The position numbers were made by a program, and so were the translations under genes. This document shows positions 1-64,000 of a DNA stretch of 64,000 bases, in pieces (the stretch's first letter is position 1; each line of letters starts with the position of its first letter). The stretch covers positions 55,631,199-55,695,198 of the forward strand of contig CM065684.1 of NCBI GenBank assembly GCA_017654935.2. The letters are read 5' to 3'. Below the pieces are notes generated by a model. That model was not told where the DNA came from and ran no database searches. It saw nothing but the letters and a program-made list of their open reading frames with translations. This stretch comes from Phymorhynchus buccinoides (taxonomy: Eukaryota > Mollusca > Gastropoda > Neogastropoda > Raphitomidae).

Positions 1-1120
1 AACACCTCCATAGATGTGGATGCAGGGGTGGTGGCCAGCATCGTCCCTGAGGCCGACAGGTCAGCCGTGGTGAACTGTTTGGCCAAGCACCGGGCGGACC
101 CTGACAGGCTGAACATTGTGGTGACCAAAGTGCTGGACAGAACTCCTTCCATGGCACCAGCCGCTGAAGCAGAGTCTTCATCTCACGATGAACGGAGAGC
201 AGAAGCCACCAACGACCACAAAAACCAGCACGCTTCTACAGGTTCAGACAAAGCTGGCGGAAAGGATGGTGATGTCACTAACGAGGTTCCAAAAAGAGAT
301 CAGATTCACAAAGGTGACAGTGAGATCCCCAGCACCAGCAGTTATGCTGGTAACAATACAGTGTCAACCAAGAAGCCACAGAGAAAGGTTTACACAGTAG
401 AAGAAGAAGTGGACGCTGGAAGAGTCAGTATTGATGAAGGGCGTGCGCAAGACAACGCTGAGAACGGCAGCAGTTTGTACCAAGATGTGAAAAAGGTGAT
501 CACGAAGGTGAAGAGAGCCGACCCCCAGCTGACCATCAACCCAGCAGAGGTCTACACCTTGCTGGAAGAACACACAGACAACACCAACAGAGTCAACACG
601 GTGTGCAACTCCCTGCTCAAAAGGCATTCAATGAGTGACGCAACAACAAACCAGAGCCCCTTCGGCAGCTACGACATTTTCAACGATGCCATGAAACTCA
701 TTTCCGAATTCCCACACGTCGACCCGTCAGAAATTTACGAACTCCTAGAAGAAGAGGAGAACCCAGAAACTGCTATGCAGACCGTGCGCAAGCAACTGCA
801 GAAAAGGAACGAGCCTTCAAACAACGGCGGACACAACGCTTCACAGAGAGCTGGTCGGGAGGACTCGGTGTCGAACGACCCGCTGGTGAAGGACGACCCG
901 GTGTTCCGGGACATGAGGGTCATCTCCAGGATGTTCCCGGAGAGGGACCAGAATGAGCTGTACGCCCTGGTGGAGGCGCACTACTACAAGGAGGACCGGG
1001 TGCAGGTGGTCATCGAAGAGCTGCTCGCCACGGAGAGGAACAGCCAGAGCCAGAGCCAGGACATGCAGCAGCCCCGGCCATCTGACGCTGAGGAACAGCC
1101 TGCTGCCGCAGATGCTGCTG
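1..1120 (+). CDS. RNF216: RNF216-like RBR E3 ubiquitin ligase, first visible exon (partial)
   Basis: Frame 1 is open from the window edge to a GTGAGG donor at 1121, so the exon or gene begins to the left. The roughly 373 residues are acidic, Ser/Thr/Gln-rich linker carrying four imperfect helical repeats of about 45 residues with CUE/UBA-like spacing (around codons 10-45, 160-205, 225-268 and 300-340). Each has a pattern of hydrophobic residue, fourfold hydrophobic, FP/DP, L-x-E and a closing basic helix. RNF216 proteins carry ubiquitin-interacting regions N-terminal to the RBR module; assigning these repeats to ubiquitin binding is an inference. The exon ends in phase 1 and joins in frame to 5251. 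Continuing through 1179 would be a read-through of the intron, because the next exon restores phase only from the donor at 1121. Confidence 0.8.
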
Positions 1121-2129
1121 GTGAGGTGGTGGTTTGTTGGTCGTGGGAAAACGTACTTGAAACTTTCTTTAATATATAATTTTGCGGGTAATTTATTTAT
1201 GCTGTGTGGGGGAAATGATTTGATGTTGATGCGTGAAAAACCCCATTTGTGGTTAAAACATTTTTAGAATAGACTTTTACAGATATTGGACAGGGAAAAG
1301 GATTGATGTTGATGAGTGAATGAATTGTCAATTAATTCATTTTAAATCATAAATGTTTTTGTGTGCGTGTGTCTGTACTTTGTTTTAAAATGTTTATAAT
1401 ATTGGCAACACATTTTGTTTTAAGCACTGCTGTTTAATTTTCAAGTGATAATTATTATCATGTGTGTTTTGATTTAATGGTACATGTATTGTCATTTATG
1501 TTTTAGAAGCACATCTTGTTTTTAATGTATATTATAATGTGTCTTGTTTTAACTGTGTCAATCGCAGACATCACCACACTAAATTTATCTCTAAGAGATA
1601 ATAAAGTTGTTTGAGTTGAGTTGAAGTTATGTGTGTGCATGCATTGTTTTGTGTTTGTCTCTATGTTTGTGTGTGTCACTGTGTGTGTGTGTACGTGCAC
1701 ATGTATGCTAATTGTGTGTGTGTCTGTGTGGTGGAGTAGGTATTAGACAGGATTTGGAGATTTAGGACTATAACAGAAACTAGATTGTAGGAAATGATGT
1801 TTTACTTTGTCTGTATTCATATTTGTGGACTAGGACCAAGTATGATTAACTTGGGATTATTTCCCTTGTTGAAGTTAAGAAGAGTTACTTTAGGCCTAGT
1901 GAACACTTTTCAGCCAATAAAATCTACCTAGGCCTTTGTTTTCTACTCACTTTCACTCTGTGATCAGACAAACCAAGAGAAAGTCAAACTGGTTTTCTAT
2001 TTTGGTTTAGTTCACTACATTGCTAATAAATAATGAATGGAACTTTAGTTGTTCATTATTAATTGGATATTGTGGGATATTTCTGAGCAAGAGTTTCTTC
2101 TTCTTCTTCTCTTTGGGGCCCATGATCAT
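1121..2129 (+). other. Intron 1, left part: no gene seen
   Basis: AT-rich intronic DNA with (TG)n stretches near 1620-1730. Around 1585-1625 is a short 'gagataataaag' sequence followed by GTTGA repeats. The same tail occurs at 9028-9068, which suggests the 3' ends of a dispersed retroposon. No exon-like ORF with splice sites was found. Confidence 0.5.
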
Positions 2130-4720
2130 TAAATTGATCATTCTGGCACCCTTAGGGAAAAAAAAGACTGAAAAAAGGGGGGGTCGGTTCCATCTGATAC
2201 TGGGCCCAAGCTTCTGCATTGACATAGGGGGGTTCGGGTATAGTGACCCAGCCTGCTCGCGCCCTCTGCTCGGGTCTGAGCATGATGCTGCGTCCTGGAA
2301 ACAGGGTGTGGAGGGGTTGAGTGAGGGAGGGGGGGAAGGGGGGGGAGGCTGATGGGCTTATTGGTGATCCCCTTGCACCGCTGACCCACTGGGGGTAGCA
2401 GCAGTGTAGGAGCAGAGGTCGTCCTGCCGCAGATCATTCCACTCCCTGATGGTCCTTGGGAGGAATGCATTTGATCGATACTTAAAGCGGCATTGAAATC
2501 TTTTAAAATGCAGGCCGTGGCCACGTCGCTGCCGAGGAGGAAGAGACTCCAGCTTGGATTGGAGGCTGGGGCAGTGCACAGCGCCGGTGCTGATCTTGTG
2601 CAGCATGGAGAGCCTGGTCCTCTGCCGTCTGCTCTCCAGAGAGTCCCAGCCCAGGTTCTCCAGCATGGTGTTTACGCTGGATATTGGCCTGAACTGGTTT
2701 AGCACAAAGCGAGCTGCCCTGCGCTGGACTGCTTCCAGCCTTCCAATGTTCTCCTCTGTTTATGGATCCCAGACGGAGCATGCATACTTGAGCAAGAGAC
2801 GTACAAAAGCTTTGTAAGCTCGTTCCTTGATGCTGGTGCTGCCGATCTTTAAATTCCGCCTGAGGAATCCTAAGGTCTTATTTGCCTTGGCGCTGATGTT
2901 GTTTATGTGGCTATCCCAGGTGATCTCAGTGGTGATGTTCACGCCGAGACATTTGACCTCCCTAACATCCTCAAGGGTGTGTCCATGTAGGGCGTACGAA
3001 AACTGTAGGGGGTTCCTACTCCTGGTGACTGACAGGGTTTGGCACTTGGCAGGATGGAACTCCATGTTCCAGCTCTTCTCCCAAATCGCTAGGCAATAGA
3101 GGTCTTCTTGCAGCTGGTCCTGATCTTGAATGGAGGAGACCATCCTGTATGCTGCTGTGTCGTCAGCAAACAGCCTCGTGGTTGCAGTCAACTTGTCCGG
3201 AAGGTCGTTGATACATGCTAGGAACAAACATGGTCCTAGCACTGACCCCTGGGGAACTCCTGATGTTACAATTACAAAAGACGACATTGTTCCCTCAACC
3301 AGTACAGCTTGGCAGCGATCCTTGAGAAAGCTGGCGATCCATGCGTGGGTGGAGTTCCTGACACCGTAGCGTTGGAGCTTGTGAAGCAGCAAGCTGTGGT
3401 TCACCTTATCGAACGCCTTTGAGAAGTCCATGATAAGGACATCCGTCTGCTTGCTGCTCTCCAAATTGGCTGTCAGTTCCTCTATGAACTCAAGTAGTTG
3501 GGTTTCGCAGGACCGCCCTTTCCTGAATCCATGCTGGTGTTCGTTCAAGATGTGGTGCTCTTCAAGGTGCCTCATAACTGCTCCGACGATGATATGCTCT
3601 AGGAGCTTGCACACAACGCTGGTGAGGGAGACTGGTCGATAATTTGCCGGGTCGTACTGTTCCCCTTTCTTGAAGATTAGTGTGACAAATGCAGATCTCC
3701 AATCAGCTGGCACAGAGCCTGAGGCCAGAGAAGACTTGAAAATGACAGTCAGTGCAGGCGCCAATTCCACTGCTAATTCCTTAAGAACGCGTGGCGTAAT
3801 ACCGTCTGGACCACATGCTTTGTGGGGATTGAGATTTTGGAGGAGCACAGACACCCCACCTACTGTGATCACAATCTCGTCCATTGATGGAATATTGAGG
3901 TCTGACATTCCTGTTTTCTGTGCGAATTCGTTGTCTGTGAAGGTTTCTCCTTTGCCAAAGACTGACTGGAACTGTTGGTTTAAAACCTCGGCTTGTTCCA
4001 CTGGCTTGGAAGTTAGGCGACCGTCCTTTTTGAGGGGAGCTACACTGACGTTTGACGCCTTCTGGTGCTTGATGTAGGCCCAAAACCTCTTATCTTTTGT
4101 AGCCGGATTGGTTGGATTCAAGTCAGTGAAGATGCCGTTTAAGAAGTTCCAGTAGGAGCGGCGGAGCTTCCTCTGAATGTCACGACGTAAGGTCTTCACT
4201 TCCTCCCTCAGTTCTTCGGAGCCCTTGTCTTCATTCTCTTGTACAATCTGTCCCTCCGGTGAATGAGGTGTCGGATCTCATCCGTCACCCACGGGAGCTT
4301 TGGTTTCACATTGATAGTCCTGTGGGGGATATGTGAGTAAATTGCTTCTTTTAAGGTGGTCTTGAATGTAGTCCACAGTTGTTCTGTTGTTGAGGAAACT
4401 TGGTCCTGCAGTAGATTGTTGCTGAGAGAAGTGGCCAACTTTCTTCAGGCTGTCCCAGTCTGCTTTGGCATAAAGGGAGATTAGTCGTGGTGCCATCTTC
4501 TTTTTAACTGCACTGATGTTTATTTCGCAGTACGGAATACTGTGGTCTGAAAGTCCTGGCACTACCTCCACTCTAGGAAACAGCTGTGGCGAGTTTGTCA
4601 GGAATAGGTCCAGAATGTTTTCCATCCTCGTTGGTTCCTTGACCGCTGTTCAAGACCATTGTCGTTTATGATGTCAAGGAAAGTTTCACTTTCATTAACT
4701 TCATTAAGCCTACGGGCAAA
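2130..4720 (-). mobile_element. 5'-truncated non-LTR retrotransposon (LINE, Jockey/CR1-group)
   Basis: Minus-strand remnant in intron 1 of the RNF216-like gene, antisense to it. Read on its own strand it holds the end of an endonuclease-like region (about 4625-4278), the reverse transcriptase (4199-2760) and a conserved C-terminal tail (2705-2358, with REWNDL and RQRTRLS-type motifs). These parts lie in different frames, so the element carries several frameshifts and is inactive. The 3' boundary is approximate: a GAA-type microsatellite occurs near 2100 and the 3' UTR appears to run to about 2160. No full endonuclease or ORF1 is visible, which indicates 5' truncation. Confidence 0.85.
2760..4199 (-). 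pseudogene. LINE reverse transcriptase fragment
   Basis: A 479-codon open stretch with non-LTR RT signatures in order: CGPDGI near residue 130, NYRPVSL near 185, HGFRKGRS near 222, DFSKAFD near 260, SGVPQGSVLGP near 316 and the catalytic FADDT near 345. It ends at CSVWDP and the coding continues in another frame toward 2358, so this is a broken copy. In the family this enzyme performs target-primed reverse transcription. No expression is implied here. Confidence 0.9.
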
Positions 4721-5250
4721 GTTATTGTGAACATTTGTACATAAGTATGTTGGATTATAATTGAAATTCACAAATCAATTATGATTAGGTTTTCTATGGA
4801 AATTGTCTTAGCTGAAACTAATAGAGACAAAGTAGCATGAGTACAGTTTACATTATACGCAGGTTTTGTTTCAGGGTTCCTCTTGGGGTTCCTCTCTGTG
4901 TTCCTTCATGGTTCCTTCACGGGTTCCTCTACATTTCCTCTCCGGTTTCCCTTTACAGTTCCTTCCCCAGTTCCCTACGTGGTTCTACCCCTTGGATGAT
5001 CATTTGTCATTGTCACCCTCCATCCTCATCCCTTATTTCCCTTTTATCCCTTTTCCTATTCCTTTGCCCAGGCCCCTGCTTCTTTGAAAGTAATAAAGAG
5101 ATCATCGAACCCACAGCATTGTCTCCAGTATGGCTGTCTGCTGCACACCCCACTGTTACATTTGTTTTTTCTCAAATAAATTAGCGCTCTTAACACAACT
5201 GCCATGGTTTTTTTGTGTATTTTTTATATGAACATATACTCTTTTCACAG
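4721..5250 (+). other. Intron 1, right part: no gene seen
   Basis: Contains a pyrimidine-rich stretch with repeated 'ggttcctc/agttcct' motifs at about 4870-4990 and the 3' splice site 'cttttcacag' at 5241-5250. No exon, mobile element or RNA gene is recognised. Confidence 0.5.
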
Positions 5251-5507
5251 CCCCACCCATTATGGAAGACACGAGCACCCAACTCCTCCACATGGAGGTT
5301 CAACACCTGAGGGACATTTTCCCTGACTGTGACCCCAACTACATCTTCGAGCGACTGGAGGCCGGCAAGGCCACGCCCGACAGAATCAAGGTGATTGCCG
5401 CCGAGATGTTCGAGTCGAGGAACTACCCACGCCTCAAAGACATGGAGGAGAAACAGAGCAAGGCCGCCCGCAAGAGACGATTGCAGAAGATGGAGTTTAC
5501 TATGGAG
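5251..5507 (+). CDS. RNF216: RNF216-like E3 ligase, exon 2 of window
   Basis: Acceptor 'ttttcacag' precedes 5251. The exon enters in phase 1 and leaves in phase 0 before a weaker GTACTG donor. It encodes another CUE/UBA-like helical repeat (HLRDIFPDCDPNYIFERL region) followed by a strongly basic Lys/Arg stretch (KAARKRRLQK). Phase continuity with both neighbours supports the model. The weak donor is the least certain boundary in this gene. Confidence 0.78.
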
Positions 5508-5626
5508 GTACTGTGTGTGTGTGTATGTGTAGTGTGTGCGTGCGCGTGCATGCATGTTTTTCTTTGGGCTTCTAACCAACATAGCAATGTAAAACCAATG
5601 CCTCCTTGCTTTTATGTTTTCCACAG

Positions 5627-6783
5627 AGTTTCTGGCCAATCTTGCAGACCCTGGCAGCATGTGCGTGGGCTACCTCGGTCAGCCTTGCCAATGTACCAAT
5701 GTAAATCTATTCTATATCAGCCCACTGCTGCTTATTTCCCATAGGAGTTTTGGGCCAAGTTCCCACACCTAGCCAGCACATTTTCAAACTCGGACCCTTA
5801 CACGAAAGCAGCCTACAGGGCCCAATCACATGTAGACATACAGCTCCGGCACGACTTCCCTGTTACATCAACCCTTCGTTGTGTGTTTCCCACATAACTT
5901 TTGGGCCAAGTTCTCACACCTAGCCAGCACATTTTCAAACTCGGACCCTTACACGAAAGCGGCCTACAGGGCCCAATCACATGTAGACATACAGCTCCGG
6001 CACGACTTCCCTGTTACATCAACCCTTCGTTGTGTGTTTCCCACATAACTTTTGGGCCAAGTTCTCACACCTAGCCAGCGCATTCTCGTACTCAGACCCT
6101 GAGAGTAACACGAAGTACAGGGCCCATGCAGACATACAACTCAGGAATGACTTCCCCAACCCTTTGTTGTGTGTTACTCCCAGGAGTTCCTTGCCAAATT
6201 CCCAAGCCCTGGGTGCATGTTCAGCAACACTGACCCTGAGACGAAGGAGTCCTGTAGGGTCCATGTAGACGTACAACTCGGGCACGACTTCCATGTTATA
6301 TATCAACCCTTTGTTGTCTGTTTCTCCCAGGAGTTCCTTGTCAAATTCCCAAACCCTGGCAGCATGTTCAGCAACACTGACCCTGAGACGAAGGAGGCCT
6401 GTAGGGTCCATGTAGACATACTGGTACAACTCGAGCACAACTATCCATGTTATATATCAACCCTTTGTTGTGCGTTTCTCCCAGGAGTTCCTGGCCAAAT
6501 TCCCAGACCCTGGCAGCATGTTCAGCAACACTGACCCTGAGACGAAGGAGGCCTGTAGGGTCCATGTAGACATACTGGTACAACTCGAGCACAACTATCC
6601 ATGTTATATATCAACCCTTTGTTGTGCGTTTCTCCCAGGAGTTCCTGGCCAAATTCCCAGACCCTGGCAGCACTTTCTCCAACACTTGACTCAAACAGCA
6701 AGGAGGCGTACAGGGCCCAATCAGGGCCCAACTCAGGCGTGACTTCCTTGTTATATGAACCCTTTGTTGTGCGTTTCTCCCAG
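5627..6783 (+). repeat. Exon-edge tandem array a: acceptor side of exon 3
   Basis: About eight head-to-tail copies of a unit made of pyrimidine tract, AG, and the first 100 or so bases of exon 3 (GAGTT(T/C)CTGGCCAA start). Copies start near 5627, 5745, 5895, 6046, 6184, 6331, 6485 and 6639, with the true exon at 6784. Spacing is 138-154 bp within the main array. Copies near 5895 and 6046 have lost the AG. The four copies nearest the exon keep a good CCCAG acceptor but have no obvious donor. Units are not all multiples of three and the reading frame breaks, so they are unlikely to encode extra protein. Confidence 0.9.
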
Positions 6784-6994
6784 GAGTTTCTGGCCAAATT
6801 CCCAGACCCTGGCAGCGCGTTCACCAACACTGACCCTGAGACGAAGGAGGCGTATAGGGTCCACCTAGACGCACAGCTCAGGCATGACTTCCCCGACTTC
6901 AAGATCAGCTACGTGCGGGAGGTGGTCGACCGGCACCGCCATCACCTGCTGCCCATCGTGAGAGAGCTGGAGGAGACCCGGGCGGACATTCTGG
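6784..6994 (+). CDS. RNF216: RNF216-like E3 ligase, exon 3 of window
   Basis: Follows acceptor 'tttctcccag' and ends at a GTCAGT donor; phase 0 in, phase 1 out. It encodes a segment beginning EFLAKFPDPGSAF and continuing into an amphipathic region rich in R, H, E and L (about codons 460-529 of the visible protein). The equivalent part of RNF216 lies between the ubiquitin-binding region and the RBR. This is the only copy in the array with a usable donor, which is why it is taken as the functional exon. Confidence 0.85.
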
Positions 6995-7343
6995 GTCAGT
7001 GACCATCAAAGATCGTTTCTGTGCGGATTATTAGGGTATCTTTCAGTACAAGTTGTACTACCCCTGAAGGTGGAAGATAAACGAAGAAGAAATAGAAGAA
7101 GACCCCTTGTTCTAGAACCATCTTAGTAGAATTTATTTAATTATTCTGTTATTATTCGATAAAAGGGAAAATGAAATTTAGGAAAACGGGTCTTAGTTGT
7201 GTGCGTCTGTCAAAGTCAAAAACAAAGACAAAATTTTATTTTGTGTGTGTGTGCATGCATGCATGTGTATGTGTATGTTTGTGGGCGTGTGGGCGCATGT
7301 GTTTATGGACATTTGTACACATGCGTGTGCTTATGTGTTACAG

Positions 7344-7469
7344 CTAAAGGCGGCCGATCCAAGAAACTGCGACAAACGCCTAGGGAGGAACCGCTGTCCT
7401 ACCCTGAGCAGCCTGACGAGTATTTCTTCTATGAACTGTGGTACACCTTGAATGAGCAGAGGGTCAAGG
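7344..7469 (+). CDS. RNF216: RNF216-like E3 ligase, exon 4 of window
   Basis: Acceptor 'atgtgttacag' before 7344 and a strong GTAAGA donor at 7470; phase 1 in and out. Encodes 42 residues, basic at first (GGRSKKLRQ) and then aromatic (DEYFFYELWYTL). It links the CUE-like region to the RBR module. No tandem array flanks this exon. Confidence 0.85.
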
Positions 7470-8132
7470 GTAAGAGGAAATGGCGGTGTGGTTGTGAGAA
7501 GAGGAAAGCAGGGGGAGAAATGTGTTTGAGTTTGTGTGTGGCTGATTCTATGCCCTGTTGTTTCCCATGCTTTTGTCCTGAGGAGATGAATCATGTGGAG
7601 AACATTGTTCGTCATGTATTCCTGTATGAATATGTTGAGACGTGTCTATGTGTGTGTGTGTGTATCTATACTGTCTACAAAACAAAGAAATGTATGCTTT
7701 TTCAAAGGTGGTTTCCGTCATTCTCTTGCTGCATGCATATCCTCCAAACTCCTGGAAAGGTTCACCTGCTGGTCCTTGTAATGATCATTATTAAAGTTTC
7801 TCTCTGCACGTGCACATGTGTGCACAGTGCCTAAAATGTCAAAAAAGCGATTTTTTTCTTGCCCACATGCTATGCATGAGTAGAATCTCATAAAATGTTG
7901 TGAATACAGAGTTAAACACAATTCAAAAGTTGTCTATATTTTTGTACAAGGCTTTTAAACTTCGAGATATTATACTGTCATGAGCATTGTTCTGTTACTT
8001 TGTATTTGTGATTGATTTTGTGTACTTCAAATATTGTCACACACCCTTACAAATGGGGCGATGCCTTTTCAGGAATAAAACATTGTCATTGTCTCTCTCT
8101 CTCTCTCCCAACCCTCTCTCTCTTTCATCCAG

Positions 8133-8321
8133 ATCACTTTGAGGCGAAGGCGGCTGTTCGTCAGGCCAGGATCGAGGAGGCTCGCGGGCGTAACGAGCTG
8201 TATGAGTGTCACTGCTGCTTCGAGGACGAACTGCTGTTCGAGGACATGAACACCTGTGCCGACGGCCACCTCTTCTGTCGGCAATGCCTCGCCCGTTCTG
8301 CTGAGGCGGCCTTCGGGGAAA
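8133..8321 (+). CDS. RNF216: RNF216-like E3 ligase, RING1 exon
   Basis: Starts after a pyrimidine-rich acceptor (ctttcatccag) and ends at GTAAGTAG; phase 1 in and out. Encodes the first RING of the RBR. Zinc ligands are visible in ECHCC (codons 597-600), then NTCADGHLFCRQC. The ADxHLFC core is the RNF216-type RING1 signature. The remaining RING1 cysteines are in the next exon. RING1 recruits the ubiquitin-charged E2 in RBR ligases. The 3' half of this exon is the seed of array b. Confidence 0.93.
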
Positions 8322-8905
8322 GTAAGTAGAAAGTGGGGGTTGGGGGGGAAAGAGTGTGTGTGAGTGTGTGTTTGTTTGCCGACGGCCACCTCTTCTGTCG
8401 ACAGTGCCTCGCCCTTTCTGCTGAGGCAGCCTTTGGGGAGGGTAAGTAGAAAGTGGGGGTTGGGGGGGAAAGAGTGTGTGTGAGTGTGTGTTTGTTTGCC
8501 GACGGCCACCTCTTCTGTCGGCAATGCCTCGCCCGTTCTGCTGAGGCGGCCTTTGGGGAGGGTAAGTAGAAAGTGGGGGTTGGGGGGGAAAGAGTGTGTG
8601 TGAGTGTGTGTTTGTTTGCCGACGGCCACCTCTTCTGTCGGCAATGCCTCGCCCGTTCTGCTGAGGCGGCCTTTGGGGAGGGTAAGTAGAAAGTGGGGGT
8701 TGGGGGGGGAAAGAGTGTGTGCGTGTGTGCCTATGGTCACCTCTTCTGTCGACAGTGCCTTTGTGCGCTCTGCAAAGCTGCTTTTGGGAAAGGGGGGGGG
8801 GGGGGGGGGGAGGGGTTGTGTGTGTTTATGTGTGTGTGCCTGAGGCCATCTCTTCTGTTGACAGCGCATAATGTACTTTGCTCATGCTGCATTTGCAGAA
8901 GGTGT
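8322..8905 (+). repeat. Exon-edge tandem array b: donor side of the RING1 exon
   Basis: Three exact-length 120-bp copies (donors at 8442, 8562 and 8682 after the true donor at 8322) carry the last 65 or so bases of the RING1 exon, the GTAAGTAG donor and about 50 bp of G-rich intron. Two decayed copies follow at about 8735-8800 and 8845-8905, separated by a poly-G run. Read-through meets TAG in the donor (GTAAGTAG), so extension of the exon would truncate the protein. Copies have no acceptor of their own. Confidence 0.93.
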
Positions 8906-9509
8906 GTTTGTGTCTGTCTGTCTGTGTATTTTATTGTACTGAATGTATTTAACATGTTCTGAATGTTATGTTATAATGTTTGATGTGTGTATTTTAATGT
9001 TGAATCACAGGCGTAACAACGATGAATTTCTCTTTTGAGATAATAAAGTATTGTTGAGTTGAGTTGAGTGTGTGAGACTATTAATTTTTAAATTTTATTC
9101 TAGCATGTTTATGTAGCAGTAGTGATTAGCAATCAGTTGTAACTGTGTGTGTGTTGGTGGTGTGCGTGCGTGAGATTGTTATCCATTTATGAATGATGCT
9201 CACGCCTGTAACTTGAGTTGATATTGGAACAATTAAAGAGTTGAGAATCTGATCTTGTGTGGGAAAGATCACACAAGATCTGCTGTATTGGTCATGTGAG
9301 TATGTGAATGTATGTATGGAAATCCTGAATTCTACAGTAAGCTATGTTTTGCACTTTAGGTTTGCCGATATTTGATTCTAGAATGTTGCAATACTGTACA
9401 AGTGAAGCCTCCTTTGCTTGTATAACTGGCACACATAAATATATGATTTTCAACATTTCTTGCTGTGTTTTTTTGTGTGTGTGCATATTGTCTGCTCTGT
9501 ACTTTGCAG

Positions 9510-9604
9510 GTAAAACTGTTTTCCCCTGTCTGACGGGCACGTGTGAACACCAGATTCCTCTGTCGGTGTTGAAGGAGGTGCTGCCCTCTTCCATGTTCTC
9601 CAAG
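9510..9604 (+). CDS. RNF216: RNF216-like E3 ligase, end of RING1
   Basis: Acceptor 'tactttgcag' and donor GTAAGG; phase 1 in, phase 0 out. Supplies the last RING1 ligands (FPCLTGTC, codons 641 and 646) and the linker toward the IBR. Joining to 26253 across a 16.6-kb intron gives the spacing expected between RING1 and IBR in RNF216. Confidence 0.9.
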
Positions 9605-11379
9605 GTAAGGGCTTCTGCACACACTACCACAAATTAGTTGCTACAACTGGTGTTATACCACAAGTTGCAGTAAAAATCGCAGAGCTCGCGGCACACGCTG
9701 CAACTTTGATACGACGTCCTTGCAATCATATGCTGAACCGACCACAGGTAGACTCAGAAAATATTGTTATAAAATGCATGCAGACTACTCATATGTAAAC
9801 TAAAATGCCAAAGCTGACAAAGACCTACTGATCTAAGCGACCAAAACGTGTTGAAAGACTCCTAAATTGTAACTAGATTCCTTCGTTCACATTGGTTTTT
9901 GAAAATTCTGCACCGTCTTTTTATAATTCAGCCAGAAACGGGTTTAGCTCACCTGTACAGGCTAATTAGCGCCATTGTTGTTTACATGGCAACGTACTAC
10001 GGCGCCGCCATGTTTACTCAGGGTGCGGACATGTTTAGTCCTTTACCACAATAGACGGGCGCCATGTTAGCTACAGGGCGCAGCCATTGTGAACGACATG
10101 TACTTTCAATGCACAACTAAGAATTCTATGAAAGAACTTCATTTGCGAAGCGAACGGCTTTCTTTGCATTAACGTAGAGAAATTCAGTCCTGTTCTTCAA
10201 TAATTCCAAGATATTCTACGTCTCCAATACTTAGAAACTATGATACGGATCACCGGAAAGGTGAATCGAACAGACGACATTTTGCTGTGTGCCAGACACT
10301 GATACTGATACTGTGATAGGCCTTGAGCTTGCACGACTGTGTTGACAGTGCCACAAAGTATCTACACTAGGCCTACCTAGTGTCAATAGATTCTACTCTC
10401 AAAACGGATGAAAATATGAGTGTGTGCTATTTGGATGCACAGATCTGGATGATGTGATTCCACAGAAAGGAAAGATTATAGAGTCTAGACATAATCGCTA
10501 AATCTTCTACCTTGAAGATAATCTTCCTGTAGATCTAGATATTTGACACACGTAGACTGGTGGGCTGTTTGACAAACTTCTAGCCTGTTTAGCGGAAAGT
10601 AATGACGTGAAACCGACAAGAATTACGGAAAAGAGATGTGCCAAACGTTCACCGATCAGCTTGTGTGCAGTACCAGCAACAACATAATTCTTTTCGTCAG
10701 TCACAATGGCCAAAACATTGATGTTTCCCTAGATCTACATCAAAATGATCAACGCACCTGTCGATGGTCAACATTACTTAGCCTACAGTGGAAAAACGAA
10801 GTGTAAGTACAATTGTTTGATTGATTGAGCAGTGTCTCAATCAATTGGGGCCTGGGCACTACCTGGGGTGTCTAGGGTCGGCTAGTTTCCAGCTTGCTGG
10901 GGGCGAACGTGAAAATTAGTAGCTGACGGCAGCTTCCTGTAGTTTTCCCCTCCCCAGCCCGGAACTAGTTTTTTAAATTTTGTTTGCTACTCCTGTTTTT
11001 ACCTTATATATTGAAGCTGAACCCAAGTAAATAATAATTAATAGGGTGACGTGCATAGCCTTTTCTTGGAAAACTGATAGGCCTAATGTAATGTGTGTAC
11101 CCTTTTCTCTCTTTCCCTCTTCCGCCTCTTTTTCTATGGTCACCCCCTAAAGTGTGTACAGTTACTTCCAGATAAAGAGGTTGTTCACCACCACAGAAGA
11201 AGAAGAAGAAGAGGGAGAAATCTACTGTACGTTACATGTACTTTATTTTAACCAGAGCCAATTAACCTTTAGTAGCTTACTGCACGTTTTTTTTAAAAAT
11301 TTGGTAACATTATACTCTAAGTCATATTGGTGTTAGATCTAGTATGTTTGGTTATTTGCTCTTCTTCAACCACTTAGAC
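9605..11379 (+). other. Long intron, left part: no supported gene
   Basis: Unique-looking sequence with several ATGs in a CpG-containing patch at about 9980-10110. No ORF longer than about 25 codons follows them. This could be a promoter or first-exon region for the unidentified terminal exon at 14201, but no continuous exon chain could be built. Confidence 0.3.
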
Positions 11380-11700
11380 AGTCTTCTATCATAAATGCAG
11401 ATGCGCCATGCTGCCGTTATGCGCCTTATAAATAATTAGGATCAGCATGTCCGTTTTCAAATGCAGAAAAACTTTGTAAAAATGTCTAGAACAAAAACAC
11501 GAGAATGGATCAGTGAGGCAGAGAGATTGTAGATGACAGTAAGCAAAGGGAAAAGGCAGTCAAATGGAGTGATAGAATAGAGGAAGTAGGAGGCACAGAA
11601 CTTCCAGAAGGCACTATATGTGCAAAGACAACCTACCTCCCAATATCCCACAGGGGAATGGTTATCTATGAATTTGGTCTCCCCTATAATTTTTGTTTTC
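11380..11700 (+). repeat. Dispersed repeat family R1, copy 1
   Basis: Shares ordered blocks with regions at 13810-14130, 27780-28090, 36590-36750 and 45020-45275. The blocks are 'cagatgcgycatgct', 'aaaggcaggagaatggaccagtgag', 'agtaagcaaagggaaaaggca', 'tagaggaagtt', 'acagaacttccagaagg' and a final 'tatcccacagggg'. The family is about 300-400 bp, with copies truncated at either end. No RNA polymerase III boxes or terminal inverted repeats were recognised, so its class is open (SINE or non-autonomous DNA element). Confidence 0.6.
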
Positions 11701-12048
11701 TTCTGATCAAACAAGGGCAGTCCATGGCATCCATACAGGACAGACAGGAGTCTCCTACATACAGGTAAAATTCAGTATATAAACCAGTGATGTACCGAGG
11801 ATAGAAAAGTGACAGGACAAACTGTCCTGAGATTAGAGAAATCAACAGGACAATGTCCCAGCTCTTGCCGAAATCAATAAGACAAAGCGTGCCAGTATTG
11901 GCAAATTAAATTAATTAGACATTTGTCCTGACAGGGGAGAACACAATAAATAACATTTTCAATTTTAATAGGTCAGTGGCCTATGACCTGGATCTCGGGA
12001 CATCACTGTTAATAAGCATCCCGATTCATATACAGTATAATGCATGCA

Positions 12049-12170
<122 letters not shown>

Positions 12171-12852
12171 CACACAGTGACGCAGCGAGAGTCAATTCAT
12201 TTTACTTCTTTTTTTTCTGATTGATAAACATGCGTCTTTTGTGTTTCCATTCTTATACAAATGTATACACCAAAACATCATAGTACAGTATAGTATAGTG
12301 TGAGACTGGCTCAAGTCTAAGCCTTGCGGCTTATAAACTTCCCTTCATTGATCACTGTTTTGTTTGCTTGAAGCATGCCTTTAAAATTATGATTGTATTT
12401 TAATCATCATATTAAAAAAATAGTTTGCTAAAGTTTTCATCCTTGTCAGTGGGATTTTCATGGATTGACAAAGAGGACTAGGCCCCTCAAAATGATCATC
12501 TCACTTTGTGTAATTGGTGTGGGTATTTTTTGTGGTCAAAATATGTTTTTCCTTGGAAAATGTTGCAAGTTTTCTTTGTAAAGCGAAAATCAAGTGTTAG
12601 TGTAAAATAAAACTAGCAAAACAGTGTCCAAAGTCCATGTTTTATTTAGAACTTTGTATATAAAACTTATCTGAATCTCTGGCTCTCAATGTTTTTAAAT
12701 GTCCAAGTCACAGTTGAGCTATGTGTAGTTTGATTATGTTGCATTTGTTATAGCTTATGTTCACAAAATTGTAAAATACTATTACTTATGTTTTTGCTTC
12801 TAGTGACCTACAGGTATTTTAACAGTTAATATTTGAATATCTTATATTACAG

Positions 12853-12918
12853 GTGCAGTCCATATCACAAGCTGTGCAGGATGGACAGGGGTCTCCAACA
12901 GATACCGACCACATGCGG
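12853..12918 (+). CDS. Possible 66-bp exon of an unidentified plus-strand gene
   Basis: A 66-base segment bounded by acceptor 'cttatattacag' and donor GTAAAA. It is open in the frame reading VQSISQAVQDGQGSP. A diverged relative (about 11716-11764, with QSMASIQDRQESP and a donor GTAAAA) lies 1.1 kb upstream, suggesting an exon duplication. Its phase is the same in and out, so its connection to 14201 or to RNF216 is not determined. It could also be part of a repeat. Confidence 0.3.
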
Positions 12919-13809
12919 GTAAAAATCAGTAGTTACTTGTATGTATGCACTTGTGTTTGTATTGTATGCTAGTCTGTCGTTTCCGACTATGACTACCAGA
13001 TAGGAGAGGGGTCAGATGTTATTCTGGCGGGCTAGGCTAGAATTTGTTTGTAGTGGAGATGCCTTGCCCAGGGCACTTATGTACTTGCATGCTTACACAA
13101 CACACACACGCACGCAAGCGCACGCACGCGCACGCACGCGCACGCACACACACACACACACTGCAGACTTGTGTAAGTTTCTGTGAATTAATAAATTAAT
13201 CTTTAATAATTCAAACTAAGATGTGAGAAAGGATTTGAATAGTGAAATAGTAAGGCTAAACGAGAATATATAGAACTAGAAAAGGGAAGGGGACTCGTGT
13301 GTTGTATGTGTGCAACATATCCGTGATTAGAAAGCTACGCCATTCTTGAATTAATATTGTTTTGTTTGTACACAGTTCTCTCTACCATAGTTTGCCATGT
13401 TCTGTATGTATGATTACATGGGCGAGCGTGCCTCCTCCTTTTTGAGAAAGTGAGTGGATTTGTTCCTCTGTAATCTTAATTCATACAGGGTTAGTATGGC
13501 TGGTGGAGTGGCATAGGCAACTTTGGTGGGGGAGTTGTATCCCTTTAATGGATAGTTCCCTACCCATGCTAATTTTCACAAGATGTGTGAAGTAAATATA
13601 AATGATGTTCAGGAAGTAACAAGGCACATAAAACATTCTATTTTATTATTTCATGTAGGCCTATTTATTTTGAAGGACAGATATGTGATGTTATTTGCTT
13701 TCCTCATTGTACAAATAACACCAAGTATTTACATGCTTCACTGTTTGTATTCACAGGTATTTCTTGCAAGGGTTCCATGGTCAACTTTTGTTTATTCGTC
13801 TTCTTCTGC

Positions 13810-14130
13810 GTTCCCAGGCCAAAAGGCCATAATGGACCAAAGTACGTATGTGTCCGGTTTTCAGTTTTCAGTTTTCATTGGTCTCCTCGCTGAGTACAGC
13901 TGACACATTCCGATTCCGGAAGAGCTAAATGGAGAAAAGTTATTTGAATTTTTGTTTAAAGGCAGGGGAATGGGCCAATAGGTCAGATAATAGCCGACAG
14001 TAAGCAAAGGGAAAAGGCAGAGTCAAAGAGAGTGACAGATTAGAGGAAGTTACAAGCACAGAACTTCCAGAAGGTTGGGGGACTATACAAAAGACCCCCC
14101 GGTATCCAAATGGGGGAACTTTTGTTTATA
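13810..14130 (+). repeat. Dispersed repeat family R1, copy 2
   Basis: Begins 'cccaggccaaaaggccataatgg' and continues through 'tctcctcgctga', 'aagcaaagggaaaaggca', 'tagaggaagtt' and 'cagaacttccagaagg', ending in 'tatccaaatggggg'. It shows the same block order as the copies at 11.4, 27.8, 36.6 and 45.0 kb. Confidence 0.6.
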
Positions 14131-14200
14131 AAATAATTTTTAAAAAGCAATATCGTTAAAAGTGAAATTCTTTACCATGCAATTGTTAATATATTTGCAG

Positions 14201-14382
14201 ACTATGTTACAAGTTTGATGGAGGTGGTGGGCCAGCTGGCCTCCACTCACAAACTGGCGGAGATGCTGGAGAGACAGAGAGAGGAGCCAGCCCCACCTAG
14301 CCCCCTCTCCAGAGACTACCAACCAGTACAGGTTGGAGGACATGATTGGGACTCGAGAACACTTGAACTGAATCTGCAGTGA
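14201..14382 (+). CDS. Unidentified terminal exon nested in the RNF216 intron
   Basis: Acceptor 'atatttgcag' is followed by a 60-codon open frame (phase 1 entry) ending in TGA at 14380-14382. The peptide has an amphipathic start (SLMEVVGQLASTHKLAEMLE), a Pro-rich middle (EEPAPPSPLS) and ends LELNLQ. ATTAAA-type signals follow at about 14425-14440. Codon composition is GC-richer than the surrounding intron, as in the true exons. Direct splicing from the RNF216 exon ending at 9604 would be out of frame, so it probably belongs to a separate nested gene or an alternative isoform with further exons. The family is not recognised. Confidence 0.45.
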
Positions 14383-15065
14383 GATGTCAAAGAAAAAGTG
14401 ATCAACGTACTAAGGAGTTACAGCATTAAAGGATTATTAAAGTGGGACCACCAAATTATTGTGAGTCATCCAGTGTTTTTGAGTTAGCAGGAATCCACTG
14501 TATTTCCTACAGGAGAAGTTGGATTCTGCTATGTGTGCATGTTGAATTTGCTTTTACTTGACTTTTTGTTTTCAAATCAAAGTGCTAGCGTTTAGGACAA
14601 TCTTGTACTTCGGTCACCCCCTCATGTTTACCACCATCATTCCGAAAGTGGGCTTCTTACAGTTATATGAAAATACTCCTAGGCTGATCCTAACCCTGTC
14701 CTTTTCCTAAATATAGCAGAATTTTGCTTCTCAGTGAAAGCAAAAATCCAATAGTGTGTGTGTGTGTGTGTATGTGTGTGTGTAAGTGTGCAAGTGTGAC
14801 TTCAGTACAAGATGGCCGCATTTTGGTGTTGCTTATCTCAGGGCAAGAAAAACAATAATTGTAAATGAAGACTATAATGTTTGTATTTAGGATTTAGATT
14901 GATTATTAAAAGTGCTTGCATGCACACCTTTAATAATTTGCATAGTAAGTAATTTACGTTGTTTTAATTATTCTGCATTAATGTTGGGCTTCTTGTTGTA
15001 AAAGAATGGGGAGTAAATTTGAATAGAAATATGTTTCTATATCTGTCATGTGTGTGTGTTTGCGC

Positions 15066-15096
<31 letters not shown>

Positions 15097-15356
15097 TGTG
15101 TGTGAATAATCAATCAATTTAAATTCACTTCTTAAGACTGTGCACATTATTGAAAACTTCAGTATGGAAACCCATAAGCAATCCGAGGGGAAGAACTCTG
15201 GAAGTCATTTTTGGTATTTAGGTATTTTTACAAGTAACAAATATGAATGTGTATGCATATACACGCAGACATCTATCTGTATTTTACATCTGATTATTTT
15301 TCACTTTCTTTCACTGTATTGGCGAATTGGTATTTGTATATATAAACAAAATAGTC
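14383..15356 (+). other. Intronic DNA, no gene seen
   Basis: AT-rich, with TG repeats near 14755-14785 and a (CG)n(TG)n tract at 15057-15104. Nothing else is recognised. Confidence 0.4.
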
Positions 15357-15704
15357 ATAGAGGCGTCTGTGAAATCCGTGTTGTTCCAACCTGGAGTGAA
15401 CGTCGCAGCCTGAGGTGTGCCACCCATTTAAAAAAATTGCATGTGATTTTTGTGTGACATTAAGAAGGAAAGGGTGGGTGGGGGTAAATTTTGAGCAAAT
15501 GACAACTTTTTCGTTGCCACTCGTACATGTACAAAGTGCATGGGCACACGTGACCTCGGTTTATCGTCTCATCTGAAAGATTTCACGTTCAGACCGCAAG
15601 GCCTAGTGCAGAGTGAGAGGAAAAATGTCAATCTGCTGTTCCCAGGTTCCTCGGGTTCATTTGACACGAGGCGAACGCGTTACCTCTGTGCCACTCTGCG
15701 GGTG
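15357..15704 (-). mobile_element. tRNA-headed SINE, minus orientation
   Basis: Reverse-complement copy of the element at 39128-39490. It has a decayed tRNA-related head at its right end (about 15640-15704), a central block containing TTTCA/CGGATGAGACGATAAACC-type sequence, the 'aagttgtcatttg' block and a 3' end related to 'gagcaacccgaatttcacag'. The central block resembles the conserved core found in several metazoan SINE families, notably molluscan ones. Confidence 0.75.
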
Positions 15705-16454
15705 GGTTTTTAGTATGGAAGGTTTTGTAAATGTGCACAGACCCTACAACGTTATTGTTCATTGAAACAAAGTTCAAATGAAAATTTTCCTTCCACAAAC
15801 TAAACACAAACAGATAAAAATGCATGTTTCACCACACACACACACACACGCACACACACACACGCACACACACACGCACACACACACACGCACACACACA
15901 TACAAATTGCACAAAGGTTTACAAAGATGCATGAAGGTTTGATATAACTGTGCACAATATCAAAATTGTTACATATAAACCTGAAACCATTGTTTGTTCT
16001 CCATAATTGAAAGGAAAATAGACATTTCTCTATCATCTTTCATCCATGGAATCTACAGACATGTATTATTTTTTAAATCCCAAGTCACTCTTAAATCAAC
16101 AGTGTTTCACGACACTTTTTTCACAATAGGCACAATGAAGGTACCATGTCGTAATATTATGGCATCAACACAAACGTTGAAATAGTCCACTACGTTCTTT
16201 TTAACTACTGAAGGTAAACAGTTTTTCGTTATAACCCAGAGATAACAGAAATGCTAAAAGAGAACAAGAAGGAAATCAGATGGACCCCACAAGAGATGCT
16301 GAGTAAAATACATGGACAATTTCAATGTTTGTGATGCTGCAGTCATTCGGCACAACGTGGTACCTGGAGTGAGCATTTTTATTAATCAGTAAAAAAAAAA
16401 AAAAAGAGTAGTAAAACATTATCGACTCAAGAGTGGCTTGGACAAACAAAAATT

Positions 16455-16461
16455 ATGTTAG

Positions 16462-16500
<39 letters not shown>
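16455..16500. repeat. (AATC)n microsatellite
   Basis: About ten tandem copies of a tetranucleotide (TCAA/AATC register) ending in a slightly altered copy at 16500-16520. Confidence 0.95.
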
Positions 16501-16502
<2 letters not shown>

Positions 16503-16635
16503 TCTATCAATCAAATCATTTATTGTCCTTTTAAAAACTGCATAAAAGGAAATGCTGCTGCTGTCCCCAGACAAACAAACAACAGACAACAAGTACAGTA
16601 AGAAGATGATCATGACACAAAACATTATCATCATC

Positions 16636-17475
16636 ATATAGTAAAAAGCCAAGTGTCCGTGTGTGTGTGTGTGTGTGTGTGTGTCTGTCTGAAACACGAA
16701 ACGGGCCTTATAACTCCGCCGTTTTTCGACCGAATCGCTTCAAATTTGCTGTGAGCCCTGACGGGGCGATGGCAACGGCAAACGAGGCGGCCGTGTCATT
16801 TGCGCGGTTCGGCAAATGCGCGAAACGCGCATCCGCCAGCCTCTCGGCGCCCGTATCTCCGGTGTTTCTGGACCGATTGCCTTTGAATTTGGCAGGAAGA
16901 TCACCGGGGATGGTGCCTATCCGTGTACCAACCCGGAAGCGAATCGGTTCAGAAACGCGCGCGCTATACGACTCCGCCGTTTCTTAACCGAATCGCTTCA
17001 AATTTGCTGTACTCGGCGTTACCAGTACTTGGCGTTACCGTTACTGCGTTACTGGGACTCGGCGTTGCGCTAGTCATATAGTAATAAGCCAAGTGTCCGT
17101 GTGTGTGTGTGTGTCTGAAACACGAAACGGGCTTTATAACTCCGCCGTTTTTCCACCAAATCGCTTCAAATTAGCTGTGAGCCCTCACGGGGCGATGGCA
17201 ACGGCAACCGAGGCGGCCGTATCATTTGCGCGGTTTCGCAAATGCGCGAAACGCGCATCCGCCGGCCTCTCGGCGCCCATATCTCCGGCGTTTCTGGGCC
17301 GATTGCCTTCGAATTTGGCAGGAAGATGACCGGGGCCGGGGACTATCCGTGTGCCAAACCGGAAGCGAATCGATTCGTAAACGCGCGCGCTAGACGCCGC
17401 CGTTTCTTAACCGAATCGCTTCAAATTTGCTCTCAGGCTTGCTATGGCCAGGGCAAAGCCTGGCAGGAAATTTGA
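16636..17475 (+). repeat. Direct duplication of a ~430-bp GC-rich repeat
   Basis: Two head-to-tail copies start with 'catatagtaa.aagccaagtg' at 16636 and 17074. Each is followed by a TG tract, then 'tctgaaacacgaaacggg', 'aactccgccgtttttc' and a GC-rich body, ending in 'accgaatcgcttcaaattt'. Short conserved prefix sequences of this type recur in invertebrate non-autonomous elements, but terminal structures that would class it were not found. Confidence 0.7.
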
Positions 17476-17579
17476 AGAGAATCGGGAGAGCGCATATACA
17501 TTATATTCATTATTAAGACTAACTGATCTAACTAGAATTAAAGTATGACTGGGAGACATCACTATGCCCACACGTACGT

Positions 17580-17630
<51 letters not shown>

Positions 17631-17845
17631 CGCGCGTGCGTGCACATACACACACACATCTTGGGTACATAAATGACTGTTCGAAGAAAAATAGTATCAA
17701 TGCCAATAATATTACAGTAAATAAGGAGATAAAAGTAAAGTCCATAGTACTATAAGATCAAATAAATGAATAAATACCATCACAGTAAACAAAGCAACAT
17801 GAATAAAAAGCAGTAATAAAAGTGTATAAAGAAGATATCACACTA

Positions 17846-18016
17846 CAGTGGAACCTCCATTATAAGACCTCCCATTATAAGACTCCCTCCCACATAAGAC
17901 CTACTTCTCTGAGACGTTGCCCTTCTTTGTGTTAAAAATTACCTCCCTTATAAGACCCTCCCTTAAAGACCTCATATTGGATTATTTTTGGCGGTCTGAT
18001 AAGAGAGGTTCCACTG
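17846..18016. mobile_element. MITE with CAGTGGAACCTC termini (pogo/Tc1-like), copy 1
   Basis: A near-palindromic element flanked by TA on both sides. The ends read CAGTGGAACCTCC and GAGGTTCCACTG, and the internal half-repeats 'ttataagac' face each other. Relatives lie at 23561-23732 and 60603-60760. TA target sites and this type of terminus fit the Tc1/mariner-pogo superfamily. No transposase is encoded. Confidence 0.8.
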
Positions 18017-18093
18017 TATTAAACATAAAACAATGCTGACAACATGAGTAAAATGAATAAGTGTACATATATAACATTTAAGCAAACACAGAA

Positions 18094-18140
<47 letters not shown>

Positions 18141-18361
18141 TAGATTAAAGTACAAAAACGTTTGACTAAAAAGTAACGACCAATACCAATAACATTACAG
18201 TAAAAATAAGGAAAACCAATATTAAAGTGTATAAAGATATCACATGCATAATTCATAGAAACAAAAAGTGTCTACAGAATCCACAAAATGGCAGGAATAA
18301 ATTTACTTTTCATTGAGTTATTGCCAAATGAAAATGGGTACATCCTGTACATGATCCATCC

Positions 18362-18520
18362 TCTATATAAACCTGGATTATACGAAAAGCAGGAAGGCCT
18401 GGGGGTTGGCCTTGGTGGGGTCAAGAGGCGGAGTCGTTTGTGCGGGTCATGGGAAAAAGTCCCCGAAACTGAATTTCATGAAAAAATAAGGATTCCTGCT
18501 TTTCCTGGCATGTGGTTTCA
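18362..18520. repeat. Dispersed repeat with imperfect inverted ends
   Basis: Starts 'aacctggattatacgaaaag' and contains 'caggaaggcctgg' and 'ttggtggggtca.g.ggcggag'; it ends with the inverted form 'ggattcctgcttttc'. A second copy of the left part is at 63147-63230. Probably a MITE; class not resolved. Confidence 0.5.
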
Positions 18521-18779
18521 TCTATGGCACTAGTGCTTTCAAAGAGAGAGAGAGTTTTCCAATGAAGGAATTAATAATAAATAAGGATATTTGTATAGCG
18601 CTCTACTCCCTGCGGGGAGCTCAGAGCGTTTTACATCAAAATTAAAACACTAAAATACAATGAATACACATACAATACACAATGACCATTGTAGATAAGG
18701 ATTAAATATATATGACTAGAATAAACACATATATGAACACTAGGCGTAAAGAATAAAATATAGTATTTGCAATGCCAAT

Positions 18780-18813
<34 letters not shown>

Positions 18814-19053
18814 GTGAGCACACGCCCGTACACACAGACACATCCACGCCCCCTCCTCACACACACACATGCGCGCGCGCGCACACACACACACACACAC
18901 GATCTAAGTCAACATAACACTTCTGGCAGAGATACCTAGATGCATGTGTATTACTGAGCATGGGTTTAACTTCAACCCTGTGTGCTTCATTAATATAATG
19001 TGCTAAACACAGTGTAGTATAAGTACGAAAATGTAAAGAACTGAATAAAAGTA

Positions 19054-19183
19054 TTAAAGACCCCCTACGTCACGTGTCACGTTCCCTATTATACTAGGAA
19101 GGTTTCTTAAGATTCCTCACCAGCTATAAGAGGGAAAACACGTGAAAGCCATGAATTTGACAAGTGACATGGGGGGTCTTTAA
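19054..19183. mobile_element. Short MITE with TTAAAGACCCCC termini
   Basis: About 130 bp with inverted ends TTAAAGACCCCC(T)ACGTCAC and the complementary GTGACATGGGGGGTCTTTAA. A lone end of the same type (GGGGGTCTTTAA) is at 25383-25394. Confidence 0.7.
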
Positions 19184-19189
19184 AGGTGC

Positions 19190-19345
19190 CATACACAGCT
19201 TACTGTTGAATATATTTTTTGACTCTTCTAGCACCACGGGCGAATATATTCGCTCAATACATCACTTTACACTCCCACCAAATGCAAATACATTCACTGC
19301 TAAGCACCCTGCCATGTGTGTCTCTTTTGTCACTCTTTCTGCCAT
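19190..19345 (+). repeat. Dispersed repeat family R2, copy 1
   Basis: Shares blocks in order with the reverse complement of 36840-37020 ('acatcactttacactcccac', 'aaatgcaaa', 'accctgccatg', 'attaaagcaatgca'). The two copies are in opposite orientation. Class unknown. Confidence 0.55.
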
Positions 19346-19859
19346 TAAAGCAATGCAAGCGCTTTTGACAGGTTTTTTACATCGCTCTTGTTGGTTGAGA
19401 TGCAACGGATAACAACAACAACAACAACATACAGTATTTTTACAGCGCTGAATCTTGATATAAATCAAATCAACGCACACACACACGTAAGCATGCATAG
19501 CGCATTCAAACAAAAACGCAATGCAAAGCGAACACACACGGATGACAAATGGAACAAAGCAGAAACAGACCTAATGGCAAGAGAGAGAAGAGAAAGAGAA
19601 CCAAGAACATCAAAAAATACATGGCGCTAGATGAGTTAAAAATAATTTTCTACTCAATTACTTTTTAAAACATACATACTTCAGCAGTCTAAGCCAAAGG
19701 CTAATTACGCCATTTAAAAGCATTGTATGCTTCATTTTTTTAAGTTCCACAATACTCGATAACATTAAGCCATATTGAGTTATTGCAGTACTACTACATG
19801 ATTGTACTATAAAACTTTAAATAAAAACTTAATATCAACACAGACAGCCACATCCTGGT

Positions 19860-20031
19860 TTAGAACCATTTGACAGTGGTTCTACGTAGCCGGTGTATCT
19901 TCTGTCTGCACTCTGGAAGGTCTGGCTGGTTTGGAGGACAGCACGGGCAGGATGTACGACCCCTAATGTCCTTGCCCAGGTAGCCCCACATGAACCTTGT
20001 CAGCTGGTGGTATGGTGTGTACAGGTAACGG
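19860..20031 (-). CDS. P2X7-C-terminal-like domain protein, last exon
   Basis: Minus strand: acceptor 'ctttgtgggcag', then a phase-2 entry and 57 codons to TAA at 19860-19862. The peptide runs RYLYTPYHQLTRFMWGYLGK and then a cysteine-rich SCPCC...PEC segment ending RTTVKWF. The Y-x-x-Y/H-Q-L-x-R-x-x-W-G-x-L-G-K core followed by Arg and then cysteines resembles the end of the cysteine-rich cytoplasmic domain of P2X7 and of invertebrate proteins carrying that domain. Together with 21157-21253 and 24735-24748 it forms a small antisense gene in the RNF216 intron. A middle exon between 20032 and 21156 is missing from the model. The domain call rests on pattern recognition, not on an alignment. Confidence 0.5.
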
Positions 20032-20522
20032 CTGCCCACAAAGTAAAACTATATCATATGAGAACAGTTCTATGCCATAAAAATAAGAGATACTTATAAG
20101 CTGGTTTAAAGCAGTCAAAGATGTGAAAATGGTGATTTTAATTTATCATAATCCATAAAATAATGTTACCAAGGATAGTTAGACATGAAAATATTTTTTG
20201 GGTTCAAAATAAAATATTTTGATTTTTAAGAACATTTTGCTGATCATTTATATCATATTTTATGTATTACGGGTGAAATGTTGACATCTAACACGAATGC
20301 TCGTGTATCATAACAGTCAGACCATGTATTGTAAGACAAGAGATGGTAGAAGGGTCAAACACGCACAGTTTGTTGGAGCCTCTATTTTAGCATTGTTGTT
20401 GCATAATATTCTGACAGTGATAAAGATAAGAAAAACTACGTTGTACTTTGTATAGCAGGGCTGGCCAAACTTTAACATTTTCACCAGCCCTCCGGGCCAG
20501 CAACTTGAAAAGTTTACTCACC

Positions 20523-20556
20523 TGAACACACCGAAGAAATCAAAACCCAAAATCGC
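20523..20556 (-). other. Candidate fragment of the missing middle exon of the P2X7-like gene
   Basis: On the minus strand a strong donor (TTCAG/GTGAGT) lies at 20520-20525. The frame that would join the last exon in the right phase reads GFDFFGVF before it. The upstream side runs directly into CA/CG microsatellite sequence and no acceptor in phase was found, so the exon may be disrupted or this may be coincidence. Confidence 0.2.
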
Positions 20557-21156
20557 TAAACAAGCGTGCGCGTACACACGCACGCACGCACGCACGCACA
20601 CGCACGCACGCACACGCACACAGAGAGAGAGAGGAAGAGACAGAGAAAAAAAGAGTGGGAAAGAAAGGAGAGAAGTAAATAGGAAGAGAACTGATTTGAG
20701 GTGAGAGGGAATGGGGTGGAGGAGATTGAGGAGGCTGCCTTTCCTTTCTTTTCAGTACCAGTGCTGGCATGTTGTTAGCAGACAGCTGACCTTGCTTTGA
20801 TAGTTGGTTACATGGAAGGGAGAGATGGTCTAGGGAGACTCATTGGGTAAAAAAAACCCAGGGCCGTGCAGTATCGAAATGTACAGTCGCCCGTTGGGCT
20901 AGTGACTTTTGAAATATACTCGCCCACAGATTTTTCTACTACCAGGCTGGAAATGTTGGCCAGCCATAGAAATCATCGGATCAATAATACAAAACAGTTG
21001 ATAAGCTTACATTCTGTTATTTGTTGTGACGAATAAAGCATGTTCTTACTTGTTCTTATCTTACTGCCGCCAGTACTGTGAGTACATGCTGTGTTTAGGA
21101 CGTATATATATCCAAACACACAGGCTTGAACCCAGGGAGCTCAGTAATGCACTTAC

Positions 21157-21253
21157 CTCCAGGTATCTCTGCAGAAGTGCCATCTCCTTCACCTCTGCAC
21201 AGCACAGGCATTCACTCGGTCTCTCCGTGATGCTGCAGTTTCCACACGGCCGC
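21157..21253 (-). CDS. P2X7-C-terminal-like domain protein, exon 2
   Basis: Minus strand: acceptor 'caatttcag' before 21253 and a consensus GTAAGT donor after 21157. It enters in phase 2 and leaves in phase 0. It encodes RPCGNCSITERPSECLCCAE, followed by a helical segment. The C-G-N-C-x-x-TER-x-x-E-C-x-CC pattern is the hallmark N-terminal half of the P2X7-type cysteine-rich (zinc-binding) domain. The exon is clearly coding-like, and its 97 nt plus the 14-nt first exon total exactly 37 codons. Confidence 0.6.
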
Positions 21254-21311
21254 CTGAAATTGACAAACAATTTCATACAATATTTGTTTATTATGTCAAC
21301 CAATTATTATA

Positions 21312-21440
21312 GAATTAGTCTGCGAGCCGAAGGTTCGGGGAACTATTGTTTCTGTCTGGTCCGTCCGTCCGGTCCGTCCGTCCGTCCGTCCGTCCGTCCG
21401 TCCGTCCGTCCGTCCGGCTATTCGTCCGTTTTTCTCAAAA
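21312..21440. repeat. (CCGT)n microsatellite within a dispersed repeat
   Basis: About fifteen CCGT/GTCC tetramers (21355-21420) are preceded by 'tctgcgagccgaaggttcgg' and followed by 'tttttctcaaaaactattca' and 'catgaaatttggtatac'. This arrangement recurs in invertebrate non-autonomous elements, but no terminal structure is resolved here. Confidence 0.7.
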
Positions 21441-22409
21441 ACTATTCAGTCTATCATCATGAAATTTGGTATACTAGTTTGCCAAGAGGCAGGCTATCCA
21501 CTGATGTATTTAGTTTTACATTAAGGTCAAGGTCGCGTTCAAACCCCAAAACACATAAATGCTAATATCTCGTGAAGTTTTGCATGTATTTCAATGCAGG
21601 TTTTTTTCACATTTCTTGATGAATGGTCTATAACACAGTTGTCATGAATTTTTCTGTGCGCATGATCGCGCGCGCTCAAATCACGGGTCCGAACCCCAAG
21701 GCTACATAATTATATAAAAAAACTATTTTGTTTTACGTCCCACCGGCCTAAGCCATATGGGGAAAAAACCTATTCAGTTACGTGCTGTTTTATACCATGC
21801 ATGCGGCGGTACCATAGCCAATGAGGTTTAACGGAGGCGTGGTTACCGCTACACCTATCTATATTGTTAAAAACTCGGGACTTTACTGGTGATGTACTGC
21901 CTCCGGGCATTGCAGTCAGTATTGTTCCCACCATCTTTGTATTTACAAATGTCCCATATGTGTCTATGACCGAGAGGACGTAAAACATCATTTTCATCAT
22001 CATCATACGTGCTGTTTTGATGCGTTTTTATGTAAGTACGTTTTCTTTTGATATCTGCCGCTTCGGTCTCCCCGCTGTGTGTACAGCCGACACATTCAGA
22101 TTTCGGAGTAGCTCGGCGATGCTGCGAGGGGACTTTGCAGCCGCTCGGCGTTGCTTTTGTTTGATCTTTATGATGTAACATAAATTTGCTTCCTATATAG
22201 TTATACTGCTGGTGTCTGATTCTGCGACCTGACAAACCGCTGTGTGGCTGTGAATGAAGACTCAGGATGAGTGGCCTGGGAGCAACGCCACTGTACAGCC
22301 CAGAAAATATGACTGACAAGACAAAAACAACTATATTATATTCGCTAAACAATCCAGTCAACGGGTGTGGCTGTGTCACGATTGAAACAAAACTACTACT
22401 ACTATGAGG

Positions 22410-22873
22410 CCCAGCACCACGAAAGGGACATTAAGTGTCAAAATGACCATTCTGAGAAAATGACTCAGGCAATTCTCTTTCTAATTAATTATATTAAAAA
22501 AAACATTCTTGTATCCTTTTTTGTTGTAGAGTAGGCGCATGTGCACACATACGCGGAAGTTCTGTGTGGAAGCCGCTTAGGTTTAAAAAAAACTTATTTA
22601 CAGGTAAGCGCACATGGTTTCCGCTTCTAATATGTTCATTTAAAGTTAGTAAGGTGACTGATGGCCATTTTGAGAATCAGTCTAAAGTCTAGCCTATCCT
22701 AAGAAAATGCACAAACCAACTGTTTTGAGTATTCAGAGACCACCATAATGATTAAACTGTATGGATGTGAAAGATAAGGTATGAAAGCACAAAAATACCC
22801 ATAACTCAAAATCGATTAAAAAACAAGATTTTTGACTTTGCCAGCCTGTTAATGTCCCTTGCGTGGTGCCGGG
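22410..22873. mobile_element. Non-autonomous DNA transposon (464 bp)
   Basis: Inverted ends of about 25 bp: CCCAGCACCACG(A) then AAGGGACATTAA on the left, and TTAATGTCCCTT(G)CGTGGTGCCGGG on the right, with two mismatches. The interior has no ORF. A miniature or internally deleted relative with the same ends lies at 26132-26200, just upstream of the IBR exon. Superfamily not determined. Confidence 0.75.
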
Positions 22874-23458
22874 TCACAATCATACTCTGTCGCTTTATCC
22901 CCCACCCACTCCACTGCCCACATTCCCCTTGTCTTTCACCTTCTCCTTTCTTTAGATTTCTTTCTCCCTCCCCCACTCCCACCCACCCCCTGCCACCTCA
23001 TCTGCCCACCCCCACCCCTCCATCGCCTTCTCTATCACTCCCGCCTCCCTCTTCTTTTTCTCCTCATTCCTCTATCTCCTGTTTCATTCTCTTTCTGTCT
23101 CTCTGTCACTCTTTCTCCTCTTCTGCTCTATCTCTCTCTGTAATAATCATTATTTATTACTTTTTGATTTTCTGCTAAGCGCATAGAGCTCCACATTTGG
23201 CGGAGGAGTGCGCTATATAAATGCTTCACTGTTATTACTATTATGTTGTGATTTACAGTCACTTTAATAGTTCCCGTGTTTAAGCATGAACATATTTTTT
23301 TGATTTTATGCGTCACATTGTGTGCACGTATGTTTATGTATGTGTGTGGGGGTGGTGGGGGAGGGAATGTATCTCATTGCCATCTCCCTGTTCTTCCTTT
23401 TCTATTTCTCTGTCTGTCTGTCTGTCTCTCTCTTCTTCTTAATCTTCCATCTCTTCTA

Positions 23459-23473
23459 CTATTACTGCTACTG

Positions 23474-23526
<53 letters not shown>

Positions 23527-23545
23527 GTTGCTACTACTACTACTC
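23459..23545. repeat. (CTA/TAC)n microsatellite
   Basis: Roughly 28 near-perfect trinucleotide copies, directly left of the MITE at 23561. Confidence 0.95.
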
Positions 23546-23560
23546 AATAATATTACTACA

Positions 23561-23732
23561 ATGGAACCTCACTTATAAGACCTTCAAAAATCATCCAAAA
23601 TGAGGTCTTGAAAGGGAGGGGTCTTATAAGGGAAGTAACATTAATACTTACAAAGAAGGGACATTTATGTCTCAGAGAAGTAGGTCATACATGGGAGGGA
23701 GTCTTATAAGGGAGATCTCACGGTAATTCCTT
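23561..23732. mobile_element. MITE with CAGTGGAACCTC-type termini, copy 2
   Basis: Starts 'caatggaacctcacttataag' (split by one mismatch from the family terminus) and carries the inverted interior block 'gtcttataagggag' toward its right end. The right terminus is more decayed than in the copies at 17.8 and 60.6 kb. Confidence 0.65.
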
Positions 23733-24249
23733 TTAGGCACATACATATTGATATTTTAAAAAAGCATTGGGACTTTCCTGGTAGTGCAGTACCTCCAGGA
23801 TCGCCCCACCATCTTTATGTCTATTAACTTCCAACATGTACCTGTTCCAGCCTGGATGACGTTAAGCAGTCATTTTCTTCCTTCCTACAACTACTACTAG
23901 GCCTACTACTGCTACTACTAGTGTTACTACTAGGTCTACTAGTCTATACACACAAAAATCATTTTTTAAACAATGCGCTTTGTCGATGCAAGAGTCCTCA
24001 GAATAATTAGCACAGTGGCTACGGGTACGGTGTTGTTGCAACACTCAGACAATCTTCAGGGATAGTATAGTAACTTTTCCTTGTCGAATTTTTCATCAAC
24101 AATGCATTTTCTTATTTCGTATATTTAACGCTTCTTGGTAAGGAACAGGGTTAGGGATAGATCTAGGGTTCTAGGAACATGTCAGAGTTAATGTTAGTAA
24201 TTTTTGAAGACATTTACGCACAATTTTTGCGTCCCGTGATTGAGCCTGG

Positions 24250-24345
24250 CGAATGTGAAATACGGGCCCGTACCCTGCCTGGATAATGTGAAATACGGGC
24301 CCGTACCCTGCCTGGAGAATGTGAAATACGGGCTCGTGCCTCTGC
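24250..24345. repeat. 33-bp minisatellite, three copies
   Basis: Three direct copies built on 'atgtgaaatacggg' + 'cccgtaccctgcctgg', the last truncated and slightly changed. It lies within the RNF216 intron. Confidence 0.85.
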
Positions 24346-24734
24346 CAATAATTAAAATTGCCTTTGGCAGTGCATTTCAACAGTAAACACCAGTATAAAA
24401 TAGCTGTCAATGTACAAAGTCAGGATTCACGATTCGGGATGATCAACATCAGCTAAGTCAAAGAATAGATTGTACAGTCATGCTGCTTGCTTATAGATCT
24501 ATACTCAACCTACTCTATCTTCACAAATAACTGATTGCAGCAGTGGTTGATCACGATAAACAGAACAGAATGAACAAGACTAACATTCTTTCATCTGCAG
24601 CTGCTGACATGAAGTATAGACTACCATAAAAATAGATCTAGATCCTGATCTACCACTTTGTAACTGTTAGTATGCACCTAAACACTGGTCTGCAAACAAG
24701 CACATTTGATTACTACGTCGCGAAGGCATCTTAC

Positions 24735-24748
24735 CTGTTCCCGTGCAT
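24735..24748 (-). CDS. P2X7-C-terminal-like domain protein, start exon (coding part)
   Basis: Minus strand: ATG at 24746-24748, four codons (MHGN) and a GTAAGA donor after 24735, ending in phase 2. Joining to 21253 gives an uninterrupted MHGNRRPCGNC start. Its short length makes it the weakest part of the model. The region to the right (24750-25000) would be its 5' UTR and promoter side; no TATA box was recognised. Confidence 0.4.
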
Positions 24749-26131
24749 CTGACTGGCTTGGCGTTGGCTGGTTCTACTTGATCTGCACAGCACATTCAAG
24801 TAGGCTCAAACTGGATCTGGATCTTTCATGTCCGACTCGGAAGGGTAGCCATACCAAAGACTGTACAGTATGTTTGGCCATACTCGGTACTGGTACTCGC
24901 TGCTATCGCAGGGAAAACGCAACTCGGCCTAGAATCACCATCACTCGTTCTCCTCCTCCTTCTTAATCAAACGTACTGACGTCGGAAGGGACGTTACTGC
25001 TATCCTTAATGTTCGTTAGGCCTACCAACTTCGTATTTAACCAACCTTGGTCTCATTGAATCGACACTGTTGCTTCCATCTCGCTTTGTCTCGGTTGTTA
25101 CGAGGATTTACAAGTCTCATAACTCAAATGATAAAGTCTGCATTCATCAAAATGATCTCCCATGCACAGCCTCGTTTGTATACGAGGACAATTAATACGT
25201 AAATGATATTAATTAACCTCGTATAGAAACGAGGCAAATCTGTGTGGAAAAAATCCAGGTGAGAATGAGCACCTTTAGCGCCCAATTCCTGGGTAACCTG
25301 AGCATAATGCGTAGCGCGCTTCCTGCAAAACGACTTCTGTCTGTCATTTCTTGGCGTTTCTAGAGAGAAAATTGAGCGGATCAGGGGGTCTTTAAGGACA
25401 ATCTATCTACCCCTTGGTCTTACCAGACCATGTGTCAATGTTTGTATTGTATGTCTCAATAATACTGGGTCATCAACAGGTGACTGTTTGGTAACATTCA
25501 TATATCTGCTCGCCTTGGCATGATATTTCTGTGTCAGACCAATTGACATAAGCTAGAACACCAAGGCTACATTTTCCATTCATAAACACACAGAGATCAA
25601 GAACTAGAGTACCAAGGGGGCTGCGTACCCCTCAAAATAATGCAAGCATGACGTGACTTCTCTACGATTTCAAGAGGGGGTACGCGCGTACCCAATAATG
25701 CGCAGACCTGTTAGTACGCGAGTACAAACGAATGAGAAATATAGATGGTTTTTTAAATTATTTTATTCAGACTTAATTTCATAAAACGTTTGATTAAGCA
25801 TGTGGCTCAGGCATGCTCCAGAGTAGCATTTGGTACAGTTGCGGGTGGGGGTAGGGGGATAGGACAGGGTTTGAAAAAAACAACGAAAAATATGCTACTT
25901 TTTTTTTTTATTTTTTTTTTTATTTTTTTGAACCCTCCACTGTCCCCGCCTTTCTTTTTATTTTATTTTCTTCTTTCGGGGAAAAAATAAAAAAAATATG
26001 CTATTGTTGAATCCTGTGTGAAAGTGAACTGAAACTTTTGAGATAGATTGTCCATTTCGTGAATTGGGCAAACTACTATTTTGCCCATTTCATGGAATGA
26101 GCAATTTCACGGGTTAGGCATAACATATGTG
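24749..26131 (+). other. Long intron, right part: no gene seen
   Basis: Holds poly-T/poly-A rich sequence near 25890-25995, a lone TTAAAGACCCCC-type MITE end at 25383-25394, and a 'gcgtacccct' block (25622) that recurs at 63350. Nothing exon-like was found on either strand. Confidence 0.4.
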
Positions 26132-26252
26132 AACCAGCACCACGAAATTTTCCCAGAATGGTCAGTTTGACCACTTAATGTCCCTTTCACATGCTGGGTG
26201 ACATATGTGCAGTGAAAATGACCACCGCCTGTTTTGTCTGTGCTGTGTGCAG

Positions 26253-26404
26253 GTGCTGCGCAAGATGCAGGAGGAGGAGGTGCGGCAGGCAGGGATCCCT
26301 GACCTGGTGGAGTGCCCCTTCTGCTCCTTCGCCACCATCATGGCCGACCCCGACGATAAGGTCTTCCGCTGCCTGAACCCAGAGTGCCTCAAGGACTCCT
26401 GCAG
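26253..26404 (+). CDS. RNF216: RNF216-like E3 ligase, IBR exon
   Basis: Acceptor 'tgctgtgtgcag', donor GTGGGT, phase 0 in and phase 2 out. Encodes the helical linker VLRKMQEEEVRQAG and the first IBR ligands: ECPFC (C687, C690), FRCLNPEC (C706, C711) and DSC (C716). The last IBR ligands, C719 and C729, come from the next exon. The IBR (BRcat) positions the Rcat relative to RING1. The 3' half of this exon is the seed of array c. Confidence 0.93.
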
Positions 26405-27450
26405 GTGGGTATTCCTCGATCCCTCGTCAGTGTTTGTTATTGTTATCATCATAATTATTATCATCTTCGTCTGTTTTGTCATCACCATCATGGCCAACCC
26501 CAACAACAAGATGTTTCGCTGCCTGAACCCTGAGTGCCTCAAGGACTCCTGCAGGTGGGTATTCCTCGATCCCTCGTCAGTGTTTGTTATTGTTATCATC
26601 ATAATTATCATCATCATCATCATTATCATCATCGTCTGTTTTGTCATCACCATCATGGCAGACCCTGACGATAAGGTCTTCCGCTGCCTGAACCCAGAGT
26701 GCCTCAAGGACTCCTGCAGGTGGGTATTCCTCGATCCCTCGTCAGTGTTTGTTATTGTCATCATCATCATCATCATCATCATTGTCTGTTTTGTCATCAC
26801 CATCATGGCCAACCCCAACAACAAGATGTTCCGCTGCCTGAACCCAGAGTGCCTCAAGGACTCCTGCAGGTGGGTATTCCTCGATCCCTCGTCAGTGTTT
26901 GTTATTGTCATCATCATCATCATCATCATCATTGTCTGTTTTGTCATCACCATCATGGCCAACCCCAACAACAAGATGTTCCGCTGCCTGAACCCAGAGT
27001 GCCTCAAGGACTCCTGCAGGTGGGTATTCCTCGATCCCTCGTCAGTGTTTGTTATTGTTATCATCATAATTATTATCATCTTCGTCTGTTTTGTCATCAT
27101 CATGGCCAACCCCAACAACAAGATGTTCCGCTGCCTGAACCCTGAGTGCCTCAAGGACTCCTGCAGGTGGGTATTCCTCGATCCCTCGTCAGTGTTTGTT
27201 ATTGTTATCATCATAATTATCATCATCATCATCATTATCATCATCGTCTGTTTTGTCATCACCATCATGGCAGACCCTGATGATAAGGTCTTCCGCTGCC
27301 TGAACCCAGAATGCCTCAAGGACTCCTGCAGGTGGGTATTCCTCGATCCTTTGTCAGTGTTTGTTATTATCATCATCATAATCATCATTATCATCATCGT
27401 CTGTTTTGTCATCACCATCATGGCAGACCCTGATGTCAAGGTGTTCCTGA
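26405..27450 (+). repeat. Exon-edge tandem array c: donor side of the IBR exon
   Basis: Six further copies of the last 75 or so bases of the exon, its donor and the following intron, plus a seventh partial copy. Donors are at 26555, 26720, 26870, 27020, 27167 and 27332, so unit lengths are 150, 165, 150, 150, 147 and 165 bp. Every length is a multiple of three, because variation is confined to ATC/TCA triplets in the intronic part. Two unit types exist: those reading NPNNKMF and those reading DPDDKVF; the latter always follow the longer 165-bp spacer. The frame stays open from 26205 to 27494. Copies have donors but no acceptors. Confidence 0.93.
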
Positions 27451-27637
27451 ACACTCCTTCATATTTCTTACTTCCAGCTTTTGTTTGCGGATGAGTTTCC
27501 ATATGGAAGTATTTGAAAATGTGCACATGCCCTGATTGTGTGATAATAGTTTCCTACCATATTATTTGTCATATAAGGCGCAGGAATCTCGGTCGGGGGG
27601 TTATGAAATCTCACCTTATATAGTCCATAAAATTCGC

Positions 27638-28650
27638 TAAATCTTGTGTCATATCCCGTGTCTTTTCCACAGACTTTGCTATGAGCTCAGCCACATGCCC
27701 CTGATTCTTCCTGCAAGAATTCACCACACTGCTTGCTCTGACAATGTCATTCATATAGTGATCTTTCTTCTTCTTATGCGTCCCCAGGCTGTAATGGGTG
27801 AAAGGATGTGTGTCCAGTTTGCAGCTGTCACTGGTCTCCTCGCTGCATTCAGCCAACATGTTTCAGTTTTCGAGAAGTTCAAAGGAGAAAATGATTTGGT
27901 CATGGGTTTTTTTAAGGCAGGAGAATAGTCTTATAAGGCAACTAAAAAAAAGAAGTAGATGACTGTAAGAAAAGGAAAAGGCAGCGTCAAAGAGAGGGAT
28001 AGATTAGAGGAAGTTGCTAGCACAGAAACTTGAGAAGGTTGGGGTACAATTTGTACTGAAAGATCCCCATGGTATCCCCACAGGGGAAATAAAGTGTAAC
28101 AATATTTCATGCCCTGTGTGTTCTTCCCAGACTTTGCCGCGAGCCCAACCACATGCCCCTGAAGAATTCACCAGATAGTCTCTGATATTGTCATTAATGC
28201 AGTGTGCTCTTATTTCATGCCCCGTTATTTTCCCCAGGCTTTGCCGCAAGCCCAACCATGTTCCCCTGAAGGATTCACAAGACTTCTTGTTTTGATATTG
28301 TCATTAATGCAGTGTGCTCTTATTTCATGCCCCGTTATTTTCCCCAGGCTTTGCCGCGAGCCCAACCATGTTCCCCTGAAGGATTCACAAGACTTCTTGT
28401 TTTGATATTGTCATTAATGCAGTGTACTCATATTTCATGCCCCGTTATTTTCCACAGGCTTTGCCGCGAGCCTTGCCACGTTCCCCTGAAGAATTCACAA
28501 GACTTCTTGTTTTGATATTGTCATTAATGCAGTGTCATGATATTTTATGCCCCGTGATTTTCCACTGACTTTGCCGCGAGCCCAACCATGTTCCCCTGAA
28601 GGATTCACAAGACTTCTTGTTTTGATATTGTTATTAACCCTTTCAGCCAA
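27638..28650 (+). repeat. Exon-edge tandem array d: acceptor side of the Rcat exon
   Basis: Copies of pyrimidine tract, AG and the first 37 or so bases of the Rcat exon (CTTTGCCGCGAGCCCAACCA) start at about 27673 (decayed), 28131, 28238, 28348, 28458 and 28568, with exact 110-bp spacing in the last four. The true exon begins at 28907. The copy at 28568 has lost its AG. Between 27780 and 28090 the array is interrupted by a dispersed R1 repeat. No copy has a donor. Confidence 0.92.
27780..28090 (+). repeat. Dispersed repeat family R1, copy 3
   Basis: Begins 'ccccaggctgtaatgg' and carries 'tctcctcgctgc', 'gaaaaggaaaaggcag', 'tagaggaagtt', 'cttgagaaggttgggg' and 'tatccccacagggg' in the family order. 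It is inserted between array d copies at 27673 and 28131. Confidence 0.6.
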
Positions 28651-28906
28651 AAAATACCATTAAACTTAACTGGGTAGAGAAAATAAAATATTTGCAATAT
28701 TGTGAATACATTCCTCTGTGACATGTATAACATTAGGCCTAACCTTACCTCTCAAAATTAACAAAATAGGGTCTTTGAATAACAGGCCCTGTTTTGATGC
28801 CTTTTAGTGATATGGGTGTTAAACCATCGTGGTACTAAAATGCGACATTGGCGGTGAAAGGGTTAATGCTGTGTCATGATATTTCATGCCACGTGATTTT
28901 CCACAG

Positions 28907-29149
28907 ACTTTGCCGCGAGCCCAACCACGTTCCCCTGAAGTGCGACGAGGTGGAGAAGGAGAAGGAGACGGACATGCGCACCTTCATCGAGCAGCGCGTG
29001 ACGGAGGCCATGATCCGGAAGTGCCACCGCTGCGGCAAGGCCTTCGTCAAGGAGGTCGGCTGCAACAAGATGACCTGCGTCTGCGGCGCCAACAGCTGCT
29101 ACGTCTGCAGGACGCCCGACATCGACTACAGACACTTCACCGGGGAGAA
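28907..29149 (+). CDS. RNF216: RNF216-like E3 ligase, Rcat (catalytic) exon
   Basis: Acceptor 'gattttccacag', donor GTAAGA, phase 2 in and out. Completes the IBR (CRLCREPNHVPLKC), then an acidic/basic helix, then Rcat: CHRC (C756, C759), the presumed catalytic Cys769 in EVGCNKMTC, CVCG, SCYVC (C781, C784) and H793 in YRHF. In RBR ligases the Rcat cysteine receives ubiquitin from the E2 before passing it to substrate. The usual distal cysteines after HF in RNF216 are not seen in this exon. Both edges of this exon seed arrays (d and e). Confidence 0.93.
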
Positions 29150-30545
29150 GTAAGACCATTCTGTGTTGTGTTTATGTGTTTTTGTCATGACAATCGTGAG
29201 CTGCAACAAGATGGCCTGCATTTGTGGGGACACCAGTTGCTATGTCTGCAGGACGCCCGACATCGACTACAGACACTTCACCGGGGAGAAGTAAGACCAT
29301 TCTGTGTTGTGTTTATGTGTTTTTGTCATGACAATCGTGAGCTGCAACAAGATGGCCTGCATTTGTGGGGACACCAGTTGCTATGTCTGCAGGACGCCCG
29401 ACATCGACTACAGACACTTCACCGGGGAGAAGTAAGACCATTCTGTGTTGTGTTTATGTGTTTTTGTCATGACAATCGTGAGCTGCAACAAGATGGCCTG
29501 CATTTGTGGGGACACCAGTTGCTATGTCTGCAGGACGCCCGACATCGACTACAGACACTTCACCGGGGAGAAGTAAGACCATTCTGTGTTGTGTTTACCG
29601 TAAAAACTGGACTATAAGACACACCTGTATATAAGCTGCATCCCTTAAATTAACAAAATATTAGGCATTTATTCACATATAAGCCGCACCAGTTTATTAG
29701 CCGCAGAGAAAATTGTATGTGCACAAACCAACACAAATATAGAAATTCTCCTATCAGAACATGAGTATTTAATATTCTCAGACACTTTAAGCATGAGATT
29801 TGAATCTATTGATTACCAAAACCAGTTTGGAGTCTGAAGAAGCTCAAAATAGACTTAAGAATGTGGCCAGAAACAGATTTAATCATAGTGATAAATGTAT
29901 AATAAAAATAAAATCCACAAATAAGCCGCATCAGTCTATAAGCCTCACGGGCCAAAGTTGAGGAAAAGTTGAGGCTTTACAGTATGTATTTTTCTCGTGA
30001 CAATTGTGAGCTGCAACAAGATGGCCTGCATTTGTGGGGACACCAGTTGCTACGTCTGCAGGACGCCCGACATCGACTGCAGACACTTCACCGGGGAGAA
30101 GTAAGACGACCCTGTGTTGTGTTTATGTGTTTTTGTCATGACAATTGTGAGCTGCAACAAGATGGCCTGCATTTGTGGGGACACCAGTTGCTATGTCTGC
30201 AGGACGCCCGACATCGACTGCAGACACTTCACCGGGGAGAAGTAAGACCATTCTGTGTTGTGTTTATGTATTTTTGTCATGACAATCGTGAACTGCAACA
30301 AGATGGCCTGCATTTGTGGGGACACCAGTTGCTATGTCTGCAGGGAACCCGATGTCGACTATACACGCTCTTCACTGTGAAGAAGTATGATGATTCTGTG
30401 TTTATTTCTTATAGTTGTTATTATTTTTCGTGTGGGTTATAACTAGATGACCTGCACCTGTGATACAGCCACCACCAGTTGTCATGTGTTGCAGGGAATC
30501 CGACATCGACTATGCGCACTGCGGAGAACTAAGACGATTCTGTGT
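29150..30545 (+). repeat. Exon-edge tandem array e: donor side of the Rcat exon
   Basis: Copies of the last 90 or so bases of the Rcat exon, donor and about 50 bp of intron, in 141-bp units. Donors are at 29291, 29432, 29573, 30101 and 30242, followed by two decayed copies ending near 30390 and 30535. The first three are almost identical to each other but differ consistently from the true exon (NKMACICGDTS against NKMTCVCGANS), keeping every cysteine including the catalytic one. Later copies read DCRHF. Read-through hits TAA within the donor. A MITE splits the array at 29597-29982. Confidence 0.93.
29597..29982. mobile_element. 'CGGACTATAAG'-type MITE inside array e
   Basis: Inserted in a 141-bp unit. 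Left end 'accgtaaaaactggactata', internal 'ataagccgca' motifs repeated in direct and inverted sense, and right end 'gaggctttacagta'. It is a diverged member of the family seen at 37.3, 37.7, 38.8, 42.8 and 62.6 kb. Confidence 0.65.
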
Positions 30546-31708
30546 CAACAAGTTGCTGGCTGTTTGTTTTTTAAACTGTGGTTCAGGTGTAACGTTGCTT
30601 AGCCCACTTACCCCCAACCCACCCGACGCTAACCTTGCTATGAATCCCATGTCAAGGGAAATAACTTGCGCAATTCACTACAGTGGGTAATTTAAATAAA
30701 ATAATTAAAGATATAATTTCAGTCGGTGAATGCATTGAATTATTTCTGTTATGTTCTTTATACTCTGAAAAGTCACAAAGAAACACTAATTTCAAATTCA
30801 TGGTACTGGTTACTTTATTAAAAAAAAGTTATACTTGATAGCAAAATGTGCCAAAAATAATAAATGAAAAATTAATAAATGTCAAAACTCAATCAAGAAC
30901 GTTCCCAATTTGGAATCAAAGAACTGAATATTCAGTCTACTACAGCTATGTGCCATCATAAAACTGTGCAAAACAATGTCCATTGCAAAGATGGGCTTTG
31001 CAAACTGTGTAGCCTACAACATTTTCTATATGATTTCTTTACTGTAGCCATTCGGTTGACGGCACTTTCGCGATAAGTTATGGTGTCAGATCATCAAGAG
31101 CTTCGAAGTCTGTTGTCTAAGTCACATTCAACCCTTACTCAATCAATTTCTACAAGTTACCTTGCTAAAAAGCCATCGAAATCGCCATAATCGTCTACAA
31201 TATAGTTCAACAGACGCCATAATTCTTTGTCGGACAACAAATGTTTTTTATAGTTGACTTAAAATCATAACTTTGTGAAAACTTGATCAATTTTGACACA
31301 GTAACGGCAATTAGCAATGTATGAAGTGGCAAACATGCAAGTCTCGCGGGTCGAGATTCTCGTTTATGTAAACAGTACAGTCTGTAGCCATAGTCGGCAA
31401 CTGCAAATTGGGCGCTAGCGGGCACTCCGTTGTAACTGACCGCAATTTTTTTAAGAGGCCCTGCGGGCGATCCACTGATTTATGGGTTAGTTAAGTGCGG
31501 CAGTGGTCCTAAATCCAGGGTCAGGTAACAGTTTAGAGTGGCAGACACACACATAATTATGTGTGTCAGCATTGACACTGACAATCTTTTTTCTTTTTTG
31601 TTCTCCCATCTTGTGGGCCATGCAGTGGCATTGCTCCCAGGATGCTCGTTCCAAATCCCAACTCACAGCCACACCCCGGTTTGTCACTGGCAATCTCTGT
31701 TGTTCCAG
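30546..31708 (+). other. Intron: no gene seen
   Basis: AT-rich. Contains no further array copies and no recognised element. A possible alternative acceptor (ccatgcag) at 31619-31626 would start a longer version of the next exon in frame (reading NLCCSSC just before it), but its entry phase does not match the Rcat exon. Confidence 0.4.
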
Positions 31709-31851
31709 CTGCACGGAGGCTGACATGAACAAGCTTCACCAGGAGGAGATGGAGGAGGCAGAGAGGCAGGCCAGGGCAGAGTACCTCAGGCAGCACCCAG
31801 AGGCCCGAGACATGCAGCTCAAGTACGACCCTGCTCAACACCTGGCAGACT
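31709..31851 (+). CDS. RNF216: RNF216-like E3 ligase, post-RBR helical exon
   Basis: Acceptor 'tgttgttccag', donor GTGAGT, phase 2 in and phase 1 out. Encodes a highly charged helix (HQEEMEEAERQARAEYLRQ) followed by LKYDPAQHLAD. An acidic/basic helix directly after Rcat is also present in RNF216. The next exon supplies the codon that completes the junction (Cys-Ala-Arg). Its 3' half seeds array f. Confidence 0.85.
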
Positions 31852-32990
31852 GTGAGTGGAATATTACATTGTTTTTAGTTCTCAGAGAGAGAGTGTGGGT
31901 GTACCTTAGGCAGCACCCCGAGGCCCAAGACATGCAGCTCAAGTACGACCCTGCTCAACTCCTGGCAGACTGTGAGTGGAATATTACATTGTTTTTAGTT
32001 CTCAGAGAGAGAGTGTGGGTGTACCTTAGGCAGCACCCCGAGGCCCAAGACATGCAGCTCAAGTACGACCCTGCTCAACACCTGGCAGACTGTGAGTGGA
32101 ATATTACATTGTTTTTAGTTCTCAGAGAGAGAGTGTGGGTGTACCTTAGGCAGCACCCCGAGGCCCAAGACATGCAGCTCAAGTACGACCCTGCTCAACT
32201 CCTGGCAGACTGTGAGTGGAATATTACATTGTTTTTAGTTCTCAGAGAGAGAGTGTGGGTGTACCTTAGGCAGCACCCCGAGGCCCGAGACATGCAGCTC
32301 AAGTACGACCCTGCTCAACACCTGGCAGACTGTGAGTGGAATATTACATTGTTTTTAGTTCTCAGAGAGTGTGGGTGTACCTTAGGCAGCACCCCGAGGC
32401 CCGAGACATGCAGCTCAAGTATGACCCTGCTCAACTCCTGGCAGACTGAGTGGAATATTACATCATTTCTGTGTTCACAGAGAGAGAGAGAGAATATGTG
32501 TGTGTGCATGTGCGCGCGTGTGTGTGTGTGTGTCTGCCTTAGGCAGCATCCCGAGGCAGCCGACATCCAGCTGAAGTACAACTCTGCTCAACACGTTGCA
32601 GACTGTAAGTAGAATTACACCATTTCCTGTTCTCAAAGAGAGAGAGAGAGACAGACAGAGCGTTTGGGTTTGTATGTGTGTACCTTAGACAGAACCTTTA
32701 GCCAGCCGACATCACACTGAAGTATGACCCTGTGAGTGGAATATTACATTGTTTCCAGTTCTCAGAGAGAGAGAGATAGTGTGTGTATGTGTATCTTAGG
32801 CAGCATCCTGAGGCAGCCGACATCCAGCTGAAGTACGACCCTGTGCAACACCTTCTCAGAGAGAGAGAGATAGTGTGTGTATGTGTATCTTAGGCAGCAT
32901 CCTGAGGCAGCCGACATCCACCTGAAGTACGACCCTGCGCAACACCTTGCAGACTGTGAGTGGAATTGCACCGTTTCCAGTTCTCAGAGA
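31852..32990 (+). repeat. Exon-edge tandem array f: donor side of the post-RBR exon
   Basis: Four exact 120-bp copies (donors 31972, 32092, 32212, 32332) repeat the last 70 or so bases of the exon (YLRQHPEA..DMQLKYDPAQ), the GTGAGTGG donor and about 50 bp of intron ending in GA repeats. Further decayed copies occur near 32447 (donor lost), 32605 (GTAAGT), 32730, 32850 and 32956. H and L codons (CAACACCTG/CAACTCCTG) alternate between successive early copies, showing a two-unit higher-order pattern. The 120-bp unit is a multiple of three, and the frame remains open from the exon to 32612 or so. Confidence 0.93.
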
Positions 32991-33063
32991 GTGTGTGTGT
33001 GTGTGTAAACGGTACCTGCACTTTGACAGGTGAAATGAGACCACCTAAGCATGCACCTTCTCT

Positions 33064-35412
33064 TTTCATTGTCTATGATTGTGTTTGACTCTAGTCTATG
33101 ATTGTGTTTGACTCTAGTCTGTGATTGTGTTTGACTCTAGTCTATGATTGTGTTTGACTCTAGTCTGTGATTGTGTTTGACTCTAGTCTATGATTGTGTT
33201 TGACTCTAGTCTATGATTGTGTTTGACTCTAGTCTGTGATTGTGTTTGACTCTAGTCTGTGATTGTGTTTGACTCTAGTCTATGATTGTGTTTGACTCTA
33301 GTCTGTGATTGTGTTTGACTCTAGTCTATGATTGTGTTTGACTCTAGTCTATGATTGTGTTTGACTCTAGTCTGTGATTGTGTTTGACTCTAGTCTGTGA
33401 TTGTGTTTGACTCTAGTCTATGATTGTGTTTGACTCTAGTCTGTGATTGTGTTTGACTCTAGTCTGTGATTGTGTTTGACTCTAGTCTATGATTGTGTTT
33501 GACTCTAGTCTGTGATTGTGTTTGACTCTAGTCTGTGATTGTGTTTGACTCTAGTCTATGATTGTGTTTGACTCTAGTCTGTGATTGTGTTTGACTCTAG
33601 TCTATGATTGTGTTTGACTCTAGTCTATGATTGTGTTTGACTCTAGTCTGTGATTGTGTTTGACTCTAGTCTATGATTGTGTTTGACTCTAGTCTGTGAT
33701 TGTGTTTGACTCTAGTCTGTGATTGTGTTTGACTCTAGTCTATGATTGTGTTTGACTCTAGTCTGTGATTGTGTTTGACTCTAGTCTGTGATTGTGTTTG
33801 ACTCTAGTCTGTGATTGTGTTTGACTCTAGTCTGTGATTGTGTTTGACTCTAGTCTGTGATTGTGTTTGACTCTAGTCTGTGATTGTGTTTGACTCTAGT
33901 CTGTGATTGTGTTTGACTCTAGTCTGTGATTGTGTTTGACTCTAGTCTGTGATTGTGTTTGACTCTAGTCTGTGATTGTGTTTGACTCTAGTCTGTGATT
34001 GTGTTTGACTCTAGTCTGTGATTGTGTTTGACTCTAGTCTGTGATTGTGTTTGACTCTAGTCTGTGATTGTGTTTGACTCTAGTCTGTGATTGTGTTTGA
34101 CTCTAGTCTATGATTGTGTTTGACTCTAGTCTGTGATTGTGTTTGACTCTAGTCTGTGATTGTGTTTGACTCTAGTCTGTGATTGTGTTTGACTCTAGTC
34201 TGTGATTGTGTTTGACTCTAGTCTATGATTGTGTTTGACTCTAGTCTATGATTGTGTTTGACTCTAGTCTATGATTGTGTTTGACTCTAGTCTGTGATTG
34301 TGTTTGACTCTAGTCTATGATTGTGTTTGACTCTAGTCTGTGATTGTGTTTGACTCTAGTCTGTGATTGTGTTTGACTCTAGTCTATGATTGTGTTTGAC
34401 TCTAGTCTGTGATTGTGTTTGACTCTAGTCTGTGATTGTGTTTGACTCTAGTCTATGATTGTGTTTGACTCTAGTCTGTGATTGTGTTTGACTCTAGTCT
34501 ATGATTGTGTTTGACTCTAGTCTATGATTGTGTTTGACTCTAGTCTGTGATTGTGTTTGACTCTAGTCTATGATTGTGTTTGACTCTAGTCTGTGATTGT
34601 GTTTGACTCTAGTCTGTGATTGTGTTTGACTCTAGTCTATGATTGTGTTTGACTCTAGTCTGTGATTGTGTTTGACTCTAGTCTGTGATTGTGTTTGACT
34701 CTAGTCTGTGATTGTGTTTGACTCTAGTCTATGATTGTGTTTGACTCTAGTCTGTGATTGTGTTTGACTCTAGTCTATGATTGTGTTTGACTCTAGTCTA
34801 TGATTGTGTTTGACTCTAGTCTGTGATTGTGTTTGACTCTAGTCTATGATTGTGTTTGACTCTAGTCTGTGATTGTGTTTGACTCTAGTCTGTGATTGTG
34901 TTTGACTCTAGTCTATGATTGTGTTTGACTCTAGTCTGTGATTGTGTTTGACTCTAGTCTGTGATTGTGTTTGACTCTAGTCTGTGATTGTGTTTGACTC
35001 TAGTCTGTGATTGTGTTTGACTCTAGTCTGTGATTGTGTTTGACTCTAGTCTGTGATTGTGTTTGACTCTAGTCTGTGATTGTGTTTGACTCTAGTCTGT
35101 GATTGTGTTTGACTCTAGTCTGTGATTGTGTTTGACTCTAGTCTGTGATTGTGTTTGACTCTAGTCTGTGATTGTGTTTGACTCTAGTCTGTGATTGTGT
35201 TTGACTCTAGTCTGTGATTGTGTTTGACTCTAGTCTGTGATTGTGTTTGACTCTAGTCTATGATTGTGTTTGACTCTAGTCTGTGATTGTGTTTGACTCT
35301 AGTCTGTGATTGTGTTTGACTCTAGTCTATGATTGTGTTTGACTCTAGTCTGTGATTGTGTTTGACTCTAGTCTGTGATTGTGTTTGACTCTAGTCTGTG
35401 ATTGTGTTTGAC
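33064..35412 (+). repeat. 23-bp minisatellite, about 102 copies
   Basis: Monomer core TTGTGTTTGACTCTAG preceded by TCTRTGA. It is almost perfectly homogeneous over 2.35 kb, with a single variable site (R = A or G). Reading only that site, the array contains repeated multi-monomer blocks: monomers 16-31 equal 55-70 (AGGAGGAGAAGAGGAG), and monomers 22-46 resemble 73-96, both ending in 14-15 G-type monomers. It lies in the last RNF216 intron. Confidence 0.97.
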
Positions 35413-35638
35413 AAAGCAAAGTTGTAATAAATGCCGCAATATTACCAGCTACAACTTGGGCATTGGGGGCGTTTCCTTCATCATTCTCTTTTCATTCTGG
35501 CAGGTCATAAAACAAACCAAAATAAACGAAGGAAGTAAGACTACAAAACACACATGCATGTAAGCAGCATCCCCTAAATGTTTCATGCAAATCAGGAAAA
35601 ATCCATTTCAGAAACAGTCGCATCCTGTTTTTTCCTGA

Positions 35639-36272
35639 TACAGTGGACACTCCCTAATCCGACCTCCACTATTATGACTTCCTCCTCGATATTAAGGTCT
35701 GTGTACATGTTAACAAATTCACAAAATATCTATTTCCCCATGGCAACACAGTGTTAGGCCACTCATAATGACTTAAAACTCACTGTGTTGTCATGGGGAA
35801 ACTGACATGTTGTGATTTTGTTAACGTGTACACAGACCTTTACCAGATAATTTTTCACCAATTTGTTTCCTTCATAAATCAACTTAATATTGCGAAGAGT
35901 TAAGTCCCTTAACATCGCGCAAGATGGATGTCCCTTGAGAAAGTCGCAGAAAAATGGCGTCCATTCAATGTGAAATCAAAGGATGCGAATGGGAGGGAAT
36001 CAAAATTATTGAAGAAAGTGCAAGAGGTAAAATTGCACTTTCGATTGCAAAATCATGTTAATAATAATCAATCTAGGAAAGATTGAATCAGTAAATAGGT
36101 AACAGATTGGGCCGATTGAGAAAGAGAGAGTGAGAGGAGAGAGTGAAGTGAGCAAGCCAAGTGGTATCAAACATGGAAGGGAACCAATCTAATCGGCTAC
36201 ATTGCCCACCTCCCTTATAAGACCTATTTTGTGATGATTTTCAAGTTTGTAATAGGGAGGTTCCACTGTAAT
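35639..36272. mobile_element. Possible larger pogo-like MITE or composite
   Basis: Left end 'cagtggacactccctaatcc', right end 'aatagggaggttccactgta'. The interior has an inverted pair 'aggtctgtgtacatgttaacaaa' / 'ttaacgtgtacacagacctt' (35693 and 35820), so it may be one element inside another. No ORF. Confidence 0.5.
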
Positions 36273-36589
36273 TTCTTTTCATTTCTTCCAAGTTTTTAAT
36301 TTGCATCATTTGCAATGTTCAGTTTTGACTTTTTAATTGAACTGCTCGTGTTGCTTTCATATTGTTTTCGTTTCTTATTTTTGCATTTTGTCGTTAACTT
36401 TTTTTAAACTAAAAATTATGTTTTTTATGCATATACTTTTTTCTTTTTTTTTATAATTCCTGTTTTCAGTTTTGTATTTTTACATAAGTTAAAAATACCC
36501 ATTGTTACATGTCCACATTTCTTTTCAATAATGATAAACTTTTTTCCAGTTCTAGACTTGCCATGTGTTCTTTTTCTTCTTCGTCAATC

Positions 36590-36750
36590 ATTCAGACAGT
36601 TTTGAGTGCAGATGCGTCATGCTTTTGTTATGCGCCTAACTAAGAAATAGTTAGGCCCAGCATGTCCGTTTTCCGCTGGAGAAAATCTTTGTAAAACTTT
36701 CTAGAACAAAGGCAGGAGAATGGACCAGTGAGGCAGAAAGTGTGTGTGAG
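36590..36750 (+). repeat. Dispersed repeat family R1, copy 4 (left part)
   Basis: Contains 'gcagatgcgtcatgct', 'cctaactaagaaatag', 'cagcatgtccgttttc' and 'aggcaggagaatggaccagt', matching the left halves of the copies at 11.4 and 45.0 kb. The right half is absent. Confidence 0.6.
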
Positions 36751-36839
36751 CGCACGTGCATAAAATACGGTATTTTGGGGACGTCCTGGGTTGTATGTTG
36801 TATCTCAACCGACAAGAGGGGAGTAACTATTTTTTTTAA

Positions 36840-37020
36840 TGCGCATGCATTGGTTTAACGGAAAAATCACTGCAATGAGCTCTAAAAATAGACAAACTCA
36901 TGGCAGGGTACTTGGCAATGAATGTCTTTGCATTTGGTGGGAGTGTAGAGTGATGTACTGGGCTAATGTATTCTCCCATGGTGATAGAAGAGTTAAAAAA
37001 AAGAATGTCATATAACAGAT
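36840..37020 (-). repeat. Dispersed repeat family R2, copy 2
   Basis: Inverse orientation to the copy at 19190-19345, sharing 'catggcagggtactt', 'tttgcatttggtgggagtgt' and 'gtgatgtactgg'. Confidence 0.55.
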
Positions 37021-37282
37021 GTTGGGTGACCACAAGGGCATTCTACATTTTTGGAAAATTTTGGTTTCTTATGAATGTAATCAAAGTTTGCGGACAGCTG
37101 TCAGCTCCCACCCCTTACATAATACCCATCCTTTTCCCACCCCCTTCCCTTCATGTACCCCTACCCTTTTCTAACCCTAAAGGGTCAGCCACACTGCATA
37201 CGATTTGACCCCAAATACGATACGATTGTGACAATGTCTGTGAGTCATGATTCACGTGAAATACTTCCGTCTAAAAATAACT

Positions 37283-37590
37283 ACTGTATTTACGGACTAT
37301 AAGGCGCACCTGATTATAAGATGCAGATTTTGTTACTCTATTTACTTACTATTCTATCAGTCACATTGTAAGGTGTAGGGATCTTAGTCTGGAAAAAAAA
37401 AAAAAAGTATCGCCAGCCACACTGCATACGATTTGACCTCAAATACGATGCGATTGTGACAATGTCCGTAATTGTAAAATCCAGATTTTGTTACTCTATT
37501 TACTTACTATGTTATCAATCACATTATAAGGCGTAGGGATCTTAGTCTGGGGGAAAAAGTATCGCCATATAGTCCGTAAAATACGGTACT
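37283..37590. mobile_element. 'CGGACTATAAGGCG' MITE, copy (37.3 kb), partly duplicated
   Basis: Begins 'tatttacggactataaggcg' and ends 'atagtccgtaaaatacggta', with a repeated interior ('gatcttagtctgg' and 'cagccacactgcatacg' each twice), suggesting an internal duplication of about 150 bp. Confidence 0.7.
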
Positions 37591-37710
37591 ATTTCCGTTC
37601 ACTCTACTCATGTAGACCCCAGTACACGAATTACATAAAACGTCCAATACAAAAATAAGATATTTATCAGATTCATGTACGGGAGACTACAAATATCGTG
37701 AACATAGCTA

Positions 37711-38283
37711 CCGTCATTTTCGGACTATAAGGCGATATTTTTTTCATCCAATTTCGACCTATGTGCCTAATAAACGAGGGCGCCCTATTAGTTAACAAAA
37801 TTGTGAGAAGAGAGGCAACGATTGCCGTACTCAGTACAGTCTACTGTAAGTCACAACATCGACAGTGGTAACGAGTCGCTGATACAACGAATACTCACAT
37901 TAAAATGCTTAAAAATCCCTATTATCGTCCGAGATACCGTCCAACAGATGCCACAACCCTTCATTGGATGTAAAAAGCATCGTTGTAGAGCTTAAAATGC
38001 CATAATTCTACCAGTTTTCGCGAAGAAAAGTCCTAACACAACTACCGGAAGTCGCAAAAACGGAAGTTTCAATTATTTGAGAAGGGAGCCAACTCTTGTT
38101 TATGACAACAATAATGGCGTTTACAGGACGTGTACGGGCTTCAAACCTCGACTTTCTTTTGCGAGGTGTGTATCGCCTTATAAACGAGGGCGCCTTTTAC
38201 TTGGATTTTGTCAGATTTATCTTGAAAATTGCCCTATTCGCCTTATGCACAGCAGCGCCTAATGACCCGAAAAATACGGTAGT
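37711..38283. mobile_element. 'CGGACTATAAGGCG' MITE, longer member (37.7 kb)
   Basis: Left end 'ccgtcattttcggactataa', right end 'gacccgaaaaatacggtag'. The 570-bp interior contains inverted 'taaacgagggcgcc' motifs and no ORF of interest. Confidence 0.6.
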
Positions 38284-38461
38284 ATGATTTCATCAGATTA
38301 ATTTAGACAGTATGATTTCATGTGAATCATGCCTCACAAATGTAAAAACCGGATCGCACTGAATTTCAGTGTGGCTGGCCTTTATTTAACCCCAGTGAAG
38401 CTTTTACCCTAAACACCATTTTAGCCATCCAAGTGATACATGTTCCAAATATATCATATTT

Positions 38462-38672
38462 AGCATACGCTAAACCCAGTGGCAACGAAAAAGTTGTCAT
38501 TTGGTAAAAATTTCCCCCCCCCCCCCCCCCCCCCCCCCCATCATCAGTGACAAAAATCGCATGCAAATTTTTTTTATAAAAAAAATTGGGTGGCACGCCT
38601 CTGGCTGCGACGCGCTCTCCGGGTGGGAGCAACCCGAATTTCACAGATGCCTCTGTGACTATAAAGTACCTA
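38462..38672 (+). mobile_element. SINE 3' fragment
   Basis: Shares 'taaacccagtggcaacgaaa', the 'aagttgtcatttgg' block, a C-rich run, 'gggtggcac' and the terminal 'gggagcaacccgaatttcac' with the full copy at 39128. The tRNA head is missing. Confidence 0.75.
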
Positions 38673-38819
38673 ATACTACATGTAATACTAAAATTCCCTT
38701 TTTTTAAATTTTGTTTTACCTGTCCTCAGTCTTGTTTTAGCAGCACGTGTGGAAGTCGTTTATATATGTCGAAAATGTGTGCATTCAAAGGTATGTGTAC
38801 TTGCAGTATAGTATTTTAC

Positions 38820-38942
38820 TGTACACCCCCAAAATTCAGATTTTGTTATTATAGTTTCTTACTATATTATCAGTCACATTATAAGGCACAGGGGTCTCAG
38901 TCTAGGAAAAAAGTATCGCCTTATAGTCCGAAAAATATGATA
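38820..38942. mobile_element. 'CGGACTATAAGGCG' MITE, partial copy (38.8 kb)
   Basis: Right part only: 'cattataaggcacaggggtc', 'tctcagtctagg', 'aagtatcgccttatagtccg' and a decayed terminus. Confidence 0.65.
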
Positions 38943-39127
38943 CCTAACCTTACCTTGTGTTTTCATCCTGGTCTAGTTTTTTTCAATGTTATGCCTCTAA
39001 CTTGCTACTTTTTCCATCCTAGTTTTCCTTCTCCGTCTGTCTGTCCTCTCTCTCCGCCTCTCTGTCCATCAATAGGTCTGTCTGTCTGTCACCCTCTCCT
39101 TCTGTCACTTCTCCCCCTCTTACTCTT

Positions 39128-39245
39128 AGTGTAGAGTGGCACAGTGGTAGCGCGTTCGCTTCGTGTCAAGTAAACCCGAGTTCGAACGTGGGTACAGGGG
39201 ATTTTTCCTCTCACTTTGCACTAGGCCTTGCGGTCTGAACGTGGA

Positions 39246-39276
<31 letters not shown>

Positions 39277-39490
39277 CGTGTGCCCATGCACTTAGCACAC
39301 GTTAAGCCCAGTGGCAACAAAAAAGTTGTCATTTGGTCAAAATTTACCCCCCCCCCTTCCTTCCTCATCAGTCACACAAAAATCGCATGCCCAAAAAAAT
39401 AAAAAAATTGGGTGGCACATCTCTGATTCCAGGTGGGAGCAACCCGAATTTCACAGAGACGCCTCTGTGACTATAATGTACCTAACCTAA
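39128..39490 (+). mobile_element. tRNA-derived SINE, most complete copy
   Basis: Head with RNA polymerase III promoter boxes: A-box-like GTGGCACAGTGG at 39136-39147 and B-box-like GAGTTCGAACG at 39179-39189. A central block (TTTCGGATGAGACGATAAAC, then GGTCCCGTGTGC) is followed by the 'aagttgtcatttgg' block, a C-run and the tail 'gagcaacccgaatttcacag'. The head is not a functional tRNA; the cloverleaf is incomplete. Sister copies are at 15357-15704 (minus) and 38462-38672. Confidence 0.85.
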
Positions 39491-39987
39491 TAGTATCTTT
39501 CGCATTAAAATTTGTTTTCCCACCCTCCCTTCTCTTTCTCCCACTGTTTATGCATTGCTATCGGGTGTATTGTGGTTGAGCCTATAGCTTTGTGTTGTCC
39601 TACCCTGGCTTAAAGTCTCCAGGGATCATCCCAACAGCTGAAGCACGAACACTATGGTACAAATGCACCAGCTAGGGATGAGAACATTACGTGTGTGACC
39701 GTTTGTGATTACCTCGGCACGTGGGCAGCCACACTCCGACTTCAGAGGAATAGCTTTGTGTAACCCAACTTATGCTTTTGTGTGTGTGTCTGTGTGTTTG
39801 TGTTGGAGTGCGTGTATATGCCTATCATGTTTACACAGGTTATATTTGCTTCCATTTTTAATGTGTTTTTGAAAGAAAAAAAAATAAATCGAAATTTTGT
39901 GCATTCCAAGTCTTAGTGAATCCTTTGATCAAATTAAAGTTTGCCGACAATGACTGTATCCTTCATGTTCTGTTTCGATAATTTCAG

Positions 39988-40187
39988 GTGCAAGGCAGCC
40001 GCGCCGCTATGAAGGTGAAGGCTACAGCGATGACGATGATGACAGCATTGACGATGAAATCGACGGGTCCAATTGCACAGATTCCGACTCTGACATGGAA
40101 GGGGCTGCTCAGATACGCTTTGTACCCAGGGATGACTTCGACGAAGATGACGATGAGGATGGTGGTGCTTTCTACCGGTACCTTTGA
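39988..40187 (+). CDS. RNF216: RNF216-like E3 ligase, last exon
   Basis: Acceptor 'cgataatttcag'; phase 1 entry, stop TGA at 40185-40187. Encodes a very acidic tail: a PRRYEGEGYSDDDDD start, repeated D/E runs and FYRYL at the end. The total visible protein is 911 residues, and all nine junctions keep phase. The acidic, poorly ordered C-terminus is unlike the Pro-rich tail of vertebrate RNF216. Confidence 0.85.
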
Positions 40188-40600
40188 TTCTCTCCCCTGC
40201 CTGTGGCTCTTGTCAAAATGCAGCAGCATTTTTGTTCATTAGTTTGGTACCAATGGTCACCAATTTGTTGATCTCTTCTTTTGTGCCTGTGTGTGTGTGC
40301 GATTTTCTACAGCAAGTTGAACATGAAGGTAAAAATCGTCAACGCATGTGCTGGTTCTGTCATTTCAGGACTCCCACTTTGTTTTGTGAAGGAAGTTTGC
40401 TGATTAAAAAGACAACGCAAAAACCATGATAAATCGGATGACATTTATTCCAGTAAACAAAAATGTCTCAGGGGGAACATGTTCTGTGTTTCACTGTTTG
40501 TGCAAACGTTTTTTAAGTTTATGTGATTGTGTGTGTGTAAATGAGTTTCTTTAAACAGAAGTCTTGTGGAGTAACTGACGATCTGTATAAATAAATGATT
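40188..40600 (+). other. Probable 3' UTR of the RNF216-like gene
   Basis: Follows the stop codon and contains AATAAA at 40590-40595, immediately before the 36-bp minisatellite. The end of the transcript is inferred from this signal only. Confidence 0.45.
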
Positions 40601-41470
40601 CGAATAGCGAGCGAGAACTTGTGTAAATGAACGACTCGAATAGCGAGCGAGAACTTGTGTAAATGAACGACTCGAATATCGATCGAGAACTTGTGTAAAT
40701 GAATTACTCGAATAGTGAGCGAGAACTTGTGTGAATGAATTACTCAAATAGCAAACAAGTACTTGTGTAAATGAATGACTCAAATACCGAGTGAGAACTT
40801 GTGTAAATGAACGACTCGAATAGTGAGCCAGAACTTGTGTAAATGAATGACTCGAATAGCGAGCGAGAACTTGTGTAAATGAACGACTCGAATAGTGAGC
40901 CAGAAATTGTGTAAATGAATGACTAAAATAGCGAGCGAGAACTTGTGTGAATGAATGACTCGAATAGCGAGCGAGAACTTGTGTAAATGAACGACTCGAA
41001 TAGCGAGCGAGAACTTGTGTAAATGAATGACTCGAATAGCGAGTGAGAACTTGTGTAAATGAATGACTCGAATAGCGAGCGAGAACTTGTGTAAATGAAC
41101 GACTCGAATAGCGAGCGAGAACTTGTGTAAATGAATGACTCGAATAGCGAGCGAGAACTTGTGTAAATGAATGATTTGAATAGCGAGCGAGAACTTGTTT
41201 AAATGAATGACTCGAATAGCGAGTGACAACTTGTGAATGAATTATTTGAATAGCGAGCGAGAACTTGTGTGAATGAATTACTTGAATAGTAGTAGTAGTA
41301 GTGTGTTGAATAGCGAGCGAGAACTTGTGTAAATGAATGACTCAAATAGCGAGTGGGAACTTGTGTGAATGAACGACTCAAATAGTGAGTGAGAACTTGT
41401 GTGAATGAACGACTCAAATAGCAAGAGAACTTGTGTAAATGAACGACTCGAATAGCGAGAGAACTTGGGT
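40600..41470 (-). repeat. 36-bp minisatellite, about 24 copies
   Basis: Unit built on 'aatagcgagcgagaacttgt' plus 'gtaaatgaaygactcg'. Copies differ by scattered substitutions, with a few shortened units at the right end. Because 36 is a multiple of three, minus-strand ORFs of about 100-150 codons (HLHKFSLAIRVI-type repeats) run through it. They lack starts or flanking context and are taken as by-products. Confidence 0.95.
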
Positions 41471-43757
41471 TTTTTGTCACACCAATCAATTATACTGTGA
41501 CAATTGCATTGCCATGAAATGCCATTTGTTGAGCTTTACCTTTTATTCTTTTGCTTTGCCGTTAAAATGAAGCAGATGGATTATGCAGATTATGTACACA
41601 TGTACAGCCGAGACATTAGGGCCTATGCATTTGTCTGATGTGTGCACATATAATGAATCTTTGTGAATTTTTTTCAAAGATCTAACAATTGCCTAAGGAA
41701 CAAAAAATTTGCTTTTTGCTACATTCAAATCAAATTAAAAGTCCTGATTGGTCACAAGCCCAAGATGGGGTTGACCTATCTGTGAAGTAGTCATTTGTGG
41801 AAGCTAGTCACATGACAAAATCTCAAGTCCCAACTGTGACGCTTGCAGCTTCACACCTGTTTGCTTGCTTTGTCACAAGCTCTGGCCGGTTGACAAATAT
41901 TTAAAATGACAGAGACAGTTTGAATCTGATAAGCCTTGTAAAATTATTACATTGCCTTTGTAAACTTCCAAGATAGAGCCAAGTTCAAAATGCCCCAAAT
42001 CGCTTGTGATCAATTTGTTTTTGTTTTTGTGATGAATTATAAAAAACTGAAGTTCAGTTTCTGGTAACATTAAAAATACTGAAATCAGTGTAAAAATGAA
42101 AGAGTATCACCCATGCTGTTGATGACAAAAAATCACCTTGATTTTGGTATATTTTTCACAAAATGACGACAGTCAACACACCCGGAAGCAGACATCGTGC
42201 TTCGACGTGGCTTATGCGTTACTTTTTTCAGATTTGTGTAGGGTGTGTGGCTTATACTACGAAGCGGCTTGTAGTCTGTGAAATTACGGTATATTGTTTC
42301 TGTCTCTTGTGGGATGGAAATGTGGGATGGAAATGTAGGGTGGGAGGGTGACATTTTGAAATACAAAGCCTACATCTTGCTTTCTCTAAGCTCACATTTT
42401 TTGGGCATGGTCAAAAGTTGATGAAGAGTTGTGATATTAAAAACAGGTTAAGACAGATTTGTCTCGGTGTCCATGTGTTGCGTCATTTACATTCTCAACA
42501 TCCACACCAAATCAAAAACAAATCGTAATCACTTTCATTTTCCAAATTTACTGACAACTTTTAAGAAACAAACTTTTAATCAATCTCAACATGAGTTTCT
42601 TTTTAATGGCAAAAAACACAAAGGGCCTAAACGCTTCATGGTCCGTATTTGACACAAACTAAACAACAGACACAACCACCCAGAGTAGAAATGAGGCAGT
42701 AACGCTTCACTTCTCCCCGGTGGAAAGAACCAACATTAGTTTACAGGAGTGTGACTTTATTCCATCAACTCTTCATTGGAACAACTTTATTCACACAAAT
42801 CTACCGTATTTTACAGTATTTATCGCCTTAGTCCGTAAAATACGGTATACTCAATACGAGAATAAAAAGAACAGAACGCTAGAAAACAACAAAAGAAAAG
42901 AATTGGACCTACAGAAAAACGACAAAATACAATTTAGTACAGAAAATGAGGTCATTTTTTACCCCAAATCTAGTGTTACCTTTTTTTCTTTTCCTTTGTG
43001 CATGCGTGTGTGAACACATTGAAAATGATTAATTAAAAAAATATTCCACCTCCTTACTCTCCCTCCAACCCCACAGATTCTTAAAATTAAAAGAATGTAA
43101 TGTTTTATCGCTGCATTAAAAGGAATGTGGGAAAAAAATTACCTTCTTCCTTCTAGAAAACAGAATGGAAATAGTACGACCAAGAGCGGATCGGTTTTGG
43201 ATAGGAGACCCATTTAAACAACGCACAATGAGAACGGTTAAAATCCTCTGAACACGGAAATGATGGAAAATAAACAAGGGTGGAAGAAAAAGAAACACAA
43301 GCTGCCTCTGACAAAACTGAACAATTACGAAATAAAACAAAGCGGTAGTAAGAAAAAAACTTAGGTGCTACCACGATTTATGACGCCAGGGCTGGTCAGA
43401 AATCATTCTCATATTGCAGAAATGTCGGCGTAGCAAAAGCTTCAGCTGCTGATAAACAAGTCTATCTTACTTTTTGAAGGACAGAGAAATCGCTAAGAAA
43501 CAACCAACCACACGCCGAATATCAGAACAGATCCCAACCATGAATGCGTGATGTCCTAATCCCTCTACCACGAACCAACAGGAGACTAAATAAAAGATTT
43601 GAGAAAGGTTAAAACGTCAATGGTAAAACGAACGAAGAAAACTCAGGAGGTTAAAGAAACGCCAAGTAAAAAAATTGCAATATGTTGGGCAGGAAATGAA
43701 ATCTGCTCTTTTAGACAGATTTCTTTCACCATGGTTTATGCCTGTATTCCACCCTTA
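41471..43757. other. Intergenic region between convergent genes / 3' UTR of the hnRNP-type gene
   Basis: AT-rich. Short 'ccgtattttacag...gtaaaatacggta' palindromic MITE remnants lie at 42803-42845 and 42225-42292. On the minus strand AATAAA signals at about 42756-42761 and 42784-42790 could end the hnRNP-type transcript. No coding region is recognised. Confidence 0.4.
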
Positions 43758-43840
43758 AGTTTTTGCTGGAGTTTAGGGACCATAAAGCACCAAATCTCAT
43801 TACATTTCAACACAATATCAGGACATATTACAATTATGAA
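43758..43840 (-). repeat. 83-bp direct repeat, copy 1
   Basis: Contains 'gtttagggaccataaagcac' then 'caaatctcattacatttc' and 'caggacatattacaat'. It is over 90 percent similar by eye to 44612-44693. Copy 1 is in the presumed 3' UTR and copy 2 in the last intron of the minus-strand gene, so they bracket the final coding exon. Confidence 0.85.
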
Positions 43841-44187
43841 CTCTAGAAACCACTTATTTAAAATAAAAATTTTAAAAAAGGAAGAGGAACACAACACAAA
43901 CGTATAATAACAAACGCTTAAAAAAAACAAAAAACCACAACATCCTCTAGACAACCATCTCTTGTGCCTTTGACACCCCCTACCCATCCACATCCCCACC
44001 CCCTCCCCTCCCCTCCCCTTGTAGTTTATCTCTTTGCACATCTCAATTAAGAATCAATCGGTCATGTCAACTGTGACAATGTCTTTGCACACACAAACAC
44101 AGGCCGCGGTGATGAGCGTTACACAGTGATGACCGTTACACAGTGATGACCGTCACACAGTGATGACCGTCACATTGGGGATGACCG

Positions 44188-44340
44188 TTACTTGTAGTAG
44201 CTGCTCCGGCCCCAGCTGGACCCGTAGCCCCCACCCCCACCATACCCCCCTCCACCGTACCCACCCCCACCCCCGCTGCCTCCCCAGTAGCTCTGCTGGC
44301 TGCCCCAGCCCCCCTGCCAGCTACTGCCGCTGCCATAACC
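44188..44340 (-). CDS. Gly/Tyr-rich hnRNP-type RNA-binding protein, last exon
   Basis: Minus strand: acceptor in a TG-rich tract (gtgtgtgcag) before 44340, phase 0, 50 codons and TAA at 44188-44190. Composition is Gly, Tyr, Ser and Trp (GSSWQGGWGSQQSYWGGS, GGGGYGGGGYGG, ending SSYYK). Such low-complexity prion-like tails are typical of hnRNPs (A/B, D and U types) and support RNA binding and condensation. The RRM or SPRY domains needed to name the member lie outside the window. Confidence 0.85.
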   Translation of the reverse strand, partial: GYGSGSSWQGGWGSQQSYWGGSGGGGGYGGGGYGGGGGYGSSWGRSSYYK

Positions 44341-44611
44341 CTGCACACACACACACACACAATGTTTAAGCATCAACATATCAGCTATGCATTGAATTTG
44401 AGAAATTCACTGAATCAACAGCAATAATAGCGTTAAACAAGAATTTCTTTAAATTTCTAAAAAGAAGTATACCAGGCATCAGAATTGTGTGAAGTCCAAT
44501 TCTCTGAAAACCGCAGTACAAGGGCCACCAAGGCCCCAGAGTGTAGAGGGACAACACTGAAACCAGTTCCCAACATGACCAAAAAGGCATGATGCCTTTT
44601 TTTCCCCCCTA

Positions 44612-44693
44612 AGTTTTTGCTGGCGTTTAGGGACCATAAAGCACCAAATCTCTTTACATTTCGACACAATAGCAGGACATATTACAATCAGCT
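44612..44693 (-). repeat. 83-bp direct repeat, copy 2
   Basis: Second copy of the 43758-43840 sequence, in the intron between the last two exons of the hnRNP-type gene ('gtttagggaccataaagcac', 'aaatctctttacatttc'). Confidence 0.85.
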
Positions 44694-44872
44694 AGACATC
44701 ACAGAAATGACATGTCAAAAATCCTTAATCCTCTCAAATGTGCAGATCCTCTGACAATTCTGATGCCTAGTATACACACTAAAGAGAGTAACGATCGTCA
44801 GAGGCTTAAAATGTAAAATGTATCATTTAAAAAGCCGTCTATCTTAGCTGATAAGACAGAAATCCTACATTA

Positions 44873-44945
44873 ATCTGTTGTCAGACCCATAATCCTCTAA
44901 TCTGTCCTCTATAAACATAACGTACCAATGTTTTCCCCAACAGAT
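44873..44945 (-). ncRNA. Decayed C/D snoRNA-like copy in the last hnRNP intron
   Basis: Minus strand, 73 nt. A terminal stem AUCUGUUG/CAACAGAU, box D CUGA and the guide-like GGAUUAUGGGU match the four units at 61.4-63.0 kb in order and length. The box C position reads GGGAAAA instead of AUGAUGA, so it is probably non-functional. Confidence 0.35.
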
Positions 44946-45019
44946 AAACACAAATAATTGCTGAACTCATTGTCAATCTTTGCCTTTTTTCCTACAAACG
45001 TCCAATCGCTCAGTTTCCT

Positions 45020-45275
45020 GTCATGAGTGCAGATGTGTCATGCTGCCGTTATGCACCTAACTAAGAAATACCTAAAGCTGGACAAATTCTTTCAAAGAAT
45101 TTCTGGAACCAAGGCAGGACCAGTAAGGCAGAATAATAGCAGATGACAATAAGCAGAGTCTAAGAGAGTGACGGATTAGAGGAAGTTACAAGCACAAAAC
45201 TACCAGACGGTGGAGGAACAATTTGTACAAGACACACACACACACAACCTCCCCCCGGGTATCCCCACAAGCATC
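45020..45275 (+). repeat. Dispersed repeat family R1, copy 5
   Basis: Carries 'gcagatgtgtcatgctgccg', 'cctaactaagaaat', 'aaggcaggaccagtaaggca', 'tagaggaagttacaagcac' and a terminal 'tatccccaca'. It lies in the last intron of the hnRNP-type gene, antisense to it. Confidence 0.6.
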
Positions 45276-45290
45276 GGACATTTCTCTCAC

Positions 45291-45488
45291 CTTGCTGCCA
45301 TATCCCCCTTGTCCTCCCCAGCCACCTCCGCCTCCTCCCCCCCAGGACCCCGGCTGGCCCCAGCCTTTGCTGTAGCTGCCGTAACCACCACCACCGCCCC
45401 CGTAACCACCACCTCCACCGTAGCCACCACCACCGTAACCACTGCCGCCTCCATAGCCACCACCGCCGTAACCACCGCTGCGCTGACC
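45291..45488 (-). CDS. Gly/Tyr-rich hnRNP-type RNA-binding protein, penultimate exon
   Basis: Minus strand: acceptor 'gattctgtccccag', donor GTGAGA, 66 codons, phase 0 at both ends. Sequence is GQRSGGYGGGGYGG continuing with GGGGY repeats, then KGWGQPGSWGGGG and GGYGSK. It is joined in phase to both neighbours. GGY/GYGG repeats with QR are typical RGG/low-complexity hnRNP sequence. Confidence 0.87.
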
Positions 45489-45564
45489 CTGGGGACAGAA
45501 TCAATGCGTCATTTCACAGACCTGACTGCCTCCCAAGGGTTAAACCTGACAAACCTAACAATTT

Positions 45565-46300
45565 TCAAAAATAGGAAATAGGGCCCAGGGGCTGCACTGA
45601 CCCCAGCGAGGTATGTATTGGCCACTGCAAGTGCAGGGGGTCCAGGGGCTGCCCCGACCCCAGTGGGGTATCAGTGTTGATTCTAGACTTATAGAAAAGG
45701 GGGTCCAAGGACCCCTAAAAGAGAGGGTTCTAGGGACTCTTCATGGTCAAAAAATGGGGTCCGGTCCCATAAGTGAGAAGACAAACAGATTTTATGATAT
45801 CTCCCCATGCATAACTTATACAAATCAAGCACCTCATGCCGTCACAGCCATTTTGTAAGCCAGCTTTTCTGAAACGTTCTTGTTTTGATGTATCACCACT
45901 GGCACTGGTTTTCTTTTGAACCTCCTCATGATCATCGCCACCTGCGGCACTTGGCAGCTCAGACACAGAAACATCGCCGTCGGCAATCTCAAGTTCGTCG
46001 TCATTTGGAATTTATACGCAAAGTAGCAGTGCAATATTGTAATGTCGCATTGGTGGTTTAAAAACGCGTCCGAAGTTTTTTTCTAGCGTCACAGGGGACG
46101 CACTGGCTTTTTATTTAGGCGTCATCACCGTAAATGCGATTTTGGCCAGGACGCGCTCTAGAATCAACACTCGGGTATGTATTGGCCACTGCAAGTGCAG
46201 GGGGTCCAGGGGCTGCCCCGACCCCAGTGGGGTATGTATTGGCCACTGCAAGTGCAGGGGGTAGAGGGGCTGCCCCGACCCCAGTGGGGTATAAAAGGCA
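45565..46300. repeat. 58-bp minisatellite interrupted by a MITE
   Basis: Units of about 58 bp containing 'attggccactgcaagtgcag' and 'ggggctgccccgaccccagt'. About one and a half copies lie left (45565-45670) and two right (46174-46300) of the element at 45671-46173. Confidence 0.85.
45671..46173. mobile_element. 500-bp MITE inserted in the minisatellite
   Basis: Inverted ends AGTGTTGATTCTAGA on the left and TCTAGAATCAACACT on the right. GGGTAT flanks both sides as a possible target duplication, although the minisatellite unit itself also supplies this motif. No transposase ORF. Confidence 0.75.
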
Positions 46301-47370
46301 GCCATTAAGCGGACTCAAATAGGGTTATTGGCGACAGTTATGCCCTTGTTTGGTCAGTACTCAACCATCTTCCCCCACCCACCAAGGGCATTCACTCTTG
46401 CAAAAGGTGTTCTTTGCAGTGGTCAATAGGGGCAGAGCCCTTATTGGGGGATCAGTGAAGCAGAGCTCAATCAATTTGGACGCATAATTGGGGCTCTTAT
46501 ACAGATATTTTTACTGTCAGCTGTTGTCATGATTTAGTTAGAAACAGATATTTTCAGTCTACAGTTCATGTTGAAAAGTCACAAAACGAATAATAATTAG
46601 TACAGTCCAATTTCTAAAGAAGAGAGGATCTAATTCTTTAATTCAAAGAGTAAGACAGAGACACATTCAAATTTTATTGAGCAGAGATTTTTTTATAAAA
46701 TATACGCCGGTGTAACGTACCGAGACAAACTCAGATAGGGGGTAAACTTAGATTGTCACATCGGGGTCTATCAACTTTAGTTTTAACGCCACATCGCTTT
46801 CATTTTTTCCATCAAGCCAGTCTCACTCCACTTGTTCTTCACAGTGGCGTCGATACGTCTGCGTTTTCTTGGATGAATGGCATCTAGATAAAAGGTTCGA
46901 TAAAAGCTCACCTCTAGTCCACTCTCTTTTCTTTTCGATTTGTTCTCCCTTTTTACGACTCTATGGGTGCAACTCCCCAGACTGACAACAAAATGAAAGA
47001 GCAGCACCCATGTGACTTGCAATGAATGATCACTTCACCTCTTGAAACTCTTGGTCAACATAAAAACATGCTCCCTACGGCTACAGGCTTTACACTTGGC
47101 AGCACATGGATCAGCAAGCACTTCCGTTTCTGTTAAACCGAAACCCATTTCTGTGTGGCAATCAGGTTTTCGCTTAACGCAAAGCCGTTTTTTCGTTTTT
47201 ATTATTTTGTTGTTGAAATTCTTTATTAAAAAAAACAGATTTCTGTCTGTACCGATTTTTCCAAAAAATTATTTCCATCCTGAGACAGAAGCAGTTTAAG
47301 CCATTGATGTACCTCCTAAACTCTGAATGAGTAGTTTCAACTTCAAAATGAGTAGTTTTGAAGCAAAATG
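46301..47370. other. hnRNP-gene intron: no gene seen
   Basis: AT-rich intronic sequence left of the nested DIRS elements. A minus-strand ORF at 46783-47022 has no family signature or splice context. Confidence 0.4.
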
Positions 47371-47610
47371 GATGATTTTAGTTAATATAACTATCTATTC
47401 TATCTATATACTTACCGTTTCACTACGAATGAGTTATCTCTTCCAATTTGGAGCTAATGCCAATTACCAAAGACCAAAAAAGTCTTAGTCTTCACAAGAC
47501 TAACTTACTTCCCTTGGTCTGGTTTAGCAATACCACTGAGCTGCTGTGGATCCCCTTCCTGACGTCACTTCCGGGGAGCCAACTTTGAATCATGATAAAT
47601 TTTTTGACTA
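47371..47610 (-). repeat. Element B inverted terminal repeat, genomic-left copy
   Basis: Pairs with 60087-60286 in inverted orientation through 'ttaccgtttcactacgaatg', 'ccaatttggagctaatgcc', 'aagactaacttacttccctt' and 'tgacgtcacttccggggagc'. The outermost 45 or so bases differ from the right copy, as expected for DIRS ends. Confidence 0.93.
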
Positions 47611-47662
47611 ATCGACTCGCAACGATGTTTTCGTCGGAGGGAGGTGGGTGGGAACCTTTGAT

Positions 47663-47754
47663 CGTAGTGAAACGGTAAGTATATAGATAGAATAGATAGT
47701 TATATTAACTAAAATCATCCAATCTATTCTATCATGTTACCGTTTCACTACGAA
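47663..47754 (-). repeat. Element B internal complementary region, up to the element A insertion
   Basis: Contains 'gtagtgaaacggtaagtata' through 'gttatattaactaaaatcat' and then 'aatctattctatcatgttac'. The first part is the complement of the genomic-left edge (47371 on) and the second part the complement of the genomic-right edge (to 60286). The region is itself an imperfect palindrome. In DIRS it is thought to template closure of the circular intermediate. Confidence 0.9.
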
Positions 47755-47756
47755 TG

Positions 47757-47980
47757 TTTGATTTAGATTAATATATCTATCTATTCTATCTATATACTTA
47801 CCGTTTCACTACGAACTGAGTTTACTCTTCCAACTTGGGGCAAATGCCAATTTACCAAAGACATAGTCTAAATAAGACTAAAATCACTTCCCTTGGCACG
47901 GTTACCGTGCATATAGCCGATGATATGATCCGGGTGACGTCACTTCCGTAGCGGCTATTTCAAATCAGGATAAATTTTCC
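47757..47980 (-). repeat. Element A inverted terminal repeat, genomic-left copy
   Basis: Inverted partner of 54010-54215, sharing 'ccaacttggggcaaatgcc', 'cacggttaccgtgcatatag' and 'gtgacgtcacttccgtagcg'. It is related to, but clearly diverged from, the element B repeats, so A and B belong to different subfamilies. Confidence 0.93.
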
Positions 47981-48038
47981 TGAAACTTGAGTAAAACAAT
48001 GGTTCACAAAGGAGGGAGGATGGGAGGGAATCTTTACT

Positions 48039-48130
48039 CGTAGTGAAACGGTAAGTATATAGATAGAATAGATAGATATATTAATCTAAATCAAACAATC
48101 TATTCTATCATGTTACCGTTTCACTACGAA
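48039..48130 (-). repeat. Element A internal complementary region
   Basis: Holds the complements of both outer edges of element A: 'gatatattaatctaaatcaa' (left edge) then 'aatctattctatcatgttac' (right edge), joined across a shared TG/CA. Confidence 0.9.
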
Positions 48131-48362
48131 CTGAGTTGATTGCCAACGAGGAGGTGGGCAAGAAACATTGTTGAACTCCTAGAGAAAAAACAACAATTAG
48201 TCAATACAGCCTACCCCATAGGGGCCAATTGCTTGGGTATCCATGGGCAGGTCTCCCGGGAACGGGGGGGGGGACCACATGTGCCGATCACATAAAACCC
48301 ACATACCCCCCCCAACAAAGCATGAATATGCATACAAACCACAAGTACCCCATCACGTTACC

Positions 48363-49442
48363 TTAGTTCAGGGAGACCGGGGTCTGAGCCAGGACAGCCT
48401 TCCTGATGCCGAAGGTGTTGTCCTGTCTGCGGGCAGAGTAATGCCTGAGGTAAAAGCTGCTGAAGGTGGACTGGGATCGCCAGAATGCAGACTCCATGAT
48501 GTGGGACAAGGGGACACCTTTGATCATGGCGAGAGAGGCGCTGATGGCCCTGATTTCGTGGGCCCGTATTGGGTTGAGGGGCAAGGCTTTGTCGGCGTGG
48601 GCATAGGCTAGCTTAATAGTACAAATTAACCATCGGGAAATGGTGGATTTGATTATGTCCTTAGCATACCTCTCATTCAGAGAGATAAACAGCCTACGTC
48701 GTTGCCCCCTAAACGAGGAAGTTCTCTTCAGGTAGAACTTAATAGCCCTGACAGGGCATAAGAACCTATCTTCATCATCCTGTGAGAGGATCTGCTTGAT
48801 GCTCTGAATGGTGACAGAAGGAGAAGATGTCTGGGAGGGCTGATTTTTAGCCCGAAACTCTGGCAAAAAAGACAGTGTCACAGATTGGGGATCAGATGAG
48901 AACTCGATGTCGCTATCTAAACCGCTAAGAGCGTGGACGCCGCTAACACGCCTAGCCGTGGCGAGTGAAACCAGAAAGACAGTCTTAAAGGTGAGGAGCT
49001 TGAGTGACAGAGACGACATGGGTTCACAGTAATCCCTGAGGAATGACAGGACGAGGAAGATATCCCACTGGGGAAACCTAACTGACCGAGTAACCGACAG
49101 GTTGCGAACTGCATCAATGACATGCGACACCTCTATTGAACTCGAGAAGGAGGGAGACTTCTTGCCTCTAGAAACAGCTACAGTATGAGACACAGCGGCC
49201 TTGTACCCGTTGAGCGTTTGAGCCGAAAGACCCCTATCCAGATGTAGGTGAGAGAGGAATCGAGCGAACTCAGAGGCTGAAGGGTTCAGAGGGGGGAAAC
49301 CGTGAGAAGAGCAGAACTCGAACCATGAGGCCCACCTGATGTCATAGAGTCTGTTTGTACTCTGTCTCCTGGCTTTCAGCATGAGGTCAATGGTTCTGGA
49401 TGGGATCCCTCGTGATTGCAGGCCTGACCGCATAGTAGCCAT
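48363..49442 (-). CDS. Element A tyrosine recombinase
   Basis: 359 residues from the ATG in MATMRSGL. Catalytic signature of the tyrosine recombinase family: Arg in ATARRVSG (164/165), HEIR (H295, R298) and Tyr in FYLRHY (331 or 335). It integrates the circular DNA copy without an integrase of the DDE type. Its start overlaps the end of the RT ORF by 67 bp in another frame. The same frame remains open upstream to 51608, covering the whole RT ORF; the extra 720 residues look like an alternate-frame reading (Pro/Ser/Arg-rich). Confidence 0.9.
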   Translation of the reverse strand: MATMRSGLQSRGIPSRTIDLMLKARRQSTNRLYDIRWASWFEFCSSHGFPPLNPSASEFARFLSHLHLDRGLSAQTLNGYKAAVSHTVAVSRGKKSPSFSSSIEVSHVIDAVRNLSVTRSVRFPQWDIFLVLSFLRDYCEPMSSLSLKLLTFKTVFLVSLATARRVSGVHALSGLDSDIEFSSDPQSVTLSFLPEFRAKNQPSQTSSPSVTIQSIKQILSQDDEDRFLCPVRAIKFYLKRTSSFRGQRRRLFISLNERYAKDIIKSTISRWLICTIKLAYAHADKALPLNPIRAHEIRAISASLAMIKGVPLSHIMESAFWRSQSTFSSFYLRHYSARRQDNTFGIRKAVLAQTPVSLN

Positions 49443-51328
49443 GCGGTCAGCTGAAACGTTTCTGGGCTTGCGTGACCGACTCCTGTGCGAGGCTGGAGCA
49501 GGGTGCGGTCTGTCAGGTGCAGCCGGAAGGGAGGTGTGTGAGACAGGTTGACTAGTTCGGGGAACCAGGGGCTGGATTCCCAGAACGGGGCGACGATGAT
49601 CAGCCGAGGCTTGTCGCGGGAGTATTTCTCCAGGACCTTCGGAAGGAGTGATGTCGGGGGGTAGGCATATGCCGACATGCCTGTCCAGGGTATGGAGAAA
49701 GCGTTGCGCGCCAGTGCCTGGGGGTCCCTCATAGGAGAAACATAGAGCTGAAGCCTTGAGTTGTACTTGGTGGCGAACAAGTCCACGTGAGGTTTGCCCC
49801 AGGACTCCCACAGAGGAAGTAGAGATTGGTGTGCAATTGTCCACTCCGTTGGGAGGATCTGGCCCTTCCTGCTCAGCTGGTCCGCCAGAACATTGAGTCT
49901 TCCAGGAACATATTCCACAGAGAGGAAGGTGTGGTTGGCTTGAGCCCACAGCAGGATCTCCTCCGCTTTCTTTGAGAGTAGCACGGAGCGAGTGCCGCCC
50001 TGGCGGCGTAGGTATGAAAGGGCTGTGGTGTTGTCGCCGCAGACAGTGACCCAAAAGTCCGAGAGGAGGGGGGCGAACACCTTGAGAGCTCGAGCAACCG
50101 CCTCCAGCTCGAGAAGGTTGATATGTAGAAGGGACTCCGACGGGGTCCAAAGACCTGAGACCTCCTCGTTGTCTAAATGTGCTCCCCATCCAGCCGTAGA
50201 CGCATCCGTGTGGAGGAACCGTTGCTGTTGAAGCGGACGGATGGGAACTGCGTCGTTGAGCCAAGAGATCTTCGCCCATTGGGCTGTCGACTCGAGGAAC
50301 CAAGGGCCTAGCTCTATCTGGTGATCGAGAGGCACATGCGAGATTGCCCTGGCCGAGAGGTGGCGTTGAAGAGGCCTCTTGTGGACTCTGGCCAATGGTA
50401 GTAGGTCCGCAACAGACTCCATCAGCCCTAGAAGCCGGAGGAGTTGCCGGGCTGACGCCGAAGATCTCTGTCTGAGAAGAGTCACTGAGTTCAGCAGGCT
50501 GAGGACTCGGTCCTGAGTTGGCTGGACACGAAACCGTACGGTGTCGAACACCATTCCCAGGTAGGAGAAGGTGGTTGAAGGGACGAGATCTGATTTCTGA
50601 TCGTGGATCCGAAAGCCCAGAGAGCGAGATAGTTTGACCAGGGTGTCTGTGTGGGAACGGCAGAGACTGCGGGAAGAGGCCAGCAGAAGCCAATCGTCGA
50701 GGTAGATGTGCAGGCGGATCGATCTTGCCCTGGCCAGGCGGGCTAACTCCTTGACGATTCTCGTGAAGATCCATGGAGCTGGGGATAGCCCAAAGGGCAG
50801 AGCCACGAACTGGTAGGTTTGTTGTCCCCAAACGAACCTCAGGAAGCGATGTCGAGAAGGGTGGATGGCCACGTGAAAGTAGGCGTCCTTGAGGTCGATG
50901 GACGTCGACCAGTCGTTTGGATGAACTGCCAGACGGATGGAGGCGGCAGTCTCCATCTTGAATTTGGGGGTTCGGATGAACTTGTTGAGGGGGGAAAGGT
51001 CCAAGACCGGACGAAACTCCCCGTTCTTCTTGGGCACCACGAAGAGTCTGGAGTAGAAGCCAGGGTCCGTAGGGACCACCGGGACGATGGCCGACTTCTG
51101 GAGCAGGGAGTCGATCTCCTTTTGAAGGACGTTGAGCTTCGCTGGGTCCGAGGGGGGGGGGAAGGAGATGGGGGAGGAAGACAGGGGAGGTTCCCGAGAA
51201 AACGGGAACCGGAAGCCTGCCCGCACCACCTGAAGGATCCAGGGGCTCGCGACCAAGCGTTCCCATGCTGGAAGGCATTCCAACAGGGAACCGGCACTTG
51301 AATTGGCCGAGAGTGCCGGATCCTTCAA
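49376..51328 (-). CDS. Element A reverse transcriptase / RNase H / methyltransferase-like protein
   Basis: 650 residues. RT: DLKDAYFHV (145-153), LPFGLSPAPW (177-186) and the catalytic YLDD (209-212). RNase H: HTDAS (374-378), LLELE (406-410), CGDNTTAL (431-438) and ADQLSR (483-488). C-terminal segment 515-595 (HVDLFATKYN, AYAYPPTSLL, APFWESSPWF) corresponds to the Dam-like methyltransferase-like region found after RNase H in DIRS elements. No stop or frameshift interrupts it. Confidence 0.93.
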   Translation of the reverse strand: MKDPALSANSSAGSLLECLPAWERLVASPWILQVVRAGFRFPFSREPPLSSSPISFPPPSDPAKLNVLQKEIDSLLQKSAIVPVVPTDPGFYSRLFVVPKKNGEFRPVLDLSPLNKFIRTPKFKMETAASIRLAVHPNDWSTSIDLKDAYFHVAIHPSRHRFLRFVWGQQTYQFVALPFGLSPAPWIFTRIVKELARLARARSIRLHIYLDDWLLLASSRSLCRSHTDTLVKLSRSLGFRIHDQKSDLVPSTTFSYLGMVFDTVRFRVQPTQDRVLSLLNSVTLLRQRSSASARQLLRLLGLMESVADLLPLARVHKRPLQRHLSARAISHVPLDHQIELGPWFLESTAQWAKISWLNDAVPIRPLQQQRFLHTDASTAGWGAHLDNEEVSGLWTPSESLLHINLLELEAVARALKVFAPLLSDFWVTVCGDNTTALSYLRRQGGTRSVLLSKKAEEILLWAQANHTFLSVEYVPGRLNVLADQLSRKGQILPTEWTIAHQSLLPLWESWGKPHVDLFATKYNSRLQLYVSPMRDPQALARNAFSIPWTGMSAYAYPPTSLLPKVLEKYSRDKPRLIIVAPFWESSPWFPELVNLSHTPPFRLHLTDRTLLQPRTGVGHASPETFQLTAWLLCGQACNHEGSHPEPLTSC

Positions 51329-51342
51329 AGGAGGAGCGGGCT

Positions 51343-53796
51343 TTACTGAAAATGCTGCTTCCGTCCCCTGAACGGTGCTCGGGCATACCGGGCATGACCC
51401 GGCCAGCCAGCGCGCCGCCCAGAGGATGAGACCCCACGGGGCGAGGTGGAGGGTTGGAACTGGTGAGGGGGGCGCGGAGGATGAGCGTGTTGGCGAGAGG
51501 ACGGTTGGTGGGAAGAGCGTCCTCTGGAAGCCATGCCCCGAGAAGGGACGTAACTTGGCCGTCTCTGATCAGGACGAGGTCGCTTTGCCGGCGGGGGAGC
51601 GAACTCACGGTTCGCCGAACGTCGGGCCCAACTCATGATGTGCTCCTGAGACAATTCGTGTTTACGTTTCTTCGCCTCATCCAGGGTCTCCTTGAGTGAG
51701 GCCGGGTGGAAGGTCGAAGAGGATGTCGAAGGACAGGAGCGAATCTTCGATCTTTCGAAGGTGGACAGAGAAACGCTGGATTTCGCTAGCACTGAGTCTC
51801 TGTATAGGGCAGCGAGCTGAGTCTTGGACGACGAAGCGACATAGGCAATAGAGTTGACCGCCTGGGAGAGCGAAGCGAGAGCGACACCAAGAGCTCGCTC
51901 ATCGATCTCCTGACTCAACTGAAAGTCTTCAGGCTGTTTGGTTGGGGTAGAGCCCACTATTTGCGGCAGGGACTGGAGCATAGAGGTGGCTAGTGAAGAT
52001 GCCCTTAGAATCGAGAACACAGAACGTTCGAGGTTGTTGAACGACTGTTGGGAGATGTCGACAAGAGCGAATCTGTTCTTTGCTCTGTAGCCCAGACTTG
52101 TGCGTTCACTTGTTGACACATCTGAGAAGGAAGGCAACGGCACAAAAGAGTTCGCCAATTGGAATGGGGGAAAGAACTCTCTCTTGATGAACTGTCCCGG
52201 GGCAGAAGGGATAGCTTCTGGAGTGTACATAGCGGCAGGGGTGTCTTCGTCCTCCTGCTCCACTGGAGGGGGAGTAGTCCACAAGTCAGCATCTGTCCGC
52301 CGAATAATCTGACGGATGAAAGGCGACGTATGCAAGGCGAGGCGGGGTTCTTTCTCCGTAAGAAGTTGTCCAAACGGATTAGGCTGGTCAGGCCGTTGCT
52401 TGTTGGGCTGGGACATGGGCTTAATGTCACTGCAGAACGGCTGGAGAATATGCAAGTACCCCTGGTAGTTCCCAGTTGAAGGGATGGGCTCCATCTGCAC
52501 AGGGAGTTCATCCTGGGGGATCTCATGGTCCTGAAGAGAGGCAGATTCCGTCTCCTGACGGTCATTGGTAGGAGACCGAAGAGGGGTCCGTGGTGTGTAC
52601 TGAGAGCGATGACGCACACCTGGGTCATCGTAAGTCTCGTAGTCATCAAAACCCTCGTATTCAGACGGGTAAAATTCATTTTCCGCGGATGAATCTCGCC
52701 GAAAGTTTGAGTCTTGCCCGTAGGGATGACCAGAAGGCAATCCATCCGTTGGGTTTCTCCTCGCAGAGGGGTGTTCACGGCCAGTGGAGGCCGGAACGGA
52801 GCCGTCATCACGGGAGCCGTAGTAGCGGTTGTCATCACAACGGTTGCCGTTGAAACCGTTGCCGTCGAACGGGTAGCCGTCGCTTCTGCTGCGGACGGGT
52901 CGGGTAGCGGTCACGGGTGTGCCGTGACCGGACCGGACGGGCCGTGACGGCCGAGCGGGAGCCGTGAACGGCTGAACAGGTGACGGGCCAGCGGTAGCGG
53001 ACACGGTATCTGTACCGTGAACGGACCGGGCAGAAGCACTCACTTGTGTGATCATGCTTTGAGAGAGTTCTGGTTTTCTGTCCGTGAGAGAGAGTCTGGG
53101 TTTTCCGTTGCCCGTACGGGCGGTTTGTAACTCACGTGTCCGCTGAAAATCTTCGTACGGGAAGTCAGAGGACGGGCGGGTCGGACCGGCCGTGCGGGGA
53201 CCCGTGCGGGCCGGTGAAGGGCGGTAGCTGTCCGTGTACGGGTCCGGGTCCAGTGGGGAAACTGAAATGCCTGTGTGCCGCTCCATGCGGGCCAGTTGGC
53301 CGGGCGAAATAACGGCTGGAATTTCGTCCCCAACGGCAAAATAATCTCGGGGACCGTCTGGGAGTGTGTCCTGACCATAAGGATCCGCTAAGAATCCAAC
53401 TTCATCCGTGGGCTTGGCCTGAGAAGTCTGTCTAGTCTGAGTAGTCAGTGTTGAGGTGGGCCTCGATTCAACTAAGTGAGAAGTTAGAGAAGAGGCAGGG
53501 ACTAACACCATACCCTTGTCGTGAAAACCTGCGATCATTTCTGCAACGAGAGATGACGAATCGACCACAGTAATAACCTGCTCTTGCGACTCAAGGATAG
53601 GGGAAAGCAGAGTGGGAGGGGGGGAGAGACTCCTCTTCTTAGAACTAGATGGTCTAGACTTGGGCTCTTTCTTAGAGCTAGCCGAAGAAGAAACAGGGAG
53701 GAACTTCCCTTTATCGTCACGCCCTTGCTTGGGCGTAACAGAACCCGACACAACAACAGAAGGAATTGGAGTAGGGATAGGGTCGAGTGACGACAT
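51343..53796 (-). CDS. Element A GAG-like protein
   Basis: 817 residues from MSSLDPIPTP. An upstream in-frame Met at 53835 is also possible, but the 53796 start matches the homologous start in element B. It has a Ser/Lys-rich N-terminus, a long Arg/Ser/Pro/Gly low-complexity middle, a more structured segment near 500-700 (FFPPFQLANSFVPLPSF, NNLERSVFSILRAASS-type) and a basic Arg/Ser tail. There is no CCHC zinc knuckle. Its role as nucleocapsid-like protein is inferred from its position in DIRS. Confidence 0.75.
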   Translation of the reverse strand: MSSLDPIPTPIPSVVVSGSVTPKQGRDDKGKFLPVSSSASSKKEPKSRPSSSKKRSLSPPPTLLSPILESQEQVITVVDSSSLVAEMIAGFHDKGMVLVPASSLTSHLVESRPTSTLTTQTRQTSQAKPTDEVGFLADPYGQDTLPDGPRDYFAVGDEIPAVISPGQLARMERHTGISVSPLDPDPYTDSYRPSPARTGPRTAGPTRPSSDFPYEDFQRTRELQTARTGNGKPRLSLTDRKPELSQSMITQVSASARSVHGTDTVSATAGPSPVQPFTAPARPSRPVRSGHGTPVTATRPVRSRSDGYPFDGNGFNGNRCDDNRYYGSRDDGSVPASTGREHPSARRNPTDGLPSGHPYGQDSNFRRDSSAENEFYPSEYEGFDDYETYDDPGVRHRSQYTPRTPLRSPTNDRQETESASLQDHEIPQDELPVQMEPIPSTGNYQGYLHILQPFCSDIKPMSQPNKQRPDQPNPFGQLLTEKEPRLALHTSPFIRQIIRRTDADLWTTPPPVEQEDEDTPAAMYTPEAIPSAPGQFIKREFFPPFQLANSFVPLPSFSDVSTSERTSLGYRAKNRFALVDISQQSFNNLERSVFSILRASSLATSMLQSLPQIVGSTPTKQPEDFQLSQEIDERALGVALASLSQAVNSIAYVASSSKTQLAALYRDSVLAKSSVSLSTFERSKIRSCPSTSSSTFHPASLKETLDEAKKRKHELSQEHIMSWARRSANREFAPPPAKRPRPDQRRPSYVPSRGMASRGRSSHQPSSRQHAHPPRPPHQFQPSTSPRGVSSSGRRAGWPGHARYARAPFRGRKQHFQ

Positions 53797-54009
53797 GACG
53801 CCGGGGGCAAAGACCGGCACAATCTCAAACAACAATTTCGAAAAAATTCAAAATATAATCAATTAATCAAGAAAATATCAAGTTAGATAGCGCTAGCCGA
53901 CCAAACCTGAACCCCACTTGGTGTTAGGGACACAGAAAAGCCGGGATGGTGTAGAAACAGGCGGATAAACAATTTACAATGTAGAGGGAAGAAAAAACAT
54001 GGCAGCCCC

Positions 54010-54215
54010 AAAGGTTGGAAAATTTATTCTGATTTGAAATAGCCGCTACGGAAGTGACGTCACCCGGATCATATCATCGGCTATATGCACGGTAACCGTG
54101 CCAAGGGAAGTGATTTTAGTCTTATTTAGACTATGTCTTTGGTAAATTGGCATTTGCCCCAAGTTGGAAGAGTAAACTCAGTTCGTAGTGAAACGGTAAC
54201 ATGATAGAATAGATT
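54010..54215 (-). repeat. Element A inverted terminal repeat, genomic-right copy
   Basis: Inverted partner of 47757-47980. It ends 'aacatgatagaatagatt', where element B sequence resumes. Confidence 0.93.
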
Positions 54216-54438
54216 GAGTTGTTTCCCAACGAGGAGGTGGGTAAGAAAAAACATTGTTGAATTTTTAACTTTCCAACAAAGAGCAAACATTTCATACCCA
54301 TTATATCCAAAAAGCGGGATTACCCAGGGTATCCCCGTGATAGCACCGGAAGCATCTGTATGAACATATAATTTCATTCCCCCAACAGGCATATACATAT
54401 ATATGCATCCCAATAAACAATAACAACATAAATTACCG

Positions 54439-55518
54439 TTAGACCAAGGAGACAGGGGTCTGTGCCAGCACCAGCTTCCTGATGCCGTAGGTATCATTTT
54501 GTCTCCTGGCGGAGAAATGTCGTAGATAGAAGTTCAAGAACGTGGTCTCTGACTTCCAGTAGGCGGCCTCCAAGACGCTGGATAAGGCCACACCCTTGAT
54601 CATGGCCAAGGAGGAGCTGATAGCCCGAATTTCATGGGCTCTCAGGGGGTTTTGGGGCAAGGATTTGTCAGCGTTTGAGTATGCTAATTTTATAGCATCT
54701 ATCAGCCACCTAGAAATGGTGGATTTCGAAATGTCTTTCATGTATTTGTCATTCAGTGAAACGAACAGGCGTCGTTTGTGCCCTCGGAACTGAGAAGTTC
54801 TCTTCAAGTATAACCGAAGGGCTCTAACTGGACATAGGAATCTGTCGGTGTCATCAGGAGCCAGAATGGTGCAAAGACTCTGAACTGTCACTGAAGGAGA
54901 GGACGCCTGAGCGGACTGGTTCTTAGCACGAAACTCCGGAAGAAAAGACAGTGTCATGGATTGATCCGAAGAATTGAACTCAATATCCGAACCTAGACCG
55001 CTAAGAGCATGGACGCCACTAACCCGCCTAGCCGTAGCTAAAGACAATAGAAAAACTGTCTTGTATGTCAACAACTTGAAAGACAACGATGCTAAAGGTT
55101 CACATTGATCCCGAAGAAAGGACAGAACAACGAACAAATCCCACTGAGGAAGGCGAACGCCCGAGGACACAGACTTGTTGCGGACTGCATCAATCAGATG
55201 TGAAAGTTCAATAGCTAAGGAAAAAGAAGGATTTCTCTTGCCCGTAGCTACCGTTATAGTATGCACAACAGAAGCCTTGTATCCATTTAACGTCTGAGCG
55301 GATAAGCCGCGGTTCTGGTGGAGGTGAGCCAAAAACTGAGTAAACTCCGGACCGGAAGGATCTAACGGAGAAATGCCATGGGACAAACAGAAACCATACC
55401 ATGAGGCCCACCGTATGTCATATAGTTTGTTAGTACTCTGTCGTCTCGCCTTGAGTACTAAGTCCACAGTTTGTTCTGAGAGTCCGCGTGCTCGCAGGCC
55501 TGACCGCATAGTAGCCAT
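54439..55518 (-). CDS. Element B tyrosine recombinase
   Basis: 359 residues, the same length as in element A, starting MATMRSGL. Catalytic residues are present: ATARRVSG, HEIR and FYLRHF. In this copy the position corresponding to A's second Tyr is Phe, so Tyr331 (FYLRH) is the likely nucleophile. Overlaps the RT ORF by 61 bp. The frame is open further upstream to 57594, as in A. Confidence 0.9.
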   Translation of the reverse strand: MATMRSGLRARGLSEQTVDLVLKARRQSTNKLYDIRWASWYGFCLSHGISPLDPSGPEFTQFLAHLHQNRGLSAQTLNGYKASVVHTITVATGKRNPSFSLAIELSHLIDAVRNKSVSSGVRLPQWDLFVVLSFLRDQCEPLASLSFKLLTYKTVFLLSLATARRVSGVHALSGLGSDIEFNSSDQSMTLSFLPEFRAKNQSAQASSPSVTVQSLCTILAPDDTDRFLCPVRALRLYLKRTSQFRGHKRRLFVSLNDKYMKDISKSTISRWLIDAIKLAYSNADKSLPQNPLRAHEIRAISSSLAMIKGVALSSVLEAAYWKSETTFLNFYLRHFSARRQNDTYGIRKLVLAQTPVSLV

Positions 55519-57404
55519 GCGGTCAGCTGAAACAGTTGGGGGTTGGCGTGGCCGACTCCCGTGCGTGGCTGAAGCAGAGTGTCTTTTGTGAGACGAAGAG
55601 GGACGCTTGGAACGTGTGAGAGGCTGGTGAGCTCCGGGAACCAAGGGCTGGTCTCCCAGAATGGGGCGATGATGATCAGCCGGGGTAGATCGCGGCTGTA
55701 TTTCTCGAGTACCTTGGGTAGGAGAGACGTTGGAGGGTATGCATACGCCGACATTCCTGTCCAGGGCATCGAGAAGGCGTTGCGCGCTAGTGCCTGAGGG
55801 TCCCTCATAGGTGATACGTAGACCGGCAGCCTGCAGTTGAACCTCGTGGCGAACAGGTCCACGTGCGGTTTCCCCCAGAGGGACCACAGTGGGAGGAGAG
55901 ACTGATGTGCAATAGTCCATTCCGTGGGTAGGATCTGGCCCTTTCTGCTGAGCTGGTCCGCTAAAACGTTCAGTTTTCCCGGGACATACTCCACCGACAG
56001 GGAGATTTGTTTGGCTTGAGCCCACAGAAGGATCTCCTCCGCTTTTCTCGAGAGAGCAGGCGATCGTGTTCCACCTTGACGGCGCAGGTAAGACAGGGCT
56101 GTCGTATTGTCGCCGCAAACGGTGACCCACTTGCCGGTGAGACAAACTGCAAACGACTTGAGGGCCCTCGCCACCGCTTCCAATTCCAGCAGATTGATGT
56201 GAAAGAGTGTCTCTGCGAGAGTCCACTTGCCTGAAGCCTCCCTGTCGTCGAGGTGTGCACCCCAACCAGTTTTGGAAGCGTCCGTGTGAAGGAACAGTTG
56301 TTGCTGAAGAGGTCTGATAGGAACCGTTTGGTTGACCCAGGCACGGTCTGTCCACTGTTCGGTTGCCTCTAGAAACCAGTCCCCTAGCATCACTTGGTGT
56401 TCCAGCTGAAGGCGAGAGATCTTTCTCTGAGCCAGCAAGCGTTGCAGTGGCCGTTTGTGGACCCGAGCCAGAGGAAGAAGGTCCGCTACTGATTCCATCA
56501 GTCCGAGTAGACGGAGTAACTGGCGGGCAGAAGCTGAGGTTTTCTGTCTGAGGGCAGTGACCGACTCCACGAGGGCTAGAATCCTGCTGTCTGACGGCCG
56601 AACGGTGAATTGGACGGTGTCGAAAGACATGCCCAGGTAGTTGAAAGAGGTTGATGGAGTCAGATCCGATTTGATGTCGTGGATACGAAACCCCAGAGAA
56701 GCGGACAGTTGAACCAGGGTTTCCGTTTGACTCAAGCAGAGTGCGCGAGAGGACGCCAGTAGAAGCCAGTCGTCCAGGTAGACGCGAAGGCGGATGGATT
56801 GTGCCCTGGCAATCCGCACAAGTTCCTTGGTGACTCTCGTAAAAATCCAAGGGGCTGGCGACAGGCCGAAGGGCAGGGCCACAAACTGGAACGTCTGTTG
56901 CCTCCAGACAAAGCGAAGGAACTTCTGCCGCGACGGGTGAATGCCCACATGGAAATATGCGTCGCGCAGGTCGATGGATGTAGCCCAATCGTTCTGAAGA
57001 ATGGACAGACGGATGGAAGCGGCTGTCTCCATCTTGAACTTGTCCGTACGGATGTACTTGTTCAGAGGGGAAAGGTCCAAGACAGGGCGAAACTCTCCGT
57101 TCTTTTTGGGGACTACAAACAGGCGAGAGTAGAACCCCGAGTCCACCGGGGCCACTGGAATGATGGCTCCCTTCTGCTGTAGAGAGGCGACTTCTTTGTC
57201 GAGAGCTTCGAATTTTGCCCGGTCTTGGGGTGCTGGGAAGGAGATTGGGTGAGAGGACAGGGGAGGTTCCTGAGTAAACTGGAACCTGTAGCCTGCCCGC
57301 ACGACCTGAAGGATCCAAGTATTTTCGACCAAACGTTCCCATGAAGGAAGGCATTCCCACAGAGAACCAACGCTTGTATCGGCCGAAAAACCTGGACCCT
57401 CCAC
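55458..57404 (-). CDS. Element B reverse transcriptase / RNase H / methyltransferase-like protein
   Basis: 648 residues, colinear with element A: DLRDAYFHV, LPFGLSPAPW, YLDDWLL, HTDASKTGW, CGDNTTAL, ADQLSR, HVDLFATRFN and YAYPPTSLL. Open throughout. Confidence 0.93.
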   Translation of the reverse strand: MEGPGFSADTSVGSLWECLPSWERLVENTWILQVVRAGYRFQFTQEPPLSSHPISFPAPQDRAKFEALDKEVASLQQKGAIIPVAPVDSGFYSRLFVVPKKNGEFRPVLDLSPLNKYIRTDKFKMETAASIRLSILQNDWATSIDLRDAYFHVGIHPSRQKFLRFVWRQQTFQFVALPFGLSPAPWIFTRVTKELVRIARAQSIRLRVYLDDWLLLASSRALCLSQTETLVQLSASLGFRIHDIKSDLTPSTSFNYLGMSFDTVQFTVRPSDSRILALVESVTALRQKTSASARQLLRLLGLMESVADLLPLARVHKRPLQRLLAQRKISRLQLEHQVMLGDWFLEATEQWTDRAWVNQTVPIRPLQQQLFLHTDASKTGWGAHLDDREASGKWTLAETLFHINLLELEAVARALKSFAVCLTGKWVTVCGDNTTALSYLRRQGGTRSPALSRKAEEILLWAQAKQISLSVEYVPGKLNVLADQLSRKGQILPTEWTIAHQSLLPLWSLWGKPHVDLFATRFNCRLPVYVSPMRDPQALARNAFSMPWTGMSAYAYPPTSLLPKVLEKYSRDLPRLIIIAPFWETSPWFPELTSLSHVPSVPLRLTKDTLLQPRTGVGHANPQLFQLTAWLLCGQACEHADSQNKLWT

Positions 57405-57418
57405 AGATCGAGCGGGCT

Positions 57419-59861
57419 TTAATGAAAAGGCTGTTTCCGCCCCGAGAACGCGGTACGGCTGAATCGGGGCGGACCCGAAGCAGCCGATCCACGTCCTGAG
57501 AACGAGGAACCACGGGCTGAAGAGGGGGGAGTGGGCTGGAAAGCGGGACGGTGGCGCTGACCTGAAGACTGGTTGTAGGGGAAGCGAGAAACACGACCCC
57601 TAGAAGACATCATCCTGGAGGGAGTGTGACTGGCTGGCTTGAACTCTGTGCGTGCGCGCTTAGGTTGAGGAGCGGCAAAACTCTGACTCGCAGCCTTACG
57701 AGCCCACATCATGAGCTGTTCCTGAGAGAGATCGTTCCTCCGTTTCTTGGAGCCTTCCAGAACGTCCTTGACCGTGTTCGGGTGGAAGGTGGCGGAAGGA
57801 TGGGACGGGCAGGAACGTAGCGTGGAGCGTTCTTCGAGGTCCAGTCGGAGTTTACAAGCCCGGACCACAGAGTCTCTGTAAGTCGCAGCCAGTTGAACCC
57901 TGGTGCTAGAAGCCACTGACGAAATCGAGTTCACTGCTTTGTTGAGCGAAGCCAAACAAACACCCAATGCCCGTTCATCTATGGACTCAAGCAGGCTGAA
58001 ATCTTCTGGTTTAGCCGTTGTGGTGGAGCCCACTATCTGGGACAGAGTCTGCAGCATGGAGGTAGCGAGAGAAGCGGCTCGGAGAACAGCGTAAGACGAT
58101 CTTTCCAAGTTGTTAAACGAGGACTGTGAGAAAGAGACCGTCGTCGATTGTCCTCTCTGTGGCCTAAAATCCAGAGATTGTTTCTCTTGAGGAGACACAC
58201 TCGAGTGCGAAGGCACAGGCACAAAGGTACTGGATAGCTGAAACGGGGGGAAGAAGTCTTTCTTCAGGAATGTCCCCGCACGAGAAGGAATTGGGTCCGG
58301 TTGACGTGGAGGGGGACCGTCGTCCTCCTCGGTCAGAATCTGAGGCTGAGTCCAGAGAATAGAGTCGGCACGTCGAAGCTCTTGGCGAATAAACGGCGAA
58401 GTGTGAAGAGCAAGTCTTGCTTCTTTCGGAGCCTGTAATTCTCCGAAAAACTGTGGCTGTTCCTTGCTGGAATTCGACTCAGAAAGAGGCATCGGTTTGA
58501 TGTCCTGACAGTATGGACGGAGAATATCCAAGTATCCTTGGTAGTTCCCGGTAGAAGGAACTGGTTCCACTTGTACAGGGGGCTCAGAAAAGAAGCTGCC
58601 CTGCTCCACCCGTGAGAAACGATCAACGTCCTGATCTGTTTCGTCACCAGGGTGTTGATGATCGGAAAATCTCTCGCGCATGACCCGACGAACTTCGTCT
58701 CTCACTGCTGAGTCAAATTCGCTGTCATCCTCGGAGTAAGGCGGAAGAAAATCATCTTCGACAGGAGAAACATGTAGACCCAGGCCAGAGTTCCTAGAGG
58801 GAAGCCCATGCGGAGTTTCATCCGTTGAAAATCTCTCCGTAGCAGAGACTGTTCTGCGCCGTGACAGCATAGTTCGTTCTGACGGGTCAACGGACGTTGT
58901 CCGTATGCGGTCCGTGCCGACAGTGCCCACGGGCACGGTGCTACCGGTACGGGTAGCAGTTTCTAGTGTCACGTGACCGTGTTTCATTGGTTCACGGATG
59001 ACGGAGCCGTTATCTGCCTCGCCCCACGGGCGGCCGGAGTCCCCATGACGGGTACCGGTTTGGGACCGCACATGACCGGACTTCTTCCAGCCCCGCGCCA
59101 TGCTGCCGCTCCCGGACAAACCGGGCGGACTTACAGGTCTAGAGTTACGATTTTGCCAGTTTCTGGGAGAATCCATCCGTGGAATCACACACTCACGTGA
59201 ACGGGAGTCGTAGACCGGTACCGTGTCCGTCCGTGTCCGTTCCCGACGGTCATAGAAGTGTCCGTCGAGATTTTCATCCATTGGGAAGATCGGTATGCCG
59301 GTCTTCCTCTCCAAACTGGCCAGTTGGTCCGTCGAGTAAGAGGTTGAAACAGCCGTTTCAAATCCGTCGAAACTTCGAGAATGGTAAGGCACTCTGTCTC
59401 TGAGGTTCTCATCCGCCAAACTTGGCGGTTCATCCAATGGTACTGAGTCACAGTCAAGTTTTGTACTTGTCCTAGTCGTGGTGGGCCTCATTGAACCACC
59501 TGACATCGAAACCAAAGAAGAGGACGGGACCAAAACTAAACCCTTGTTCTGTAATTCTGCCAGCATATCGGAGACTAAAGTAGAGGAATCTACTAAAGAA
59601 ATGACATGTTCCGTCTGCTCCACAGACGGCACCGACACAGCAGAAGTACTAGAAGAAGAATGAGTGGGAAGGAGGGGGGGACACTTTCTTCTTCGAAGAC
59701 GAAGAAGAAGAAGACGACCTAGACTTAGAACTAGACTCTTTCTTCGAACTAGAACTAGAACTAGGGGTAGGGGTAGAAAGGAACTTCCCTTTCTCATCCC
59801 TAGACTGCTTAGACGACGAAGTAGAAGCAGAAGGCACAGAAGTGACACCGATGTCCGACAT
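57419..59861 (-). pseudogene. Element B GAG-like ORF, frameshifted near its N-terminus
   Basis: The start homologous to element A (MSDIGVTSVPS at 59861, then SRDEKGKF and a Ser/Lys-rich stretch) runs into a stop at 59649, whereas the rest of the protein (HVISLVDSSTLVSDML onward to 57419) is in another frame. The shift maps near a seven-G run at 59674-59680. The remaining ~770 residues are open. Unless the shift is a sequencing or assembly error in the homopolymer, B cannot make a normal GAG-like protein. Confidence 0.75.
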
Positions 59862-60086
59862 GTTAACAACGAGGGCACAAAACCGGTGTCAAACAACAAT
59901 CAAATAATTTTCCTTTAACCAAAATTCGATCCCAAAAATCAAATTAAAATTATACACTGACAATACCTGTTACCCAAGGGGCAAAAGGGAACACAAAGAA
60001 GGTAGAATGGCAAGGAAAATAGCTTGAAAATGAATTAAATTTGCAGAGCAAAAAAGAACATGGCAGCTCCAATTGGAAAAAATTTA

Positions 60087-60286
60087 TTATGATTCAAAGT
60101 TGGCTCCCCGGAAGTGACGTCAGGAAGGGGATCCACAGCAGCTCAGTGGTATTGCTAAACCAGACCAAGGGAAGTAAGTTAGTCTTGTGAAGACTAAGAC
60201 TTTTTTGGTCTTTGGTAATTGGCATTAGCTCCAAATTGGAAGAGATAACTCATTCGTAGTGAAACGGTAACATGATAGAATAGATT
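60087..60286 (-). repeat. Element B inverted terminal repeat, genomic-right copy
   Basis: Inverted partner of 47371-47610 ('gctccccggaagtgacgtca', 'aagggaagtaagttagtctt', 'cattcgtagtgaaacggtaa'). It ends at 'tagattg', after which host sequence begins. Confidence 0.93.
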
Positions 60287-60602
60287 GTGTAGTTTGGGGT
60301 AAAAATCTGTTGTGTCATTTCAGCACATAAATGACATGTATGCCGATATTGTGACACAATGTAAATTAACCGCCATGACATGGTCAGGTGCATAAGAATA
60401 CTTTTGATACACTCGATTTGGCTGTTTCTTCTAATTTACTTGTTACTACCTGTGCTAACTGTTCAAGACGCAATCAAGATTACCGTACCTGGAGAATGAG
60501 ACTTATTGCCCAGGTACCTTTTCCTGCACCCCCTTTTGACTTGTACAGTGGAACCGTCCCTTATTGCCCAGACCTTTTCCCTGCCCCCCCTTTTGACTTG
60601 TA

Positions 60603-60760
60603 CAGTGGAACCTCCCTTATAAGACTCCCTCCCACATAAGACCTCCTCTGAGACATTGCCCTTCTTTGTAAGTATTAAAATTACCTCCCTTATAAGACCC
60701 ATCCCTTATAAGACCTCATTTTGGATGATTTTTTAAAGTCTTACAAGGGAGGTTCCACTG
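60603..60760. mobile_element. MITE with CAGTGGAACCTC termini, copy 3
   Basis: Best-preserved member: CAGTGGAACCTCCC at the left, GGGAGGTTCCACTG at the right, TA on each side. A 60-bp fragment just left (60543-60602) repeats the left terminus together with the flanking 'ccccccttttgacttgta', a local tandem duplication of element end and flank. Confidence 0.85.
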
Positions 60761-60907
60761 TATTTCAGAGCTACACCATTCACTATTTCATCTTTCTGGA
60801 CAAATCCCGGTTTCTTTGCTAAACATAAACCTTTGGCATGAAAAGATATTCTAAGTAAAACCATAAACTTAGGAGAATGACGTAACTCCGAAGGCTTCAA
60901 TACACAC

Positions 60908-61044
60908 CTGGTAGCCACCCCCTGATCGGTATCCACCCCCTCCCCCACCACCGTAGGAGCGACGGTCGTCATAGCGGCGATTGTCGTTGTAGCGCCCTCG
61001 GCCCCCTCGGCTGTCGTAGCCTCCACGGGGATTGTAGCTGCTGC
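60908..61044 (-). CDS. Arg/Gly/Tyr-rich hnRNP-type RNA-binding protein, exon
   Basis: Minus strand: acceptor 'cttcaccag' before 61044, donor GTGTGT after 60908, phase 1 entry and phase 0 exit. Reads SSYNPRGGYDSRGGRGRYND, then NRRYDDRRSYGGGG and RSGGGYQ: an RGG-type RNA-binding segment. Joins in phase to 45488 across the 15.4-kb intron that holds the DIRS elements. RGG/GY tails of this sort occur in hnRNP U and related proteins; the exact member is not determined. Confidence 0.85.
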
Positions 61045-61378
61045 CTGGTGAAGTAAAGAGGAACAGATCGCTGAGTGAAAGAATGGCACAGGAACACACA
61101 CAAGCATGAGCGCACGAACACACACGGATGCATACACACACACATACAGACACTCATGGGGTCAGCATTAGTTCATTTTCAGTGCAATTTACTTTTTCCC
61201 CATTTTCAGACTGTCACCTCTTTACGCCTCCATGTTCTATTTTATTTTATTTTCAAGTCCTAAATTATTTAATTTATTTTCATCTAAATTCACGGAACGC
61301 TGAAATATGCAAAACAAAACAACACACACAACTATCCCATTTTCCCAAAGCAACAAAAATCTGAACCCTAAAAATCCT

Positions 61379-61449
61379 GATCTGCTGTCAGACCCATATC
61401 CGAATGCTCAGTGTTCATCACATAGTAAAGCGTCATCATCCAACAGATC
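61379..61449 (-). ncRNA. C/D-box snoRNA-like unit, copy 1
   Basis: Minus strand, 71 nt. Nine-pair terminal stem GAUCUGUUG/CAGCAGAUC (one G-U), box C AUGAUGA at 61439-61433, a GUGAUGA C'-like box in the middle, guide-like AUUCGGAUAUGGGU and box D CUGA at 61391-61388. It lies on the same strand as, and upstream of a visible exon of, the hnRNP-type gene, so it is probably intronic. The target RNA is not identified. Confidence 0.7.
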
Positions 61450-61706
61450 AACATCAACAAAGAGGCGAGCGTTTCAAAGACACACTGGTGTCAGTGAATC
61501 GTGGGCAACATGATCATATTGACTTGCCTTCTAAGTTCCATTACCAATATTTTCAGACACATTTCAGCATTTGAAGCTTTATCCACAAACATACACTTCA
61601 ATTACCTCCACAACTTATTTTAGCACATCATAAACCCAGTGAAATCCAAGTCGTGCATCACAAACGACAAACACTCCTACAAAATCTTATGACTTCTCTA
61701 TTACTC

Positions 61707-61737
<31 letters not shown>

Positions 61738-61790
61738 AACTGGTACAAATGCGACTCCATGAACGTATAGAGAAGAAAAGGTTAACTTAA

Positions 61791-61860
61791 GTTCTGCTGT
61801 CAGCCCCATATCCGAAGCTCAGAGTAAGTCACAGCAATGGTTTCATCATCCAGCAAGAAC
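61791..61860 (-). ncRNA. C/D-box snoRNA-like unit, copy 2
   Basis: Minus strand, 70 nt. Stem GUUCU..GCUG / CAGC..AGAAC, box C AUGAUGA (61849-61843), guide-like CUUCGGAUAUGGGG and box D CUGA (61803-61800). Shares 'aaaccattgctgtgac' after box C with copy 4. Confidence 0.72.
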
Positions 61861-62283
61861 AATGATCAACAGATTAATAAAATTAAAAAATCAAAGTAGA
61901 AAGTGCATCATTGTACTTCGAGGAGCTCTTTCATTCCTTGTAATATAGTAACATTTGGAGATTATGTTCATGATTTCTTGATAAACAGGAACAAGTGGCA
62001 TCTTCCTAAGCAAATCAGCAGATTAACACTGCCAAATGTTATCACAATCAGTCCTATAGTTCGAGTTGTTGACACCGGAACATGTTTCTGTTTATACACT
62101 AAAGACAGACAGACAAGAGAGACAGATAAGAGACTGACAGACCGACAAAAACTCTGAAGCTCTCGATCTTCTCCAGTTTAATGGTAAGTCTGTTCTTAAG
62201 ACACTTGCATTAAAAAAAAAAAAGTTTTAAAACACAACCACACACATATAAAATAAATGTATGAACATAAGCATTACTATAAA

Positions 62284-62354
62284 GTTCTGCTGTCAGCCCC
62301 ATATCCGATGCTCAGAGTTGATTCACAGAAATAGCTTCATCATCCAGCAAGAAC
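62284..62354 (-). ncRNA. C/D-box snoRNA-like unit, copy 3
   Basis: Minus strand, 71 nt. Stem GUUCU..GCUG / CAGC..AGAAC, box C AUGAUGA (62343-62337), guide-like CAUCGGAUAUGGGG and box D CUGA (62296-62293). Confidence 0.72.
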
Positions 62355-62609
62355 ATCAATGCTTGAAACACCCGTAAAGAAAACAGAGCAATGAGCATAT
62401 AAACCTCTTCCCAGCATGTTTTCATTGCTCACATCATTACATTTTGTGATAATGTTCTTTGTTTCCCATGCACGTTGACCAAGAAAACAAGACTGAACGC
62501 ATTCAGTTACTGGAGCATTACTTTGGGACATTAAAGTAAATTAAAATAACTGACATAATTTGTTGGAACACAAAGAATCAATCTGCCTGTTTCATCATGA
62601 TGCATTCAC

Positions 62610-62766
62610 TACCGCATTTTTCGGACTATAAGGCGCACCCCCCAAATTTTACACCAAATTCAGATTCTGTTATTATATTTTCTTACTATTTTAGTAGTCA
62701 TATTATAAGGCGCAGGGGTCTCATTCTGGGGGAAAAAGTATCGCCTTATAGTCAGAAAAATACGGT
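62610..62766. mobile_element. 'CGGACTATAAGGCG' MITE, best-preserved copy
   Basis: Left 'ccgcatttttcggactataa', right 'ttatagtcagaaaaatacgg', about 157 bp, with inner inverted 'ataaggcgca' motifs. No ORF. It sits between snoRNA-like copies 3 and 4. Confidence 0.8.
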
Positions 62767-62915
62767 AGTTGTATGCTATAGAGACTTAACTGGAACATTA
62801 AATTATTTGCACACAGACACACACACAAAAAGCCTTCTATATTCCACCCAAAAAGGAATTCTTGTTTTATGGTTCTAGAAGGGTACACAATAAATGTGAA
62901 GAAAAAGACATTTGA

Positions 62916-62984
62916 GTTCTGCTGTCAGCCCCATATCCGATGCTCAGAGCATGTCACAGCAATGGTTTCATCATCCAGCAGGGG
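62916..62984 (-). ncRNA. C/D-box snoRNA-like unit, copy 4
   Basis: Minus strand, 69 nt. Stem CUGCUG/CAGCAG, box C AUGAUGA (62974-62968), guide-like CAUCGGAUAUGGGG and box D CUGA (62928-62925). Confidence 0.72.
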
Positions 62985-64000
62985 TACTGACAGAAACAAA
63001 CTAAAGCAGGGCCATAAGCATACTTTGCATTCCCAGTACCTTTTTGTTATCATTCCCACTGATACATTTAGTGACTATGTCCTTTGTTTCACATGCACGT
63101 AGAACAAGAAAAAAACGCTTTAATCATAAAGCTGTTTCCAATAGTGAAACCTGGATAAAATGAAAAGTAGGAAGGCCTAGGTTCCGGCGTGCCACCTTGG
63201 TGGGGTCATGGGGCGGAGTAGTTTGAAGGGGGCAGGGCGGGGGGGAAGCCTTCGTAACTGAAGGATTTTTTTGGTACATTCTTTTATGGTTCTAAGAGAA
63301 CAAACATTTTTTGTAAACAGGTAGAGATATAGAGTAGAAAGGGGGGATGCGTACCCCTTACGGCATTATCGTAACATGACGTCAATTTGTGGATCTCCAG
63401 TTGGCTATTGAAAAAGAATTAGATCACCAGCATCTGTTAAAAATCTTCTACTTTCACTGTACCAACTCTCTTGTTTGTAACTGAAAGCGTTTTCTAGCTG
63501 CAAACAGATTTCTGAAGACTATGACATATTGGTCATTGCGTACAGGTAGGGGTCAGTGCGCACCATAGATACAGGCCATCGCGTACTGGGTTCTAAAAAC
63601 TATTTCCAACTTAAAATGAGTTCTTTTCAAATGATAAAAATATTTAAACATTCAGCTTTCTTTTACTGTAAAAAATATCTAGACTTTGTATTTGGATCAA
63701 ATGAGGCACAAGACAATCCAAGACAGTGATCTGTGCTTAAACACACACACACACACTTGCGCACACACACACAAACAGATATGCATATGCACGCATGCAG
63801 AGAGAGAAAGAGAGAGTCTTTTAAATATTTTTAAATAAAAAAATGTTTTAAGTGAAAAGATCAAATCAAGATCTAGCCTAGATGTAGATAATCACAGATC
63901 TAATCTCTCTCTCTCTGATTGTGTGTATGTGTTTATGCATGTGTGTGTGAATGTATGTGTGTGTGCGCGCGTCTGTGTGTATGTTTTAGTTCACAATGAC
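62985..64000. other. Right end of window: no gene seen
   Basis: Contains the left part of the 18.36-kb-type dispersed repeat (63147-63230), a 'gcgtacccctta' block shared with 25.6 kb, CA-rich tracts at 63740-63775 and TG-rich sequence at 63915-63985. No exon of the hnRNP-type gene was recognised here. Confidence 0.4.

What the first reader, a model, noticed from the sequence alone, without database searches (positions are those of the whole stretch)
5627..32990. Six tandem arrays, each built from one exon edge plus its splice site
Five of the ten RNF216-like exons are bordered by arrays whose unit spans an exon-intron boundary: acceptor side for exons at 6784 and 28907, donor side for exons at 8133, 26253, 28907 and 31709. 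Units are 110, 120, 120, 141, about 150 and 147-165 bp. In each case the functional exon lies at the end of the array where its other splice site is, so copies have either acceptors or donors but never both. Six independent arrays in one gene, all centred on splice junctions, are hard to explain by random intronic duplication. Possible explanations: splice-site-linked breakage or slippage (R-loops, replication-transcription conflict), selection for decoy splice sites that tune splicing, or a mechanism not described.
Basis: seen in the sequence. Interest (0 to 1): 0.88.

Follow-up and report, generated by a model that had tools for sequence, protein, structure and literature searches.

The report
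Splice-edge minisatellites in a snail gene
In a snail-like RNF216 gene, six tandem arrays each repeat one edge of a predicted exon together with its splice site; they likely arose by repeated local duplication and unequal exchange and are probably ignored by splicing, a pattern named "mirages" in amphioxus that our searches did not find reported in molluscs.

Summary
Ten exons of an RNF216-type gene were modelled; phases agree and the protein is closest to a caenogastropod (Batillaria, 71%). Six arrays, units mostly 110-165 bp, sit at 6 of 18 splice sites (acceptors of exons 3 and 8; donors of 5, 7, 8, 9). Tandem Repeats Finder lists no other array with period of 60 or more in the window except composite periods of a 36-bp satellite. 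Random placement gives six of six about 5e-9 (post hoc). "Functional exon at the far end, never both sites" is geometrically forced. Such arrays are known in amphioxus as "mirages". New here: a likely mollusc, six in one gene, and a trace of how they evolve. In the donor arrays the functional copy and its neighbour differ at 28 of 299 exon but 1 of 215 intron bases, as if exchange continues and selection lets only the intron half through; the two acceptor arrays alone do not show this significantly. Extra copies show no clear coding constraint, decay outward, and two arrays carry transposon-like insertions. They are likely unused relics of local duplication. Why splice edges are favoured is not shown; a mutational cause is my preferred inference. 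No reads, RNA or second snail genome could be examined.

The parts
1..1120 (+). exon 1 of RNF216-like gene (5' end off the window)
   Evidence: GT after 1120, phase fits exon 2
5251..5507 (+). exon 2 (no array)
6784..6994 (+). exon 3 (functional)
5604..6902 (+). acceptor-edge array of exon 3: 8 extra copies upstream of the functional one; 6 of 8 keep AG
7344..7469 (+). exon 4 (no array)
8133..8321 (+). exon 5 (functional)
8257..8900 (+). donor-edge array of exon 5, unit 120 bp (65 exon + 55 intron); 5 extra copies, 4 keep GT
9510..9604 (+). exon 6 (no array)
26253..26404 (+). exon 7 (functional)
26333..27447 (+). donor-edge array of exon 7, units 147-165 bp; 6 extra copies with a donor, all keep CAG|GTGGGT, plus one truncated copy
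28907..29149 (+). exon 8 (functional), arrays on both sides
27649..28940 (+). acceptor-edge array of exon 8, unit 110 bp; 6 extra copies, 5 keep AG
28638..28866 (.). 229-bp TTAA-flanked insertion with similar inverted ends, between the exon 8 acceptor array and the functional copy
   Evidence: sequence printed, compared with a sibling copy
29059..30545 (+). donor-edge array of exon 8, unit 141 bp (91 exon + 50 intron); 7 extra copies, 6 keep GT
29598..29984 (.). TA-flanked insertion inside the exon 8 donor array
   Evidence: sequence printed, compared with a sibling copy
31709..31851 (+). exon 9 (functional)
31781..33005 (+). donor-edge array of exon 9, unit 120 bp (71 exon + 49 intron); 9 extra copies or part copies, 7 of the 8 with a site region keep GT
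39988..40187 (+). exon 10 with stop codon (no array)

Best explanation
These six arrays are boundary-spanning minisatellites of the kind called mirages in amphioxus, here in an RNF216-like gene of a likely caenogastropod snail, and they probably formed when pieces of roughly 110-165 bp spanning a splice junction duplicated in tandem and then grew and were reshuffled by unequal exchange. Shown: the arrays, their register on the modelled splice junctions, outward decay, mixed haplotypes among copies, and near-identity of the intron half between the functional copy and its neighbour while the exon half differs (clear in the donor arrays). Inferred: exchange between the terminal functional copy and the array goes on, and purifying selection keeps only exchanges that leave the coding half alone; the extra copies lie within introns and are not used, because the splice site nearest the rest of the exon is paired with that exon's other end (exon definition). 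Also inferred, and weakest: splice edges are preferred because the first duplications happen there more often (for example by transcription- or nucleosome-linked breakage), not because the copies are useful.
For: Arrays and register. Gene model: in an alignment with six homologues the indels next to array-bearing junctions are of at most 3 residues. Exchange: in the four donor arrays the functional copy and its neighbour differ at 28 of 299 exon and 1 of 215 intron bases (Fisher 2.5e-6), at 16 of 255 and 1 of 209 outside CpG (7e-4); for all six arrays 47 of 431 and 7 of 298 (5.3e-6, counts, test). Differences from every one of the 26 close copies (of 42 extra copies) are 27 of 453 exon and 4 of 306 intron sites (0.0012), or 21 of 440 and 4 of 306 without six doubtful exon 7 sites (0.012), while variation among those copies is equal in both halves, 55 of 453 and 34 of 306. 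Four-gamete pairs occur in 5 of 6 arrays, among the 33 inner copies tested, functional ones included; 44 of 120 pairs in the exon 7 array. In that array 90 of 90 bases from 26380 to 26469 recur 615 bp away in copy 5. Age gradient: identity falls with distance in 6 of 6 arrays, 0 of 2000 shuffles as extreme. No clear coding constraint in the copies: varying sites by codon position 14, 16, 25 (p 0.15). Literature: PMC3087553 section 16 read in full, PMC3902484 passages.
Against: The asymmetry is not significant in the two acceptor arrays alone (19 of 132 exon against 6 of 83 intron bases, p 0.13), and the exon 8 acceptor array runs the other way (1 of 34 and 4 of 44); an insertion separates it from the functional copy. 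The exon 5 array has no informative sites for the four-gamete test, which can also be met by recurrent mutation. At two residues the copies, if read in frame, match Batillaria where the functional exon does not (Gly for Ser at the exon 5 end, Thr for Asn in exon 8), so the functional copy has changed too. Third codon positions vary somewhat more often among copies (25 of 55), which leaves room for weak past constraint. Edge preference rests on one gene in one window. Splicing, copy number and polymorphism were not observed.
Confidence: 0.72

Rival explanations
1. The extra splice sites are kept by selection as decoys or rheostats that tune splicing of this ubiquitin ligase.
For: 34 of 40 extra copies whose site region is present keep GT or AG (by eye), many identical to the functional site; five of ten exons are affected. 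All four donor units are multiples of 3, and read-through of one unit stays open in exons 7 and 9.
Against: Kept sites are expected in young copies: exon- and intron-derived parts of close copies vary equally. Six sites are lost, including that of the copy next to the functional exon 8 acceptor. Read-through meets a stop at once in exons 5 and 8. The multiple-of-3 pattern is post hoc (1 in 81 by simple arithmetic).
Confidence: 0.08
2. Duplications arise anywhere in introns and six landed on splice edges by chance, noticed because windows were screened for oddities.
For: One gene only; other direct repeats exist in the introns at 16634-17456, 17589-18301 and 37186-39521.
Against: 5.5e-9 for six of six, 4.5e-7 for six of nine, 2.3e-6 for six of eleven; Tandem Repeats Finder does not list those other repeats as arrays with a period of 60 or more. 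Amphioxus has similar arrays in several genes, though those cases were reported for being at boundaries and are no test of placement.
Confidence: 0.08
3. The placement is a survivorship effect: arrays start anywhere, but those anchored on a selected exon are lost less often, since collapses that fuse a decayed copy onto the functional exon are removed by selection.
For: In the donor arrays the functional exon half stays distinct while the intron half is near-identical, as expected if selection screens exchange products.
Against: Collapse through the 49-65 bp intron half would still be allowed, so protection is partial; a roughly 20-fold excess seems too large. Not modelled here.
Confidence: 0.08
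4. Copies are alternative coding modules spliced into isoforms.
For: The exon's reading frame stays open through the whole exon 7 array (ORF 26202-27494) and the inner part of the exon 9 array (ORF 31557-32612).
Against: No clear coding constraint among copies; the six aligned homologues have no such insertions; read-through stops in exons 5 and 8.
Confidence: 0.03
5. Assembly artefact.
For: Tandem arrays are prone to misassembly; no reads were available.
Against: Copies differ from one another, decay outward, and two arrays carry unrelated insertions flanked by short direct repeats. Exact copy number may still be wrong.
Confidence: 0.03

Closest known systems
Amphioxus mirages (Adh3, globins BflGb6 and BflGb9: PMC3087553; PGBD5: PMC3902484)
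   Same: Minisatellite-like tandem duplication of intron/exon boundaries, at either side of an exon; units of 10 to 160 bp; many but not all copies keep AG or GT; inner copies homogenised, boundary copies left out.
   Different: Here a likely caenogastropod, six arrays in one gene, both sides of one exon; exon/intron asymmetry measured. Length differences between haplotypes and regular splicing, reported in amphioxus, were not testable here.
Boundary-crossing duplication in potato RdRp (PMC4974935, abstract and passages)
   Same: A tandem duplication crossing an intron-exon boundary.
   Different: It created a new, used intron; here many copies and no sign of a new intron.
Intron gain by tandem duplication of an AGGT segment (Rogers model; PMC3443670, passages)
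   Same: Tandem duplication gives extra splice signals.
   Different: That model duplicates an exonic segment and makes a new intron; here an existing junction is repeated.
Human UBC dual-specific splice site array (PMC10809524, abstract read)
   Same: A tandem array of splice-competent sites in a ubiquitin-pathway gene.
   Different: UBC repeats whole coding monomers that are spliced in variable number; here copies cover one exon edge and look non-coding.

Membership tests
mirage (boundary-spanning minisatellite) | tandem repeats whose unit spans an exon-intron boundary | tested here: met
   six arrays, on a gene model without RNA support
mirage (boundary-spanning minisatellite) | either the 5' or the 3' boundary of an exon may be affected | tested here: met
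   2 acceptor and 4 donor arrays
mirage (boundary-spanning minisatellite) | many but not all copies keep AG/GT | tested here: met
   34 of 40 by eye; two truncated copies of the 42 set aside
mirage (boundary-spanning minisatellite) | concerted evolution inside, boundary copies less homogenised | tested here: met
   the exon/intron asymmetry is an addition and is not seen in the exon 8 acceptor array
mirage (boundary-spanning minisatellite) | length instability between haplotypes | not testable with these tools
   no reads or second haplotype
mirage (boundary-spanning minisatellite) | regular splicing despite the copies | not testable with these tools
   no RNA data; only the conserved protein model speaks for it
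mirage (boundary-spanning minisatellite) | known occurrence in cephalochordates (distribution, not structure) | tested here: not met
   closest protein is from Batillaria, a caenogastropod; treated as range, not as definition
intron gain by AGGT tandem duplication | duplicated segment exonic, new intron between copies | tested here: not met
   units span existing junctions; the model has no new intron
tandem whole-exon duplication / mutually exclusive exons | copies contain a complete exon with both native splice sites | tested here: not met
   each unit covers one edge of its exon only
RNF216 (RBR ubiquitin ligase) gene | homology to RNF216 over the RING-IBR-RING region | tested here: met
   PDB 7m4m E 1.7e-49; Pfam IBR; Batillaria 71% over 97% of the exon 2-9 protein

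The most novel reading that the evidence does not exclude
Splice junctions are hotspots of a widespread animal mutational process that keeps duplicating 100-165 bp around exon edges; snail and lancelet show it independently, and the coding half of the terminal copy is walled off from exchange by selection, so arrays act as fossil records of exons and raw material for new splice sites.
Probability: 0.3. Interest if true: 0.8.

Novelty: new member of a known kind. Interest (0 to 1): 0.55.

Why it matters
Mirages were reported as possibly a general phenomenon of cephalochordates. Six in one likely molluscan gene would mean either convergent or widespread duplication at splice junctions, and makes the question of a mutational hotspot testable by a simple genome-wide count. 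The exon/intron asymmetry of the donor arrays would give a direct way to watch selection act on exchange products at a splice site.

Tried and rejected
Amphioxus as the source was considered after finding the mirage papers and rejected: the closest protein is from Batillaria (71%), then Haliotis (58%) (taxonomy). Idea that the exon serves as a template that keeps arrays fresh: rejected for the donor arrays, since the exon half is the more divergent half. Mutability as the cause of the asymmetry: leaving out CpG sites weakens it but does not remove it, and variation among copies does not show it. Breakpoint microhomology was looked at by eye and gave nothing consistent. A search of the 120 listed homologues (of 222) for doubled exon pieces gave 4 double matches, one in a rotifer and three in proteins of unnamed source, each with one partner of only 5-13 residues; some pieces matched few homologues (14 for exon 3, 35 for exon 9), so this is a weak test. 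Papers looked at in passages that were not about boundary-spanning arrays: PMC5896119, PMC4039745, PMC7931591, PMC3862624, PMC10770140.
Full report
The gene. The window holds a plus-strand RNF216-type gene from its left end to 40187. Ten exons were placed by GT-AG borders and phase; the coding sequence is 2736 bases with its stop, a multiple of 3. The protein of exons 2-9 matches solved RNF216 chains (E 1.7e-49), the Pfam IBR domain and 222 proteins at E 0.001 or better among 7995 scored, 120 of them listed; the best is Batillaria attramentaria at 71% identity over 97%, a caenogastropod. In an alignment with six homologues the indels beside array-bearing junctions are of at most 3 residues (exon 8/9 and 9/10), and none occurs at the exon 2/3, 5/6 and 7/8 junctions, apart from a gap within exon 5 of one homologue. 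No transcript was available.

The arrays. Tandem Repeats Finder with periods up to 2000 lists 16 rows with a period of 60 or more; they fall into seven loci: the six described and composite periods of a 36-bp satellite at 41142-41455. A sensitive search with each of ten exons plus 120 bp flanks found copies only at the acceptors of exons 3 and 8 and the donors of exons 5, 7, 8 and 9. A wider search for direct repeats of 50 bp or more within 2000 bp gave 14 clusters, six of them these arrays; the rest include spaced repeats at 16634-17456 and 37186-39521 and a two-copy tandem at 47367-48141.

Chance. With units placed at random in the 40 kb gene and wholly exonic ones excluded, a single-edge hit has probability 0.033-0.051; six of six 5.5e-9, six of nine 4.5e-7, six of eleven 2.3e-6. 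The null ignores that arrays may share a cause and that the window was noticed because it looked odd. That functional exons sit at the far end and copies never have both sites follows from repeating a unit that covers one edge.

How the copies evolve. Identity to the functional copy falls with distance in all six arrays (rho -0.54 to -0.99; 0 of 2000 shuffles as low; identities of the 42 extra copies, several of them partial, one 44-bp row at 32730-32773 with 95% identity left out). Two arrays carry insertions, one flanked by TTAA at 28634-28637 and 28863-28866, one by TA at 29596-29597 and 29983-29984, while sibling copies lack them. In the donor arrays the neighbour of the functional copy differs at 7/65, 8/72, 9/91 and 4/71 exon bases but 0/55, 1/61, 0/50 and 0/49 intron bases (exons 5, 7, 8, 9; for exon 7 the comparison ran from 26333 to 26465). 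Outside CpG the sums are 16/255 and 1/209. In the acceptor arrays the neighbour differs at 18/98 exon and 2/39 intron bases (exon 3), and 1/34 and 4/44 (exon 8), the latter against the pattern; the two acceptor arrays alone give p 0.13, all six 47/431 against 7/298, p 5.3e-6. Differences from all of the 26 close copies (of 42; outer, decayed copies left out) are 27/453 exon and 4/306 intron sites, p 0.0012; six of the exon ones lie at 26324-26332, where homology is doubtful, and without them it is 21/440 against 4/306, p 0.012. Variation among the close copies is 55/453 and 34/306, and its codon positions are 14, 16 and 25, p 0.15. Four-gamete pairs occur in five arrays: 3 of 45, 44 of 120, 4 of 21, 1 of 1, 1 of 1, on 33 inner copies with the functional ones; the exon 5 array has no pair to test. 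I read this as ongoing unequal exchange or conversion that selection screens in the coding half.

Use of the copies. 34 of 40 copies with a site region keep GT or AG (by eye). All four donor units are multiples of 3; read-through of one unit meets a stop in exons 5 and 8 and none in exons 7 and 9. Nothing shows that the copies are used, and no RNA could be examined.

What is known. Amphioxus mirages match in unit length, both boundaries, kept signals and turnover (PMC3087553, section 16 read in full; PMC3902484, passages); Adh3 is cited through that paper, the original not being held. A boundary-crossing duplication made a new intron in potato (PMC4974935, abstract and passages). My ten paper searches listed no paper whose title or shown abstract reports such arrays in molluscs; the three gastropod papers listed were looked at in passages and had none. 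The library holds open-licence papers only. The naming of exon definition, unequal exchange and breakage models is from general knowledge.

Verdict. A real structure of a described kind, a new member of the mirage kind in a likely snail, with a measurable trace of selection on exchange in the donor arrays. The cause of the edge preference stays open.

Noticed in passing
33071-35412: 23-bp satellite of about 102 copies, 97% matches, begins just after the exon 9 array in intron 9.
   Followed up: no
40584-41467: 36-bp satellite of about 25 copies just past the end of the gene.
   Followed up: no
48363-59899 (-): Two similar retroelements one after the other on the minus strand: reverse transcriptase match in an ORF of each, RNase H match in one, long open frames. 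DIRS-like from recall; no call names it.
   Followed up: partly
2760-4277 (-): Reverse transcriptase ORF inside intron 1 (RVT_1 E 1.5e-34).
   Followed up: partly
26333-27424 and 31781-32488: Arrays carry higher-order patterns: a 315-bp period scores higher than 150 in the exon 7 array, and six inner copies of the exon 9 array alternate at one site.
   Followed up: partly
45186-45500 (-) and 60869-61153 (-): Gly-rich open frames resembling RNA-binding protein tails; no Pfam match at E 0.001.
   Followed up: no
29092 and 8321: If read in frame, copies keep residues seen in Batillaria where the functional exon differs (Thr for Asn; Gly for Ser), like fossils of an older exon; at 29073 and 29089 the reverse holds.
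   Followed up: partly
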